From Rhipicephalus microplus (Eukaryota; Arthropoda; Arachnida; Ixodida; Ixodidae), in the NCBI RefSeq assembly GCF_043290135.1, contig NC_134702.1, forward strand, positions 188,822,491 through 188,886,490: a DNA stretch of 64,000 nt, read 5' to 3'. How positions within the stretch are numbered: position 1 is the first letter of the stretch; the number at the start of each line of letters is the position of its first letter. A program made the translations under genes and the position numbers. Shown piece after piece: positions 1-64,000 of this stretch. The notes under the pieces were generated by a model. It searched no databases. It saw only the letters and a program-made list of their open reading frames with translations, and was not told where the DNA came from.

Positions 1-256
1 ATTCACGAGTTTCTTGGTGCTCATCAGCTTGTTATAACAATAAAATAATCAATTAGTTGAAATAAACAAAATCATCTCGTCATTGCTGCGTGATACAGTT
101 TTTTCATCATTGAGGAAAGCCGCTTATTTCTATGTTCAAAGAAAATGGCAGCGCTGTTCGATGAAATGTATTTCATGATATGCGCACCGGTAACTCGTGG
201 TGCCGTAGTATTACAACAGGCAATAAAAAAAGATACTGCTAAAGTCGAGAGCGGTT

Positions 257-328
257 TGGAGGTGCCGGGGTGTGAACCTGGGACCTTTCACATGCAAAGC
301 GAGCACTCTACCACTGAGCTACACCCCC
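257..328 (-). tRNA. tRNA-Ala (UGC), diverged
   Basis: Cloverleaf with G3:U70 and anticodon UGC. The T-stem has an A51/C63 mismatch and the T-loop is TTCACAC. Position 25 is T (wobble with G10). Possibly a weak or pseudo-tRNA. Confidence 0.8.
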
Positions 329-602
329 GTTACATCTGGAGCACTCATTCACGAGTTTCTTGGTGCTCATAAGCTTGTTCTAACAATAAGATAATCAATT
401 AGTTGAAATAAACAAGATCATCTCGTCATTGCTGCGTGATACACTTTTTTCATCATTGAGGAAAGCCGCATATTTCTATAGTCAAAGAAAATGGCAGCGC
501 TGTTCGATGAAATGTATTTCATGATATGCGCACCGGTAACACGTGGTGCCGTAGTATTACAACAGGCAATAAAAAAAGATACCGCTAAAATCGAGAGCGA
601 TT

Positions 603-674
603 TGGAGGTGCCGGGGATTGAACCCGGGACTTCTCACATGCAAAGCGAGCGCTCTACCACTGAGCTACACCCCC
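603..674 (-). tRNA. tRNA-Ala (UGC), near consensus
   Basis: 72 nt. All stems pair, the T-loop is the conventional TTCAATC, G3:U70 is present and the anticodon is UGC. One of the best candidates for a functional gene in the window. Confidence 0.92.
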
Positions 675-751
675 GTTACATCCGGAGCACTCATTCACGA
701 ATTTCTTGGTGCTCATCAGCTTGTTCTAACAATAAAATAATCAATTAGTTG

Positions 752-915
752 TGTGATGACGTTTATTCGAGCCGAGAAGTCGCAACGAGGTCGCAACGGA
801 AAGTGGGCGTACGGCCAGTCTGGCAAAGGCGGCACAAAACTCTCGCGCAAGCAGAGCACGGGCTTTTTGTTGTCTTCCGAAGGCGCATACGCGTTGGGGC
901 GTATGCTCCACTACA
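752..915 (-). repeat. gypsy-1 3' LTR
   Basis: A 164-bp LTR with TGT...ACA termini, directly repeated at 5825-5988 with one visible difference. The adjoining internal sequence on the minus strand is a short G-rich stretch (CCCCGGGGGTAT) that could be the polypurine tract, though it is a weak match. Confidence 0.95.
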
Positions 916-950
916 ATACCCCCGGGGTGAAGGGTAGCCAACCTGGCGAC

Positions 951-3900
951 TCAGGGAGTAGGCACAATGAGGGGGTCGTAGTACGGCTTGAGACGGTCGA
1001 CGTGTACGGTCTCGCGTCCTCGACGGCGCAAATCTGGTGATTGTGTTAACGGCTCGATGATGTAATTCACCGGGGAGGTCGCGTGAATGACACGGTACGG
1101 ACCATGGTACCGGGCCAGAAGTTTAGAAGACAGGCCAGGAACGTGCGAGGGCACCCGAAGCCACACAAGGGAGCCAGCACAAAATTTAGGAGCTATGCGG
1201 TGAGCGTCGTCGTGTCGAGTCTTTTGTAGACCTTGAGCCTCACTTGTCAGAGACCGAGCCAACTGACGGCAGTCTTCAGCGTATCTGGCGACTTCCGAAA
1301 GCGGGGAGCACTCAGATGCATCAGGGCGGTACGGTAGTATAGTGTCGAGTGGATGGGAAGGTTCGCGGCCGTACAATAGAAAGAACGGGGAAAAACCGGT
1401 AGTCGCTTGCGTCGCGGTGTTATAAGCGAAGGTAACAAAGGGCAATACGGCGTCCCAGTTAGTGTGGTCGGAGGAGGTGTACATCCTCAGCATGTCGCCA
1501 AGTGTGCGGTTGAACCGCTCAGTAAGACCATTTGTCTGTGGATAGTATGCGGTAGATTTACGGTGGATAATGTTGCATTCAGCGAGGATAGCTTGGATGA
1601 CCTCCGACAGGAACACTCGACCCCTATCACTGAGTAATTCCCGCGGAGCACCATGGCGTAGAATGAAGCTGCGGAGAATGAAGAGTGCAACTTCGTGGGC
1701 GGTCGCTGCCGGTAGAGCTGCAGTCTCAGCGTAGCGTGTCAGATGGTCGACTCCGACAATAATCCACCGGTTTCCAGAGCTACGATATGGGAGGGGGCCA
1801 TAGAGGTCTATACCCACGCGGTCGAATGGGCGAGCCGGGCACGGGAGCGGCTGTAACATGCCAGTAAGGTGCCGCGGAGGTGTTTTGTTCTGTTGGCAAG
1901 TGGTGCAAGACTGAACGTATTTGTGCACAAAACGATACATTCCTCGCCAGTAATAGCGTTGGCGCAGCCTTTCGTAGGTTTTCAGGACACCTGCGTGAGC
2001 ACTTTGGGGATCTGCATGGAAATTCATGCAGATGTCAGAGCGCATATGAGTTGGGACAGCAAGGAGCCACTTCCGACCACCAGGCGTGTAGTTGCGGCGG
2101 TATAGAATGTTGTCACGTAAGGCAAAGTGGGCTGCTTTCCGGCGCAGCGCTCTCGTGGAAGGGACAGAAGACGGATCGGTAAGGTAGTCGACTAACAAGG
2201 CAAGGTATGGGTCTTTACGCTGCTCCGAAAGCATGTCAGTGCTGTCGAGTGGTGACAAGGTGGTAAAAGGGGGTGACAGAGAAGTCACATCTGGTGTTAA
2301 TGGCGATCGGGAAAGTGCATCGGCGTCCGCATGCTTGCGACCGGAACGATATACGACACGGATGTCGTATTCCTGCAATCGAAGTGCCCAACGGCCCAGA
2401 CGTCCGGACGGGTCTTTCAAGGAGGACAGCCAACATAGAGCGTGGTGGTCTGTGACCACGTCGAAAGGACGGCCGTAAAGGTACGGGCGAAACTTCGTAA
2501 GCGCCCAGATTATGGCCAAACACTCCTTCTCTGTCACGGAGTATTTCAATTCAGCCTTCTTAAGAGCGCGACTTGCATAAGCGACTACGTATTCGGTTTG
2601 GGTGCCTTTCCGTTGTGCCAAAACTGCGCCAAGACTAACGCCGCTTGCATCAGTGTGAACTTCTGTGGCAGCAGTGGGGTCGTAGTGGCGAAGAATAGGT
2701 GGCGAGGTCAGCAGGCGGCGCAGCTGGTGAAATGCGTCGTCACATGCAGGAGACCATGCAGATATACCTTTGCTGTTGGAAAGCAGACTAGTCAGAGGTG
2801 CAATGATGGACGCGAAGTTGCGCACGAAGCGACGAAAGTAAGAGCAAAGAGCAACGAAACTTAGGGCTTTCAGTGATGTGGGCATTGGAAAGTCAGCGAC
2901 AGCTCGAAGCTTATCGGGGTCCGGAAGAACACCGTCTCTTGTGATGACGTGTCCCAAGATGGTTAGTTTTCGGGCTGCGAAGTGGCACTTCTTGGTGTTA
3001 AGTTGTAGGCCTGCAGAAGCTAGGCACGTCAGAATCTCGTGGAGACGACGAAGATGTGTCGGGAAATCAGCTGAAAAGACTACGATGTCATCTAGGTAAC
3101 ACAAGCAAGTTTTCCACTTGTGGGCCCGCAATATGGTATCTATCATGCGTTCAAACGTCGCAGGCGCGTTGCAGAGCCCAAATGGCATGACTTTGAACTC
3201 ATACAGGCCATCCGGCGTTACAAAGGCTGTTTTAGGGCGATCACATTCAGCCATTGGCACCTGCCAATACCCAGAACGCAGATCCAAGGATGTGAAGTAC
3301 TCGGCGCCTTGTAAACAGTCAAGAGCATCGTCTATTCGTGGTAGCGGGTAGACGTCTTTTTTTGTAATCTTGTTTAAGCGGCGATAGTCCACGCAAAATC
3401 GAACGATGCCATCTTTTTTCTTTACCAGAACCACGGGTGACGACCAAGCGCTTTGAGAAGGCTGTATGACTCCATGTTTAAGCATGTCATCTACTTGCTC
3501 CGTAATGACGCGGCGCTCTTCGGCAGAAACGCGGTAAGGACGCTGTCGCAGAGGTGAATGTGAGCCGGTGTCAATAGTATGAGTGACAGTCGTAGTGCGG
3601 CCCAAAGCAGGTTTCTGAAAGTCGAAAGAAGAGCGAAACTTGTTAAGGAGAGCAACAAGTTGGCTGCGATGCGAGGGGGGAAGGTCTGCGTCAATAGCAT
3701 TGTCGAAGGCTGGTGAGCTTGATGGCTCAGACGCCTGAGTGATTGCGGCAATCTGACATGGCGTTTCGTCGGGAAGAATAATATCATTGATATGGTCGAC
3801 AGGTTGCACATATCCTAACGTTTCACCACGAAGCAAGCCAACGGGGTAGTTGCAGTGGTTGGTAACCAGCATTACGGTTAAACCAGACGCAATCGTAAGA

Positions 3901-4496
3901 ACGGCAAATGGGAGCACAATGCCCTTGCGTTCAGTAAAAACAGGGGATGGCGTAAACACCACCGTGGCGTCAGGTTGCGCCACACATGAAAGGCTAATAG
4001 GGACTGAAGCTTCCGGAGGCAAGGTGATGTCGTCGTCAGCAATGAGTTTGCAGAGCAGTGGTGAATGGTCGGGTGGTGGAAATTCACAACTTGGCACTAG
4101 GGACACTTCCGCACGGCAACAATCGATGATAGCTTCATGACCTGATAAGAAATCCCAACCCAGGATGAGGTCATGAGAGCAAGATGGTAGTACAAAAAAT
4201 TGGACGATGTACAAAACGTCTTGGATGATGACGCGCGCCGTACACACAGACGAGGGCTGAATGCGTTGCGCGCTAGCCGTGGACAGCACGATGCCACAGA
4301 GAGATGTGGTCACTTTCTTCAGTTTGCGACAAAATTTTGCGTTCGTCACAGAAACGGCAGCCCCAGTATCAATTAACGCTTGTGTGGCGACTCCCTCAAC
4401 ATTGACATCAACAACATTTCGCGGCGAAAATGGAGGCCTTGATAATTGCGCAGAAGTTGCAGTTCTTGCCTCTGGAACTGCACTGATTAGTTTCCC
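951..4496 (-). CDS. gypsy-1 pol (protease, RT, RNase H, integrase)
   Basis: Pol polyprotein of about 1180 codons, open from the gag-pol overlap at 4496 to the stop at 951. Domains in order: an aspartic protease with DTGA at 4359-4370, which lies upstream of the first internal ATG; RT with YLDD near 3087-3098; RNase H with the TDAS motif; an integrase zinc finger of the HHCC type; an integrase core ([14 protein letters not shown], then [11 protein letters not shown] with the catalytic Glu); and a C-terminal GPY-like module (HGPYRV). There is no start codon at its beginning. It lies in the -1 frame relative to gag, so it is expected as a Gag-Pol fusion made by frameshifting at 4490-4496. No internal stop is seen, so pol looks intact. 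Its homologue is in gypsy-2. Confidence 0.93.
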
Positions 4497-5746
4497 CCCT
4501 CAGGAGGTGGTCTACGACGCATAGGAGATGGCGATCGGTGACGAGGAGATGGGAAACGAGAAGCCGATGGGCGACGATCCGAGTCAGAGTGCCTCTGTTC
4601 GTATGCAGACGTGGTCGCCTGCTGCGACTCATAGGTAGGAGTTCCAAAGGAGGCGTACGCAGGTGTGGGACGGCGGCGGCAGTAGCGTGCAATGTGTCCA
4701 GCGATGCCACACGCGAAGCAGATAGGACGGTTGTCATGGGTGCGCCACTCATTAGATGGACGGAAAAAGCGAGATGAGGGCCTGTAAACCGGAGGCGCTG
4801 CCGGAGGAGGTGGAGCCGATAAGGATACTGGATGCGGTGGGGGTCGCGCAACCACAGCTGCGTAGCTGAGAGGTGAAGATGGTGCAGGTGGTGCGTAGCT
4901 GACAGCTGAGAGATTAGATGCCGCTCAAGTGCATGCGTAAGGGGCCTGCACTGTAGGTAGGACATCGCAAATTTCAGTGCGTATGGCCTGCTGCAGTGTC
5001 GAAGGCAGACTTGCGGTGGGCGCGTCGCTATGCGGCAGCAGGGAAAGCTGTCGGGCGACTTCCTCCCTGATGAAGTCTTTGATCTGGTTGGACAGACTTT
5101 CTTGGCGAACGTTGACATTTGCGAGTGCGACAGCCGAGATCGAATCTGGTGGTGAGACACTCTGTCGGGCGATGGAACGCTGACGGCGTAATTCATCGAA
5201 GCTCTGGCACAGGCTTACGAGAATCGCCACCGAGGTCGGGCTTTTCGCTAGCAACATCTGGAATGCGCCATCCTCAATACCCTTGAGAATCTGCCGAATT
5301 TTCTCTTCTTCGGGCATAGATGGGTTAACACGCCTGCAGAGGTCGAGCACATCCTCAATGTAACTCGTAAACGTTTCGCCAGGCTGCTGGGCTCTGTGGC
5401 GCAGACGCTGGTCAGCGCGGAGCTTGCGTACCTCTGGTCGGCCGAACGCTTCTGTTACGAGGGTCTTAAAGGAGGACCAGTTGGCGATGGCGGTTTCGCG
5501 GTTGGTAAACCAAAGCTTAGCTACGTCTGCCAAGTAAAATATAACGCAAGCGAGTTTAGAGTCGTCGTCCCACTTGTTGCTGACGCTTACGCGTTCGTAC
5601 AAGGACAGCCAGTCTTCGACGTCTTGCTCACCACTTCCGCTGAAGTTTGGTGGGTCCCGCTGGCGAGTAGCGCCGGGGCAGGTAGACGGGGCAGCCGATG
5701 GTGCTGGCTGGGCTAGGACGGGCTGGTTGGCAACTGCGTCAGTCAT
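4487..5746 (-). pseudogene. gypsy-1 gag, one in-frame stop
   Basis: Gag of 419 codons plus stop. The start was set at the ATG 5744-5746 (MTDAVANQ); the frame is open a little further upstream but only through a TTG. The N-terminal half has the retrotransposon Gag fold signature (FSGSGEQDVEDWLSLYE, then LWFTNRE and RQILKGIEDGAF). The C-terminal part is Pro/Arg-rich with one CCHC knuckle (CFACGIAGHIARYC). An in-frame TGA at 4925-4927 separates the two halves. Everything after it stays in frame down to the TAA at 4487-4489. Either this copy is defective in Gag or the stop is a base error; a single transition would explain it. Confidence 0.88.
4490..4496 (-). promoter_or_regulatory. -1 ribosomal frameshift site (gag-pol)
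   Basis: The minus strand reads GGGAAAC directly before the gag stop TAA (4487-4489). In the gag frame this is G GGA AAC, a perfect X XXY YYZ heptamer. Slipping back one base enters the pol frame exactly, as GGG AAA CTA. GGGAAAC is a known retroviral slippery heptamer. No downstream pseudoknot was modelled. The equivalent place in gypsy-2 (46205-46211) reads GGAAAAC. Confidence 0.85.
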
Positions 5747-5804
5747 GTTTGGCGGTAGTCTTTCAGGCAACTTGCGAGAGCGGAGCTCCAGGTCTTCTTG
5801 GGGA

Positions 5805-5822
5805 TCTCAGCAGCCTCCACCA
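5805..5822 (-). other. gypsy-1 primer binding site
   Basis: Two bases inside the 5' LTR the minus strand reads TGGTGGAGGCTGCTGAG, beginning with the TGG expected opposite a tRNA CCA end. The first nine bases are complementary to the CCA-tailed 3' end of the array tRNA-Ala (ACCTCCA plus CCA); the match then stops. The primer tRNA is therefore unassigned. Confidence 0.6.
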
Positions 5823-5824
5823 AA

Positions 5825-5988
5825 TGTGATGACGTTTATTCGAGCCGAGAAGTCGCAACGAGGTCGCAACGGAAAGTGGGCGTACGGCCAGTCTGGCAAA
5901 GGCGGCACAAAACTCTCGCGCAAGCAGAGCACGGGCTTTTTGTTGTCTTCCGAAGGCGCATACGCGTTGGTGCGTATGCTCCACTACA
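5825..5988 (-). repeat. gypsy-1 5' LTR
   Basis: A 164-bp copy of the LTR at 752-915. It is followed at 5989 by the second GTTG target duplication and then by the resumed array spacer. Confidence 0.95.
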
Positions 5989-6189
5989 GTTGAAATAAAC
6001 AAAATCATCTCGTCATTGTTGCGTGATACAGTTTTTTCATCATTGAGGAAAGCCGCATATTTCTATAGTCAAAGAAAATGGCAGCGCTGTTCGATGAAAT
6101 GTATTTCATGATATGCGCACCGGTAACACGTGGAGCCGTAGTATTACAACAGGCAATAAAAAAAGATACCGCTAATATCGAGAGCGGTT

Positions 6190-6261
6190 TGGAGGTGCCG
6201 GGGTGTGAACCCGGGACTTCTCACATGCAAAGCGAGTGCTCTACCACTGAGCTACACCCCC
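6190..6261 (-). tRNA. tRNA-Ala (UGC)
   Basis: 72 nt. T-loop TTCACAC, G26 replaced by A, all stems pair. Confidence 0.85.
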
Positions 6262-6544
6262 GTTACACCCGGAGCACTCAATCACTAGTTCACTAGTTTC
6301 TTGGTGCTCATCAGCTTGTTTTAACAATGAAATAATCAATTAGTTGAAATAAACAAAATCATCTCGTCATTGCTGCCTCATACAGTGTTTTCATCATTGA
6401 GGAAAGCCGCATATTTCTTTAGTCAAAGAAAATGGCAGCGCTGTTCGATGAAATGTAGTTCATGATATGCGCACCGGTAACACGTGGTGCCGTAGTATTA
6501 CAACAGGCAATAAAAAAAAGATACCGCTAAAGTCGAGAGCGGTT

Positions 6545-6616
6545 TGGAGGTGCCGGGGTGTGAACCCGGGACTTCTCACATGCAAAGCGAGCACTCTACC
6601 ACTGAGCTACACCCCC
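6545..6616 (-). tRNA. tRNA-Ala (UGC)
   Basis: 72 nt. T-loop TTCACAC, position 25 is T. Its terminator run is eight T's, one longer than usual. Confidence 0.85.
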
Positions 6617-6890
6617 GTTACATCTGGAGCACTCATTCACTAGTTTCTTGGTGCTCATCAGCTTGTTATAACAATAAAATAATCAATTAGTTGAAATAAA
6701 CAAAATCATCTCGTCATTGCTGCGTGATACAGTTTTTTCATCATTGAGGAAAGCCGCATATTTCAATGTTCAAAGAAAATGGCAGCGCTGTTCGATGAAA
6801 TGTATTTCATGATATGCGCACCGGTAACTCGTGGTGCCGTAGTATTACAACAGGCAATAAAAAAAGATACCGCTAAAGTCGAGAGCGGTT

Positions 6891-6962
6891 TGGAGGTGCC
6901 GGGGTGTGAACCTGGGACTTCTCACATGCAAAGCGAGCACTCTACCACTGAGCTACACCCCC
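6891..6962 (-). tRNA. tRNA-Ala (UGC), T-stem mismatch
   Basis: Like the unit at 257-328: A51/C63 mismatch in the T-stem, T-loop TTCACAC, position 25 is T. Confidence 0.8.
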
Positions 6963-7236
6963 GTTACATCTGGAGCACTCATTCACGAGTTTCTTGGTGC
7001 TCATAAGCTTGTTCTAACTATAAAATAATCAATTAGTTGAAATAAACAAAATCTTCTCGTCATTGCTGCGTGATACAGTTTTTTCATCATTGAGAAAAGC
7101 CGCATATTTCTATAGTCAAAGAAAATGGCAGCGCTGTTCGATGTAATGTATTTCATGATATGCGCACCGGTAAATCGTAGTGCCGTAGTATTACAACAGG
7201 CAATAAAAAAAGATACCGCTAAAATTGAGAGCGCTT

Positions 7237-7306
7237 TGGAGGTGCCGGGTATTGAACCCGGGACTTCTCACATGCAAAGCGAGCGCTCTACCACTAAGCT
7301 ACACCC
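7237..7306 (-). tRNA. tRNA-Ala (UGC), 5' end rebuilt by LINE-A
   Basis: Nucleotides 3-72 of the tRNA follow the LINE-A poly(A) directly, so positions 1-2 are now A instead of G and cannot pair with C71-C72. C13 is T. T-loop TTCAATA. Anticodon UGC and U70 are kept. Confidence 0.8.
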
Positions 7307-7416
7307 TTTTTTTTCTTTATTTCCGGTAAACTTCACAAACGGGTTACTAAGATATATTACAATTCACTACATACAATACAAAAAAAACTTAAAACTTAAC
7401 TATAACACATCGCATC

Positions 7417-10400
7417 CTAGAATTCCTTCATGGTCAGTAGGGCTTCTACCCTTTCTACCCACAAAGGTACACATTCGTCTGTTCTTACTACCTCAAGAAA
7501 TCTTGAGATGCTTTCCTTAAAATACTCTCTTGCTGGTCTTCTGTCTGGGTCACAATGAAATCCAGCCATTCTAGAGCGCCATATACTGTGCAAGGCAGTC
7601 ATCATGAGAAAATCGAAGGGTAATCCATCCTCGTTCTCTATTGCCAAATACCTGATACCATGAGGGTCTAACGGAAACTCTTTTTTGATTGTCCTTTGTA
7701 ATACGTCCCAAAAATAAACTCCTTCCCAACAGTGCAGGAAAACATGGTCAATAGTTTCCGGTTTCTTACAGATTAGACAGTGAGATCCCCAAGGCATATA
7801 AAACCCACGCTCCTCTAGGAAGGTTCTTACAGGAAGTGTTCCAGTGTGTAATTTGAAAAAGAACGTTTTCGCGCTTGGAGCTGCTGGCATTTTTTTTACT
7901 CGTTTAAGTACGTTCTGACCCTTGCGTGCTGTATATAGCGCTCTGTACAGTGGGACGGGAAGCATCGTGTCACATAAATCTTTGTACAGTTTTTTCTTTC
8001 CAACAGACCACAGGTAGTCAGTTGAAAAGCGAACACACAAAAACCGCACGCTGGCCACTACTTCCTTCATGTATCCTTGCACAGCCCCTGGGGTAACATG
8101 GGTGCTCACAACAAACTCGGGCAACAGTCTACTTAGTCTTGTTTGACACACTGTTAGTAGGAAAGGATCTCTTGTCTCACGAAAAAAGAAAAACCTATTT
8201 ACTAACTGCTTGAAAAACAGATGTCCTAGCCCAAGGCCTCCACACTTCACCCGTCTAAACGAATTCGTGCGACTGCACCTTTCCCAGTTAGACCCCCACA
8301 CAAATATTGCAAACACCCGATGTAATTTTTGCACATTGACCCGGGAACAGTACAGCACTTGCATCACATACCACAGCTTAGACACAAAAAACCAGTTGCA
8401 TGCAGTAGCCCTAGCAAACATGGACAGATAAGTTGCATTCCATCTATTCGCTTTTTCTTTAATTTCTTTCGTTTGCTGTGTCCAATAATCGTCAGTACTT
8501 TTGTATGACTCGAGCGGTACTCCAAGATATTTAACTGGCGTTCTTGTCCATTTAATGGCTGCGAAAAATTCTGGTGTTGAAGGCCAATATCCATGCCAGA
8601 AGCCGAGGCATTTACCCCAGTTTATGTGGCTTCCTGTAACCTCGGCGAAATATTTAGAAACTCTGATTGATTCTTCAATACCGACATAGGTAGTGCTACA
8701 AATCGCAACATCATCAGCGTATGCGAGTAGTTTGACTTCTGAAGATTGTACTCTAAACCCATTAATGATGTCATTCTGCAATATCGACTGACATAAAGTT
8801 TCAATATAGATGCAAAACAAAAGTGGACTAACAGGGCAACCTTGACGCACTGAGCGCTCGATTCTTATGGGGGGGCCCAATGTCTTGTTGATAATTAGTC
8901 TCGTACTACCGTTCCGATATGCCATGGCTACTCCGTCAATAATTATCTTACCAACATTAATGTGCTTCAATACTGCAAACAAAAGAGCGTGGGAAACGCA
9001 ATCAAACGCTTTCTCCAGATCCAGCTGGAGTATGGCCACACGAGCATGACAGGTGTCAACACATTCGAGCACGAATCGCATTTTATGGACGTTTGTAATT
9101 ATGGACCGACCTTTTATTCCACACGTTTGGTGTGGACCGACGATATCTTTTATTACTGACTGAAGTCTGGCCGCCAAAATTTTCATTAATATTTTGTAGT
9201 CTACGTTTGTCAGTGCGATTGGCCTGTACGCTGTGACGTGCCTGAGCTTTTCAACTTCGTCTGTTTTCGGAATCAGAACGGTACGCGATTCACCAAAGGA
9301 TGGTGGTAATTTCTTTTCCTCATATGCCCCATTAAAAACGCCCGCAAGTATTGAAGACAATTCGCTTTTAAAACATTTGTACCACTTGGCACAAAGACCA
9401 TCTGGTCCTGGAGATTTTCCAGGATTTAACTTATCAATCGCCCGTTCAACTTCAGATGCAGAGATAGATAATTCCAAAGTGTTTTTCACTTCCTCACTCA
9501 ATTGCGGCATGCGTCCTAAATATTCGTCTTTAAATCTTTCTAGGTTTGCCTGTCTACACGCAAAAAGGTTTTCAAAATGACTTGAAAATACGGATAAAGT
9601 GCTGTCCATATCAGTTACTTTGTGACCATCCTTCTCTATTTTTTCGATATGAGTCCGTCGAGCGTTCGTTTTCTCCACCCCTAACGCTCTTTTGGTTGGC
9701 GTCTCTCCAGCCGCTAAAGCCTCAGCCCTAGCACGGACGAGTGCACCGCGGTAGCGTTCCTCGTCATGCAGTGCAAGTTTCTGCTTAATATTGCGTATGT
9801 CAATTTTATACTCTCCCGGTTGTTTGCACTCCAAGTCTATTAGTCTTTCCAAAGTCTTTCGGAGTACTTTTTCTTTCTTTTTCCTTTCATAACTGAATGC
9901 GCAAGAACGATCAATAGCTTTTATTTTTATTCGCTGCTTGAAATCTTCCCATTGTTCTGCAAGTTTAGCTCCATCATCCATTTTTATTTCATTGATGCAG
10001 TTCATAACCTTATCTAAGAAATATTCGTCAGTGATCAAAGTGGAATTCATCTTCCAAAGCTCCCATGAGAAAGTTCCACCTTGTGTTTTCTCTCCCATAT
10101 GACATTTAACTAAACAATAATCGCTAAAGTGTATTGGGTAAACAGCATATGTCTTGCAGTGGGCTATTAATTCAAGCGACACGTAAATGCGATCAAGGCG
10201 CGCATGGCTATTCCCCTGGAAATGTGTGAAACGCACCTCCCGCGTTCCCTCCATACAGCTGCCCACGTCTTCTAACTCGAATTGAGTAACTACGTTTGTT
10301 AGCGTCCTACTACTTTTATCGTAATTGGCGCGTCCATTTGCTCGATCTCGCCCATTGAGGACGCAGTTAAAATCACCAAGTAATACAGATTTCTTTTCCA

Positions 10401-10811
10401 AAGTGAAGTGCTGCTTTAGGCTTGAAAAAAAATTGATCTCTCCTCACAAATGGTTGGTGCATAAATACACACTATACGCCACTGACATACATTGAATACA
10501 AAATCACAGGAAACCAATCTACCAGATGGGCAAGCGAAGGTATCTTGCACTACCAGACCCGGTAACTTCTTAATGAACAAAACGCAGCCTGCAGACGTGC
10601 CTATTGCTTGACTTAAAATTGCGTGGTAACGCGCCGCAAACCTCAGCACCATGCCCCGGGTCTCCTCCTCACCGTCTACTTTTGTTTCTTGTACAGCTAG
10701 AACATCCAGATCCTGATCCACTAGTAGCCTGTAGACTTGGCTCTGTTTCCTCTTGGCGGCGAGACCTCGAACATTTAACGTTGCCACTCTAAGTTTCGGT
10801 GCAACAGCCAT
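7417..10811 (-). CDS. LINE-A ORF2 (endonuclease-RT), frameshifted at a T8 run
   Basis: ORF2 of about 1130 codons in two frames. Part one (10416-10811) starts MAVAPKLRVATLNVRG and covers the first half of the AP-like endonuclease (Asn in TLNVRG, Glu in VQETK). It runs into a stop just after eight T's at about 10425-10432. Homology continues in the -1 frame to 7417, with GDFNC, HARLDRIYVS, RT with AYADD, and a C-terminal Cys/His motif (CLICKKPETIDHVFLHC). The usual SDH of the endonuclease active site reads SDY here, so catalysis is probably lost, whereas LINE-D and LINE-B keep SDH. Protein function: nicking of the tRNA gene and target-primed reverse transcription in the nucleus. Confidence 0.85.
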
Positions 10812-10872
10812 GTCTACACAGTAAAGAAGTTAGCCCGGGGCATGGTGCTTACCTTTGGCGTCTAGCATAGAG

Positions 10873-12093
10873 CTAGACATGTTCGGAGCCTCCAGGTGGA
10901 CCCGTGCCACTGGAGGACAAAGGTGGCCAGTGTTTGTCCGTTATCGGGTTGGGACGCAGCCTTGTGCTGCTGCGTCTGAACGAAGTCGCCTTCGCAGGTG
11001 GCCCCTCTTCTTGCTTTTCGCAGGACGCCTCACGCCGTCCTGCAGACTGCTCGCGGGGTCTTTTGCTTGGCGCCCCACCAGTGATACTCTCGCACGACAC
11101 TGGAAGTTCGGTTAATTCCACCGGCTCAGGCTCCTTCGATGAGGTGCTTGTGAAGCCTTCTTCGGTTTGGCCGGCTGGCTCTTGAGTAACCACCTCCCCA
11201 GATGCTATGTCTGCTTTGGCTGTTGGTTCATCACCACCAGTCGGCGTGACTGTACCTGTTGATGCTTCAGGGTTCACCGCGTCGCCTGCACCTTTCGCCG
11301 CGTCTTCAGCCTCGGTCACGTCCATCACCAACTCTGCTGTGTCGTCACCTTCGGCTGATCCGATAGCCGATGCGTACGTGCGCATGCACGCATCTTCGCT
11401 GTAGCCGAACCGCCGAGAACGCGAGCATCGGGGTACTTTACACTCTCTTCTAACATGGCCGGTACCTTGGCAGCGCAGACACTGCATTAGCCGACCAGGT
11501 GCAACCACAAGTGCCAGTTCACCAGCCACCCTGATTTGATGGGGGAGATCTTCAACCTTCACGCCACTCTTGAGCTTAAGAAGCACAGTCCGTGTGGTTG
11601 AACCCTTGTCGCTGACACCCTGAACACGCCAATGCTCTCTTGTGACTTGTACGACCTTCCCATAAGCCGCCAACGCCGTTCGCACGTCTTCATCGTTGAC
11701 GCCGTACAGCAGCCAATGAAGACGCAGCCGAACCTGCTGATCCTGGGGGTCTACGATGATGCAGCGTCGGCCCTTGACTTTCAGCTCCTTCACATCCAGC
11801 AAGCGTTTCGTAGCGTCCGTGTTGTTCATGGTGACTGCCCAGACATGATTTATCTGGTAGGCCCCCAGTGCCAACACCTCCGGCAGCAGTCCTGTAGGTC
11901 CGAGCGCGTCTCGGAAATCTTCGACTCGATACGGTCTGCCGCGCACATCACCGTGTAAAAACACGGTGTTTTGCGCGACGCGTCCCTTGGGCAGTGCTGG
12001 CAAAATAATCTCATATCCTGCGTCTTGGTCTTCGGTCATCCTGTTACCGCGGCTAGTATGTGCCGCAAACGCCGCTCCTACGGAGCACATCAT
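10873..12093 (-). CDS. LINE-A ORF1 (CCHC nucleic-acid-binding protein)
   Basis: 406 aa from the ATG at 12091-12093, 38 nt from the element 5' end. The frame also stays open upstream through the tRNA fragment and spacer, but that is host sequence. The N-terminal half has a conserved block shared by all five lineages (YEIILPALPKGR, VFLHGD, RPYRVEDFRDAL). Knuckle one is intact (CLRCQGTGHVRREC). Knuckle two has lost a Cys and its His (CSRSRRFGYSEDAC), compared with CSRCRRFGHSEVAC in LINE-D. The tail is acidic and then Arg/Ser-rich. By analogy with other LINE ORF1 proteins it packages the element RNA. Confidence 0.85.
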   Translation of the reverse strand: MMCSVGAAFAAHTSRGNRMTEDQDAGYEIILPALPKGRVAQNTVFLHGDVRGRPYRVEDFRDALGPTGLLPEVLALGAYQINHVWAVTMNNTDATKRLLDVKELKVKGRRCIIVDPQDQQVRLRLHWLLYGVNDEDVRTALAAYGKVVQVTREHWRVQGVSDKGSTTRTVLLKLKSGVKVEDLPHQIRVAGELALVVAPGRLMQCLRCQGTGHVRRECKVPRCSRSRRFGYSEDACMRTYASAIGSAEGDDTAELVMDVTEAEDAAKGAGDAVNPEASTGTVTPTGGDEPTAKADIASGEVVTQEPAGQTEEGFTSTSSKEPEPVELTELPVSCESITGGAPSKRPREQSAGRREASCEKQEEGPPAKATSFRRSSTRLRPNPITDKHWPPLSSSGTGPPGGSEHV

Positions 12094-12131
12094 TCTTGCG
12101 TCCGACGCGTGTGAGTGCCGACGAAAGAATG

Positions 12132-12150
12132 ACCACTGAGCTACACCCCC
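12132..12150 (-). other. 5' tRNA-Ala fragment left by LINE-A (nt 1-19)
   Basis: GGGGGTGTAGCTCAGTGGT, the first 19 nt of the tRNA including the A box, fused to the LINE-A 5' end. Nucleotides 3-19 are the upstream copy of the target duplication. The B box is absent, so this is not a tRNA gene. Confidence 0.93.
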
Positions 12151-12493
12151 GTTACATCTGGAGCACTCCTTAACGAGTTTCTTGGTGCTAATCAGCTTGT
12201 TCAAACAATAACATAATCAATTAGTTGAAATAAACAAAATCATCTCGTCATTGCTGCCTGATACAGTTTTTTCATCATTGAGGAAAGCCGCATATTTATT
12301 TAGTCAAAGAAAATGGCAGCGCTGTTCGATGAAATGTGTTTCATGATATGCGCACCGGTAACTCGTGGTGCCGTAGTATTACCACAGGCAATAAAAAAAG
12401 ATACCGCTAAAGTCGAGAGCACTTTGGAGGTGCCAGGGATTGAACCCGGGACTTCTCACATGCAAAGCGAGCGCTCTACCACTGAGCTATACC
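12151..12493 (-). repeat. tRNA-Ala array, block 3 (1 unit between LINE-A and LINE-B)
   Basis: A single spacer plus tRNA. LINE-A lies downstream in array order and LINE-B lies directly against the 5' end of this tRNA. Confidence 0.93.
12425..12493 (-). tRNA. tRNA-Ala (UGC), 5' end rebuilt by LINE-B
   Basis: Resumes at nt 4 after the LINE-B poly(A). G7 is A, and the T-stem has a G51:U63 wobble. T-loop TTCAATC. The acceptor 5' strand is damaged, so function is doubtful. Confidence 0.75.
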
Positions 12494-12578
12494 TTTTTTT
12501 TGCTTTATTGCCTGTTTACAGGCGCATACATCAAACCACAAGCAGAACAAAAACAAGCAGTAACAGTCCGACAGAAAC

Positions 12579-15500
12579 TTAAAATTCCCTAAGTGCTGCT
12601 AAGGGCTCCACCCTCGACAACCACTCAGGTAAAATCTCCTGAGTTTTCTGCAGTTCAACATACTTGGCCATACATTCACGGAAATACATTCGTGCAGGCC
12701 GTGCATCCTGATCGCGATAGAAACCCGCCATACGGGCCCGCCATAAACAGTGAAGTCCACATAGCATAATCAAATCAAAAGGCATTCCCTCTTCGTCCAC
12801 TATTGGCAGAAATCTTATACCATATGAATTTAAAGGTAATTCTTTCTGTAACGTCCTTTGAAGTACATCCCAAAAATATACTCCTTCCCAACAATGTAAG
12901 AAAACATGGTCAATATTTTCCGGTTTTTTACAGATAAGGCGATTTGTCCCCCAAGGTAATTAAAAACCCCGGTCTGCTTAAAATGTCCTGACTGATAGTG
13001 TACCTGTGTGCAGCTTGAAAAAGAAAGACTTCGCGCCAGGAGGCTTTGCATTCTCTTCACTCTTTTAAGCCCATCTTTCCCTTCACCTCCGGCGTACATG
13101 GCACGGTACAGCGGTTCAGGTAAAACAACATCGCATACATCTTTGTACAACTTCTTTCGAGTCACTGAAAACAAATATTCATTAGAAAATCTAACAGATA
13201 AAAACCGCACACTTAGAATAACCTCTTTAAGATACCCCCGCACAGCACCGGTCATGTCATGAGTGCTAACCACATATCCAGGTAAAGCCCGCGTCACTCT
13301 CATTTGGCACACTGTACGTAAGAAAGGGTCCCTTGTGTAGCGAAAAAAAAGAACCTATTTACGACTTGGCGTATGCAAAGATGTGTTAAACCAATCCCTC
13401 CGTGTCTCACTTTTCGAAACAGATTAGTTCGACTGCATCTCTCCCAGTTCGAAGCCCACACGAACACTGCGAAGATACGATGGAACTTCTGTATGTTTGA
13501 CCTTGAACAATGCAATACTTGCATCACATACCAAAGTTTTGAGGCAAAGAAAAGATTACAGACAGTCGCCCTAGCAAACACTGACAGATGATTACCGTTG
13601 CATCTATTAGCTTTCGTCCGGATTTCTTTCGCTTGTTCTTGCCAGTAGTTCTCATTATCTTTATAAAATTCCAGTGGCAGCCCTAACTACTTGACAGGTG
13701 TGGTCACCCATTTAACATTGGCAAAATAGTCTGGTTTTGATGACCACTCTCCATGCCAGAAACCCAGACACTTTCCCCAGTTTACTAGACTGCCAGTTGC
13801 CTTGCCGAACCTTTTAACCACACTGATGGTAGTGGTAACACTATCTTGATCGATACAACAAACAGCCACATCGTCGGCATATGCCAAAATTTTAACTTCG
13901 AATTCTTGTAATCTATAGCCACGAATGCAACTGTTTTGAGCTATTGCTAAGCACAAAGATTCTATATATAAACTGAAAAGTAGGGGGCTCAGCGGGCAGC
14001 CCTGGCGAACAGAACGCTTTATGTTAATTGTATCTCCTAGCGTCTTATTGATTACCAGTCGGGTTGTGCAGTTCCGGTATGCCATAGATACGCCATCTCC
14101 GATTACAAAACCAACGTTGACATGGTCAAGAATGGCAAACAGAAGGTTGTGGGAAACACAATCAAAAGCTTTCTCGAGATCAATCTGTAGAATGGCTACC
14201 CCTACTTGATTGGCATCGCTACACTCGAGCACACAGCGCATCTTGTGTATATTAGTCACAATGGAGCGTCCCATAATCCCACATGTTTGGTGAGGCCCTA
14301 CTAATTCCTTGATTACCCCTTGAAGTCGCCGTGCTAGTACTTTCATTAAAATTTTGTAATCACAATTAGTTAGTGATATCGGTCTATACGAAGAAACTAA
14401 TTTTAACTTCTCCGAGTGTTCTGTCTTAGGTATCAAAACTGTATGTGCTTCACTAAAGGACCTAGGGAGGACATTAAGGTTATAAGCTTGATTGAAGACA
14501 TCTGCAAGTACTTGGGATAATTCATTTTTGAACTCCTTATAAAACGAAGCACTAAGCCCGTCCGGCCCTGGAGATTTACCAGGATTCATTTTATCTATAG
14601 CCCTTTCTACTTCCGTCGGCGTTATAGATAGCTCTAAAGCTGATTTGGTGTTATCTGACAACTTCGGCATTCTGCTAAGGAACTCCTGCTTAAATTCCTC
14701 TGAATCAATGGGCGTGGCAGCGAAGAGTCCTTCGTAGTGTTTGCTAAACGCTCGTCCTATGCTCTCATTGTCCGAAACTTCGATACCGTTGACTTCAATG
14801 GCATCTATGTGATTTCGTCTGGCATGACTCTTCTCTAATCCAAGCGCTCGCTTCGTCGGGCGATCATCCACAGTCATTTATGCTGCTCTGGCTCGCACTG
14901 GCGCTCCGCGATAGCGTTCCTCCTCATATACCTCTATCCTCTGTTTAATACTCCGCAAATCGTCACCATATACTCCAGGTTTTTCACATTCAAGAGCTGT
15001 TCGTCTCTCAAGTGTTCGTCTAAGCTCTTTCTCATTCTTCTTAGATTCAAAAGATAAAACGCTAGATCTCTCTATTACTTTTATTTTGATTCGCTGCTTG
15101 AATAGCTGCCATTCTTCTCCTATTTTGCCCATACACTCTTTGTTAATATTACTTATTTCTTTAATAACTGATGCGCTAAACGATTCATCCTTCAAGAGGT
15201 TAGAGTTCATTTTCCACTGTTCCCAAGAAAAGGCGTTCCTTTCTTTTTTTGACCCGATATTGCATTTTACAAGACAGTGATCGGAAAAGGAAACAGGGAC
15301 AACAGTATAACTGCTACACTTGGTTATCGCATCTGCAGTAAGGTAAAGTCGATCCAATCGGGCATTACTTGTGCCTTGAAAGTGGGTATACTTCACATTG
15401 CGGGAGCTATGCAAACACTCCTCAACATCTACTAATTCGTGTTCAAAAATCACCTGTGCCAGGACATCACTGCTTCTATCTTTAACGTTGCGCCTGCTTG

Positions 15501-15980
15501 ATCTATCACTTTCATTCAAGACACAGTTGAAATCACCCACCAATAAGAGTTTCCTACCAGTACACACATGTTGTCGTAAATTGGAAAAAAAACCGATCTT
15601 TCCTGGCCAATAGTTGGAGCATAAACACATATAATGCGCCATTCAGTGTCACAATAAACAATATCACACCATACTACTTGGCCTGAAGAGCAAGAAAAGA
15701 CATTTTCTATGACTAATCCTGGCAGTTTTCTAACAAAAAGAACACATCCCCCTGATGTGCCTATGGCCTGGCTCACAGTGGCAAAATACCGTGATGTAAA
15801 CTTAAGCACCATGCTCCCAGTCTCCTCCTCGCCTTCAACTTTCGTCTCCTGCACTGCAAGCACATCCAGATTTTCTTCCAATAACAACCGGTAGACTTGG
15901 CTTTGCTTCTTCTTTGAGGCCAAGCCTCTAACATTCAGCGTGGCGAAGCTAAATGATACTTGAGGCGCCATTACATTCAT
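12579..15980 (-). pseudogene. LINE-B ORF2 (endonuclease-RT), several breaks
   Basis: Starts at the ATG of MNVMAPQVSFSFATLNVRG. Breaks seen: a -1 shift at an eight-T run near 15590, the same place as in LINE-A; in-frame TAA at 14878-14880; in-frame TAG at 13687-13689 where relatives have Tyr in PVKYLG; a shift at another eight-T run near 13345 (Phe-rich FFFF stretch); and further shifts between 13300 and 12800. Endonuclease residues TLNVRG, QETK, GDFNC, HARLDRLY and SDH are all present. RT has AYADD and the QGCPLSPLLF block. The C-terminal end (12579-12800) is recognisable in another frame. Confidence 0.85.
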
Positions 15981-16033
15981 GTGGAGGAGTTAGGCCCGGA
16001 GCATGGCGCTTACCTTGCACGTCTAGCGCTACG

Positions 16034-17326
16034 CTAGACGCCTCCAGGACCGTCCGACCGCCCGGTTTCACTGCACAGTAGAAGAGAATTGTTTACAGCT
16101 TTTTTGTCCGTGGTGCCACCAGCTCTTGCTCTCATGCTGGTGCGTCTGCCAGTCGGCGTCTTTGCCGGTGGTTCTTCCACGCTACTTGCACTGTTCTTGT
16201 CTGCCGTCTTAACAGGGTCTTCCAATGGTCTTTTAATGGCTGAAACGGCACCGCTGGGCCAAGAGACGCGGCTGGCGTTGCACGTGTTTCCTTCTATCTT
16301 CGTGTCGAGACCAACGCTACAGGAGGCACCATCGACAACTTGGCCTTGCTCCGACGCATGGGCAGACGCTCCGTCTACTTCACAGCCTGCGTCTGTCACC
16401 GCATTGTCAGCTGTATCGGTCGATACAGCTGCAGAACCTGGTTGAGTGTCAACAGGTGCCGGTGTAGATTCGTCTACTGATGTTGCAGATGTGCAGTTCA
16501 AATTTTCTGCGACTTGATCTCCGCAACCTTCAGCCGCGTCCTCTGCCTCTGTCACGTCCATAATGTGCTCCGACGCATCTTCGACCTCCGCTGACGCGGT
16601 CACTGCGGCGTACGAACGGACGCATTCCGCGTCTCCATTCCCGAAACGCCGGCAGCGCGAGCACCGAGGCACCTTACACTCGCGACGCACATGTCCTGTT
16701 CCGCTGCAACGCAGGCATTGCATAGGCCGACCTGGGGCTACCACCAAGGCTAATTCACCGGCGACTCGTATCTGATGAGGCAGGTCCTCGACTTTCATAC
16801 CGCTTTTCAGCTTGATGAAAACAGTGCGGGTCGTCGAATTCTTCTCATTGACTCCTTCCACACGCCAGCGTTCCCGGGTCACTTCCGTAACTTTCCCGAA
16901 CGCTGCCAACGCCGTGCGAACATCTTCGTCCGAAACGCCGTGTAACAGCCAGTGAAGCCGAAGCCTCACCTTCTGCTCCTGAGGGTCGATAACGAGGCAG
17001 CGGCGTCCTTTGACCTGGAGTTCTTTCAGATCAGTCATCCGCTTCGTCGCCTCCTGGCTGTTAAAGGTGACGGCCCACACATGGTTGATCTTGTAGGCGC
17101 CCAATGCAATAACGTCGGGAAGCAGTCGTTCCTTCTCCAGAGCGTCTCGGAAATCTTCGACCTTGAAAGGCCTCACTCGAATATCACCGTGCAAAAACAC
17201 TGTGTTCACAACAATACGTCCTGTTGGCAGATTCGGCAAGATGATCTCATAATCCTTGTCACTTTCGTCTGTAATCCTGTTTCCGCGGCCACCAAGGACC
17301 GCCTTTGCCGCTTCGCGGGAGCCCAT
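16034..17326 (-). CDS. LINE-B ORF1 (CCHC protein)
   Basis: 430 aa from the ATG at 17324-17326 (MGSREAAKAV), about 42 nt from the element 5' end. It shares the YEIILP / VFLHGD / RPFKVEDFRDAL block and the WLLHGVSDEDVR segment with LINE-A. Knuckle one is CLRCSGTGHVRREC; knuckle two is CSRCRRFGNGDAEC, with Asn where His is expected. A long Ala/Asp/Ser/Thr-rich linker and an Arg-containing tail follow. The frame is intact throughout. The ORF2 start lies 53 nt downstream. Confidence 0.85.
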   Translation of the reverse strand: MGSREAAKAVLGGRGNRITDESDKDYEIILPNLPTGRIVVNTVFLHGDIRVRPFKVEDFRDALEKERLLPDVIALGAYKINHVWAVTFNSQEATKRMTDLKELQVKGRRCLVIDPQEQKVRLRLHWLLHGVSDEDVRTALAAFGKVTEVTRERWRVEGVNEKNSTTRTVFIKLKSGMKVEDLPHQIRVAGELALVVAPGRPMQCLRCSGTGHVRRECKVPRCSRCRRFGNGDAECVRSYAAVTASAEVEDASEHIMDVTEAEDAAEGCGDQVAENLNCTSATSVDESTPAPVDTQPGSAAVSTDTADNAVTDAGCEVDGASAHASEQGQVVDGASCSVGLDTKIEGNTCNASRVSWPSGAVSAIKRPLEDPVKTADKNSASSVEEPPAKTPTGRRTSMRARAGGTTDKKAVNNSLLLCSETGRSDGPGGV

Positions 17327-17368
17327 GATTCCTGCGTCCGACGCGTGCGAGTGCCGGCGAAAGAATGG

Positions 17369-17386
17369 CCACTGAGCTACACTTCC
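17369..17386 (-). other. 5' tRNA-Ala fragment left by LINE-B (nt 1-18)
   Basis: GGAAGTGTAGCTCAGTGG, a diverged tRNA-Ala 5' end (nt 3-4 are A), fused to the LINE-B 5' end. Confidence 0.88.
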
Positions 17387-17660
17387 GTTACCTTTGCAGC
17401 ACTTATTAACGAGTTTCTTAGTGCTCATCAGCTTGTTCAAACAATAAATTCATCAATTAGTTGAAATAAACAAAATCTTCTCGTCATTGCTGTCTGACAC
17501 AGTTTTTTCATCATTGAGGAAAGCCGCATATTTCTATAGTCAAAGAAAATGGCAGCGCTGTTCGATGAATTGTATTTCATGATATGCACACCGGTAACTC
17601 GTGGTGCCGTAGTATTACAACAGGCAATAAAAAAAGATACCGCTATAGTCGAGAGCGAAT

Positions 17661-17732
17661 TGGAGGTGCCGGTGTTTGAACCCGGGACTTCTCACATGCA
17701 AAGCGAGCGCTCTACCACTGAGCTACACCTCC
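17661..17732 (-). tRNA. tRNA-Ala-like (UGC), G3 lost
   Basis: A61 type. Position 3 is A (plus strand reads acacctcc), so the alanine identity pair G3:U70 becomes A3:U70. Probably not charged with alanine. Confidence 0.8.
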
Positions 17733-17974
17733 GTTACTTCTGGAGCACTCATTAACGAGTTTCTTGGTGCTCATCAGGATGTTCAAACAATAAAATAATC
17801 AATTAGTTGAAATAAACAAAATCTTCTCGTCATTGCTGTCTGACACAGTTTTTTCATCATTGAGGAAAGCCGCATATTTCTATAGTCAAAGAAAATGGCA
17901 GCGCTGTTCGATGAAATGTATTTCATGATATGCACACCGGTAACTCGTGGTGCCGCAGTATTACAACAGGCAAT

Positions 17975-17981
17975 AAAAAAA
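17975..17981 (-). terminator. Pol III terminator of a core unit (example)
   Basis: Seven T's on the minus strand, 25 nt past the 3' end of the tRNA at 18007-18078. The same run occurs in most of the 64 units. It is six in the units at 19389 and 22843, cut to four at 19734, and broken (TTTATTT) at 20080. Confidence 0.8.
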
Positions 17982-18006
17982 GATACCGCTAAAGTCGAGA
18001 GCGAAT

Positions 18007-18078
18007 TGGAGGTGCCGGTGTTTGAACCCGGGACTTCTCACATGCAAAGCGAGCGCTCTACCACTGAGCTACACCCCC
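18007..18078 (-). tRNA. tRNA-Ala (UGC), A61 type
   Basis: 72 nt, reference A61 unit: all pairs intact except G53/A61 in the T-stem. Confidence 0.85.
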
Positions 18079-18351
18079 GTTACTTCTGGAGCACTCATTA
18101 ACGAGTTTCTTGGTGCTCATCAGGATGTTCAAACAATAAAATAATCAATTAGTTGAAATAAACAAATCTTCTCGTCATTGCTGTCTGACACAGTTTTTTC
18201 ATCATTGAGGAAAGCCGCATATTTCTATAGTCAAAGAAAATGGCAGCGCTGTTCGATGAAATGTATTTCATGATATGCACACCGGTAACTCGTGGTGCCG
18301 TAGTATTACAACAGGCAATAAAAAAAGATACCGCTAAAGTCGAGAGCGAAT

Positions 18352-18423
18352 TGGAGGTGCTGGTGTTTGAACCCGGGACTTCTCACATGCAAAACGAGCG
18401 CTCTACCACTGAGCTACACCCCC
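18352..18423 (-). tRNA. tRNA-Ala (UGC), A61 type, degenerate
   Basis: A61 plus C50/A64 mismatch; position 31 is T (wobble with G39). Two T-stem defects make function unlikely. Confidence 0.75.
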
Positions 18424-18697
18424 GTTACTTCTGGAGCACTCATTAACGAGTTTCTTGGTGCTCATCAGGATGTTCAAACAATAAAATAATCAATTAGTTG
18501 AAATAAACAAAATCTTCTCGTCATTGCTGTCTGACACAGTTTTTTCATCATTGAGGAAAGCCCCATATTTCTATAGTCAAAGAAAATGGCAACGCTGTTC
18601 GATGAAATGTAATTCATGATATGCACACCGGTAACTCGTGGTGCCGCAGTATTACAACAGGCAATAAAAAAAGATACCGCTAAAGTCGAGAGCGAAT

Positions 18698-18769
18698 TGG
18701 AGGTGCCGGTGTTTGAACCCGGGACTTCTCACATGCAAAGCGAGCGCTCTACCACTGAGCTACACCCCC
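18698..18769 (-). tRNA. tRNA-Ala (UGC), A61 type
   Basis: Same tRNA as 18007-18078; the spacer differs (GCAACGCTG marker). Confidence 0.85.
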
Positions 18770-19043
18770 GTTACTTCTGGAGCACTCATTAACAAGTTTC
18801 TTGGTGCTCATCAGGATGTTCAAACAATAAAATAATCAATTAGTTGAAATAAACAAAATCTTCTCGTCATTGCTGTCTGACACAGTTTTTTCATCATTGA
18901 GGAAAGCCGCATATTTCTATAGTCAAAGAAAATGGCAGCGCTGTTCGATGAAATGTATTTCATGATATGCACACCGGTAACTCGTGGTGCCGTAGTATTA
19001 CAACAGGCAATAAAAAAAGATACCGCTAAAGTCGAGAGCGAAT

Positions 19044-19115
19044 TGGAGGTGCCGGGGTTTGAACCCGGGACTTCTCACATGCAAAGCGAGCGCTCTACCA
19101 CTGAGCTACACCCCC
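19044..19115 (-). tRNA. tRNA-Ala (UGC), C61 type
   Basis: Reference C61 unit: every stem pair intact, T-loop TTCAAAC, G3:U70, UGC. Confidence 0.92.
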
Positions 19116-19388
19116 GTTACATCTGGAGCACTCATTAACGAGTTTCTTGGTGCTCATCAGGTTGTTCAAACAATAAAATAATCAATTAGTTGAAATAAAC
19201 AAAATCTTCTCGTCATTGCTGTCTGACACAGTTTTTTCATCATTGAGGAAAGCCGCATATTTCTATAGTCAAAGAAAATGGCAGCGCTGTTCGATGAAAT
19301 GTATTTCATGATATGCACACCGGTAACTCGTGGTGCCGCAGTATTACAACAGGCAATAAAAAAGATACCGCTAAAGTCGAGAGCGAAT

Positions 19389-19460
19389 TGGAGGTGCCGG
19401 GGTTTGAACCCGGGACTTCTCACATGCAAAGCGAGCGCTCTACCACTGAGCTACACCCCC
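19389..19460 (-). tRNA. tRNA-Ala (UGC), C61 type
   Basis: Intact tRNA; terminator run shortened to six T's. Confidence 0.92.
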
Positions 19461-19733
19461 GTTACATCTGGAGCACTCATTAACGAGTTTCTTGGTGCTC
19501 ATCAGGTTGTTCAAACAATAAAATAATCAATTAGTTGAAATAAACAAAATCTTCTCGTCATTGCTGCCTGACACAGTTTTTCATCATTGAGGAAAGCCGC
19601 ATATTTCTATAGTCAAAGAAAATGGCAGCGCTGTTCGATGAAATGTATTTTATGATATGCACACCGGTAACTCGTGGTGCCGTAGTATTACAACAGGCAA
19701 TAAGAAAAGATACCGCTAAAGTCGAGAGCGAAT

Positions 19734-19805
19734 TGGAGGTGCCGGGGTTTGAACCCGGGACTTCTCACATGCAAAGCGAGCGCTCTACCACTGAGCTACA
19801 CCCCC
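19734..19805 (-). tRNA. tRNA-Ala (UGC), C61 type
   Basis: Intact tRNA; terminator interrupted (TCTTTTCTT), leaving only four T's. Confidence 0.9.
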
Positions 19806-20079
19806 GTTACTTCTGGAGCACTCATTAACGAGTTTGTTGGTGCTCATCAGGTTGTTCAAACAATAAAATAATCAATTAGTTGAAATAAACAAAATCGTCT
19901 CGTCATTGCTGTCTGACACAGTTTTTTCATCATTGAGGAAAGCCGCATATTTCTATAGTCAAAGAAAATGGCAGCGCTGTTCGATGAAATGTATTTCATG
20001 ATATGCACACCGGTAACTCGTGGTGCCACAGTATTACAACAGGCAATAAATAAAGATACCGCTAAAGTCGAGAGCGAAT

Positions 20080-20151
20080 TGGAGGTGCCGGTGTTTGAAC
20101 CCGGGACTTCTCACATGCAAAGCAAGTGCTCTACCACTGAGCTACACCCCC
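20080..20151 (-). tRNA. tRNA-Ala (UGC), A61 type, degenerate
   Basis: A61; position 26 is A and 29 is T. The terminator run is broken to TTTATTT, so no run of four T's remains at the usual place. Confidence 0.78.
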
Positions 20152-20425
20152 GTTACTTCTGGAGCACTCATTAACGAGTTTCTTGGTGCTCATCAGGTTG
20201 TTCAAACAATAAAATAATCAATTAGTTGAAATAAACAAAATCGTCTCGTCATTGCTGTCTGACACAGTTTTTTCATCATTGAGGAAAGCCGCATATTTCT
20301 ATAGTCAAAGAAAATGGCAGCGTTGTTCGATGAAATGTATTTCATGATATGCACACCGGTAACTCGTGGTGCCGTAGTATTACAACAGGCAATAAAAAAA
20401 GATACCGCTAAAGTCGAGAGCGAAT

Positions 20426-20497
20426 TGGAGGTGCCGGGGTTTGAACCCGGGACTTCTCACATGCAAAGCGAGCGCTCTACCACTGAGCTACGCCCCC
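20426..20497 (-). tRNA. tRNA-Ala (UGC), C61 type, U6C
   Basis: Position 6 is C, giving a C6/A67 mismatch in the acceptor stem. The same change occurs at 25610, 28032 and 29761, marking a shared ancestor unit. Confidence 0.85.
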
Positions 20498-20771
20498 GTT
20501 ACATCTGGAGCACTCATTAACGAGTTTCTTGGTGCTCATCAGGTTGTTCAAACAATAAAATAATCAATTAGTTGAAATAAACAAAATCTTCTCGTCATTG
20601 CTGTCTGACACAGTTTTTTCATCATTGAGGAAAGCCGCATATTTCTATAGTCAAAGAAAATGGCAGCGCTGTTCGATGAAATGTATTTCATGATATGCAC
20701 ACCGGTAACTCGTGGTGCCGTAGTATTACAACAGGCAATAAAAAAAGATACCGCTAAAGTCGAGAGCGAAT

Positions 20772-20843
20772 TGGAGGTGCCGGTGTTTGAACCCGGGACT
20801 TCTCACATGCAAAGCGAGCGCTCTACCACTGAGCTACACCCCC
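20772..20843 (-). tRNA. tRNA-Ala (UGC), A61 type
   Basis: No other change. Confidence 0.85.
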
Positions 20844-21116
20844 GTTACTTCTGGAGCACTCATTAACGAGTTTCTTGGTGCTCATCAGGATGTTCAAACA
20901 ATAAAATAATCAATTAGTTGAAATAAACAAAATCTTCTCGTCATTGCTGTCTGTCACAGATTTTCATCATTGAGGAAAGCCGCATATTTCTATAGTCAAA
21001 GAAAATGGCAGCGCTGTTCGATGAATTGTATTTCATGATATGCACACCGGTAACTCGTGGTGCCGTAGTATTACAACAGGCAATAAAAAAAGATGCCGCT
21101 AAAGTCGAGAGCGAAT

Positions 21117-21188
21117 TGGAGGTGCCGGGGTTTGAACCCGGGACTTCTCACATGCAAAGCGAGCGCTCTACCACTGAGATACACCCCC
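21117..21188 (-). tRNA. tRNA-Ala (UGC), C61 type, A-box change
   Basis: Position 10 is T instead of G, breaking the 10-25 pair and changing the A box from TAGC to TATC. Confidence 0.8.
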
Positions 21189-21462
21189 GTTACTTCTGGA
21201 GCACTCATTAACGAGTTTCTTGGTGCTCATCAGGATGTTCAAACAATAAAATAATCAATTAGTTGAAATAAACAAAATCTTCTCGTCATTGCTGTCTGAC
21301 ACAGTTTTTTCATCATTGAGGAAAGCCGCATATTTCTATAGTCAAAGAAAATGGCAGCGCTGTTCGATGAAATGTATTTCATGATATGCACACCGGTAAC
21401 TCGTGGTGTCGTAGTATTACAACAGGCAATAAAAAAAGATACCGCTAAAGTCGAGAGCGAAT

Positions 21463-21534
21463 TGGAGGTGCCGGGGTTTGAACCCGGGACTTCTCACATG
21501 CAAAGCGAGCGCTCTACCACTGAGCTACACCCCC
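21463..21534 (-). tRNA. tRNA-Ala (UGC), C61 type
   Basis: Intact cloverleaf. Confidence 0.92.
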
Positions 21535-21808
21535 GTTACTTCTGGAGCACTCATTAACGAGTTTCTTGGTGCTCATCAGGATGTTCAAACAATAAAATAC
21601 TCAATTAGTTGAAATAAACAAAATCTTCTCGTCATTGCTGTCTGACAGAGTTTTTTCATCATTGAGGAAAGCCGCATATTTCTATAGTCAAAGAAAATGG
21701 CAGCGCTGTTCGATGAAATGTATTTCATGATATGCACACCGGTAACTCGTGGTGCCGTAGTATTACAACAGGCAATAAAAAAAGATACCGCTAAAGTCGA
21801 GAGCGAAT

Positions 21809-21880
21809 TGGAGGTGCCGGTGTTTGAACCCGGGACTTCTCACATGCAAAGCGAGCGCTCTACCACTGTGCTACACCCCC
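21809..21880 (-). tRNA. tRNA-Ala (UGC), A61 type, D-stem change
   Basis: A61 and position 12 is A instead of T, breaking the 12-23 pair. Confidence 0.78.
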
Positions 21881-22154
21881 GTTACTTCTGGAGCACTCAT
21901 TAACGAGTTTCTTGGTGCTCATCAGGATGTTCAAACAATAAAATACTCAATTAGTTGAAATAAACAAAATCTTCTCGTCATTGCTGTCTGACACAGTTTT
22001 TTCATCATTGAGGAAAGCCGCATATTTCTATAGTCAAAGAAAATGGCAACGCTGTTCGATGAAATGTATTTCATGATATGCACACCGGTAACTCGTGGTG
22101 CCGCAGTATTACAACAGGCAATAAAAAAAGATACCGCTAAAGTCGAGAGCGAAT

Positions 22155-22226
22155 TGGAGGTGCCGGTGTTTGAACCCGGGACTTCTCACATGCAAAGCGA
22201 GCGATCTACCACTGAGCTACACCCCC
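22155..22226 (-). tRNA. tRNA-Ala (UGC), A61 type, D-stem change
   Basis: A61 and position 24 is T instead of G, breaking the 11-24 pair. Confidence 0.78.
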
Positions 22227-22500
22227 GTTACTTCTGGAGCACTTATTAACGAGTTTCTTGGTGCTCATCAGGATGTTCAAACAATAAAATAATCAATTAG
22301 TTGAAATAAACAAAATCTTCTCGTCATTGCTGTCTGACACAGTTTTTTCATCATTGAGGAAAGCCGCATATTTCTATAGTCAAAGAAAATGGCAGCGCTG
22401 TTCGATGAAATGTATTTCATGATATGCTCACCGGTAACTCGTGGTGCCGTAGTATTACAACAGGCAATAAAAAAAGATACCGCTAAAGTCGAGAGCGAAT

Positions 22501-22572
22501 TGGAGGTGCCGGTGTTTGAACCCGGGACTTCTCACATGCAAAGCGAGCGCTCTACCACTGAGCCACACCCCC
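22501..22572 (-). tRNA. tRNA-Ala (UGC), A61 type, A9G
   Basis: A61; position 9 is G. The same pair of changes occurs at 26994, 27340, 29069 and 31836. Confidence 0.82.
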
Positions 22573-22842
22573 GTTACTTCTGGAGCACTCATTAACGAGT
22601 TTCTTGGTGCTCATCAGGTTGTTCAAACAATAAAATAATCAATTAGTTGAAATAAACAAAATCTTCTCATTGCTGTTTGACACAGTTTTTTCATCATTGA
22701 GGAAAGCCGCATATTTCTATAGTCAAAGAAAATGGCAGCGCTGTTCAATGAAATGTATTTCATGATATGCACACCGGTAACTCGTGGTGCCGTAGTATTA
22801 CAACAGGCAATAAAAAAGATACCGCTAAAGTCGAGAGCGAAT

Positions 22843-22914
22843 TGGAGGTGCCGGGGTTTGAACCCGGGACTTCTCACATGCAAAGCGAGCGCTCTACCAC
22901 TGAGCTACACCCCC
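22843..22914 (-). tRNA. tRNA-Ala (UGC), C61 type
   Basis: Intact tRNA; terminator six T's; small deletion in the spacer. Confidence 0.92.
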
Positions 22915-23188
22915 GTTACATCTGGAGCACTCATTAACGAGTTTCTTGGTGCTCATCAGGTTGTTCAAACAATAAAATAATCAATTAGTTGAAATAAACA
23001 AAATCGTCTCGTCATTGCTGTCTGACACAGTTTTTTCATCATTGAGGAAAGCCGCATATTTCTATAGTCAAAGAAAATGGCAGCGCTGTTCGATGAAATG
23101 TATTTCATGATATGCACACCGGTAACTCGTGGTGCCATAGTATTACAACAGGCAATAAAAAAAGATACCGCTAAAGTCGAGAGCGAAT

Positions 23189-23260
23189 TGGAGGTGCCGG
23201 GGTTTGAACCCGGGACTTCTCACATGCAAAGCGAGCGCTCTACCACTGAGCTACACCCCC
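23189..23260 (-). tRNA. tRNA-Ala (UGC), C61 type
   Basis: Intact cloverleaf. Confidence 0.92.
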
Positions 23261-23534
23261 GTTACATCTGGAGCACTCATTAACGAGTTTCTTGGTGCTC
23301 ATCAGGTTGTTCAAACAATAAAATAATCAATTAGTTGAAATAAACAAAATCTTCTCGTCATTGCTGTCTGACACAGTTTTTTCATCATTGAGGAAAGCCG
23401 CATATTTCTATAGTCAAAGAAAATGGCAGCGCTGTTCGATGAAATGTATTTCATGATATGCACACCAGTAACTCGTGGTGCCGCAGTATTACAACAGGCA
23501 ATAAAAAAAGATACCGCTAAAGTCGAGAGCGAAT

Positions 23535-23606
23535 TGGAGGTGCCGGTGTTTGAACCCGGGACTTCTCACATGCAAAGCGAGCGCTCTACCACTGAGCTAC
23601 ACCCCC
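23535..23606 (-). tRNA. tRNA-Ala (UGC), A61 type
   Basis: No other change. Confidence 0.85.
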
Positions 23607-23880
23607 GTTACATTTGGAGCACTCATTAACGAGTTTCTTGGTGCTCATCAGGTTGTTCAAACAATAAAATAATCAATTAGTTGAAATAAACAAAATCGTC
23701 TCGTCATTGCTGTCTGACACAGTTTTTTCATCATTGAGGAAAGCCGCATATTTCTATAGTCAAAGAAAATGGCAGCGCTGTTCGATGAAATGTATTTCAT
23801 GATATGCACACCGGTAACTCGTGGTGCCGTAGTATTACAACAGGCAATAAAAAAAGATACCGCTAAAGTCGAGAGCGAAT

Positions 23881-23952
23881 TGGAGGTGCCGGGGTTTGAA
23901 CCCGGGACTTCTCACATGCAAAGCGAGCGCTCTACCACTGAGCTACACCCCC
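23881..23952 (-). tRNA. tRNA-Ala (UGC), C61 type
   Basis: Intact cloverleaf. Confidence 0.92.
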
Positions 23953-24225
23953 GTTACATCTGGAGCACTCATTAACGAGTTTCTTGGTGCTCATCAGGTT
24001 GTTCAAACAATAAAATAATCAATTAGTTGAAATAAACAAAATCGTCTCGTCATTGCTGTCTGACACAGTTTTTTCATCATTGAGGAAAGCCGCATATTTC
24101 TATAGTCAAAGAAAAGGCAGCGCTGTTCGATGAAATGTATTTCATGATATGCACACCGGTAACTCGTGGTGCCATAGTATTACAACAGGCAATAAAAAAA
24201 GATACCGCTAAAGTCGAGAGCGAAT

Positions 24226-24297
24226 TGGAGGTGCCGGGGTTTGAACCCGGGACTTCTCACATGCAAAGCGAGCGCTCTACCACTGAGCTACACCCCC
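24226..24297 (-). tRNA. tRNA-Ala (UGC), C61 type
   Basis: Intact cloverleaf; small deletion in the spacer near 24114. Confidence 0.92.
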
Positions 24298-24571
24298 GTT
24301 ACATCTGGAGCACTCATTAACGAGTTTCTTGGTGCTCATCAGGTTGTTCAAACAATAAAATAATCAATTAGTTGAAATAAACAAAATCTTCTCGTCATTG
24401 CTGTCTGACACAGTTTTTTCATCATTGAGGAAAGCCGCATATTTCTATAGTCAAAGAAAATGGCAGCGCTGTTCGATGAAATGTATTTCATGATATGCAC
24501 ACCAGTAACTCGTGGTGCCGCAGTATTACAACAGGCAATAAAAAAAGATACCGCTAAAGTCGAGAGCGAAT

Positions 24572-24643
24572 TGGAGGTGCCGGTGTTTGAGCCCGGGACT
24601 TCTCACATGCAAAGCGAGCGCTCTACCACTGAGCTACACCCCC
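24572..24643 (-). tRNA. tRNA-Ala (UGC), A61 type, T54C
   Basis: A61 and the T-loop starts CTC instead of TTC, so the T54-A58 interaction is lost. Confidence 0.76.
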
Positions 24644-24917
24644 GTTACATCTGGAGCACTCATTAACGAGTTTCTTGGTGCTCATCAGGTTGTTCAAACA
24701 ATAAAATAATCAATTAGTTGAAATAAACAAAATCTTCTCGTCATTGCTGTCTGACACAGTTTTTTCATCATTGAGGAAAGCCGCATATTTCTATAGTCAA
24801 AGAAAATGGCAGCGCTGTTCGATGAAATGTATTTCATGATATGCACACCGGTAACTCGTGGTGCCGCAGTATTACAACAGGCAATAAAAAAAGATACCGC
24901 TAAAGTCGAGAGCGAAT

Positions 24918-24989
24918 TGGAGGTGCCGGTGTTTGAACCCGGGACTTCTCACATGCAAAGCGAGCGCTCTACCACTGAGCTACACCCCC
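24918..24989 (-). tRNA. tRNA-Ala (UGC), A61 type
   Basis: No other change. Confidence 0.85.
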
Positions 24990-25263
24990 GTTACTTCTGG
25001 AGCACTCATTAACGAGTTTCTTGGTGCTCATCAGGATGTTCAAACAATAAAATAATCAATTAGTTGAAATAAACAAAATCTTCTCGTCATTGCTGCCTGA
25101 CACAGTTTTTTCATCATTGAGGAAAGCCGCATATTTCTATAGTCAAAGAAAATGGCAGCGCTGTTCGATGAAATGTATTTCATGATATGCACACCGGTAA
25201 CTCGTGGTGCCACAGTATTACAACAGGCAATAAAAAAAGATACCGCTAAAGTCGAGAGCGAAT

Positions 25264-25335
25264 TGGAGGTGCCGGTGTTTGAACCCGGGACTTCTCACAT
25301 GCAAAGCGAGTGCTCTACCACTGAGCTACACCCCC
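25264..25335 (-). tRNA. tRNA-Ala (UGC), A61 type, G26A
   Basis: A61 with A26; the same combination occurs at 27686 and 29415. Confidence 0.82.
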
Positions 25336-25609
25336 GTTACTTCTGGAGCACTCATTAACGAGTTTCTTGGTGCTCATCAGGTTGTTCAAACAATAAAATA
25401 ATCAATTAGTTGAAATAAACAAAATCGTCTCGTCATTGCTGTCTGACACAGTTTTTTCATCATTGAGGAAAGCCGCATATTTCTATAGTCAAAGAAAATG
25501 GCAGCGTTGTTCGATGAAATGTATTTCATGATATGCACACCGGTAACTCGTGGTGCCGTAGTATTACAACAGGCAATAAAAAAAGATACCGCTAAAGTCT
25601 AGAGCGAAT

Positions 25610-25681
25610 TGGAGGTGCCGGGGTTTGAACCCGGGACTTCTCACATGCAAAGCGAGCGCTCTACCACTGAGCTACGCCCCC
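25610..25681 (-). tRNA. tRNA-Ala (UGC), C61 type, U6C
   Basis: C6/A67 mismatch; trailer carries the TCTAGAC marker shared with 28032 and 29761. Confidence 0.85.
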
Positions 25682-25955
25682 GTTACATCTGGAGCACTCA
25701 TTAACGAGTTTCTTGGTGCTCATCAGGTTGTTCAAACAATAAAATAATCAATTAGTTGAAATAAACAAAATCTTCTCGTCATTGCTGTCTGACACAGTTT
25801 TTTCATCATTGAGGAAAGCCGCATATTTCTATAGTCAAAGAAAATGGCAGCGCTGTTCGATGAATTGTATTTCATGATATGCACACCGGTAACTCGTGGT
25901 GCCGTAGTATTACAACAGGCAATAAAAAAAGATGCCGCTAAAGTCGAGAGCGAAT

Positions 25956-26027
25956 TGGAGGTGCCGGGGTTTGAACCCGGGACTTCTCACATGCAAAGCG
26001 AGCGCTCTACCACTGAGCTACACCCCC
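25956..26027 (-). tRNA. tRNA-Ala (UGC), C61 type
   Basis: Intact cloverleaf. Confidence 0.92.
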
Positions 26028-26301
26028 GTTACTTCTGGAGCACTCATTAACGAGTTTCTTGGTGCTCATCAGGATGTTCAAACAATAAAATAATCAATTA
26101 GTTGAAATAAACAAAATCTTCTCGTCATTGCTGTCTGACACAGTTTTTTCATCATTGAGGAAAGCCGCATATTTCTATAGTCAAAGAAAATGGCAGCGCT
26201 GTTCGATGAAATGTATTTCATGATATGCACACCGGTAACTCGTGGTGCCGTAGTATTACAACAGGCAATAAAAAAAGATACCGCTAAAGTCGAGAGCGAA
26301 T

Positions 26302-26373
26302 TGGAGGTGCCGGGGTTTGAACCCGGGACTTCTCACATGCAAAGCGAGCGCTCTACCACTGAGCTACACCCCC
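26302..26373 (-). tRNA. tRNA-Ala (UGC), C61 type
   Basis: Intact cloverleaf. Confidence 0.92.
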
Positions 26374-26647
26374 GTTACTTCTGGAGCACTCATTAACGAG
26401 TTTCTTGGTGCTCATCAGGATGTTCAAACAATAAAATAATCAATTAGTTGAAATAAACAAAATCTTCTCGTCATTGCTGTCTGACACAGTTTTTTCATCA
26501 TTGAGGAAAGCCGCATATTTCTATAGTCAAAGAAAATGGCAGCGCTGTTCGATGAAATGTATTTCATGATATGCACACCGGTAACTCGTGGTGCCGTAGT
26601 ATTACAACAGGCAATAAAAAAAGATACCGCTAAAGTCGAGAGCGAAT

Positions 26648-26719
26648 TGGAGGTGCCGGTGTTTGAACCCGGGACTTCTCACATGCAAAGCGAGCGCTCT
26701 ACCACTGAGCTACACCCCC
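26648..26719 (-). tRNA. tRNA-Ala (UGC), A61 type
   Basis: No other change. Confidence 0.85.
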
Positions 26720-26993
26720 GTTACTTCTGGAGCACTCATTAACGAGTTTCTTGGTGCTCATCAGGATGTTCAAACAATAAAATAATCAATTAGTTGAAAT
26801 AAACAAAATCTTCTCGTCATTGCTGTCTGACACAGTTTTTTCATCATTGAGGAAAGCCGCATATTTCTATAGTCAAAGAAAATGGCAACGCTGTTCGATG
26901 AAATGTATTTCATGATATGCACACCGGTAACTCGTGGTGCCGCAGTATTACAACAGGCAATAAAAAAAGATACCGCTAAAGTCGAGAGCGAAT

Positions 26994-27065
26994 TGGAGGT
27001 GCCGGTGTTTGAACCCGGGACTTCTCACATGCAAAGCGAGCGCTCTACCACTGAGCCACACCCCC
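26994..27065 (-). tRNA. tRNA-Ala (UGC), A61 type, A9G
   Basis: A61 with G9. Confidence 0.82.
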
Positions 27066-27339
27066 GTTACTTCTGGAGCACTCATTAACGAGTTTCTTGG
27101 TGCTCATCAGGTTGTTCAAACAATAAAATAATCAATTAGTTGAAATAAACAAAATCGTCTCGTCATTGCTGTCTGACACAGTTTTTTCATCATTGAGGAA
27201 AGCCGCATATTTCTATAGTCAAAGAAAATGGCAGCGCTGTTCGATGAAATGTATTTCATGATATGCACACCGGTAACTCGTGGTGCCACAGTATTACAAC
27301 AGGCAATAAAAAAAGATACCGCTAAAGTCGAGAGCGAAT

Positions 27340-27411
27340 TGGAGGTGCCGGTGTTTGAACCCGGGACTTCTCACATGCAAAGCGAGCGCTCTACCACTGA
27401 GCCACACCCCC
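27340..27411 (-). tRNA. tRNA-Ala (UGC), A61 type, A9G
   Basis: A61 with G9. Confidence 0.82.
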
Positions 27412-27685
27412 GTTACTTCTGGAGCACTCATTAACGAGTTTCTTGGTGCTCATCAGGTTGTTCAAACAATAAAATAATCAATTAGTTGAAATAAACAAAA
27501 TCGTCTCGTCATTGCTGTCTGACACAGTTTTTTCATCATTGAGGAAAGCCGCATATTTCTATAGTCAAAGAAAATGGCAGCGCTGTTCGATGAAATGTAT
27601 TTCATGATATGCACACCGGTAACTCGTGGTGCCACAGTATTACAACAGGCAATAAAAAAAGATACCGCTAAAGTCGAGAGCGAAT

Positions 27686-27757
27686 TGGAGGTGCCGGTGT
27701 TTGAACCCGGGACTTCTCACATGCAAAGCGAGTGCTCTACCACTGAGCTACACCCCC
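27686..27757 (-). tRNA. tRNA-Ala (UGC), A61 type, G26A
   Basis: A61 with A26; first unit of the five-unit duplication. Confidence 0.82.
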
Positions 27758-28031
27758 GTTACTTCTGGAGCACTCATTAACGAGTTTCTTGGTGCTCATC
27801 AGGTTGTTCAAATAATAAAATAATCAATTAGTTGAAATAAACAAAATCGTCTCGTCATTGCTGTCTGACACAGTTTTTTCATCATTGAGGAAAGCCGCAT
27901 ATTTCTATAGTCAAAGAAAATGGCAGCGTTGTTCGATGAAATGTATTTCATGATATGCACACCGGTAACTCGTGGTGCCGTAGTATTACAACAGGCAATA
28001 AAAAAAGATACCGCTAAAGTCTAGAGCGAAT

Positions 28032-28103
28032 TGGAGGTGCCGGGGTTTGAACCCGGGACTTCTCACATGCAAAGCGAGCGCTCTACCACTGAGCTACGCC
28101 CCC
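28032..28103 (-). tRNA. tRNA-Ala (UGC), C61 type, U6C
   Basis: C6/A67 mismatch. Confidence 0.85.
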
Positions 28104-28377
28104 GTTACATCTGGAGCACTCATTAACGAGTTTCTTGGTGCTCATCAGGTTGTTCAAACAATAAAATAATCAATTAGTTGAAATAAACAAAATCTTCTCG
28201 TCATTGCTGTCTGACACAGTTTTTTCATCATTGAGGAAAGCCGCATATTTCTATAGTCAAAGAAAATGGCAGCGCTGTTCGATGAAATGTATTTCATGAT
28301 ATGCACACCGGTAACTCGTGGTGCCGTAGTATTACAACAGGCAATAAAAAAAGATACCGCTAAAGTCGAGAGCGAAT

Positions 28378-28449
28378 TGGAGGTGCCGGTGTTTGAACCC
28401 GGGACTTCTCACATGCAAAGCGAGCGCTCTACCACTGAGCTACACCCCC
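28378..28449 (-). tRNA. tRNA-Ala (UGC), A61 type
   Basis: No other change. Confidence 0.85.
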
Positions 28450-28722
28450 GTTACTTCTGGAGCACTCATTAACGAGTTTCTTGGTGCTCATCAGGATGTT
28501 CAAACAATAAAATAATCAATTAGTTGAAATAAACAAAATCTTCTCGTCATTGCTGTCTGACACAGATTTTCATCATTGAGGAAAGCCGCATATTTCTATA
28601 GTCAAAGAAAATGGCAGCGCTGTTCGATGAATTGTATTTCATGATATGCACACCGGTAACTCGTGGTGCCGTAGTATTACAACAGGCAATAAAAAAAGAT
28701 GCCGCTAAAGTCGAGAGCGAAT

Positions 28723-28794
28723 TGGAGGTGCCGGGGTTTGAACCCGGGACTTCTCACATGCAAAGCGAGCGCTCTACCACTGAGCTACACCCCC
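28723..28794 (-). tRNA. tRNA-Ala (UGC), C61 type
   Basis: Intact cloverleaf. Confidence 0.92.
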
Positions 28795-29068
28795 GTTACT
28801 TCTGGAGCACTTATTAACGAGTTTCTTGGTGCTCATCAGGATGTTCAAACAATAAAATAATCAATTAGTTGAAATAAACAAAATCTTCTCGTCATTGCTG
28901 TCTGACACAGTTTTTTCATCATTGAGGAAAGCCGCATATTTCTATAGTCAAAGAAAATGGCAGCGCTGTTCGATGAAATGTATTTCATGATATGCTCACC
29001 GGTAACTCGTGGTGCCGTAGTATTACAACAGGCAATAAAAAAAGATACCGCTAAAGTCGAGAGCGAAT

Positions 29069-29140
29069 TGGAGGTGCCGGTGTTTGAACCCGGGACTTCT
29101 CACATGCAAAGCGAGCGCTCTACCACTGAGCCACACCCCC
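29069..29140 (-). tRNA. tRNA-Ala (UGC), A61 type, A9G
   Basis: A61 with G9. Confidence 0.82.
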
Positions 29141-29414
29141 GTTACTTCTGGAGCACTCATTAACGAGTTTCTTGGTGCTCATCAGGTTGTTCAAACAATA
29201 AAATAATCAATTAGTTGAAATAAACAAAATCGTCTCGTCATTGCTGTCTGACACAGTTTTTTCATCATTGAGGAAAGCCGCATATTTCTATAGTCAAAGA
29301 AAATGGCAGCGCTGTTCGATGAAATGTATTTCATGATATGCACACCGGTAACTCGTGGTGCCACAGTATTACAACAGGCAATAAAAAAAGATACCGCTAA
29401 AGTCGAGAGCGAAT

Positions 29415-29486
29415 TGGAGGTGCCGGTGTTTGAACCCGGGACTTCTCACATGCAAAGCGAGTGCTCTACCACTGAGCTACACCCCC
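29415..29486 (-). tRNA. tRNA-Ala (UGC), A61 type, G26A
   Basis: A61 with A26; start of the second copy of the five-unit duplication. Confidence 0.82.
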
Positions 29487-29760
29487 GTTACTTCTGGAGC
29501 ACTCATTAACGAGTTTCTTGGTGCTCATCAGGTTGTTCAAATAATAAAATAATCAATTAGTTGAAATAAACAAAATCGTCTCGTCATTGCTGTCTGACAC
29601 AGTTTTTTCATCATTGAGGAAAGCCGCATATTTCTATAGTCAAAGAAAATGGCAGCGTTGTTCGATGAAATGTATTTCATGATATGCACACCGGTAACTC
29701 GTGGTGCCGTAGTATTACAACAGGCAATAAAAAAAGATACCGCTAAAGTCTAGAGCGAAT

Positions 29761-29832
29761 TGGAGGTGCCGGGGTTTGAACCCGGGACTTCTCACATGCA
29801 AAGCGAGCGCTCTACCACTGAGCTACGCCCCC
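29761..29832 (-). tRNA. tRNA-Ala (UGC), C61 type, U6C
   Basis: C6/A67 mismatch. Confidence 0.85.
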
Positions 29833-30106
29833 GTTACATCTGGAGCACTCATTAACGAGTTTCTTGGTGCTCATCAGGTTGTTCAAACAATAAAATAATC
29901 AATTAGTTGAAATAAACAAAATCTTCTCGTCATTGCTGTCTGACACAGTTTTTTCATCATTGAGGAAAGCCGCATATTTCTATAGTCAAAGAAAATGGCA
30001 GCGCTGTTCGATGAAATGTATTTCATGATATGCACACCGGTAACTCGTGGTGCCGTAGTATTACAACAGGCAATAAAAAAAGATACCGCTAAAGTCGAGA
30101 GCGAAT

Positions 30107-30178
30107 TGGAGGTGCCGGTGTTTGAACCCGGGACTTCTCACATGCAAAGCGAGCGCTCTACCACTGAGCTACACCCCC
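30107..30178 (-). tRNA. tRNA-Ala (UGC), A61 type
   Basis: No other change. Confidence 0.85.
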
Positions 30179-30451
30179 GTTACTTCTGGAGCACTCATTA
30201 ACGAGTTTCTTGGTGCTCATCAGGATGTTCAAACAATAAAATAATCAATTAGTTGAAATAAACAAAATCTTCTCGTCATTGCTGTCTGACACAGATTTTC
30301 ATCATTGAGGAAAGCCGCATATTTCTATAGTCAAAGAAAATGGCAGCGTTGTTCGATGAATTGTATTTCATGATATGCACACCGGTAACTCGTGGTGCCG
30401 TAGTATTACAACAGGCAATAAAAAAAGATGCCGCTAAAGTCGAGAGCGAAT

Positions 30452-30523
30452 TGGAGGTGCCGGGGTTTGAACCCGGGACTTCTCACATGCAAAGCGAGCG
30501 CTCTACCACTGAGCTACACCCCC
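30452..30523 (-). tRNA. tRNA-Ala (UGC), C61 type
   Basis: Intact cloverleaf. Confidence 0.92.
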
Positions 30524-30797
30524 GTTACTTCTGGAGCACTCATTAACGAGTTTCTTGGTGCTCATCAGGATGTTCAAACAATAAAATAATCAATTAGTTG
30601 AAATAAACAAAATCTTCTCGTCATTGCTGTCTGACACAGTTTTTTCATCATTGAGGAAAGCCGCATATTTCTATAGTCAAAGAAAATGGCAGCGCTGTTC
30701 GATGAAATGTATTTCATGATATGCACACCGGTAACTCGTGGTGCCGTAGTATTACAACAGGCAATAAAAAAAGATACCGCTAAAGTCGAGAGCGAAT

Positions 30798-30869
30798 TGG
30801 AGGTGCCGGGGTTTGAACCCGGGACTTCTCACATGCAAAGCGAGCGCTCTACCACTGAGCTACACCCCC
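30798..30869 (-). tRNA. tRNA-Ala (UGC), C61 type
   Basis: Intact cloverleaf. Confidence 0.92.
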
Positions 30870-31143
30870 GTTACTTCTGGAGCACTCATTAACGAGTTTC
30901 TTGGTGCTCATCAGGATGTTCAAACAATAAAATAATCAATTAGTTGAAATAAACAAAATCTTCTCGTCATTGCTGTCTGACACAGTTTTTTCATCATTGA
31001 GGAAAGCCGCATATTTCTATAGTCAAAGAAAATGGCAGCGCTGTTCGATGAAATGTATTTCATGATATGCACACCGGTAACTCGTGGTGCCGTAGTATTA
31101 CAACAGGCAATAAAAAAAGATACCGCTAAAGTCGAGAGCGAAT

Positions 31144-31215
31144 TGGAGGTGCCGGTGTTTGAACCCGGGACTTCTCACATGCAAAGCGAGCGCTCTACCA
31201 CTGAGCTACACCCCC
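31144..31215 (-). tRNA. tRNA-Ala (UGC), A61 type
   Basis: No other change. Confidence 0.85.
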
Positions 31216-31489
31216 GTTACTTCTGGAGCACTCATTAACGAGTTTCTTGGTGCTCATCAGGATGTTCAAACAATAAAATAATCAATTAGTTGAAATAAAC
31301 AAAATCTTCTCGTCATTGCTGTCTGACACAGTTTTTTCATCATTGAGGAAAGCCGCATATTTCTATAGTCAAAGAAAATGGCAACGCTGTTCGATGAAAT
31401 GTATTTCATGATATGCACACCGGTAACTCGTGGTGCCGCAGTATTACAACAGGCAATAAAAAAAGATACCGCTAAAGTCGAGAGCGAAT

Positions 31490-31561
31490 TGGAGGTGCCG
31501 GTGTTTGAACCCGGGACTTCTCACATGCAAAGCGAGCGCTCTACCACTGAGCTACACCCCC
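31490..31561 (-). tRNA. tRNA-Ala (UGC), A61 type
   Basis: No other change. Confidence 0.85.
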
Positions 31562-31835
31562 GTTACTTCTGGAGCACTTATTAACGAGTTTCTTGGTGCT
31601 CATCAGGATGTTCAAACAATAAAATAATCAATTAGTTGAAATAAACAAAATCTTCTCGTCATTGCTGTCTGACACAGTTTTTTCATCATTGAGGAAAGCC
31701 GCATATTTCTATAGTCAAAGAAAATGGCAGCGCTGTTCGATGAAATGTATTTCATGATATGCTCACCGGTAACTCGTGGTGCCGTAGTATTACAACAGGC
31801 AATAAAAAAAGATACCGCTAAAGTCGAGAGCGAAT

Positions 31836-31907
31836 TGGAGGTGCCGGTGTTTGAACCCGGGACTTCTCACATGCAAAGCGAGCGCTCTACCACTGAGCCA
31901 CACCCCC
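31836..31907 (-). tRNA. tRNA-Ala (UGC), A61 type, A9G
   Basis: A61 with G9. Confidence 0.82.
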
Positions 31908-32178
31908 GTTACTTCTGGAGCACTCATTAACGAGTTTCTTGGTGCTCATCAGGTTGTTCAAACAATAAAATAATCAATTAGTTGAAATAAACAAAATCTT
32001 CTCATTGCTGTTTGACACAGTTTTTTCATCATTGAGGAAAGCCGCATATTTCTATAGTCAAAGAAAATGGCAGCGCTGTTCAATGAAATGTATTTCATGA
32101 TATGCACACCGGTAACTCGTGGTGCCGTAGTATTACAACAGGCAATAAAAAAAGATACCGCTAAAGTCGAGAGCGAAT

Positions 32179-32250
32179 TGGAGGTGCCGGGGTTTGAACC
32201 CGGGACTTCTCACATGCAAAGCGAGCGCTCTACCACTGAGCTACACCCCC
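32179..32250 (-). tRNA. tRNA-Ala (UGC), C61 type
   Basis: Intact cloverleaf. Confidence 0.92.
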
Positions 32251-32524
32251 GTTACATCTGGAGCACTCATTAACGAGTTTCTTGGTGCTCATCAGGTTGT
32301 TCAAACAATAAAATAATCAATTAGTTGAAATAAACAAAATCGTCTCGTCATTGCTGTCTGACACAGTTTTTTCATCATTGAGGAAAGCCGCATATTTCTA
32401 TAGTCAAAGAAAATGGCAGCGCTGTTCGATGAAATGTATTTCATGATATGCACACCGGTAACTCGTGGTGCCATAGTATTACAACAGGCAATAAAAAAAG
32501 ATACCGCTAAAGTCGAGAGCGAAT

Positions 32525-32596
32525 TGGAGGTGCCGGGGTTTGCACCCGGGACTTCTCACATGCAAAGCGAGCGCTCTACCACTGAGCTACACCCCC
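32525..32596 (-). tRNA. tRNA-Ala (UGC), C61 type, T55G
   Basis: The T-loop starts TGC instead of TTC, losing the pseudouridine position and changing the B box. Confidence 0.8.
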
Positions 32597-32870
32597 GTTA
32601 CATCTGGAGCACTCATTAACGAGTTTCTTGGTGCTCATCAGGTTGTTCAAACAATATAATAATCAATTAGTTGAAATAAACAAAATCTTCTCGTCATTGC
32701 TGTCTGACACAGTTTTTTCATCATTGAGGAAAGCCGCATATTTCTATAGTCAAAGAAAATGGCAGCGCTGTTCGATGAAATGTATTTCATGATATGCACA
32801 CCAGTAACTCGTGGTGCCGCAGTATTACAACAGGCAATAAAAAAAGATACCGCTAAAGTCGAGAGCGAAT

Positions 32871-32942
32871 TGGAGGTGCCGGTGTTTGAACCCGGGACTT
32901 CTCACATGCAAAGCGAGCGCTCTACCACTGAGCTACACCCCC
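32871..32942 (-). tRNA. tRNA-Ala (UGC), A61 type
   Basis: No other change. Confidence 0.85.
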
Positions 32943-33216
32943 GTTACATTTGGAGCACTCATTAACGAGTTTCTTGGTGCTCATCAGGTTGTTCAAACAA
33001 TAAAATAATCAATTAGTTGAAATAAACAAAATCGTCTCGTCATTGCTGCCTGATACAGCTTTTTCATCATTGAGGAAAGTCGCCTATTTCTATAGTCAAA
33101 GAAAATGGCAGCGCTGTTCGATGAAATGTATTTCATGATATGCACACCGGTAACTCGTGGTGCCGTAGTATTACAACAGGCAATAAAAAAAGATACCGCT
33201 AAAGTCGAGAGCGAAT

Positions 33217-33288
33217 TGGAGGTGCCGGTGTTTGAACCCGGGACTTCTCACATGCAAAGCGAGCGCTCTACCACTGAGCTACACCCCC
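33217..33288 (-). tRNA. tRNA-Ala (UGC), A61 type
   Basis: No other change in the tRNA; its upstream spacer is shared with 33563 and 33909 (GTCGCCTATTTC marker, plus strand). Confidence 0.85.
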
Positions 33289-33562
33289 GTTACATCTGGA
33301 GCACTCATTAACGAGTTTCTTGGTGCTCATCAGGTTGTTCAAACAATAAAATAATCAATTAGTTGAAATAAACAAAATCGTCTCGTCATTGCTGCCTGAT
33401 ACAGCTTTTTCATCATTGAGGAAAGTCGCCTATTTCTATAGTCAAAGAAAATGGCAGCGCTGTTCGATGAAATGTATTTCATGATATGCACACCAGTAAC
33501 TCGTGGTGCCGCAGTATTACAACAGGCAATAAAAAAAGATACCGCTAAAGTCGAGAGCGAAT

Positions 33563-33634
33563 TGGAGGTGCCGGTGTTTGAACCCGGGACTTCTCACATG
33601 CAAAGCGAGCGCTCTACCACTGAGCTACACCCCC
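33563..33634 (-). tRNA. tRNA-Ala (UGC), A61 type
   Basis: No other change. Confidence 0.85.
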
Positions 33635-33908
33635 GTTACATCTGGAGCACTCATTAACGAGTTTCTTGGTGCTCATCAGGTTGTTCAAACAATAAAATAA
33701 TCAATTAGTTGAAATAAACAAAATCGTCTCGTCATTGCTGCCTGATACAGCTTTTTCATCATTGAGGAAAGTCGCCTATTTCTATAGTCAAAGAAAATGG
33801 CAGCGCTGTTCGATGAAATGTATTTCATGATATGCACACCGGTAACTCGTGGTGCCGTAGTATTACAACAGGCAATAAAAAAAGATACCGCTAAAGTCGA
33901 GAGCGAAT

Positions 33909-33980
33909 TGGAGGTGCCGGGGTTTGAACCCGGGACTTCTCACATGCAAAGCGAGCGCTCTACCACTGAGCTACACCCCC
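33909..33980 (-). tRNA. tRNA-Ala (UGC), C61 type
   Basis: Intact cloverleaf. Confidence 0.92.
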
Positions 33981-34254
33981 GTTACTTCTGGAGCACTCAT
34001 TAACGAGTTTCTTGGTGCTCATCAGGTTGTTCAAACAATAAAATAATCAATTAGTTGAAATAAACAAAATCGTCTCGTCATTGCTGTCTGACACAGTTTT
34101 TTCATCATTGAGGAAAGCCGCATATTTCTATAGTCAAAGAAAATGGCAGCGCTGTTCGATGAAATGTATTTCATGATATGCACGCCGGTAACTCGTGGTG
34201 CCGCAGTATTACAACAGGCAATAAAAAAAGATACCGCTAAAGTCGAGAGCGAAT

Positions 34255-34326
34255 TGGAGGTGCCGGGGTTTGAACCCGGGACTTCTCACATGCAAAGCGA
34301 GCGCTCTACCACTGAGCTACACCCCC
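34255..34326 (-). tRNA. tRNA-Ala (UGC), C61 type, next to LINE-C1
   Basis: Complete 72-nt tRNA. The LINE-C1 poly(A) ends one base upstream of G1, so the coding part is untouched but the 5' leader is now LINE sequence. Confidence 0.92.
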
Positions 34327-34384
34327 GTTTTTTTTTCTTTAATGAATGACATTATCACCAGTAAAGTACACAGAACATACTTCA

Positions 34385-37300
34385 TCAGAATTCAGACAAA
34401 CACACACAAGCGTCAAGAACGGGAAGCCAGTCCGGAATGGGGTCAAAAGTCTCGACAACACTGCACACTTGAGCAGCTGCTTCTCGGAAGACAGATCTCG
34501 TCGACCGTGGTGGCTCGGCGTGTCTATCGATCATGCGACTTTTCCATAATGAATAAAGTCCCAACAACATAAACAAGTCGTAAGGAGTACTATCAGTCAG
34601 ACTCTTTTTGAACGGAAGGAACCTAATACCATGGGCTGTGATTGGAAGTTCTTTTCTTAATGTTCTTTTTAGAATGTCCCAAAAATAAAAAGCATCACGA
34701 CAATGAATAAAACAATTCTCTATAGTCTCTGGTTCGTTGCAGAGTCTACAATTCACTGTCCAGGGTACGTATATTGATTTTTCATTCAGCCACGTTTTCA
34801 CTGGCAGCGTGGAAGTGTGCAGTTTAAAGAAAAATGTTTTCGCTGCAGGAGATATACACATTCTACGTACACGAAATAATACATCGTGACCAGACAGAAG
34901 CGAATATGGCTTTCGATAAACAGGTTTGGGGAAAAGGTTATTCACAAGTGCAGCGGTTAAATTTGTTCTGTCAATAGTATACAAATACTCTAAGGTAAAC
35001 CTGGCTTTCAAAAAACTGGCAGTATCAACAATTTCCTTTAGGAATCCCCGCAACGGCAATTCCTTAGCAACGCTTGTTGTGACATGAATAAAAGGAAGGT
35101 GGTAACAAAGACGGTTACGAAGAACCGCTAATTGAAATGGGTGGCACACATCCTTGAGGTAGAAAAATCGCAACACCAACTGTCGCACGAACAAATGCAC
35201 AAGGCCGAGGCCACCCTTTTCGAGTGGAAGAAAAAGATTGTCTCTTTTCATAGGTTCCCAGGAAGAGCTCCAAATAAAGCAGGCAAATATCCTATGAAAG
35301 GCTTGAATGTGTACCCGAGAGCAATGCAACACCTGCAGAATATAAATAAGCTTCGATACAAGGAATATATTGCACGCTTTCGCTCTGGCAAAAATGGAAA
35401 GCTCCCGTCCGTGCCATGTTGCCACCTTTCGGCGGATCGTAGTTATCGCTGCGGTCCAGTGTGGGCCGCTGTTACGATAGTTATCGAGAGGCACACCGAG
35501 GTATTTCATAGGAGTCACATTCCAATGAATATTTGCGAAGACCGAAGAAGTTGTAGCCCACATGCCTAGCCAGAATCCACTACTTTTATCAAAATTTATG
35601 CTGGCGCCAGCGACTTCACAGAAACGTAAAGTAGTGTTGACTGCTTCTTGAACGCTGGGTTTATCAGCGCAAAAGAAGGCAATGTCATCTGCATAAGCTA
35701 GAACTTTAACTTCCTCAGCATCATATCGGTAGCCTGTTATGCTGGACTTTAGAAGCACACTTAAACATAATGGTTCCAAATAAATTGCAAAAAGCAAAGG
35801 TGACAACGGACATCCCTGACGTACAGATGAATTTAACTCTATTATATTGGAAAGTGTGCGATTTACAATTAGCCTTGTTGTGCACTTCTTATAACAGAGT
35901 GAGATACCATTGTATAGTACATCACCCAACTGCAGGTGTCTTAGGAGCCGGAACAAAAAAATATGCTGTACCTTATCAAATGCTTTTGCAAGGTCTATTT
36001 GAAGGAGGGCTACTTGGTTCATGCTACCATCTATACACTCAAGAACTGAACGTGCAATATGTATGTTTGTCTGTATAGAGCGACCATGAATTCCACATGT
36101 TTGGTGGTCACCTACACTTTTAGTAATCACTGTCTGTAGCCGATTTGTCAACAATTTAGCAAATATTTTGTAGTCAACGTTACATAACGATATAGGCCTG
36201 TATTCGTTAACTCTCTTTAATGCGTTAGGATCAGCACTTTTTGGGATTATTGTCGTATGGCTCTGATAGAAAGAAGGAGGAAGTTCACCATGGTCATAAG
36301 CCTCTTTAAAAAGTTGCTCAAGGAAAGGTATCAGAAGTTCCTGAAAAGCTATGTAAAATTCACCACTAAGGCCATCTGGGCCAGGAGTTTTGTTTTTCTG
36401 CAACGTTGTTATTGCAAATCTAATTTCCTCTCTGGTTATTGGCCCCTCTACAGGGAGTCTATCATCATCTTGTAACTGAGGCATAAGGGCAATGAAGTGG
36501 TTAGCTTCTTCCTCAAAATCCTCCTGAAGCTCAGCCGCGGTGAACAAACATTTGTAATAATCTTCAAATGCAGCTCTTATTTCACATGTCTCTGTGCAAA
36601 GAGAACCCCGCGACTCAATTTGCAGTATCTGTTTAGAAAGTGCATATCTCTTTTCATCCCCAAGGGATTTTTAGTGGGTTTCTCTTCAGTGAAATGGGTA
36701 ACACGGGAACGAATCTTAGCTCCTCTGTATAAATCTGTATCAAATTTTTGTATCTGTGCTCGAATCACATTTATTTCGTCCCCGTACAATCCCGGCTGTT
36801 CACTTTCAAAAGTATGGAGCTTATGAAGTAAATCATAAAGATAGCGCTTTTCAGCTTTTTTTCTTTGCGCTATTTCGCATGAAATACTAATTGCCTGATA
36901 CTTGACTCTTTCTTTGAACCTTTCCCATTGAGCGAAAATTGGTAACTGTCGACACCGTTATGCCTCTTGTACCGATTCTTTTACTATTTTAACAAAACAA
37001 TCTTCGCGCAACAACTGAACGTTAAGCTTCCATAGGTCCCAGTTTAGAGGGGTTTTACGAAAATTTTTAGGACCCCAAGAAACAGTGACCAAGCAATGGT
37101 CTGTAAAAAATATGGGCTTTACAGCATAATTATGAATGTGAGACCATAAGCTTAGAGATACATATACACGGTCAAGCCGAGCATGAGAGATGCCTTGAAA
37201 GTGCGTGAACCTCACCGAAGAAGGTGCATGCGCTCCCACATCTATTAAATTGTGGTCATTCAATAGTTTCTGCAATAAGGCTGCACTTGCGTCATAACGA

Positions 37301-37788
37301 TTTGTTATGTATGAATGATCTCTAGCGTCACAAACACAATTAAAGTCTCCAAAAACTACCAAAGTTCTGTCAGTGTTTAGTAGCGAAGTTAAAGAAAGGA
37401 AAAAAGAATTCCTTTCATTCACTTTGGAGGGAGCATAGACACAGATAAACCTCCAATTATGGGAATGAAAAGATAAGTCGCAACAAATGAGGCGTCCTTT
37501 CCCATCAACATGTAGTGACGTCAAAATATGATTCAAGTGCTTTCTAATTAATAAAAAGCATCCAGCGGATGCACCACGTGCTGGGCTGATGTATAAATTG
37601 TAATCACGAAAAACTTCCAGTGCAAGATCGGCGTCACGAGCAGCGGAAATCTTAGTCTCCTGCACTGCAAGTACATCTATGTTGTACTGCTCAAGCACGT
37701 GGCGCAACTGCCACTGACGCCTTACATTCCTCAAGCCACGTACGTTGAGTGTCGCTACACACATGGGAAACGTTAGCGCGGTAGCCAT
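34385..37788 (-). pseudogene. LINE-C1 ORF2 (endonuclease-RT), two breaks
   Basis: Starts MATALTFPMCVATLNVRG. The endonuclease domain (36958-37788, 276 aa) carries TLNVRG, VQETK, VYAP, GDFNC, HARLDRVYVS and TDH, so it looks complete. An in-frame TAA at 36958-36960 ends it. A frameshift near the CCCC at 36658-36661 follows. The RT and C-terminal part (34385-36547, 720 aa) is one open frame: YRPISLCNVDYKIFAKLLTN, HQTCGIHGRSI, LQIDLAKAFDKV, QGCPLSPLLF, AYADDIAF and a terminal CRLCNEPETIENCFIHC motif. Confidence 0.87.
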
Positions 37789-38097
37789 TTTGATATCTTA
37801 CTACTTTTGTAGGTCACCTTTAGCCACAGGCCAACCTGTGGCTTTACCTCCTTTGCACTTTTTAGGAGCACTTTCCTCAGGACTCTGGCATAGGCGGCGC
37901 GTCTCTCGGTCCCCAAAGAAGGTGACACGTGGACCTCACGAAGACACTTGCTCTGTCGTGTCTGGCGCACTCGTTGTTGCTTCATCGGTGACCGATGCCT
38001 GACGCTTCCTTATCTGACTGCAATCCATTCCTTCTTGTTCCTCATTGTCAGGAGGCTTGTCCTTAAGGCCTTCCAAGTGGTGTTCGTCAGCAGCATT

Positions 38098-39015
38098 TCA
38101 TTCATTTATGCTTTCACTGGCGTCGTTAGCGGTGTTATTTTGCGTTCCAAGGGTATCCATGGACAAGTGTTCCGCTTCCTTTAAGGCACCTTCTGCTCCT
38201 CCCGCTGCTTCTCCTGTCGCATCAACTACCTCAGTGACATCCATAAGATGATCGTGACGTTGGTCTTCTGTCCCTTGTCCAGAACGGAGTTTGTTGGCAT
38301 AAGTTGACACACAGGCATCCGACGAGTGACCAAAACGCTGGCATTGCAAGCACCTCGGTGTTTTGCACTGTCGTCGTACATGCCCCACTCGCTTGCACCG
38401 AAGACACAGTGGAGGCCTACCGGGAATAAGTACGAGGCATTGGTGACCATAAATTGACATAAGGTGTGGTATTGAGCTCACAGTGATGGTGTCCTTGAGC
38501 TCCAAGGCAACGTCTCTATTTGTTGTCATCCATTGTTCCATTCCTGCACATCTCCATGCCTCTCTTTCAACGGACTTCACAACGCCGTAAGCTTGGAATG
38601 CCTCTTCAACACGTCGCGATTCAAGATGAGGCGGAAGCCAAGGTAGTTTCAGCCTAATATTCTTGGTCTCCGGATCTAGCACCATGCACTTCAGCCCTTT
38701 TACACGGAGCTCACCACAAGTAACGAGTTTCTGTTTCGTCATGCTGTTTGCACACGTAACCATCCATACATGGCTCATTTGATACTGGCCAACTCCAATA
38801 ATGTCCGCTGTGCTCACCACCTTAAGCAGCGCGTCTTGAAAGTCAGGGGCACGGTACGGCCTACCACTCAAGTCGGCATGAAGGAAAACGGAATTCAAAA
38901 CATCGTTACCGGTTGGAAGACGTGGCAGGACGACTTTATAGCTTGAGTCTTCATCATGAAACGGAGTCGATGATCCTCGGCCGTTGGCCGATACGCTGTT
39001 ACCAGCAGAGAGCAT
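38098..39015 (-). CDS. LINE-C1 ORF1 (CCHC protein), shortened C-terminus
   Basis: 305 aa from the ATG at 39013-39015 (MLSAGNSVSANGRG), 38 nt from the element 5' end. It shares YKVVLPRLPTGN, VFLHADLSGRPY and DFQDALLK with the other lineages. Both knuckles are intact: CLRCKRVGHVRRQC and CLQCQRFGHSSDAC. The frame ends early at 38098. A basic tail comparable to other lineages can be read in another frame down to about 37800, so a C-terminal frameshift is likely. Confidence 0.8.
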   Translation of the reverse strand: MLSAGNSVSANGRGSSTPFHDEDSSYKVVLPRLPTGNDVLNSVFLHADLSGRPYRAPDFQDALLKVVSTADIIGVGQYQMSHVWMVTCANSMTKQKLVTCGELRVKGLKCMVLDPETKNIRLKLPWLPPHLESRRVEEAFQAYGVVKSVEREAWRCAGMEQWMTTNRDVALELKDTITVSSIPHLMSIYGHQCLVLIPGRPPLCLRCKRVGHVRRQCKTPRCLQCQRFGHSSDACVSTYANKLRSGQGTEDQRHDHLMDVTEVVDATGEAAGGAEGALKEAEHLSMDTLGTQNNTANDASESINE

Positions 39016-39053
39016 TTTGGAACGCAGCCGATCGGTGCGGCTTCTTTTTCCTC

Positions 39054-39407
39054 CACCCCCGTTACATCTGGAGCACTCATTAACGAGTTTCTTGGTGCTC
39101 ATCAGGTTGTTCAAACAATAAAATAATCAATTAGTTGAAATAAACAAAATCTTCTCGTCATTGCTGTCTGACACAGTTTTTTCATCATTGAGGAAAGCCG
39201 CATATTTCTATAGTCAAAGAAAATGGCAGCGCTGTTCGATGAAATGTATTTCATGATATGCACACCGGTAACTCGTGGTGCCGTAGTATTACAACAGGCA
39301 ATAAAAAAAGATACCGCTAAAGTCGAGAGCGAATTGGAGGTGCCGGGGTTTGAACCCGGGACTTCTCACATGCAAAGCGAGCGCTCTACCACTGAGCTAC
39401 ACCCCCG
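39054..39407 (-). repeat. tRNA-Ala array, block between LINE-C1 and LINE-C2 (1 unit)
   Basis: Begins with the 7-nt tRNA 5' fragment (39054-39060) fused to the LINE-C1 5' end, then a normal spacer, then one complete tRNA. The LINE-C2 poly(A) starts at 39408. Confidence 0.93.
39335..39406 (-). tRNA. tRNA-Ala (UGC), C61 type, next to LINE-C2
   Basis: Intact 72-nt tRNA; LINE-C2 ends one base upstream of G1, exactly as LINE-C1 does at 34327. Confidence 0.92.
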
Positions 39408-41599
39408 TTTTTTTTTTCTTTAATGAATGACATTATCACCATTAAAGTACACAGAACATACTTCATCAAAATTCAGACAAACACACACAAGCGTCAAGAA
39501 CGGGAAGCCACTCCGGAACGGGGTCAAAAGTCTCGACAACACTGCGCACTTGAGCAGCTGCTTCTCGGAAGACAGATCTCGTCGACCGTGGTGGCTCGGC
39601 GTGTCTATCGATCATGCGACTTTTCCATAATGAATAAAGTCCCAACAACATAAACAAGTCGTAAGGAGTACTATCAGTCAGACTCTTTTTGAACGGAAGG
39701 AACCTAATACCATGGGCTGTGATTGGAAGTTCTTTTCTTAACGTTCTTTTTAGAATGTCCCAAAAATAAAAAGCATCACGACAATGAATAAAACAATGCT
39801 CTATAGTCTCTGGTTTGTTGCAGAGTCTACAATTCACTGTCCAGGGTACGTATATTGATTTTTCATTCAGCCACGTTTTTACTGGCAGCGTGGAAGTGTG
39901 CAGTAAAAAAAAATGTTTTCGCTGCTGGAGATATACACATTCTACGTACACGAAATAATACATCGTGACCAGACAGAAGCGAATATGGCTTTCGATAAAC
40001 AGGTTTGGGGAAAAGGTTATTCACAAGTGCAGCGGTTAAATTTGTTCTGTCAATAGTATACAAATACTCTAAGGTAAACCTGGCTTTCAAAAAACTGGCA
40101 GTATCAACAATTTCCTTTAGGAATCCCCGCAACGGCAATTCCTTAGCAACGCTTGTTGTGACATGAATAAAAGGAAGGTGGTAACAAAGACGGTTACGAA
40201 GAACCGCTAATAGAAATGGGTGGCACACATCCTTGAGGTAGAAAAATCGCAACACCAACTGTCGCACGAACAAATGCACAAGGCCGAGGCCACCCTTTTC
40301 GAGTGGAAGAAAAAGATTGTCTCTTTTCATGGGTTCCCAGGAAGAGCTCCAAATAAAGCAGGCAAATATCCTATGAAAGGCTTGAATGTGTACCCGAGAG
40401 CAATGCAACACCTGCAGAATATAAATAAGCTTCGATACAAGGAATATATTGCACGCTTTCGCTCTGGCAAAAATGGAAAGCTCCCGTCCGTGCCATGTTG
40501 CCACCTTTCGGCGGATCGTAGTTATCGCAGCGGTCCAGTGTGGGCCGCTGTTACGATAGTTATCGAGAGGCACACCGAGGTATTTCATAGGAGTCGCATT
40601 CCAATGAATATTTGCAAAGACCGAAGGAGTTGTAGCCCACATGCCTAGCCAGAATCCACTACTTTTATCAAAATTTATGCTGGCGCCAGCGACTTCACAG
40701 AAACGTAAAGTAGTGTTGACTGCTTCTTGAACGCTGGGTTTATCAGCGCAAAAGAAGGCAATGTCATCTGCATAAGCTAGAACTTTAACTTCCTCAGCAC
40801 CATATCGGTAGCCTGTTATGCTGGACTTTAGAAGCACACTTAAACATAATGGTTCCAAATAAATTGCAAAAAGCAAAGGTGACAACGGACATCCCTGACG
40901 TACAGATGAATTTAACTCTATTATATTGGAAAGTGTGCGATTTACAATTAGCCTAGTTGTGCACTTCTTATAACAGAGTGAGATACCATTGTATAGTACA
41001 TCACCCAACTGCAGGTGTCTTAGGAGCCGGAACAAAAAAACATGCTGTACCTTATCAAATGCTTTTGCAAGGTCTATTTGAAGGAGGGCTACTTGGTCCA
41101 TGCTACCATCTATACACTCAAGAACTGAACGTGCAATATGTATGTTTGTCTGTATCGAGCGACCACGAATTCCACATGTTTGGTGGTCACCTACACATTT
41201 AGTAATCACTGTCTGTACCCGATTTGTCAACAATTTAGCAAATATTTTGTAGTCAACGTTACATAACGATATTGGCCTGTATTCGTTAACTCTCTTTAAT
41301 GCGTTAGGATCAGCACTTTTTGGGATTAATGTTGTATGGCTCTGATAGAAAGAAGGAGGAAGTTCACCACGGTCATAAGCCTCTTTAAAAAGTTGCTCAA
41401 GGAAAGGTATCAGAAGTTCCTGAAAAGCTATGTAAAATTCACCACTAAGGCCATCTGGGCCAGGAGTTTTGTTTTTCTGCAACGTTGTTATTGCAAATCT
41501 AATTTCCTCTCTGGTTATTGGCCCCTCTACAGGTAGTCTATCATCATCTTGTAACTGAGGCACAAGGGCAATGAAGTGGTTAGCTTCTTCCTCGAAATT
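39408..41599 (-). mobile_element. LINE-C2, 5'-truncated copy of the LINE-C family
   Basis: About 2190 bp, near-identical to 34328-36520 of LINE-C1. The 5' part is missing: the element starts inside ORF2, at the sequence for EEANHFIAL. Both junctions still match the C-family pattern (nt 7 of the tRNA on the 5' side with one G fewer, nt -1 on the 3' side). This is what incomplete target-primed reverse transcription at the specific site would leave. Confidence 0.9.
39466..41599 (-). pseudogene. LINE-C2 ORF2 fragment (RT and C-terminus)
   Basis: RT domain with AYADD and QGCPLSPLLF in one frame from 41599 to about 39907, then an indel where the plus strand reads AGTAAAAAAAAATG (LINE-C1 has AGTTTAAAGAAAAATG). 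The last 140 residues, with the CRLCNKPETIEHCFIHC motif, are in another frame to 39466. There is no endonuclease and no start codon of its own. Confidence 0.87.
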
Positions 41600-41949
41600 C
41601 ACCCCGTTACATCTGGAGCACTCATTAACGAGTTTCTTGGTGCTCATCAGGTTGTTCAAACAATAAAATAATCAATTAGTTGAAATAAACAAAATCGTCT
41701 CGTCATTGCTGTCTGACACAGTTTTTTCATCATTGAGGAAAGCCGCATATTTCTATAGTCAAAGAAAATGGCAGCGCTGTTCGATGAAATGTATTTCATG
41801 ATATGCCCACCGGTAACTCGTGGTGCCGCAGTATTACAACAGGCAATAAAAAAAGATACCACTAAAGTCGAGACCGAATTGGAGGTGCCGGGGTTTGAAC
41901 CCGGGACTTCTAACATGCTAAGCGAGCGCTCTACCACTGAGCTACACCC
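41600..41949 (-). repeat. tRNA-Ala array, block between LINE-C2 and LINE-D (1 unit)
   Basis: Short tRNA 5' fragment (41600-41605), spacer, and one variant tRNA truncated at nt 3 by the LINE-D poly(A). Confidence 0.93.
41880..41949 (-). tRNA. tRNA-Ala-like (AGC anticodon), 5' end rebuilt by LINE-D
   Basis: The anticodon loop reads TTAGCAT, so the anticodon is AGC; every other unit has TGC. AGC (read as IGC) still decodes alanine. The anticodon stem has a C29/T41 mismatch. Nucleotides 1-2 are replaced by the LINE-D poly(A). C61 type T-stem. Confidence 0.78.
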
Positions 41950-42059
41950 TTTTTTTTCTTTATTTCCGGTAAACTTCACAAACGGGTTACTAAGATATAT
42001 TACAATTCACTACATACAATACAAAAAAAACTTAAAACTTAACTATAACACATCGCATC

Positions 42060-44722
42060 CTAGAATTCCTTCATGGTCAGTAGGGCTTCTACCCTTTCTA
42101 CCCACAAAGGTACACATTCGTCTGTTCTTACTACCTCAAGAAATCTTGAGATGCTTTCCTTAAAATACTCTCTTGCTGGTCTTCTGTCTCGGTCACAATG
42201 AAATCCAGCCATTCTAGAGCGCCATATACTGTGCAAGGCAGTCATCATGAGAAAATCGAAAGGTAATCCATCCTCGTTCTCTATTGCCAAATACCTGATA
42301 CCATGAGGGTCTAACGGAAACTCTTTTTTGATTGTCCTTTGTAATACGTCCCAAAAATAAACTCCTTCCCAACAGTGCAGGAAAACATGGTCAATAGTTT
42401 CCGGTTTCTTACAGATTAGACAGTGAGATCCCCAAGGCATATAAAACCCACGCTCCTCTAGGAAGGTTCTTACAGGAAGTGTTCCAGTGTGTAATTTGAA
42501 AAAGAACGTTTTCGCGCTTGGAGCTGCTGGCATTTTTTTTACTCGTTTAAGTACGTTCTGACCCTTGCGTGCTGTATATAGCGCTCTGTACAGTGGGACG
42601 GGAAGCATCGTGTCACATAAATCTTTGTACAGTTTCTTCTTTCCAACAGACCACAGGTAGTCAGTTGAAAAGCGAACACACAAAAACCGCACGCTGGCCA
42701 CTACTTCCTTCATGTATCCTTGCACAGCTCCTGGGGTAGCATGAGTGCTCACAACAAACTCGGGCAACAGTCTACTCAGTCTTGTTTGACACACTGTTAG
42801 TAGGAAAGGATCTCTCGTCTCACGAAAAAAGAAAAACCTATTTACTAACTGTTTGATAAACAGATGTCCTAGCCCAAGGCCTCCACACTTCACCCGTCTA
42901 AACAAATTCGTGCGACTGCACCTTTCCCAGTTAGACCCCCACACAAATATTGCAAACACCCGATGTAATTTTTGCACATTGACCCGGGAACAGTGCAGCA
43001 CTTGCATCACATACCACAGCTTAGACACAAAAAACCAGTTGCATGCAGTAGCCCTAGCAAACATGGACAGATAAGTTGCATTCCACCTATTCGCTTTTTC
43101 TTTAATTTCTTTCGTTTGCTGTGTCCAATATTCGTCAGTACTTTTGTATGACTCGAGCGGTACTCCAAGATATTTAACTGGCGTTCTTGTCCATTTAATG
43201 GCTGCGAAAAATTCTGGTGTTGAAGGCCAATATCCATGCCAGAAGCCGAGGCATTTACCCCAGTTTATGTGGCTTCCTGTAACCTCGGCGAAATATTTAG
43301 AAACTCTGATTGATTCTTCAATACCGACATAGGTAGTGCTACAAATCGCAACATCATCAGCGTATTCGAGTAGTTTGACCTCTGAAGATTGTACTCTAAA
43401 CCCATTAATGATGTCATTCTGCAATATCGACTGACATAAAGTTTCAATATAGATGCAAAACAAAAGTGGACTAACAGGGCAACCTTGACGCACTGAGCGC
43501 TCGATTCTTATGGGGGGCCCAATGTCTTGTTGATAATTAGTCTCGTACTACCGTTCCGATGTGCCATGGCTACTCCGTCAATAATTATCTTACCGACATT
43601 ATTGTGCTTGAATACTGCAAACAAAAGAGCGTGGGAAACGCAATCAAACGCTTTTTCCAGATCCAGCTGGAGTATGGCCACACGAGCATGACAGGTGTCA
43701 ACACATTCGAGCACGGATCGCATTTTATGAACGTTTGTAACTATGGACCGACCTTTTATTCCACACGTTTGGTGTGCACCAACGATATCTTTTATTACTG
43801 ACTGAAGTCTGGCCACCAAAATTTTCATTAATATTTTGTAGTCTACGTTTGTCAGTGCGATTGGCCTGTACGCTGCGACGTGCCTGAGCTTTTCAACCTC
43901 GTCTGTTTTCGGAATCAGAACGGTACGCGATTCACCAAAGGATTGTAGTAATTTCTTTTCCTCATATGCCTCATTAAAGAGGCCCGCAAGTATTGAAGAC
44001 AATTCGCTTTTAAAACATTTCTACCACTTGGCACAAAGACCATCTGGTCCTGGAGATTTCCCAGGATTTAACTTATCAATCGCCCGTTCAACTTCAGATG
44101 CAGATATAGATAATTCCAAAGCGTTTTTCACTTCCTCACTCACTTGCGGCATTCGTCCTAAATATTCGTCTTTAAATCTTTCTAGGTTTGCCTGTCTACA
44201 CGCAAAAAGGTTTTCAAAATGACTTGAAAATACGGATAAAACGCTGTCCGTATCAATTACTTCGTGACCATCCCTCTCTATTTTTTCGATATGACTCTGT
44301 CGAGCGTTCGTTTTCTCCACCCCTGACGCTCTTTTGGTTGGCGTCTCTCCAGCCGCTAAAGCCTCGGCCCTAGCACGAACGAGTGCACCGCGGTAGCGTT
44401 TCTCGTCAGGCAGTGCAATTTTCTGCTTAATATTGCGTATGTCAATTTTATACTCTCCCGGTTGTTTGTACTCCAAGTCTATTAGTCTTTCCAAAGTCTT
44501 TCGGAGTTCTTTCTCTTTCTTTTTCGTTTCATAACTCAATGCGCAAGAACGATCAATAGCTTTTATTTTTATTCGCTGCTTGAACTCTTCCCATTGTTCT
44601 GCAAGTTTAACTCCATCATTCATTTTTATTTCATTGATGCAGTTCATAACCTGATCTAAGAAATATTCGTCAGTGATCAAAGTGGAATTCATCTTCCACA
44701 GCTCCCATGAGAAAGTTCCACC
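42060..44722 (-). pseudogene. LINE-D ORF2, 3' part (RT and C-terminus)
   Basis: RT and C-terminal half of ORF2, equivalent to 7417-10080 of LINE-A. Breaks: a shift at a G run near 43513 (six G's; seven in LINE-A) and an in-frame TAG near 44022 where LINE-A has Tyr in KWYKCF. The RT box reads EYADD where LINE-A has AYADD. The terminal CLICKKPETIDHVFLHC motif is intact. Gypsy-2 interrupts the ORF at 44722. Confidence 0.87.
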
Positions 44723-44867
44723 TGTAGTGAAGAAGAGGAGCTTCAGCGGCATTTCTCGGCGCATCAGGGGCATCGCCATCAGCATAAGCTCGTGCTTGCT
44801 GCGCTTGGCCGGACGCTGCTGACTGCTTCGCTTTCTGCGTTCTGCGCTGCTAATAAACCCCGTTACA
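44723..44867 (+). repeat. gypsy-2 5' LTR
   Basis: 145 bp, TGT...ACA. Contains AATAAA shortly before its end (CTAATAAACCCC). Confidence 0.95.
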
Positions 44868-44869
44868 AG

Positions 44870-44887
44870 TGGTGGATTCTGCTGGGT
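44870..44887 (+). other. gypsy-2 primer binding site
   Basis: TGGTGGATTCTGCTGGG, two bases after the 5' LTR; begins with TGG opposite a tRNA CCA end. It shares TGGTGGA and CTGCTG with the gypsy-1 site. Primer tRNA not identified. Confidence 0.6.
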
Positions 44888-44930
44888 TTCGATCATCCTG
44901 GAGCTTCGGAATCGCATTTTACCATCCATT

Positions 44931-46214
44931 ATGCCTACCGACGCAAGCGCCGCTCCAACTCCTCCACCGGCACCGCCTACTGTTCTCTGCACCGGTTCTC
45001 TGCGTCTGCGAGATCCCCCTGTCTTCTCAGGCACAGAAGACAAGGACGTTGACGACTGGATTTCAATGTACGAGCGAGTGAGTACTCACAACAAATGGGA
45101 TGACACCGCCAAGTTGGCCTATGTCTCTTTCTACCTGTCGGACTTGGCCAAGCTGTGGTTTATAAACCACGAAGCGGAACTCCCTACATGATCGGTCTTC
45201 AAAACGAGCCTCACACAATTTTTCGGGTGGCCTGAGGTACGCAAACGCCGTGCCGAACAACGCTTACATACTCGGTTCCAGCAGCTTGGTGAAAATTTCA
45301 CAAGCTATATTGAGGACGTTCTGGACCTTTGCAAACGAGTGAACGAGTCAATGTCCGAAGAGCTTAAGATCAAGCATATCATGAAGGGCATTGAGGACGA
45401 CGCTTTCCAAATGTTGCTTTCTAAGAGTCTTCGCACTGTCCTAGAACTGACCGAGTTATGCCAGAGTTTTGACGAGTTGCGCAGGCAACGTCTTTCCACC
45501 CGACGTCCCTCGGTGCTCGACGACTCTTCGTCCAGCCTTTCCACCCTTGGCATAGGAGAAGACCATGCCCCTCTTCTCTCCAAGATCCAAGAGTTCATCC
45601 GCGCTGAGGTCGCTCGTCAGCTCTCTTTGATGTCCTGTGTACCCGATCAACCACGCAGATCGCCGTCTACACTCCGCGACTTCATTCAAGACCAGGTCGC
45701 ACAAGTTCTTCCTCCCGCCCGTGAATCTCCCCCAGTCGCCGCACCTCTCACGTACGCCGAAGCCGTTGCTCGACCTCGAAAGCCTGCGTTCCAGCCAGCG
45801 CCTATGTATTCTCCGCCGCCCTTTTCGCCGCCGACCTATTCACCGCCGACCTATTCACTGCCGACCTATTCACCGCCGCCTATGCCGATACCACCTCGGC
45901 CGCAGTTTTCTGCCCCCTAGCCGCAAGTCGGAGTCTACTCCGACCAATGGCGGACCTACGACAACCGTCCCATATGTTTTGCTTGTGGTGGTGTTGGCCA
46001 CGTGGCACGTTATTGTCGTCGTCGCCAGGCTGCCCAGAACATTCGACGAATGCCCTCTTTCGACCCTCAGTTTTCGTCTACGCCTTCAAGCCCTCCTTCC
46101 TCTTCCTTTCCTTCTGATCGTCCACACGGCCCGACCCGCCGCTCCCCATCTCCACGTCGACGTTCGCTTTCCCATATGCGTCGCCGTTCCGGACCGACCG
46201 ACCAGGAAAACTAA
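44931..46214 (+). pseudogene. gypsy-2 gag, two in-frame stops
   Basis: Gag frame of 427 codons plus stop from the ATG 44931. Same layout as gypsy-1: LRDPPVFSGTEDKDVDDW, LWFINHE, HIMKGIEDDAF, a Pro/Tyr/Ser-rich segment with PPTYS repeats, and one knuckle (CFACGGVGHVARYC). In-frame TGA at 45189-45191 (Trp in gypsy-1) and TAG at 45918-45920. The final stop is TAA at 46212-46214. The gag-pol junction reads GGAAAAC (46205-46211), not the GGGAAAC of gypsy-1. Confidence 0.88.
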
Positions 46215-49200
46215 CGGCCGCAGTTCCCGAGGCACGAACTGCGTCCCCGTCGCCACGCACAAGTCCTCGCCCCTGTCCAGCTAACGTCATTGAAGTGTCA
46301 GTTGATGGTATCGTCGTCATGGCGCTTGTTGACACCGGAGCCGCTCTATCCGTCCTGTCCATGAACCTGTGCCGCAAACTCCGCAAAGTTCTGACGCCAT
46401 TATCCGGCCTCTCTCTTAGAACGGCTAACGCAGAAAGTGTAACACCTCTCGCAGCCTGCACCACACGAGTCGTCATCGAAGGGATTGTGTATATCGTCGA
46501 ATTCGTAGTGCTGCCCTCGTGTTCCCATGACATGATACTCGGCTGGGACTTCCTTGCGAATAATAATGCCGTCATTGACTGCTGTCGCGCTGAACTTGAG
46601 CTATCTGCACTTCCTGATGTTGACGCTGTCGAAGCCTCCCTGCCGTGTTATAAACTGTTTGTTTCCGACGACACCACCGTACCACCGCGTTCTTCTCTGC
46701 TGGTAACTGTGTCGTGTGACGCTATTTCCGACGGTGATGTTTTATTTACGCCCTCTGCCCTGTTCATTCAACGCAAATGTTCTCCACTACCCATTGCTCT
46801 CCTTACTCTCCACCATGGCGTCACGAAGACGCTCGTGTACAATACGCTAGAAGGGCCTTTACCTTTATTCTATGGTGAATGTCTCGGTCACGTGCATCCG
46901 ATCGACGCCCGTCACATTTTTGACGCTCCATCTAGTTTACTTTCTATGGACCTCAGCACACTCATTTCTGACTCTGATGTTGACCAGTCACTCCTTGACG
47001 CTTTCCACCGCTCCATCGATGTCGGAACGTCTTCGTCAGAACGAAGCCAGTTAGTGAACCTGCTCCAAAAGTTTCGTACTTCTTTTAAAAGCCACGCTTC
47101 TGGCCTCAGTCGCACATCAAACATATCTCACAAGATTGACAAAGGAAGCCATACGCCTCTACGGCAGCGCCCCTACCGAGTCTCAGCGTCGGAGCGCCGT
47201 GTTATTGACGACCAGGTTGCTGACATGCTCCAGCGGGGTATTGTACAGCCTTCTAACAGTCCCTGTGCGTCACCGGTCGTTCTTGTTAAGAAGAAGGACG
47301 GCTCCATTCGGTTCTGTGTGGACTATCGACGTTTAAACAAGATCACCCGCAAGGACGTTTACCCGTTACCACGAATAGACGACGCCCTTGACTGTTTGCA
47401 GGGAGCAGAATACTTCTCTTCGCTGGATTTACGGTCTGGATACTGGCAAGTTCCTATGGAAGCATCTGACCGACCGAAAACAGCAATTGTCACACCTGAT
47501 GGGTTATACGAGTTTACCGTTATGCCTTTCGGCCTTTGTAACGCTCCAGCCACTTTTGAAAGAATGATGGACGCTATTTTACGAGGCCTCAAGTGAAACA
47601 CATGTTTATGCTACCTCGATGACGTAGTTGTCTTTTCCACCGATTTCGACACCCATTTAAATTGTCTCGAGCACGTCCTCACACGTCTCACCGACGCCGG
47701 CCTTTCAACCTCAAGAAGTGTCGTTTTGGTGCTCGGCAGCTCACCATTCTTGGCCACGTCGTCTCGCGGGACGGCATACTTCCCGACCCCGCCAAGCTTC
47801 GAGCAGTCGCCGATTTTCCGAAGCCAAAGAACTTGAAGGAACTTAGAAGTTTTGTCGGCTTGTCGTCATACTTCCGACGCTTTATTAGAAATTTTGCTTC
47901 CATATGTGCGCCCCTTACGGACCTTCTTAGCGGCGACAAGGACCTTTCCACCTGGTCACCAGCATGCGACGATGCATTCACCAAATTACGCCACCTGCTG
48001 ACTTCACCACCCATCCTCCGCCACTACGATCCTGCCGCTCCCACGGAGGTTCATACTGATGCCAGCGGTGTTGGACTTGGCGCTGTGCTCGCGCAACGAA
48101 AGGCAGGGTTTGATGAATATGTCGTCGCCTACGCAAGCCGTACTTTGACGAAAGCCGAGGCTAACTACTCCGTGACCGAGAAAGAGTGTTTAGCTATTAT
48201 TTGGGCCCTTGGAAAATTTCGCCCCTACCTGTATGGTCACGCATTCGACGTCGTCACTGACCACCACGCCCTTTGTTGGCTATCCACACTTAAAGACCCT
48301 TCCGGACGACTTGCTCACTGGGCGCTCAAACTTCAGGAATACGACATCCGCGTTATTTACAGATCTGGTCGTAAGCACACGGACGCCGATGCCCTTTCTC
48401 GCTCACCCATATCGGATGAAGGTGTTTGCCTCTCTTCCCTCGAGCCTGCACTTGCGTCATCCGCCTTGGGCAACATGACGGTGGAACAACGAAAGGATCC
48501 CTGGATTAGTGGCCTCATAAGCATTCTTTCTGATCCTCTCACTCCTTCGCCGTCTCGCGCTCTCCACCGCCAGGCTAGCAACTTTTGCCTTAGGGATGAT
48601 CTTCTTTATCGACGCAACTACCTTTCTGACGGTCGCAAGTGTCTCCTTGTGATACCCCGCCATCTTCGAGCTGCCATCTGCGAAGCTTTTCACGCGGACC
48701 CACAGTGCGCCCACGCAGGCCTCATCAAGACATACGCTAGGCTTCGACTCAGATATTATTGGCGTGGCATGTATAACTACGTGCGAAAGTTCATTCGCTC
48801 GTGTGCTCAGTGCCAACGACAAAAGTTACCTCCCGGGCAAGTCTACCCGTCACAACCTCTTCCTTGTCCTAGTCGACCTTTTGATCGCGTCGGCATTGAC
48901 ATTTACGGACCACTACCATCAACTCTAGCTGGTAATCGCTGGATTATTGTTGCGATAGACCATCTGACACGCTATGCCGAAACAGCCGCGCTGCCGACTG
49001 CCACAGCCCGTGACGTTGGAACGTTTCTGTTGCAACGTTTCATTCTGCGTCATGGTGCCCCTCGCGAGCTCTTAAGTGACAGAGGCCGTGCCTTCCTTTC
49101 TGACGCCTTGAAGGCATTACTCAACGAATGCCGAATCGTGCACCGCACAAGTACAGCGTACCACCCTCAAACAAATGGCATGACGGAGCGCTTCAACCGT

Positions 49201-49752
49201 ACTCTTGGCAGTATGCTGTCGATGTACGTCGCCTCTGATCATTCAAATTGGGACCAAGTTCTCCCGTTCGTCACCTACGCGTATAATACTGCCGTACAAG
49301 CTACTACTGGGTTTTCGCCATACTTTCTTTTGTACGGACGAGAACCTTCAAATACAGTAGACACTATTCTTCCATATAAACCTTATGAGTCCGAAAGTAC
49401 AACTCTGTCCGAAGCTGCCCGACATGCTAAAGAATGCCGCCAGCTTGCCCGCTCTTTTTCTACCGAGGACCAGTGGCAGCAGCAATCCCGCCAGACTGGG
49501 GACCGTTCGGCTCCAAACTTTCCACCTGGTTCATTAGTATGGCTTCGGGCACCTGCTACCGCGCCTGGCCGCTCCGCAAAACTTCTTCCCAAATACATCG
49601 GGCCATACCGCGTTGTAGAGCAAACGTCACTCGTCAACTATATCGTGGAGCCCATCATCCCATCCACAGACCTACGCTACCACGGCTGCGACACTGTCCA
49701 CGTCTCTCGTCTCAAGCCATATTACGACCCATTAGTCGTTTCTTCTCCCTAA
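46205..49752 (+). pseudogene. gypsy-2 pol, one stop and one frameshift
   Basis: Open in the -1 frame from the gag end. Protease with LVDTGAALS near 46325; RT up to a TGA at 47594-47596, just before the YLDD box at 47612-47623 (gypsy-1 has Trp there); then a frameshift near 47695-47710. From 47700 to 49752 one frame holds the end of RT, RNase H ([17 protein letters not shown]), the integrase zinc finger, the integrase core with [11 protein letters not shown], and the [10 protein letters not shown] tail. Disabled as a continuous polyprotein, although the two long halves are well preserved. Confidence 0.88.
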
Positions 49753-49788
49753 TCCGCCAGGATGGCGTCTTTTTGTGCGGAGGGCGAT

Positions 49789-49933
49789 TGTAGTGAAGAA
49801 GAGGAGCTTCAGCGGCATTTCTCGGCGCATCAGGGGCATCGCCATCAGCATAAGTTCGTGCTTGCTGCGCTTGGCCGGACGCTGCTGACTGCTTCGCTTT
49901 CTGCGTTCTGCGCTGCTAATAAACCCCGTTACA
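49789..49933 (+). repeat. gypsy-2 3' LTR
   Basis: 145 bp, one difference from the 5' LTR. The preceding purine-rich GCGGAGGGCGAT is a possible polypurine tract. Confidence 0.95.
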
Positions 49934-49937
49934 CACC

Positions 49938-50667
49938 TTGTGTTTCTCTCCCATATGACATTTAACTAAACAATGATCGCTAAAGTGTATTGGGTAAACA
50001 GCATATGTCTTCCAGTGGGCTATTAATTCAAGCGACACGTAATTGCGATCAAGGCGCGCATGGCTATTCCCCTGAAAATGTGTGAAACGCACCTCCCGCG
50101 TTCCCTCCATACAGCTGCCCACGTCTTCTAACTCGAATTGAGTAACTACGTCCGCTAGCGTCCTACTACTTTTATCGTAATTGGCGCGTCCATTTGCTCG
50201 ATCTCGCCCATTAAGGACGCAGTTGAAATCACCAAGTAATACAGATTTTTTTTCCAAAGTGAAGTGCTGCTTTAGGCTTGAAAAAAAAGTAATCGCTCCT
50301 CACAAATGATTGGTGCATAAATACACACTATACGCCACTGACATTCATTGAATACAAAATCACAGGAAACCAACCTACCAGATAGGCAAGCGAAGGTATC
50401 TTGCACTACCAGACCCGGTAACTTCTTAATGAACAAAACGCAGCCTGCAGACGTGCCTATTGCTTGACTTACAATTGCGTGGTAACGCGCCGTAAACCTC
50501 AGCACCATACCCCGGGTCTCCTCCTCGCCGCCTACTTTTGTTTCTTGTACAGCTAGTACATCCAGATCATGATCCACAAGTAGCCTGTAGACTTGGCTCT
50601 GTTTCCGCTTGGCGGCGAGACCTCGAACATTTAACGTTGCCACTCTAAGTTTCGGCGCCACAGCCAT
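49938..50667 (-). pseudogene. LINE-D ORF2, 5' part (endonuclease)
   Basis: Starts MAVAPKLRVATLNVRG as in LINE-A. The frame breaks at the same eight-T run (50281-50288). The -1 frame then continues GDFNCVLNGRDR, HARLDRNYVS and FSDHCLVKCHMG up to gypsy-2. Unlike LINE-A, the SDH active-site motif is intact. Confidence 0.87.
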
Positions 50668-50728
50668 GTCTACGCAGTGCAGAAGTTAGCCAGGGGCATG
50701 GTGCTTACCTTCGGCGTCTAGCATAGAG

Positions 50729-51946
50729 CTAGACATCTTCGGAGCCTCCAGGTGGACCCGTGCCACTGGAGGACAAAGGTAGCCAGTGCTTGTCCGATGT
50801 CGGGTTGGGACGCAGCCTCGTGCTGCTGCGTCTGAACGAAGTCGCCTTCGCAGGCGGCCCCTCTTCTTGCTTTTCGCTGGACGCCTCACGCCGTCCTGCA
50901 GACTGCTCGCGGGGTCTTTTGCTTGGCGCCCCACCACTGATACTCTCGCACGACACTGGAAGTTCGGTTAAATCCACCGGCTCAGGCTCCTTCGATGAGG
51001 TGCTTGTGATGCCTTCTTCGGTTTGGCCGGCTGGCTCTTGAGTAACCACCTCCCCAGATGCTATGTCTGCTTTGGCTGTTGGTTCATCACCACCAGTCGG
51101 TGTAACTGTACCTGTTGAAGCTTCAGGGTTCACCGCGTCGCCTGCGCCTTTCGCCGCGTCTTCAGCCTTGGTCACGTCCATCACCAACTCTGCTGTGTCG
51201 TCACCTTCGGCTGATCCGATAGCCGATGCGTACGTGCGCATGCACGCAACTTCGCTGTGGCCGAACCGCCGACAACGCGAGCATCGGGGTACTTTGCACT
51301 CTCTTCTAACATGACCGGTACCTTGGCAGCGCAGACACTGCATTGGCCGACCAGGTGCAACCACAAGTGCCAGTTCACCAGCCACCCTGATTTGATGGGG
51401 GAGATCTTCAACCTTCACGCCACTCTTGAGCTTAAGAAGCACAGTCAGTGTGGTTGAACCCTTGTCGCTGACACCTTGAACACGCCAATGCTCCCTTGTG
51501 ATTTGTACGACCTTCCCAAAAGCCGCCAACGCCATTCGTACGTCTTCATCGTTGACGCCGTACAGCAGCCAATGAAGGCGCAGCCGCACCTGCTGATCCT
51601 GGGGGTCTACGATGATGCAGCGTCGGCCCTTGACTTTCAACTCCTTCACATCCAGCGAGCACTTCGTAGCGTCCGCGTTGTTTATGGTGACTGCCCAGAC
51701 ATGATTATTCTGGTAGGCCCCCAGTGCCAACACCTCCGGCAGCAGTCCTGTAGGTCCGAGCGCGTCTCGGAAATCTTCGACTCAATATGGTCTGCCGCGC
51801 ACATCACCGTGTAAAAACACGGTGTTTTGCGCGACGCGTCCCTTGGGCAGTGGTGGCAAAATAATCTCATATCCTGCGTCTTGGTCTTCGGTCATCCTGT
51901 TACCGCGGCTAGTATGTGCCGCAAACGCCGCTCCTACGGAGCACAT
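50729..51946 (-). pseudogene. LINE-D ORF1 (CCHC protein), one in-frame stop
   Basis: Homologue of LINE-A ORF1, start ATG 51944-51946. An in-frame TGA at 51782-51784 sits where LINE-A has Arg in RPYRVED, a CpG transition. After it the frame is open for 334 codons with both knuckles intact (CLRCQGTGHVRREC, CSRCRRFGHSEVAC), unlike LINE-A, and the same Arg/Ser-rich tail. Confidence 0.85.
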
Positions 51947-51987
51947 GATTCCTGCGTCCGACGCGCGTGAGTGCCGACGAAAGAATG

Positions 51988-52004
51988 ACCACTGAGCTAC
52001 ACCC
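51988..52004 (-). other. 17-bp tRNA-Ala fragment between LINE-E and LINE-D
   Basis: GGGTGTAGCTCAGTGGT, tRNA nt 3-19. It is both the 3' target remnant of LINE-E and the 5' remnant of LINE-D. No spacer and no complete tRNA separate the two elements. Confidence 0.93.
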
Positions 52005-52414
52005 TTCTTTTGTATTTATCAAAGTACTTGGGCAATAAAGACTATATCAAGCGAACAAAAGTACAATCAAATCGCCAAAGTAAGCGCTCAAGCGTTACTC
52101 ATAAACACTAAATGGCTAACACAGCGTGAGTTCCTCACATGAAGAGTTCTTCACATCGTGTTATACAAACAAAAAAGGGGTGAGGTCAAACAGTTCTCTA
52201 AGACGGAGTACCAGTCCGGTCTAAAGTCTAGCTCGTCGTAGATGTTTTTAGGTGGATAGCCATTTGAATGAAGTGTGCGCTTGAAGAGGTGGTGGGCTCT
52301 GCATTTCGGTCTTGCATTCGTGTCTTCCACAAGCTGTGCAAACCTATGAGGAAAAACATATCATATGGTACTTCATCAAGTGTTGCTGGCAGAAGATAAC
52401 GTATTGTGTGAGAA

Positions 52415-55400
52415 TTAATGACGAAACGTTTTTTTCAGTGCTCGCAGAAGAACATCCCAAAATAGTATGGCATTTTTGCAGCTAACAAAGCAATGTTCAA
52501 TCGTTTCCGGCACATCACATAGACGGCAGTTAACAAACGGAATGAAAATACCTTTTCTTTCTAACCATGTGCTTACCGCCAATGTTTCAGAGTGGAGTTT
52601 ATAGAAGAATGTTTTTGAATTCGGTGGAATGTACATTTTGCGCACTCGCTTCAACACATCGTGACCTGGAAGATTGGCGTACAGTGAACGGTACAATGGA
52701 GGTGGGAAGAGTGTACTCAGTAGATCCTTATAAAGCACCTTGCATGTTACTGAGTACAGGTATTCTACAGAGAAGCGAGCTTTAAGAAACTGATCTGCGA
52801 GGTAAACTTCCTGCATGAATCCCCACAAGCATGGGCGTTCGGAGAAGTTGGATGAAACAATTAAATCTGGTAAGCAATCAACAAGTGTAACCTGCAAGAA
52901 GGAACGGATTACAGGATAGGAATTGTCTCGAAAAAAGAAGAATCGGGACACTATTTGCCATAGATAAAGGTGTTTTAGTCCTAACCCACCCTCCCTAACT
53001 GGCTTCAATATATTATCACGACGCATGGGCTCAAAAGTCGAAGAGCATATGAAAGTAGCGAAAATCCGATGAAAGCGTTGTATATAGAATCTTGCGCAAT
53101 CAATAGGTTGTAATACGTAGTAAAGTTTTGTCGCTAAGAAAGTATTGCAAGCTTCAGCTCTCCCAAATATCGAAAGTCGATAGGGCACAAATGTCTGGGC
53201 CTGTCGTTCAAGCTTAGGGACACGTTCCTTCCAGTAATGCGCACTGAATCTATATGCATGCAATGGTACACCGAGGTATGTTGGAGGAGTTCTTGTCCAA
53301 TTAAATCCTGCAAAGTGGTTCGGTGTGCTACCCCACAAGCCAAACCACAGTCCTAAACTTTTAGAGGCGTTTAAACGAGCTCCTGATACTACGCCAAACT
53401 TTTCAGTAGTACATACCACATTTTCGACACTTGGTTTATCTGTGCAAGAGAATGCGACATCATCTGCATAAGCCAATACTTTAACCTCACTGCCTAATAT
53501 TCTAAAGCCACGAATGCAACTCGACTGTATTATGCTTAAGCACAGTGGTTCTAAATAAAGTGCAAATAAAAGAGGTGACATCGGGCATCCCTGTTTTACA
53601 GAAGACCGAATAGAAACTGGCTTGGAGAGTTGACCATTAACTATCAGACGAGTTGAGCATTCATTATAGCATAATTTAACGCCTTTAAGAACAACTTTGC
53701 CAACATTAGCTTGTTCGAGAAGAGAAAAAAGGAAGGAATGACGAACACGATCAAAAGCTTTTGCAAGGTCTACCTGTAGCATTACAAGATGTTTTTGAGA
53801 ACCATGACAGTATTGCAGCACTGTTCGAGCGACATGTATACTGATTTGTATAGATCGACCTCTGATCCCACATGTCTGATGAAACCCAATGAGGATCGAC
53901 ATAGCGAATTGCAACCCATTTGCTAATACTTTTGCGAAAATTTTGTAGTCCACATTTGACAGCGATATTGGCCTGTAGCCCTCAACGAAGCGAAGTTTTT
54001 CCTTGTCAGTTGTTTTCGGTATTAACACAGTGTGACTTTTGCAAAAAGATTGCGGGAGTGTATCCATGTCGTAACTCATCTGAAAAATATTCAGCAATAT
54101 AAGAGCAAGCGTTTTCTTGAAAGCTTTGTAAAATTCACCGGAGATGCCATCAGGCCCCGGTGTTTTCAATAAAGGCAAGTTGTCGATTGCTTGCTCGATT
54201 TCCTGTAGAGTAATGGGCCTATTAATGACTTCACAATCACTGTCCTTCAAGGGGTTCACAAGAGAAACAAAACTAGCCTTGAGGTGAGCGTCAGGATCGT
54301 CAGAGGGAGAGCTAAATAAGCTGTTATAGTACGTTTCGAACGCCAAAGTAATGTCTCCGTTATCTTTTATGAGCACATCGTTAAAGTACAAGTCTAGAAT
54401 AACTTTAGAAATCGCGTGGCGTTGCTCATCAAGTAAAGGTTGGCGCGTCGGTTGCTCAGAATTTAAAGTGCGCTGGTTCCGAGATCTAATACGTGCCCCT
54501 TGGAAGCGAGCAGCATCATATCTCTGTAGTTGGCACTTAATATTCTCAATATCTTTGATGTACTTTCCCGGCATTTCGCATTCCATCTCATTAAGATTGC
54601 AAAGACTTTTAAAAAGTATCTTTTCATCATTCTTTCTATGGAAAGACTTAACAGCCCCAATTTCTAAAGCTATAGCACGAATTTCTTGTTTAAAAAGCTC
54701 CCAAGCAGCGAAGATATGAAAACCAATCGAAAAAGATTGCTTCAATGCCATCTGGACGCAATTCATGAATTCCTGATCACAGAGGAGCTTCGCATTCATT
54801 TTCCAAAGGGCCCACTGGGGACGGAATCGTTTGTGACGATTTTCACCAATTTGCGCTATGACAATACAATGGTCTGAGAATGATACAGCTTCGGTGCTGC
54901 AGGAAATTTTACGAGATAGGAGTGATGAGGACACGTAAATCCGGTCAAGGGGAGCATGAGAGCTGCATTGTACTCTTGTATATGCTGTTGCCCGATTCGA
55001 GACCCCAATGTCAATTAGTCCTGCATTATCTAAAATACCGGATAAAAGCTCACCACTCCTGTCTCTCTTTCCAGACGAATTATAACGATCAATCGCTTCA
55101 CATACGCAGTTGAAATCTCCCATAAGTACCGTGCATCTGTCGACGTCAATTAAATTACGCACTTTTTCAAATAACTCAAGTCGTTTCGGAACATCATTAA
55201 ACGCATATAGATTGATAATTCTCCATGGCACTCCTTGCAACAAAAAACCACAGCATATATACCTGCCCTCTTCATCAACACTAGTGCACAATGCTGAACA
55301 GGGTAGGCTTTTTCTCAAAAACAACCAACAGCCCGCAGATAAACCTTTAGCATGTGAGACACACACATTAAACTGAGACAGAAAAGGCCGCAGGACCTTC

Positions 55401-55555
55401 TCGGCCTCTTCCTCGCTCTCGATCTTTGTCTCTTCGATGGCGACAAAGTCGAGACGCTTCCGATTGAGAAGTCTACGGAGTTGTGCTTGTTTCTGCGAAG
55501 ACCTAAGGCCGCGTACGTTCAAGGTGGCAAATATGAGTCGCTCAGACTGCGCCAT
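52415..55555 (-). CDS. LINE-E ORF2 (endonuclease-RT), most complete copy
   Basis: 1046 aa from MAQSERLIFATLNVRG. The endonuclease has TLNVRG, EETK, NLYA, MGDFNC, HAPLDRIYVS and SDH. RT has YRPISLSNVDYKIFAKVL, HQTCGIRGRSI, LQVDLAKAFDRV, KQGCPMSPLLF and AYADDVAF. The C-terminal Cys/His motif CRLCDVPETIEHCFVSC is present. The frame stops at 52415, right after a run of seven A's near 52430. Homology to the other ORF2 tails (for example LIGLHSLWKTRM) continues in another frame with one base fewer, and then in a third frame to about 52180. The last 80 or so residues are therefore out of frame in this sequence. Confidence 0.9.
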   Translation of the reverse strand: MAQSERLIFATLNVRGLRSSQKQAQLRRLLNRKRLDFVAIEETKIESEEEAEKVLRPFLSQFNVCVSHAKGLSAGCWLFLRKSLPCSALCTSVDEEGRYICCGFLLQGVPWRIINLYAFNDVPKRLELFEKVRNLIDVDRCTVLMGDFNCVCEAIDRYNSSGKRDRSGELLSGILDNAGLIDIGVSNRATAYTRVQCSSHAPLDRIYVSSSLLSRKISCSTEAVSFSDHCIVIAQIGENRHKRFRPQWALWKMNAKLLCDQEFMNCVQMALKQSFSIGFHIFAAWELFKQEIRAIALEIGAVKSFHRKNDEKILFKSLCNLNEMECEMPGKYIKDIENIKCQLQRYDAARFQGARIRSRNQRTLNSEQPTRQPLLDEQRHAISKVILDLYFNDVLIKDNGDITLAFETYYNSLFSSPSDDPDAHLKASFVSLVNPLKDSDCEVINRPITLQEIEQAIDNLPLLKTPGPDGISGEFYKAFKKTLALILLNIFQMSYDMDTLPQSFCKSHTVLIPKTTDKEKLRFVEGYRPISLSNVDYKIFAKVLANGLQFAMSILIGFHQTCGIRGRSIQISIHVARTVLQYCHGSQKHLVMLQVDLAKAFDRVRHSFLFSLLEQANVGKVVLKGVKLCYNECSTRLIVNGQLSKPVSIRSSVKQGCPMSPLLFALYLEPLCLSIIQSSCIRGFRILGSEVKVLAYADDVAFSCTDKPSVENVVCTTEKFGVVSGARLNASKSLGLWFGLWGSTPNHFAGFNWTRTPPTYLGVPLHAYRFSAHYWKERVPKLERQAQTFVPYRLSIFGRAEACNTFLATKLYYVLQPIDCARFYIQRFHRIFATFICSSTFEPMRRDNILKPVREGGLGLKHLYLWQIVSRFFFFRDNSYPVIRSFLQVTLVDCLPDLIVSSNFSERPCLWGFMQEVYLADQFLKARFSVEYLYSVTCKVLYKDLLSTLFPPPLYRSLYANLPGHDVLKRVRKMYIPPNSKTFFYKLHSETLAVSTWLERKGIFIPFVNCRLCDVPETIEHCFVSCKNAILFWDVLLRALKKTFRH

Positions 55556-55576
55556 GGTGACTACCTTCTAATTCGC

Positions 55577-56924
55577 TTATCGTCCCACTTGATCAGTCCC
55601 AAGAGTTGGCGCTGAGGCTTCCCGTGAGCCCCCAGCAGGCCTCCTAGATCGGGATCGGCGACACTTCCCCTTTGGCATGGACTTTCGGCCACGGCGTGAC
55701 TCCCTAGTCACTGACGCTGGGTCACTCTCTTTGCTTGAATCCGAGCTGGACGATGCGTGACGTTTCAGTATTGTTGTATTCGTGGAGATCTGCATACCAT
55801 CTTCCGACACTGCACCATTATGAAAAAGCTGCTGCGGAGCTGCAGCGCAAGCAGGTGATGAACTTTCTGCGGCATCCAGCCCAGAGTCTATCTTGTACTG
55901 CTGGTTCTTCGGCATCTTTATGGGTCAGCGCAACAGCACTCTCCATAGGAACTCCTACTTGTGCTAGGGGTGGTGCGGAGTCGTTTTGTGTATGCTGCTT
56001 GCATGATTCACTTGGCTCTTTGCACGCAGAAGTTTCAACTGTGTCAACAGCGAGTGTCTTTCTTTCCTCTTCTGGATTCCTTGTGGTAGAGCTTGCAGCA
56101 TATGACATTGACGGAGTGTCTCCCGTTGCATCCAAAACCTCGGTGGCATCCATAATATGCTCTAGTAGGTTATCATCTGGCTGTTTTGTGTGCTGTCGCA
56201 GCATGTTGGCGTATGTCATAACACAATCTTTGGCCGAATGACCGAAGCGTCGACAGATGTCACAGCGAGGGGTCCTGCAGTTTCGACGGATGTGTCCAAC
56301 CTTACTGCACCGAAGGCAAAGTGGTGGGCGGCCAGGTATCAGGACGAGGCTTTGCACTCCGAAGATAACAAGAATATGAGGAATATCCGCAATGCGAACT
56401 CCATCAGCAAGGGACAAAACAACATCCCTATTTAGCGTCCGCATTTGTTCCATGTCCGCTACTTTCCAGCTTTCTTGTGATATTGTCTTGACCTTCCCAA
56501 AAGCTTGCAGTCCCTCGCACACATAGGCGTCCTCCAAGCGCTCAGGAAGCCACATAAGCTTCAACTTCACTTCCGTGGGCTCCGAGTCTATAACGAGGCA
56601 TCGACGACTTTTGACGAAAAATTCGCCTCTTCTGACCAACTTTGTTTTCGTCAGCGTTGACTTGCATGTGGCCATCCAAACATGAGACATTTGAAATTGA
56701 CCTATGGAGCTTATTTCCTTCAAGTCAATGATGTACCGAAGAGCATCTCTAAAATCTTGAAACCGGTAGGGGCGACCAGCTAAGTCCGCATGTAGAAAGA
56801 CAGAGTCCACAACAAGCTTACCGGTGGGAAGGCGAGGAAGTACAACACGGTAGTCGTTGCCGCTGGCTGAAGCCTGAGCAGCACCTCTGCCCATGGCCGA
56901 TAAATCCTTCGAAGCGGAGAACAT
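55577..56924 (-). CDS. LINE-E ORF1 (CCHC protein), C-terminal frameshift
   Basis: Main frame 55818-56924, 368 aa from ATG 56922-56924 (MFSASKDLSAMGRG), 40 nt from the element 5' end. Shared block YRVVLPRLPTGK, VFLHADLAGRPY, FQDFRDALR. Knuckles CLRCSKVGHIRRNC and CDICRRFGHSAKDC are intact. Around 55900 homology passes to another frame (QQYKIDSGLDAAES) that ends at 55577 in a Ser/Arg-rich basic tail. The function is probably kept only if the shift is a sequence error. Confidence 0.83.
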
Positions 56925-56964
56925 GAAAAACGCGTCCGTTCAGAACGTCGTCTTCGTCTTTCTC

Positions 56965-57320
56965 CTGAGCTACACCCCCGTTACATCTAGAGCACTCATT
57001 ACAGAGTTTCGTGGTGCTCATCAGCTTGTTCAAACAATAAAATAATAAATTAGTGTAAATAAAGAAAATCGTCTTGTCATTTCTGCCTGATACAGTTTTT
57101 CCATCATTGAGGAAAGCCGCATATTTCTATAGTCAAAGAAAATGGCAGCGCTGTTCGATGAAATGTATTTCATTATATGCGCACCGGTAACTCGTGGTGC
57201 CGTAGTATTACAACAGGCAATAAAAAAAGATACCGCTAAAGTCGAGAGCGATTTGGAGGTGCCGGGGTTTGAACCCTGGACTTCTCACATGCAAAGCGAG
57301 CGCTCTACCACTGAGCTACA
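56965..57320 (-). repeat. tRNA-Ala array, block between LINE-E and LINE-F (1 unit)
   Basis: 15-nt tRNA 5' fragment (56965-56979) fused to LINE-E, a diverged spacer, and one tRNA cut at nt 6 by LINE-F. Confidence 0.92.
57254..57320 (-). tRNA. tRNA-Ala-like (UGC), 5' truncated by LINE-F
   Basis: Resumes at nt 6 after LINE-F, so most of the acceptor 5' strand, including G3, is lost. The T-stem has an extra mismatch at 50. Probably non-functional. Confidence 0.72.
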
Positions 57321-57436
57321 TATTTTTATTGCCTGTTTTCGGCTCACGTAAACAATACTCATATTAACAGATAATAACACAACACAATCCAAAACGTTGT
57401 AAAAACCGTGGCTCAAATGATGTGGCCACGCATCTG

Positions 57437-60400
57437 TTAAAATGTTTTTATCGTCGATAGTAATTCGACGCGCGGCAACCCCTCTGGGGTGAATTCCTGC
57501 AACTTTTGTTCATCCACAAAATTTCTTATATACTCTTTGAAGTACTGGGTGGGCGCTCGTGCATCTACATCAAAGTGCATGGCTGCCATCCTGGATTTCC
57601 AAATGCTATGAAGAGCCATAAGCATTATCATATCATATGGGGTACTGTCGTCACTTTGTATTTGCAAATAGCGGATGCCATGTGCATCAACGGGGAAATC
57701 TTTTTTGATCGTGCGCTGGAGCACGTCCCAAAGAAAGCATCCCAGCAGTCAATGAATACATGCTCAATTGTCTCCTCCTTTCTGCATATTATGCAATGCG
57801 TGCCACAAGGGACGTAAAACCCCTTTGCAGCCATGCAGGTTTTGACGGTCAGCGTACCGGTATGTAATTTAAAAAAGAAATTCTAAGCACCTGGCGATAT
57901 TTTCATCGCCTTGACGCTCTTTAGTACAGTGTGGCCATGGCATACATTTTAATGGGACCGATACAAAGGGACTGGTAAAAACACATCACATAGGTCCTTG
58001 TACAACTTTCTTCGTCGGACTTGACTCAAGTATTCAAGTGAAAACCGCACTGACAGAAACCTACAAGAAAGTACAACTTCGCGGAGAAAGCCATAAACAC
58101 CACCAGGTACGCTGCAGGTTGATACAACCATGTTAGGCAAGTGTTGCCTTCGGCGAAGTCGACAGACAGTGCGAAGGAATGGGTTGTCGACGTCTATAAA
58201 GAAACAAAATCGATTGACTACCTGTCTTAAAAACAAATGCGACAAGCCCCATCCTCCATTTCGCACTCGAAGGAATAAATTGGTCCGACTCGATCTTTCC
58301 CAAGACGATTCCCACACAAAGACAGCGAACACACGGTGAAATTTTTGGATGTTTACCCTTGAACAATTTAAGACTTGTAAGATATACCAAATTTTACTCA
58401 CTAAAAATATGTTGCAAATTGTGGCTTTAGAAAACAGACCAATTCCAGCCATTCCACTTGTTCACTCTTTCCCGCAGGTTACTCACTTGGCTCCTCCAGT
58501 ACGAATCGCTGTCTTTGTAGCATTCGAGGGGGGCACCCAAGTATTTCACCGGTGTCGTAACAAACCTTATGCTGGCAAAACTGTCTGGGGTTTCTGCCAA
58601 GTCACCGTGCCAAAAGCCAAGGCATTTTACCCAGTTTACAGCGCTGCCACTTGCAGCACAGAAGTTAGTAACGCATTTGACAGCATCTGTTATGCTGTCA
58701 GAGTCCGCGCAAAAAATGGCAATATCGTCCGCATAAGCCAACAGCCGGACTTCAACCTCGTGCAGCTTAAACCCACGGACGCAGTCATTCTCTATGACAC
58801 TCAAACAAAAGGACTCTATGTACAAACAAAACAATAGTGGTGAGAGAGGACAACCCTGACGGACCGAACGCTTGACTGGGATGCGCTTCCCCACCACCTT
58901 GTTAACGATTAGCCGCGTTGAGAAGTCTCGGTACGCCATGAAAACCCCCTATTTGATTATTTTCTCTAAATTCACATAATCTAGGGTGCACAGCAGAATT
59001 TCATGAGGCACCCTGTCAAAAGCCTTCTAGAGGTCGATTTGCAGCATTGCGACTCGCGCACCAATAGCGTCGCAACATTCGAGGAATGCTCCGGGCTGCG
59101 TGTATATTCGTGAGGATAGTTCGACCTTTAATGCCGCACGTCTGATGCGGCCCCACGAGCTCCGTAATGACTGTTTGCAACCTTTTAGCTAGGATTTTCA
59201 TGAATATCTTGTAATCTCCATTAGTGAGGCAGATTGGGCGGTAAGAATTTACTCTGCGCAGTGCAACGGGGTCTTCCGATTTTGGTATAAGAACGGTGTG
59301 AGATGATGAAAAGGACGGGGGTAATATTTTCAGCTCGAATGCCTCATTAAAAACGTCGGCTAAGACTGGTGTCATTTCTAACTTGAAACACTTATAAAAG
59401 GTGGAAGTCAGACCATCAGGGCCAGGCGATTTCCCCGGATGCATACTTTCAATAGCACTGGTAACTTTTTCTTCCGAAATGGGTTCATCCAATATTTCTT
59501 TTGTATCATTGTCAAGCTTTGGCATCAGCGGTAAAAAATATTTTTTAAAGCGATCGACATCAACTGAGCTGGCGGGGAATAAACCATTGAAGTGCTCGAA
59601 GAAAGCACGCTCGATAACATCAGCGACATCGCTGACTTCACCCTCGTGTTCAATTTCTGTTATCTGATTACGTCGCGCATGCCACTTTTCTGAGCCCAAC
59701 GCCCTTTTTGACGGTGCTTCTGTCATTATCAGTCGCTCGGCTCTTGCCCGAACGATAGCACCGCGGTATCTTTCGACATCGAACCGCTCAATTTTACTTT
59801 TCAACGCGCGAACATCTTCAAGAAACATGCCGGGCATTCTACATTCTTCGAGGAGCAATTTTTCCAGGTTTCTGCGCATCAGCTTTTCTTCTCCTTTTTC
59901 TCTGCTTATAGCGCTCGAGCGTTCCAAAGCCTTCAATTTAACGACCTGCTTGAGTACTCCCAGTTTTCTCTAAACGTCTTTTTACTGCGAACTTTCATTT
60001 TTTTAACTTCCGTCATTACTTCCTTCATAAATTTTTCATCACTCAGCAGATTGGAATTCAATTTCCATAGTTGCCACTCGAAGGCCTTTTCGTTTCTTTC
60101 GTGCTAGCTACTACAAAGCTAACCAAGCAGTGGTCACTAAATGAAACGGCGTTAACACGGTATGTTTGCAAAGCGATACCAATTCAACACTCACGTACGC
60201 CCTACCTAGTCGGGCGTGGCTGGCTGCCTGAAAGTGGGTGTACTGCATAGTCCGGCCACCACCGAGACATTTAGCCACATCCTCCAAACCATGTTCTCTT
60301 ACTGTATCGCTTAAGACCGCCGTACTTGCATCCCTGTAATGTCGTTCGCTAGTTTTGTCTTTGGCTGAAAGGGCGCAGTTGAAATCGCCAATATTGATTA

Positions 60401-60827
60401 GGAGCCTATTACATTTGGTATACTGCTTTAGTTGTTCGAAAAATATGCGTCTTTCGTCAGTGACAGTCGGTGCGTACAAGCATTTTACGCGTCGTTCCAA
60501 TCCCGAAAACAAAAGATCACAAACAATGAGCCGACCAGGCGGACATGACGTTGAGGCTTCTACTTTAGCACCCAGACTCTGTCTGCCGAACAAAATGCAA
60601 CCGGAAGTAGTCCCAATGGCATGGCTAACTATAGCAGAATACCGCGGCAAGAATTGGCGCACCATGCCCCCAGTTTCATCGTCCCCATGGACTTTAGTCT
60701 CTTGGACTTCCAGTATGTCAAGTTCAAGATCACTTACTAGCCGATAAAGCTGGCATTGTTTTCTCCGTGAGGCCAGGCCACGCACATTTAAAGTGGCCAC
60801 ACGCATTGAATTTTCTATTTGCACCAT
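57437..60827 (-). pseudogene. LINE-F ORF2 (endonuclease-RT), multiply broken
   Basis: Endonuclease part 60111-60827 (TLNVRG, VQETK, LYAP, GDFNC); the usual HARLDR reads HARLGR, and the frame is lost before SDH. RT pieces lie in different frames at 59016-59936 (YRPICLTNGDYKIFMKIL, HQTCGIKGRTI), 58427-58939 (QGCPLSPLLF, AYADDIAIF), 57949-58452, 57628-57834 (Cys/His motif) and 57437-57724 (C-terminus). No long frame spans the domain boundary, so it is inactive. Confidence 0.87.
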
Positions 60828-60910
60828 TGTAAGGCTACGAAAAACCCAGTGGCATGGCGCTTACCTTACAACTGCAATTCTTTCCTGAACGCCTTGTCCC
60901 AGTACAGTCT

Positions 60911-62103
60911 TTAAGTTGGCGAAGGCAGCGTTTCCGCCGTCTTGCGCTCCGACGAAATGTTTGGCCATGGCCGGATGAGAGGCCGCCGAGCGGGAGTCGT
61001 TTTGGCGGGTGGTTCGTCCGGCGAGGCAGCAGTGGTGCCCTTGTCTTTTTTCCCTTCGTCACGGGGACGCTTCCCCGTCACAATGCCACTGTCGCTTTCA
61101 ATCCCAGTCATCGGTTCAGCCTCGGAGGGGGTCTCGTCTGCTAAGCCAAGAAACGTGTCACCGGTGCTGCTTGCATCCACCTTTTCACTGCTTTCTCCTA
61201 CGCCTTCGTATGGAAGCCCGGCGTCGGGCTTACCTGGTGCTTCACACACGCCCTCTTCTTGACGGCATGACGACCCATCTTCCACAGCAGAGTTTGGGTT
61301 AACTCCTGCTGTTTCTTCCGAGTCTGCTTCGTCCATGAGGTGCCCCAGTGCATCACTTTCCTGCGCTGGTCCGGTCACACTGGCATATGTCTTCGCGCAG
61401 TCGTCGTCTTCGTGGCCGAAGCGGCGACAACGACTGCAGCGGGGTACTCGGCAGTCGCGACGTATGTGTCCGGTACTCTTGCACCGTAGGCACAACGGTG
61501 CACGGCCCGGAACGACAACGAGAGTCAGCTCTCCGGCAATCTTGAGCTGGTTCGGAATGTCATCCACCTTGACGTCGGAGTGCAGCTTTAGCCCCACAGA
61601 CCGCGTCGTTGAGCCCTTTTCAGTGATGCCCGGTGCTCGCCACTTCTCCCTTTTCACTTCGAATGCTTTCCCATAGGGAGTCAAGGCAACACGCACGTCT
61701 TCGTCGGTCACGCCGTGCAGCAACCAGTGAAGCTTCAAGCGAACCTCGCGGTTATTTGGGTCAATGAGCAAACGTGGGCGATCCTTTACCTTCACATCGA
61801 TGGCGGAGAGCAACTTCCGAGCAGCCTCAGCACTCGTCAGTGTCACAGCCCATACGTGGTTCATTTGATACGCCCCCAACGCCAAAACGTCGTCGAGCGC
61901 ACCAAGCTTGGCCAAAGTGTCCCGGTAATCTTCGACGCGGTAAGGCCGGGCTCTCGGATCACCATGCATGAAAACGGTATTCGCAGCGATACGTCCGGAA
62001 GGCAGATGGGGCAGAATCACCTGATAATCGTCGGCGCTAGGCGCAAAAACCCTGTTACCGCGGCCCGGTAGGGCGGCTGATAACGCCCCTCGGAGCCGAA
62101 CAT
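60911..62103 (-). pseudogene. LINE-F ORF1 (CCHC protein), early frameshift
   Basis: The likely start ATG 62101-62103 (MFGSEG) leaves the frame at a run of four G's (plus-strand CCCC, 62086-62089). From 62020 to 60911 the frame is open: LPHLPSGRIAANTVFMHGD, RPYRVEDYRDTL, WLLHGVTDEDVR, both knuckles intact (CLRCKSTGHIRRDC, CSRCRRFGHEDDDC), then an acidic linker and a basic tail. Confidence 0.83.
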
Positions 62104-62434
62104 TCCGCGACCTTATCGCTCGAAAGCCGGAAGTGGAATGACCACTGAGCTACACCCCCATTACATCTGGGGCACACATTAACAAGTTTCTTGGTGCACA
62201 TCAGCTTGTTCAAACAACAAAATAATCAATTAGTTGAAATAAGCAAAATCGTCTCGTCAGTGCTGTCTGATACAGTTTTTTTCATCATTGAGGAAAGCCG
62301 CATGTTTCTATAGCCAAAGAAAATGGCAGCGCTGTTCGATGAAATGTATTTCTTGATATGCGCACCGGTAACTCGTGGTGCCGTAGTATTACAACTGGCA
62401 ATAAAAAAAGATACCGCTAAAGTCGAGAGCGATT

Positions 62435-62506
62435 TGGAGGTGCCGGGAATTTATCCCGGGACTTCTCACATGCAAAGCGAGCGCTCTACCACTGAGCTTC
62501 TTCCCC
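62435..62506 (-). tRNA. tRNA-Ala pseudogene (UGC)
   Basis: The T-loop is ATAAATT, so the B box is lost, and the A box start reads AAGC. Not expected to be transcribed. Confidence 0.75.
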
Positions 62507-62780
62507 GTTACATTTGGAGCACTCATTAACGAGTTTCTTGGTGCTCATCAGCTTGTTCTAACAATAAAATAATTCAATAGTTGAAATAAACAAAATCATC
62601 TCGTCATTGGTGCCTGATACAGTTTCTTCATCATTGAGGAAAGCCGCTTATCTCTATAGTCAAAGAAAATGGCAGCGCTGTTCGATGAAATGTACTTCAT
62701 GATATGCGCACCGGTAACTCGTGGTGTCATAGTATTACAACAGGCAATAAAAAAAGATACCGCTAAAGTCGAGAGCGCTT

Positions 62781-62852
62781 TGGAGGGGCCGGGGCTTGAA
62801 CCCGGGACTTCTCACATGCAAAGCAAGCGTTCTACCACTGAGCTACACCCCC
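62781..62852 (-). tRNA. tRNA-Ala (UGC), degenerate
   Basis: T6/C67 mismatch in the acceptor stem, D-stem position 24 is A, position 29 is T. T-loop TTCAAGC. Confidence 0.72.
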
Positions 62853-63126
62853 GTTACATCTGGAGCACTCATTAACGAGTTTCTTGGTGCTCATCAGCTT
62901 GTTCAAACAATAAATTAATCAATTAGTTGAAATAAACAAAATCATCTCGTCATTGCCCCCTGATACAGTTTTTTCATCATTGAGGTAAGCCACATATTTC
63001 TTTAGTCAAAGAAAATGGCAGCGCTGTTCAACGAAATGTATTTAACGTTATGCGCACCGGTAACTCGTGGTGCCGTAGTATTACAACAGGCAATATAAGA
63101 AAATACCACTAAAGTCGAGAGCAATT

Positions 63127-63198
63127 TGGAGGTGCCGGGGCTTGAACCCGGGACTTCTCACATGCAAAGGGAGCGCTCTACCACTGAGCTACACCCCC
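63127..63198 (-). tRNA. tRNA-Ala (UGC)
   Basis: T-loop TTCAAGC; position 30 is C, giving a mismatch in the anticodon stem. Other stems pair. Confidence 0.8.
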
Positions 63199-63472
63199 GT
63201 TACATCTGGAGCACTCATTAACGAGTTTCTTGATGCTCATCAGCTTGTTCTAACAATAAATTAATTAATTAGTTGAAATAAACAAAATCATCTCGTCATT
63301 GCCGCCTGATACAGTTTTTTCATCATTGAGGAAAGCCGCATATTTCTATAGTCAAAGAAAATGGCAGCGCTGTTTGATGAAATGTATTTCATGTTATGCG
63401 CACCGGTAACTCGTGGTGCCGTAGTATTACAACAGGCAATAAAAAAAGATACCGCTAAAGTCGAGAGCGCTT

Positions 63473-63544
63473 TGGAGGTGCCGGGGATTGAACCCGAGAT
63501 TTCTCACATGCAAAGCGAGCGCTCTACCGCTGAGCTACACCCCC
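63473..63544 (-). tRNA. tRNA-Ala (UGC)
   Basis: T-loop TTCAATC; position 49 is T (wobble with G65) and the D-loop has one change. Plausible gene. Confidence 0.82.
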
Positions 63545-63818
63545 GTTACATCTCGAGCACTCATTAACGAGTTTATTGGTGCTCATCAGCTTGTTCAAAC
63601 AAAAAATTAATCGATAATTTGAAATAAACAAAATCATCTCGTCAATGCCCCCTGATACAGTTTTTTCATCAATGAGGTAAGCCGCATATTTCTTTAGTCA
63701 AAGAAAATGGCAGCGCTGTTCAACGAAATGTATTTCATGATATGCGCACCGGTAACTCGTGGTGCCGTAGTATTACAACAGGCAATATAAGAAAATACCA
63801 CTAAAGTCGAGAGCGATT

Positions 63819-63890
63819 TGGAGGGGCTGGGGCTTGAACCCGGGACTTCTCACATGCAAAGCGAGCGCTCTACCACTGAGCTACACCCCC
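63819..63890 (-). tRNA. tRNA-Ala (UGC), degenerate
   Basis: T6/C67 mismatch as at 62781, plus a T-stem change near the acceptor junction. T-loop TTCAAGC. Confidence 0.72.
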
Positions 63891-64000
63891 GTTACATCTG
63901 GAGCACTCATTAACGAGTTTCTTGGTGCTCATCAGCTTGTTCAAACAAAAAATTAATCGATAATTTGAAATAAACAAAATCATCTCGTCAATGCCCCCTG

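Follow-up and report, generated by a model that had tools for sequence, protein, structure and literature searches.

Five related LINE families of a tick genome at the 5' end of Pol III-type genes

Mobile elements with addresses in small RNA genes

Mutsu is an APE-type LINE with a fixed site in 5S rRNA. Keno, also of the APE type, has a fixed site in U2 snRNA, and within tRNA genes NeSL-1_TV is found in tRNA-Pro, LIN15_SM in tRNA-Arg and LIN25_SM in tRNA-Glu (PMC4640811). Dada-tA, Dada-tV and other Dada elements are DNA transposons that are fixed within tRNA genes, including tRNA-Ala (PMC3706591, PMC8869645), and Ty3 integrates where Pol III starts on a tRNA gene (PMC5911963). The dictyostelid TRE/NLTR elements are the closest in behaviour to the tick elements described here. 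TRE5, TRE3, NLTR-A and NLTR-B are L1-group non-LTR elements whose distance from the tRNA gene is fixed; 5S genes are hit by TRE5 as well, and NLTR-A lies 2–6 bp upstream of the tRNA (PMC5911963, PMC5006619). Targeting of Pol III genes has been described as adaptive for life in compact genomes (PMC5006619). An animal APE-type LINE with such targeting was not found in the literature searched, which covered few subscription journals. Likewise, no publication on tick LINEs and tRNA targets was among the matches listed, which did not take in the survey by Kojima and Fujiwara (2004) or the reports of Repbase.

The tRNA-Ala array and its LINEs

The window, that is the whole stretch of 64,000 nt which was analysed, is an array of tRNA-Ala(UGC) genes with a repeat unit of 346 bp. 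It contains 62 tRNA-Ala matches by ARAGORN, minus strand throughout, of which 61 have the anticodon TGC and one AGC. The main unbroken stretch of this target comprises 49 units of 346 bp (17369..34329, minus strand; ARAGORN and unit BLAST). BLAST of a single unit across the window left seven gaps containing eight insertions, namely seven LINEs and one Gypsy-type LTR element, with LINEs E and F in a common gap. The Gypsy-type element lies in the array spacer (752..5987, minus strand), and its LTR end was used as the control query. A second Gypsy-type element is nested within LINE E (about 44724..49933, plus strand). The array spacers also contain a tRNA-derived SINE. A comparison of the array unit with phage records returned one tRNA-Pro match.

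All seven LINEs lie on the minus strand, and their junctions are given here in tRNA-Ala numbering. LINE A (7307..12131) is near full length with ORF1 and ORF2, the latter coding for RT, zf-RVT and an APE remnant, and its frame changes once within the endonuclease; its 5' flank extends to nt 19 and its 3' flank starts from nt 3. LINE E (41950..51987), of the A family, is split by the Gypsy element and has the same junctions. LINE B (12494..17368) is near full length with frame changes (5' flank to nt 18, 3' flank from 4). LINE C (34330..39050), near full length with one frame change, has its 5' flank to nt 10 and its 3' flank from -3, and the tRNA downstream of it is intact. LINE D (39410..41601) belongs to the C family (98.4%) and is truncated at its 5' end, with the 5' flank to nt 4 and the 3' flank from -3. 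LINE F (52005..56964) is near full length with a premature stop near the end of ORF2 (5' flank to nt 15, 3' flank from 3), and LINE G (57321..62140), near full length with frame changes and assigned via tblastn with the F proteins without a Pfam scan, has its 5' flank to nt 19 and its 3' flank from about 6. LINE E sits inside the tRNA downstream of LINE F, and thus the two have in common a 17-nt piece of tRNA-Ala that includes the A box (51988..52004, minus strand). Target duplications are 13–17 nt in six of the LINEs and 7 nt in D.

An earlier note on this DNA had described five co-resident LINE lineages with seven insertions at one tRNA position, all sense to the tRNA, with spacers devoid of LINEs. 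Alignment and junction mapping agree with this on each count, and no LINE was found in the spacers of the window. The site had been placed at nt -1 or within the first 19 nt; a narrow shared site is indeed present, but the junctions span nt -3 to 19, and the offset of C and D is unlike that of the remaining LINEs. The chance that seven out of seven insertions fall within 22 of 346 positions and in one orientation is, by our own arithmetic, (0.032)^7 or about 3e-11.

The seven insertions belong to five families (A/E, B, C/D, F and G). Identity within a family is 96–98% for A/E and 98% for C/D, and other pairs align only partially, at 65–78% identity. Pfam finds APE, RVT_1 and zf-RVT in ORF2 of F and C (the zf-RVT of C under its cut-off), RT and zf-RVT in A and E, and APE in B and weakly in A; D is truncated. 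The best match of the F ORF2 among solved structures is human LINE-1 ORF2 (E 5e-71). The combination of an APE-type endonuclease, RT and zf-RVT in ORF2 that characterises L1-group LINEs is therefore present, along with an A-tail, target-site duplication and, in some copies, 5' truncation. Judged by their domains, the five families are L1-group non-LTR retrotransposons with an APE endonuclease. They do not fall in the NeSL/R2 type, since the endonuclease of B, C, F and, weakly, A is of the APE type by Pfam. In the trees the clade of these families has ticks as its sole named members (two named tick rows, others unnamed). No relatives of the F ORF2 were found in viral contigs. A, B, E and G have a 5' terminal hairpin in common; a self-cleaving ribozyme at the 5' end was sought with Rfam at A and G only, and none was found at either.

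Flanks of copies elsewhere in the genome

The 3.26-Gb assembly to which the window belongs has additional copies of all five families. From the best-scoring copies outside the window 118 3' flanks were examined, of which two were masked, leaving 116 usable. They were scored jointly for an A box and a B box, with a threshold of at least 15 of 18. It should be noted here that the scoring window and motifs were set after the first 38 A flanks had been seen; C, G, F, B and the control were scored unchanged. In 98/116 flanks (A 31/38, B 17/20, C 17/20, F 16/19, G 17/19) the LINE A-tail is directly followed by an A box and a B box of the tRNA type with tRNA spacing; these 98 represent 46 distinct target sequences. 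The threshold was reached by 0.25% of shuffled A flanks and 0.075% of LINE and Gypsy body windows. For the LTR element of the same window none of 20 copies passed, the top score being 14.

Of the 116 flanks, 34 received a tRNA call from ARAGORN, and these calls cover 15 isotypes (Ala, Val, Thr, Pro, Ser, Trp, Met, Asn, Phe, Lys, His, Gly, Arg, Glu and Leu). Two further flanks, one behind an A copy and one behind a B copy, are the 5' ends of 7SL RNA sequences. Both match Metazoa_SRP from model position 1. The matches, which the end of the stretch cuts short, reach 56 and 57 bits where the gathering score is 70; their box score is only 12. Besides these two, the 18 flanks under 15 include one tRNA-Met by ARAGORN (L109) and ten that are tRNA-like by eye, so that the joint box score is conservative. 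The rest comprise a doubtful G flank (L110) and four that resemble no Pol III gene (L036, L078 and L083 of A, L180 of B).

Isotype is thus irrelevant to the targeting, and 7SL RNA sequences are hit too. The earlier note had proposed a guild specific for tRNA-Ala, and the seven window copies, together with a B copy and a G copy from a second array at C3:169.48–169.68 Mb, do sit in that gene. However, the window being a tRNA-Ala array, its copies are necessarily in tRNA-Ala, and most of the copies read elsewhere are held by other tRNA genes or tRNA-like sequences; specificity for tRNA-Ala is refuted by these flanks. The earlier note had named many copies with unrelated flanks as evidence against its reading. 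Many copies do exist elsewhere, but as most of their flanks are tRNA, tRNA-like or 7SL, the target is wider, not absent.

Some flanks are common to several copies (L038/L039, L048/L079/L080 and L117/L118), and the F copies bunch on one stretch of C2. This could be expected from the duplication of a few insertions, or from insertion at random where only the copies in multicopy tRNA genes survive. Such an origin is very improbable in view of the 46 distinct targets, the narrow spacing, the single orientation and separate 5' junctions, and of the 0/20 of an LTR element from the same genome; a genome of 3.26 Gb should, moreover, offer survival outside tRNA genes. The box-bearing flanks, the 15 isotypes and the two 7SL sequences together indicate that the target is the 5' end or A box of Pol III-type genes generally, and of this address we are nearly certain.

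Site of insertion and its possible address

In most copies examined the 3' (first-strand) junction lies 2–16 bases upstream of the A box, mostly 4–10, which corresponds to about nt -4 to +4 of the mature tRNA, with medians that vary by family. The element 5' end was reached within the retrieved stretch in 15/20 A, 7/10 G and 6/10 C copies. Among the copies whose 5' end is intact, many have a repeated target piece that extends into or across the A box. A likely course of events is a bottom-strand nick by the endonuclease at the 3' junction, followed by target-primed reverse transcription. With less assurance, Pol III factors on the A and B boxes (TFIIIC/TFIIIB) could be serving as the address, as for TRE5-A and Ty3, while the endonuclease would fix the exact base of insertion. 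For these LINEs the tRNA-Ala array presents a dense target.

The A box is usually within the repeated target piece, and hence direct reading of DNA explains the site equally well. The endonuclease, with other ORF2 or ORF1 domains, could be recognising the A-box sequence TRGYNNARNGG itself and nicking a few bases upstream, with no role for a Pol III factor. The site-specific APE LINEs TRAS1 and Tx1L are reportedly cutters by sequence, and in L036, an A target that is not a tRNA, a piece resembling the A box stands without a good B box. Other points against guidance by factors are the four flanks that resemble no Pol III gene, the doubtful L110, and the fact that most targets are tRNA-like sequences without an ARAGORN call, which may not be transcribed. 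On the other hand, 7SL was hit at its exact 5' end by two families in spite of a weak box match. The head of the spacer SINE, which carries both boxes, is the flank in only one of 116 (L170, family B; pattern search of the A, C and G flanks, 0/77, and F and B by eye), a raw count that is not scaled to the genomic abundance of the SINE. Direct reading is possible, yet we consider it the less probable course; guidance by factors, and not purely by DNA, is somewhat favoured. Taken together, it is somewhat probable that factors guide the five families to the 5' ends of Pol III-type genes. That the whole tick LINE clade takes its address from the Pol III initiation complex, and enters any Pol III gene, 7SL among them, at its A box, seems to us about as probable as not. 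A separate attempt to find a target read-out in the in-frame N-terminal extensions of 120 listed ORF1 relatives gave nothing.

With these LINEs, targeted insertion at tRNA genes could be studied in an animal, and the families are a natural series for the setting of the offset by an APE endonuclease. The presence of several co-resident Pol III-targeting families in a 3.26-Gb animal genome is a test of the compact-genome idea. The data also suggest that interrupted genes may be included in tick tRNA gene counts.

Like the TRE/NLTR elements, the tick LINEs are APE-type non-LTR elements at a set distance from tRNA genes, and the TRE-type habit of a fixed offset from many kinds of Pol III gene, whatever the isotype, is seen in them. 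TRE5, however, inserts at about -40 to -54 and TRE3 at +40 to +150, outside the gene, whereas the tick site is at the tRNA 5' end and mostly has the A-box region repeated. TRE5 is opposite to the tRNA and the tick LINEs are sense to it; the TRE/NLTR hosts are amoebae with compact genomes. The TRE type is further characterised by an ORF1 protein that contacts TFIIIB and by a need for the B box. NeSL-1_TV, LIN15_SM and LIN25_SM are likewise non-LTR elements inside tRNA genes, but each is reported for a single isotype and is related to NeSL, a group with a restriction-like endonuclease, whereas the tick LINEs are of the APE type and indifferent to isotype. Keno and Mutsu have the fixed site in a small RNA gene in common with the tick LINEs, although each is confined to a single gene family. 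Dada elements are DDE transposons with 6–7-bp duplications, Dada-tV lying at the anticodon, and Ty3, which targets the Pol III gene start as the tick LINEs do, is a yeast LTR retrotransposon. If guidance by the Pol III complex is correct, the tick LINEs would be a separately evolved animal counterpart of TRE5 and Ty3, with co-resident families that differ only by a few bases of offset.

LINE insertions in two tRNA-Ala arrays

The window, which corresponds to C3:188822491-188886490 in the 3.26-Gb assembly, contains a tandemly repeated unit of 346 bp with one tRNA-Ala(UGC) gene per unit on the minus strand. BLAST with one unit revealed that the array in the window is interrupted by seven gaps. 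One of these is a Gypsy-type element in the spacer and the remaining six contain seven LINEs, namely A (7307-12131), B (12494-17368), C (34330-39050), D (39410-41601), E (41950-51987, with a Gypsy nested within it), F (52005-56964) and G (57321-62140, assigned by tblastn with F proteins). All seven are oriented sense to the tRNA and their junctions span tRNA nt -3 to 19. The repeated target piece measures 13-17 nt in six of the LINEs and 7 nt in D. The A box TAGCTCAGTGG lies wholly or mostly inside this piece at A, B, E, F and G, where the downstream tRNA copy is without its first two to five bases. At C only the start of the A box is covered by the piece, and the downstream tRNA is intact at both C and D. 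LINE E is inserted in the tRNA immediately downstream of LINE F. Just upstream of the window (C3:188816617-188817016), the LTR end of the spacer Gypsy recurs in an identical copy.

A second tRNA-Ala array exists on the same contig at C3:169.48-169.68 Mb (L009-L028), where 180 kb of 200 kb is array, roughly 520 units with few insertions. It harbours one copy each of B and G, both inserted in tRNA-Ala at the site used in the window. Three short SINEs and a 5.1-kb element occupy its spacers, and a further element, 4.8 kb long, is inserted at tRNA nt ~33.

Relationships and coding content of the families

The LINEs A and E share 96-98% identity and C and D 98%, while the others are separate families; RT identity between the families is 43-66%. 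In RT trees a fully supported branch sets off the five families, together with 73 further entries and two tick entries; A and B are close, G is near A/B, and C and F stand apart. Among the 120 matches listed for F ORF2, the three relatives with organism names are all from ticks (Ornithodoros turicata, and Ixodes scapularis twice). Every organism-named relative among the 120 listed for A ORF1 is likewise from a tick, the best being from Rhipicephalus microplus (85% over 63% of the query). Human LINE-1 ORF2 was the top match of F in a search of solved structures. Pfam detects the full set of APE endonuclease, RT and zf-RVT in both F and C; A, B, D and E each show part of it. ORF1 is kept between F and the other families (39-54%, tblastn), and a Pfam zinc knuckle in ORF1 was seen only in F, below the cut-off. 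By tblastn, every LINE but F has frame changes, and F has a stop. In the endonuclease region, a run of eight T coincides with or lies close to a frame change in both A (window about 10425-10435) and E (50281-50288), and the frame change of B is likewise close to its T run; such a change could be inherited, tolerated or a slippery site. A 5' terminal hairpin is common to A, B, E and G (5' ends 12131, 17368, 51987 and 62140), whose 5' leader extends only about 40 nt ahead of the likely ORF1 start. An Rfam scan of A and G found no ribozyme at the 5' end.

Pol III-type targets of copies elsewhere in the genome

Queries made of the final 400 bases of each family (A, C, G, F and B) were run against the whole assembly, and the best 40 near-complete matches of 225-1035 candidates were listed for each. 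Stretches of 151 bases spanning the 3' junction were obtained for 38 A copies and for 20 copies each of C, G, F and B outside the window; two 3' flanks were masked, leaving 116 to be scored over 18 positions for the best A box not more than 30 bases from the junction with a B box 30-75 bases beyond it. It was found that 98 of the 116 flanks of these best-matching copies score at least 15 (A 31/38, B 17/20, C 17/20, F 16/19, G 17/19), as do 0.25% of shuffled A flanks and 0.075% of windows taken from LINE and Gypsy bodies. None of 20 copies of the control, the LTR end of the Gypsy-type element located and fetched likewise, reached 15, the best score being 14 in two copies. The 98 flanks comprise 46 different target sequences, and some are near-identical, so that not all are independent. 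As a separate observation, (AT)n adjoins the LTR end in four of the 20 control copies (L190, L192, L196, L199), and this Gypsy may have a preference for such repeats.

ARAGORN called a tRNA in 34 of the 116 flanks (A 11, C 4, G 10, F 3, B 6), with 15 isotypes among the calls and one B call without an assigned isotype. Rfam, applied to A, B, C and F, confirmed a tRNA in all 24 ARAGORN-positive flanks of these families. It also recognised 7SL RNA behind two copies, one of A and one of B; each match covers the first ~125 bases, starting at model position 1, and stays under the gathering score since the stretch is cut off at that point. At about 104.41 Mb of C3, two 7SL sequences lie about 9 kb apart, each hit at its exact 5' end (L069, A; L168, B). 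Most of the remaining flanks are tRNA-like sequences that have an A box and a B box and, in many cases, a T run after them. The commonest target, in 17 of the 98, is a tRNA-like family, TGGCGCAGTGGTTAGCGTCTTCGAATGG...GTTCGATCC followed by a T run and ACGGGACGGG (for example L035, L040, L043, L094, L148, L165), on which ARAGORN makes no call. In one B flank (L170) the target is the head of a tRNA-derived SINE resembling the SINE of the array spacers, and four of the 116 (L036, L078 and L083 of A, L180 of B) are neither tRNA, tRNA-like nor 7SL.

Insertion mechanism and known systems

The gap between the A-tail and the A box has a median of 5 in A, 8 in C and 7 in G (range 2-16 in these three families), the A-tail end being ambiguous where the target starts with A or G. 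The element 5' end was reached within the fetched stretch in 15/20 A, 7/10 G and 6/10 C copies. By eye, most such A and G copies are flanked on either side by the same target piece, as in tRNA-Pro, tRNA-Met and tRNA-Trp; the repeat is only imperfect or short in L054 of family A, in L128 and L136 of family G and in most C copies. These junction repeats are broadly as expected if insertion is target-primed and the cut staggered. Target-primed reverse transcription initiated by a first nick close to the tRNA 5' end is supported by the insertion site, the A-tail, the APE endonuclease and the repeated target pieces. The address could be read through Pol III factors, or the enzyme itself could read A-box DNA, and the position of the A box inside the repeated target piece is equally expected under such direct reading. 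Pol III factors are favoured by the indifference to isotype, by the 7SL hits and by how seldom the SINE head is hit, and we lean modestly towards these factors rather than the enzyme as the reader of the address.

Dictyostelid TRE and NLTR elements are directed to tRNA genes and insert outside the gene at a fixed distance, the NLTR-A site being 2-6 bp upstream of it (PMC5911963, PMC5006619); NeSL-1_TV, LIN15_SM and LIN25_SM are each specific for a tRNA isotype (PMC4640811), and Dada transposons also hit tRNA genes (PMC3706591, PMC8869645). A literature search of partial coverage found no animal APE-type LINE targeting Pol III genes of any isotype.
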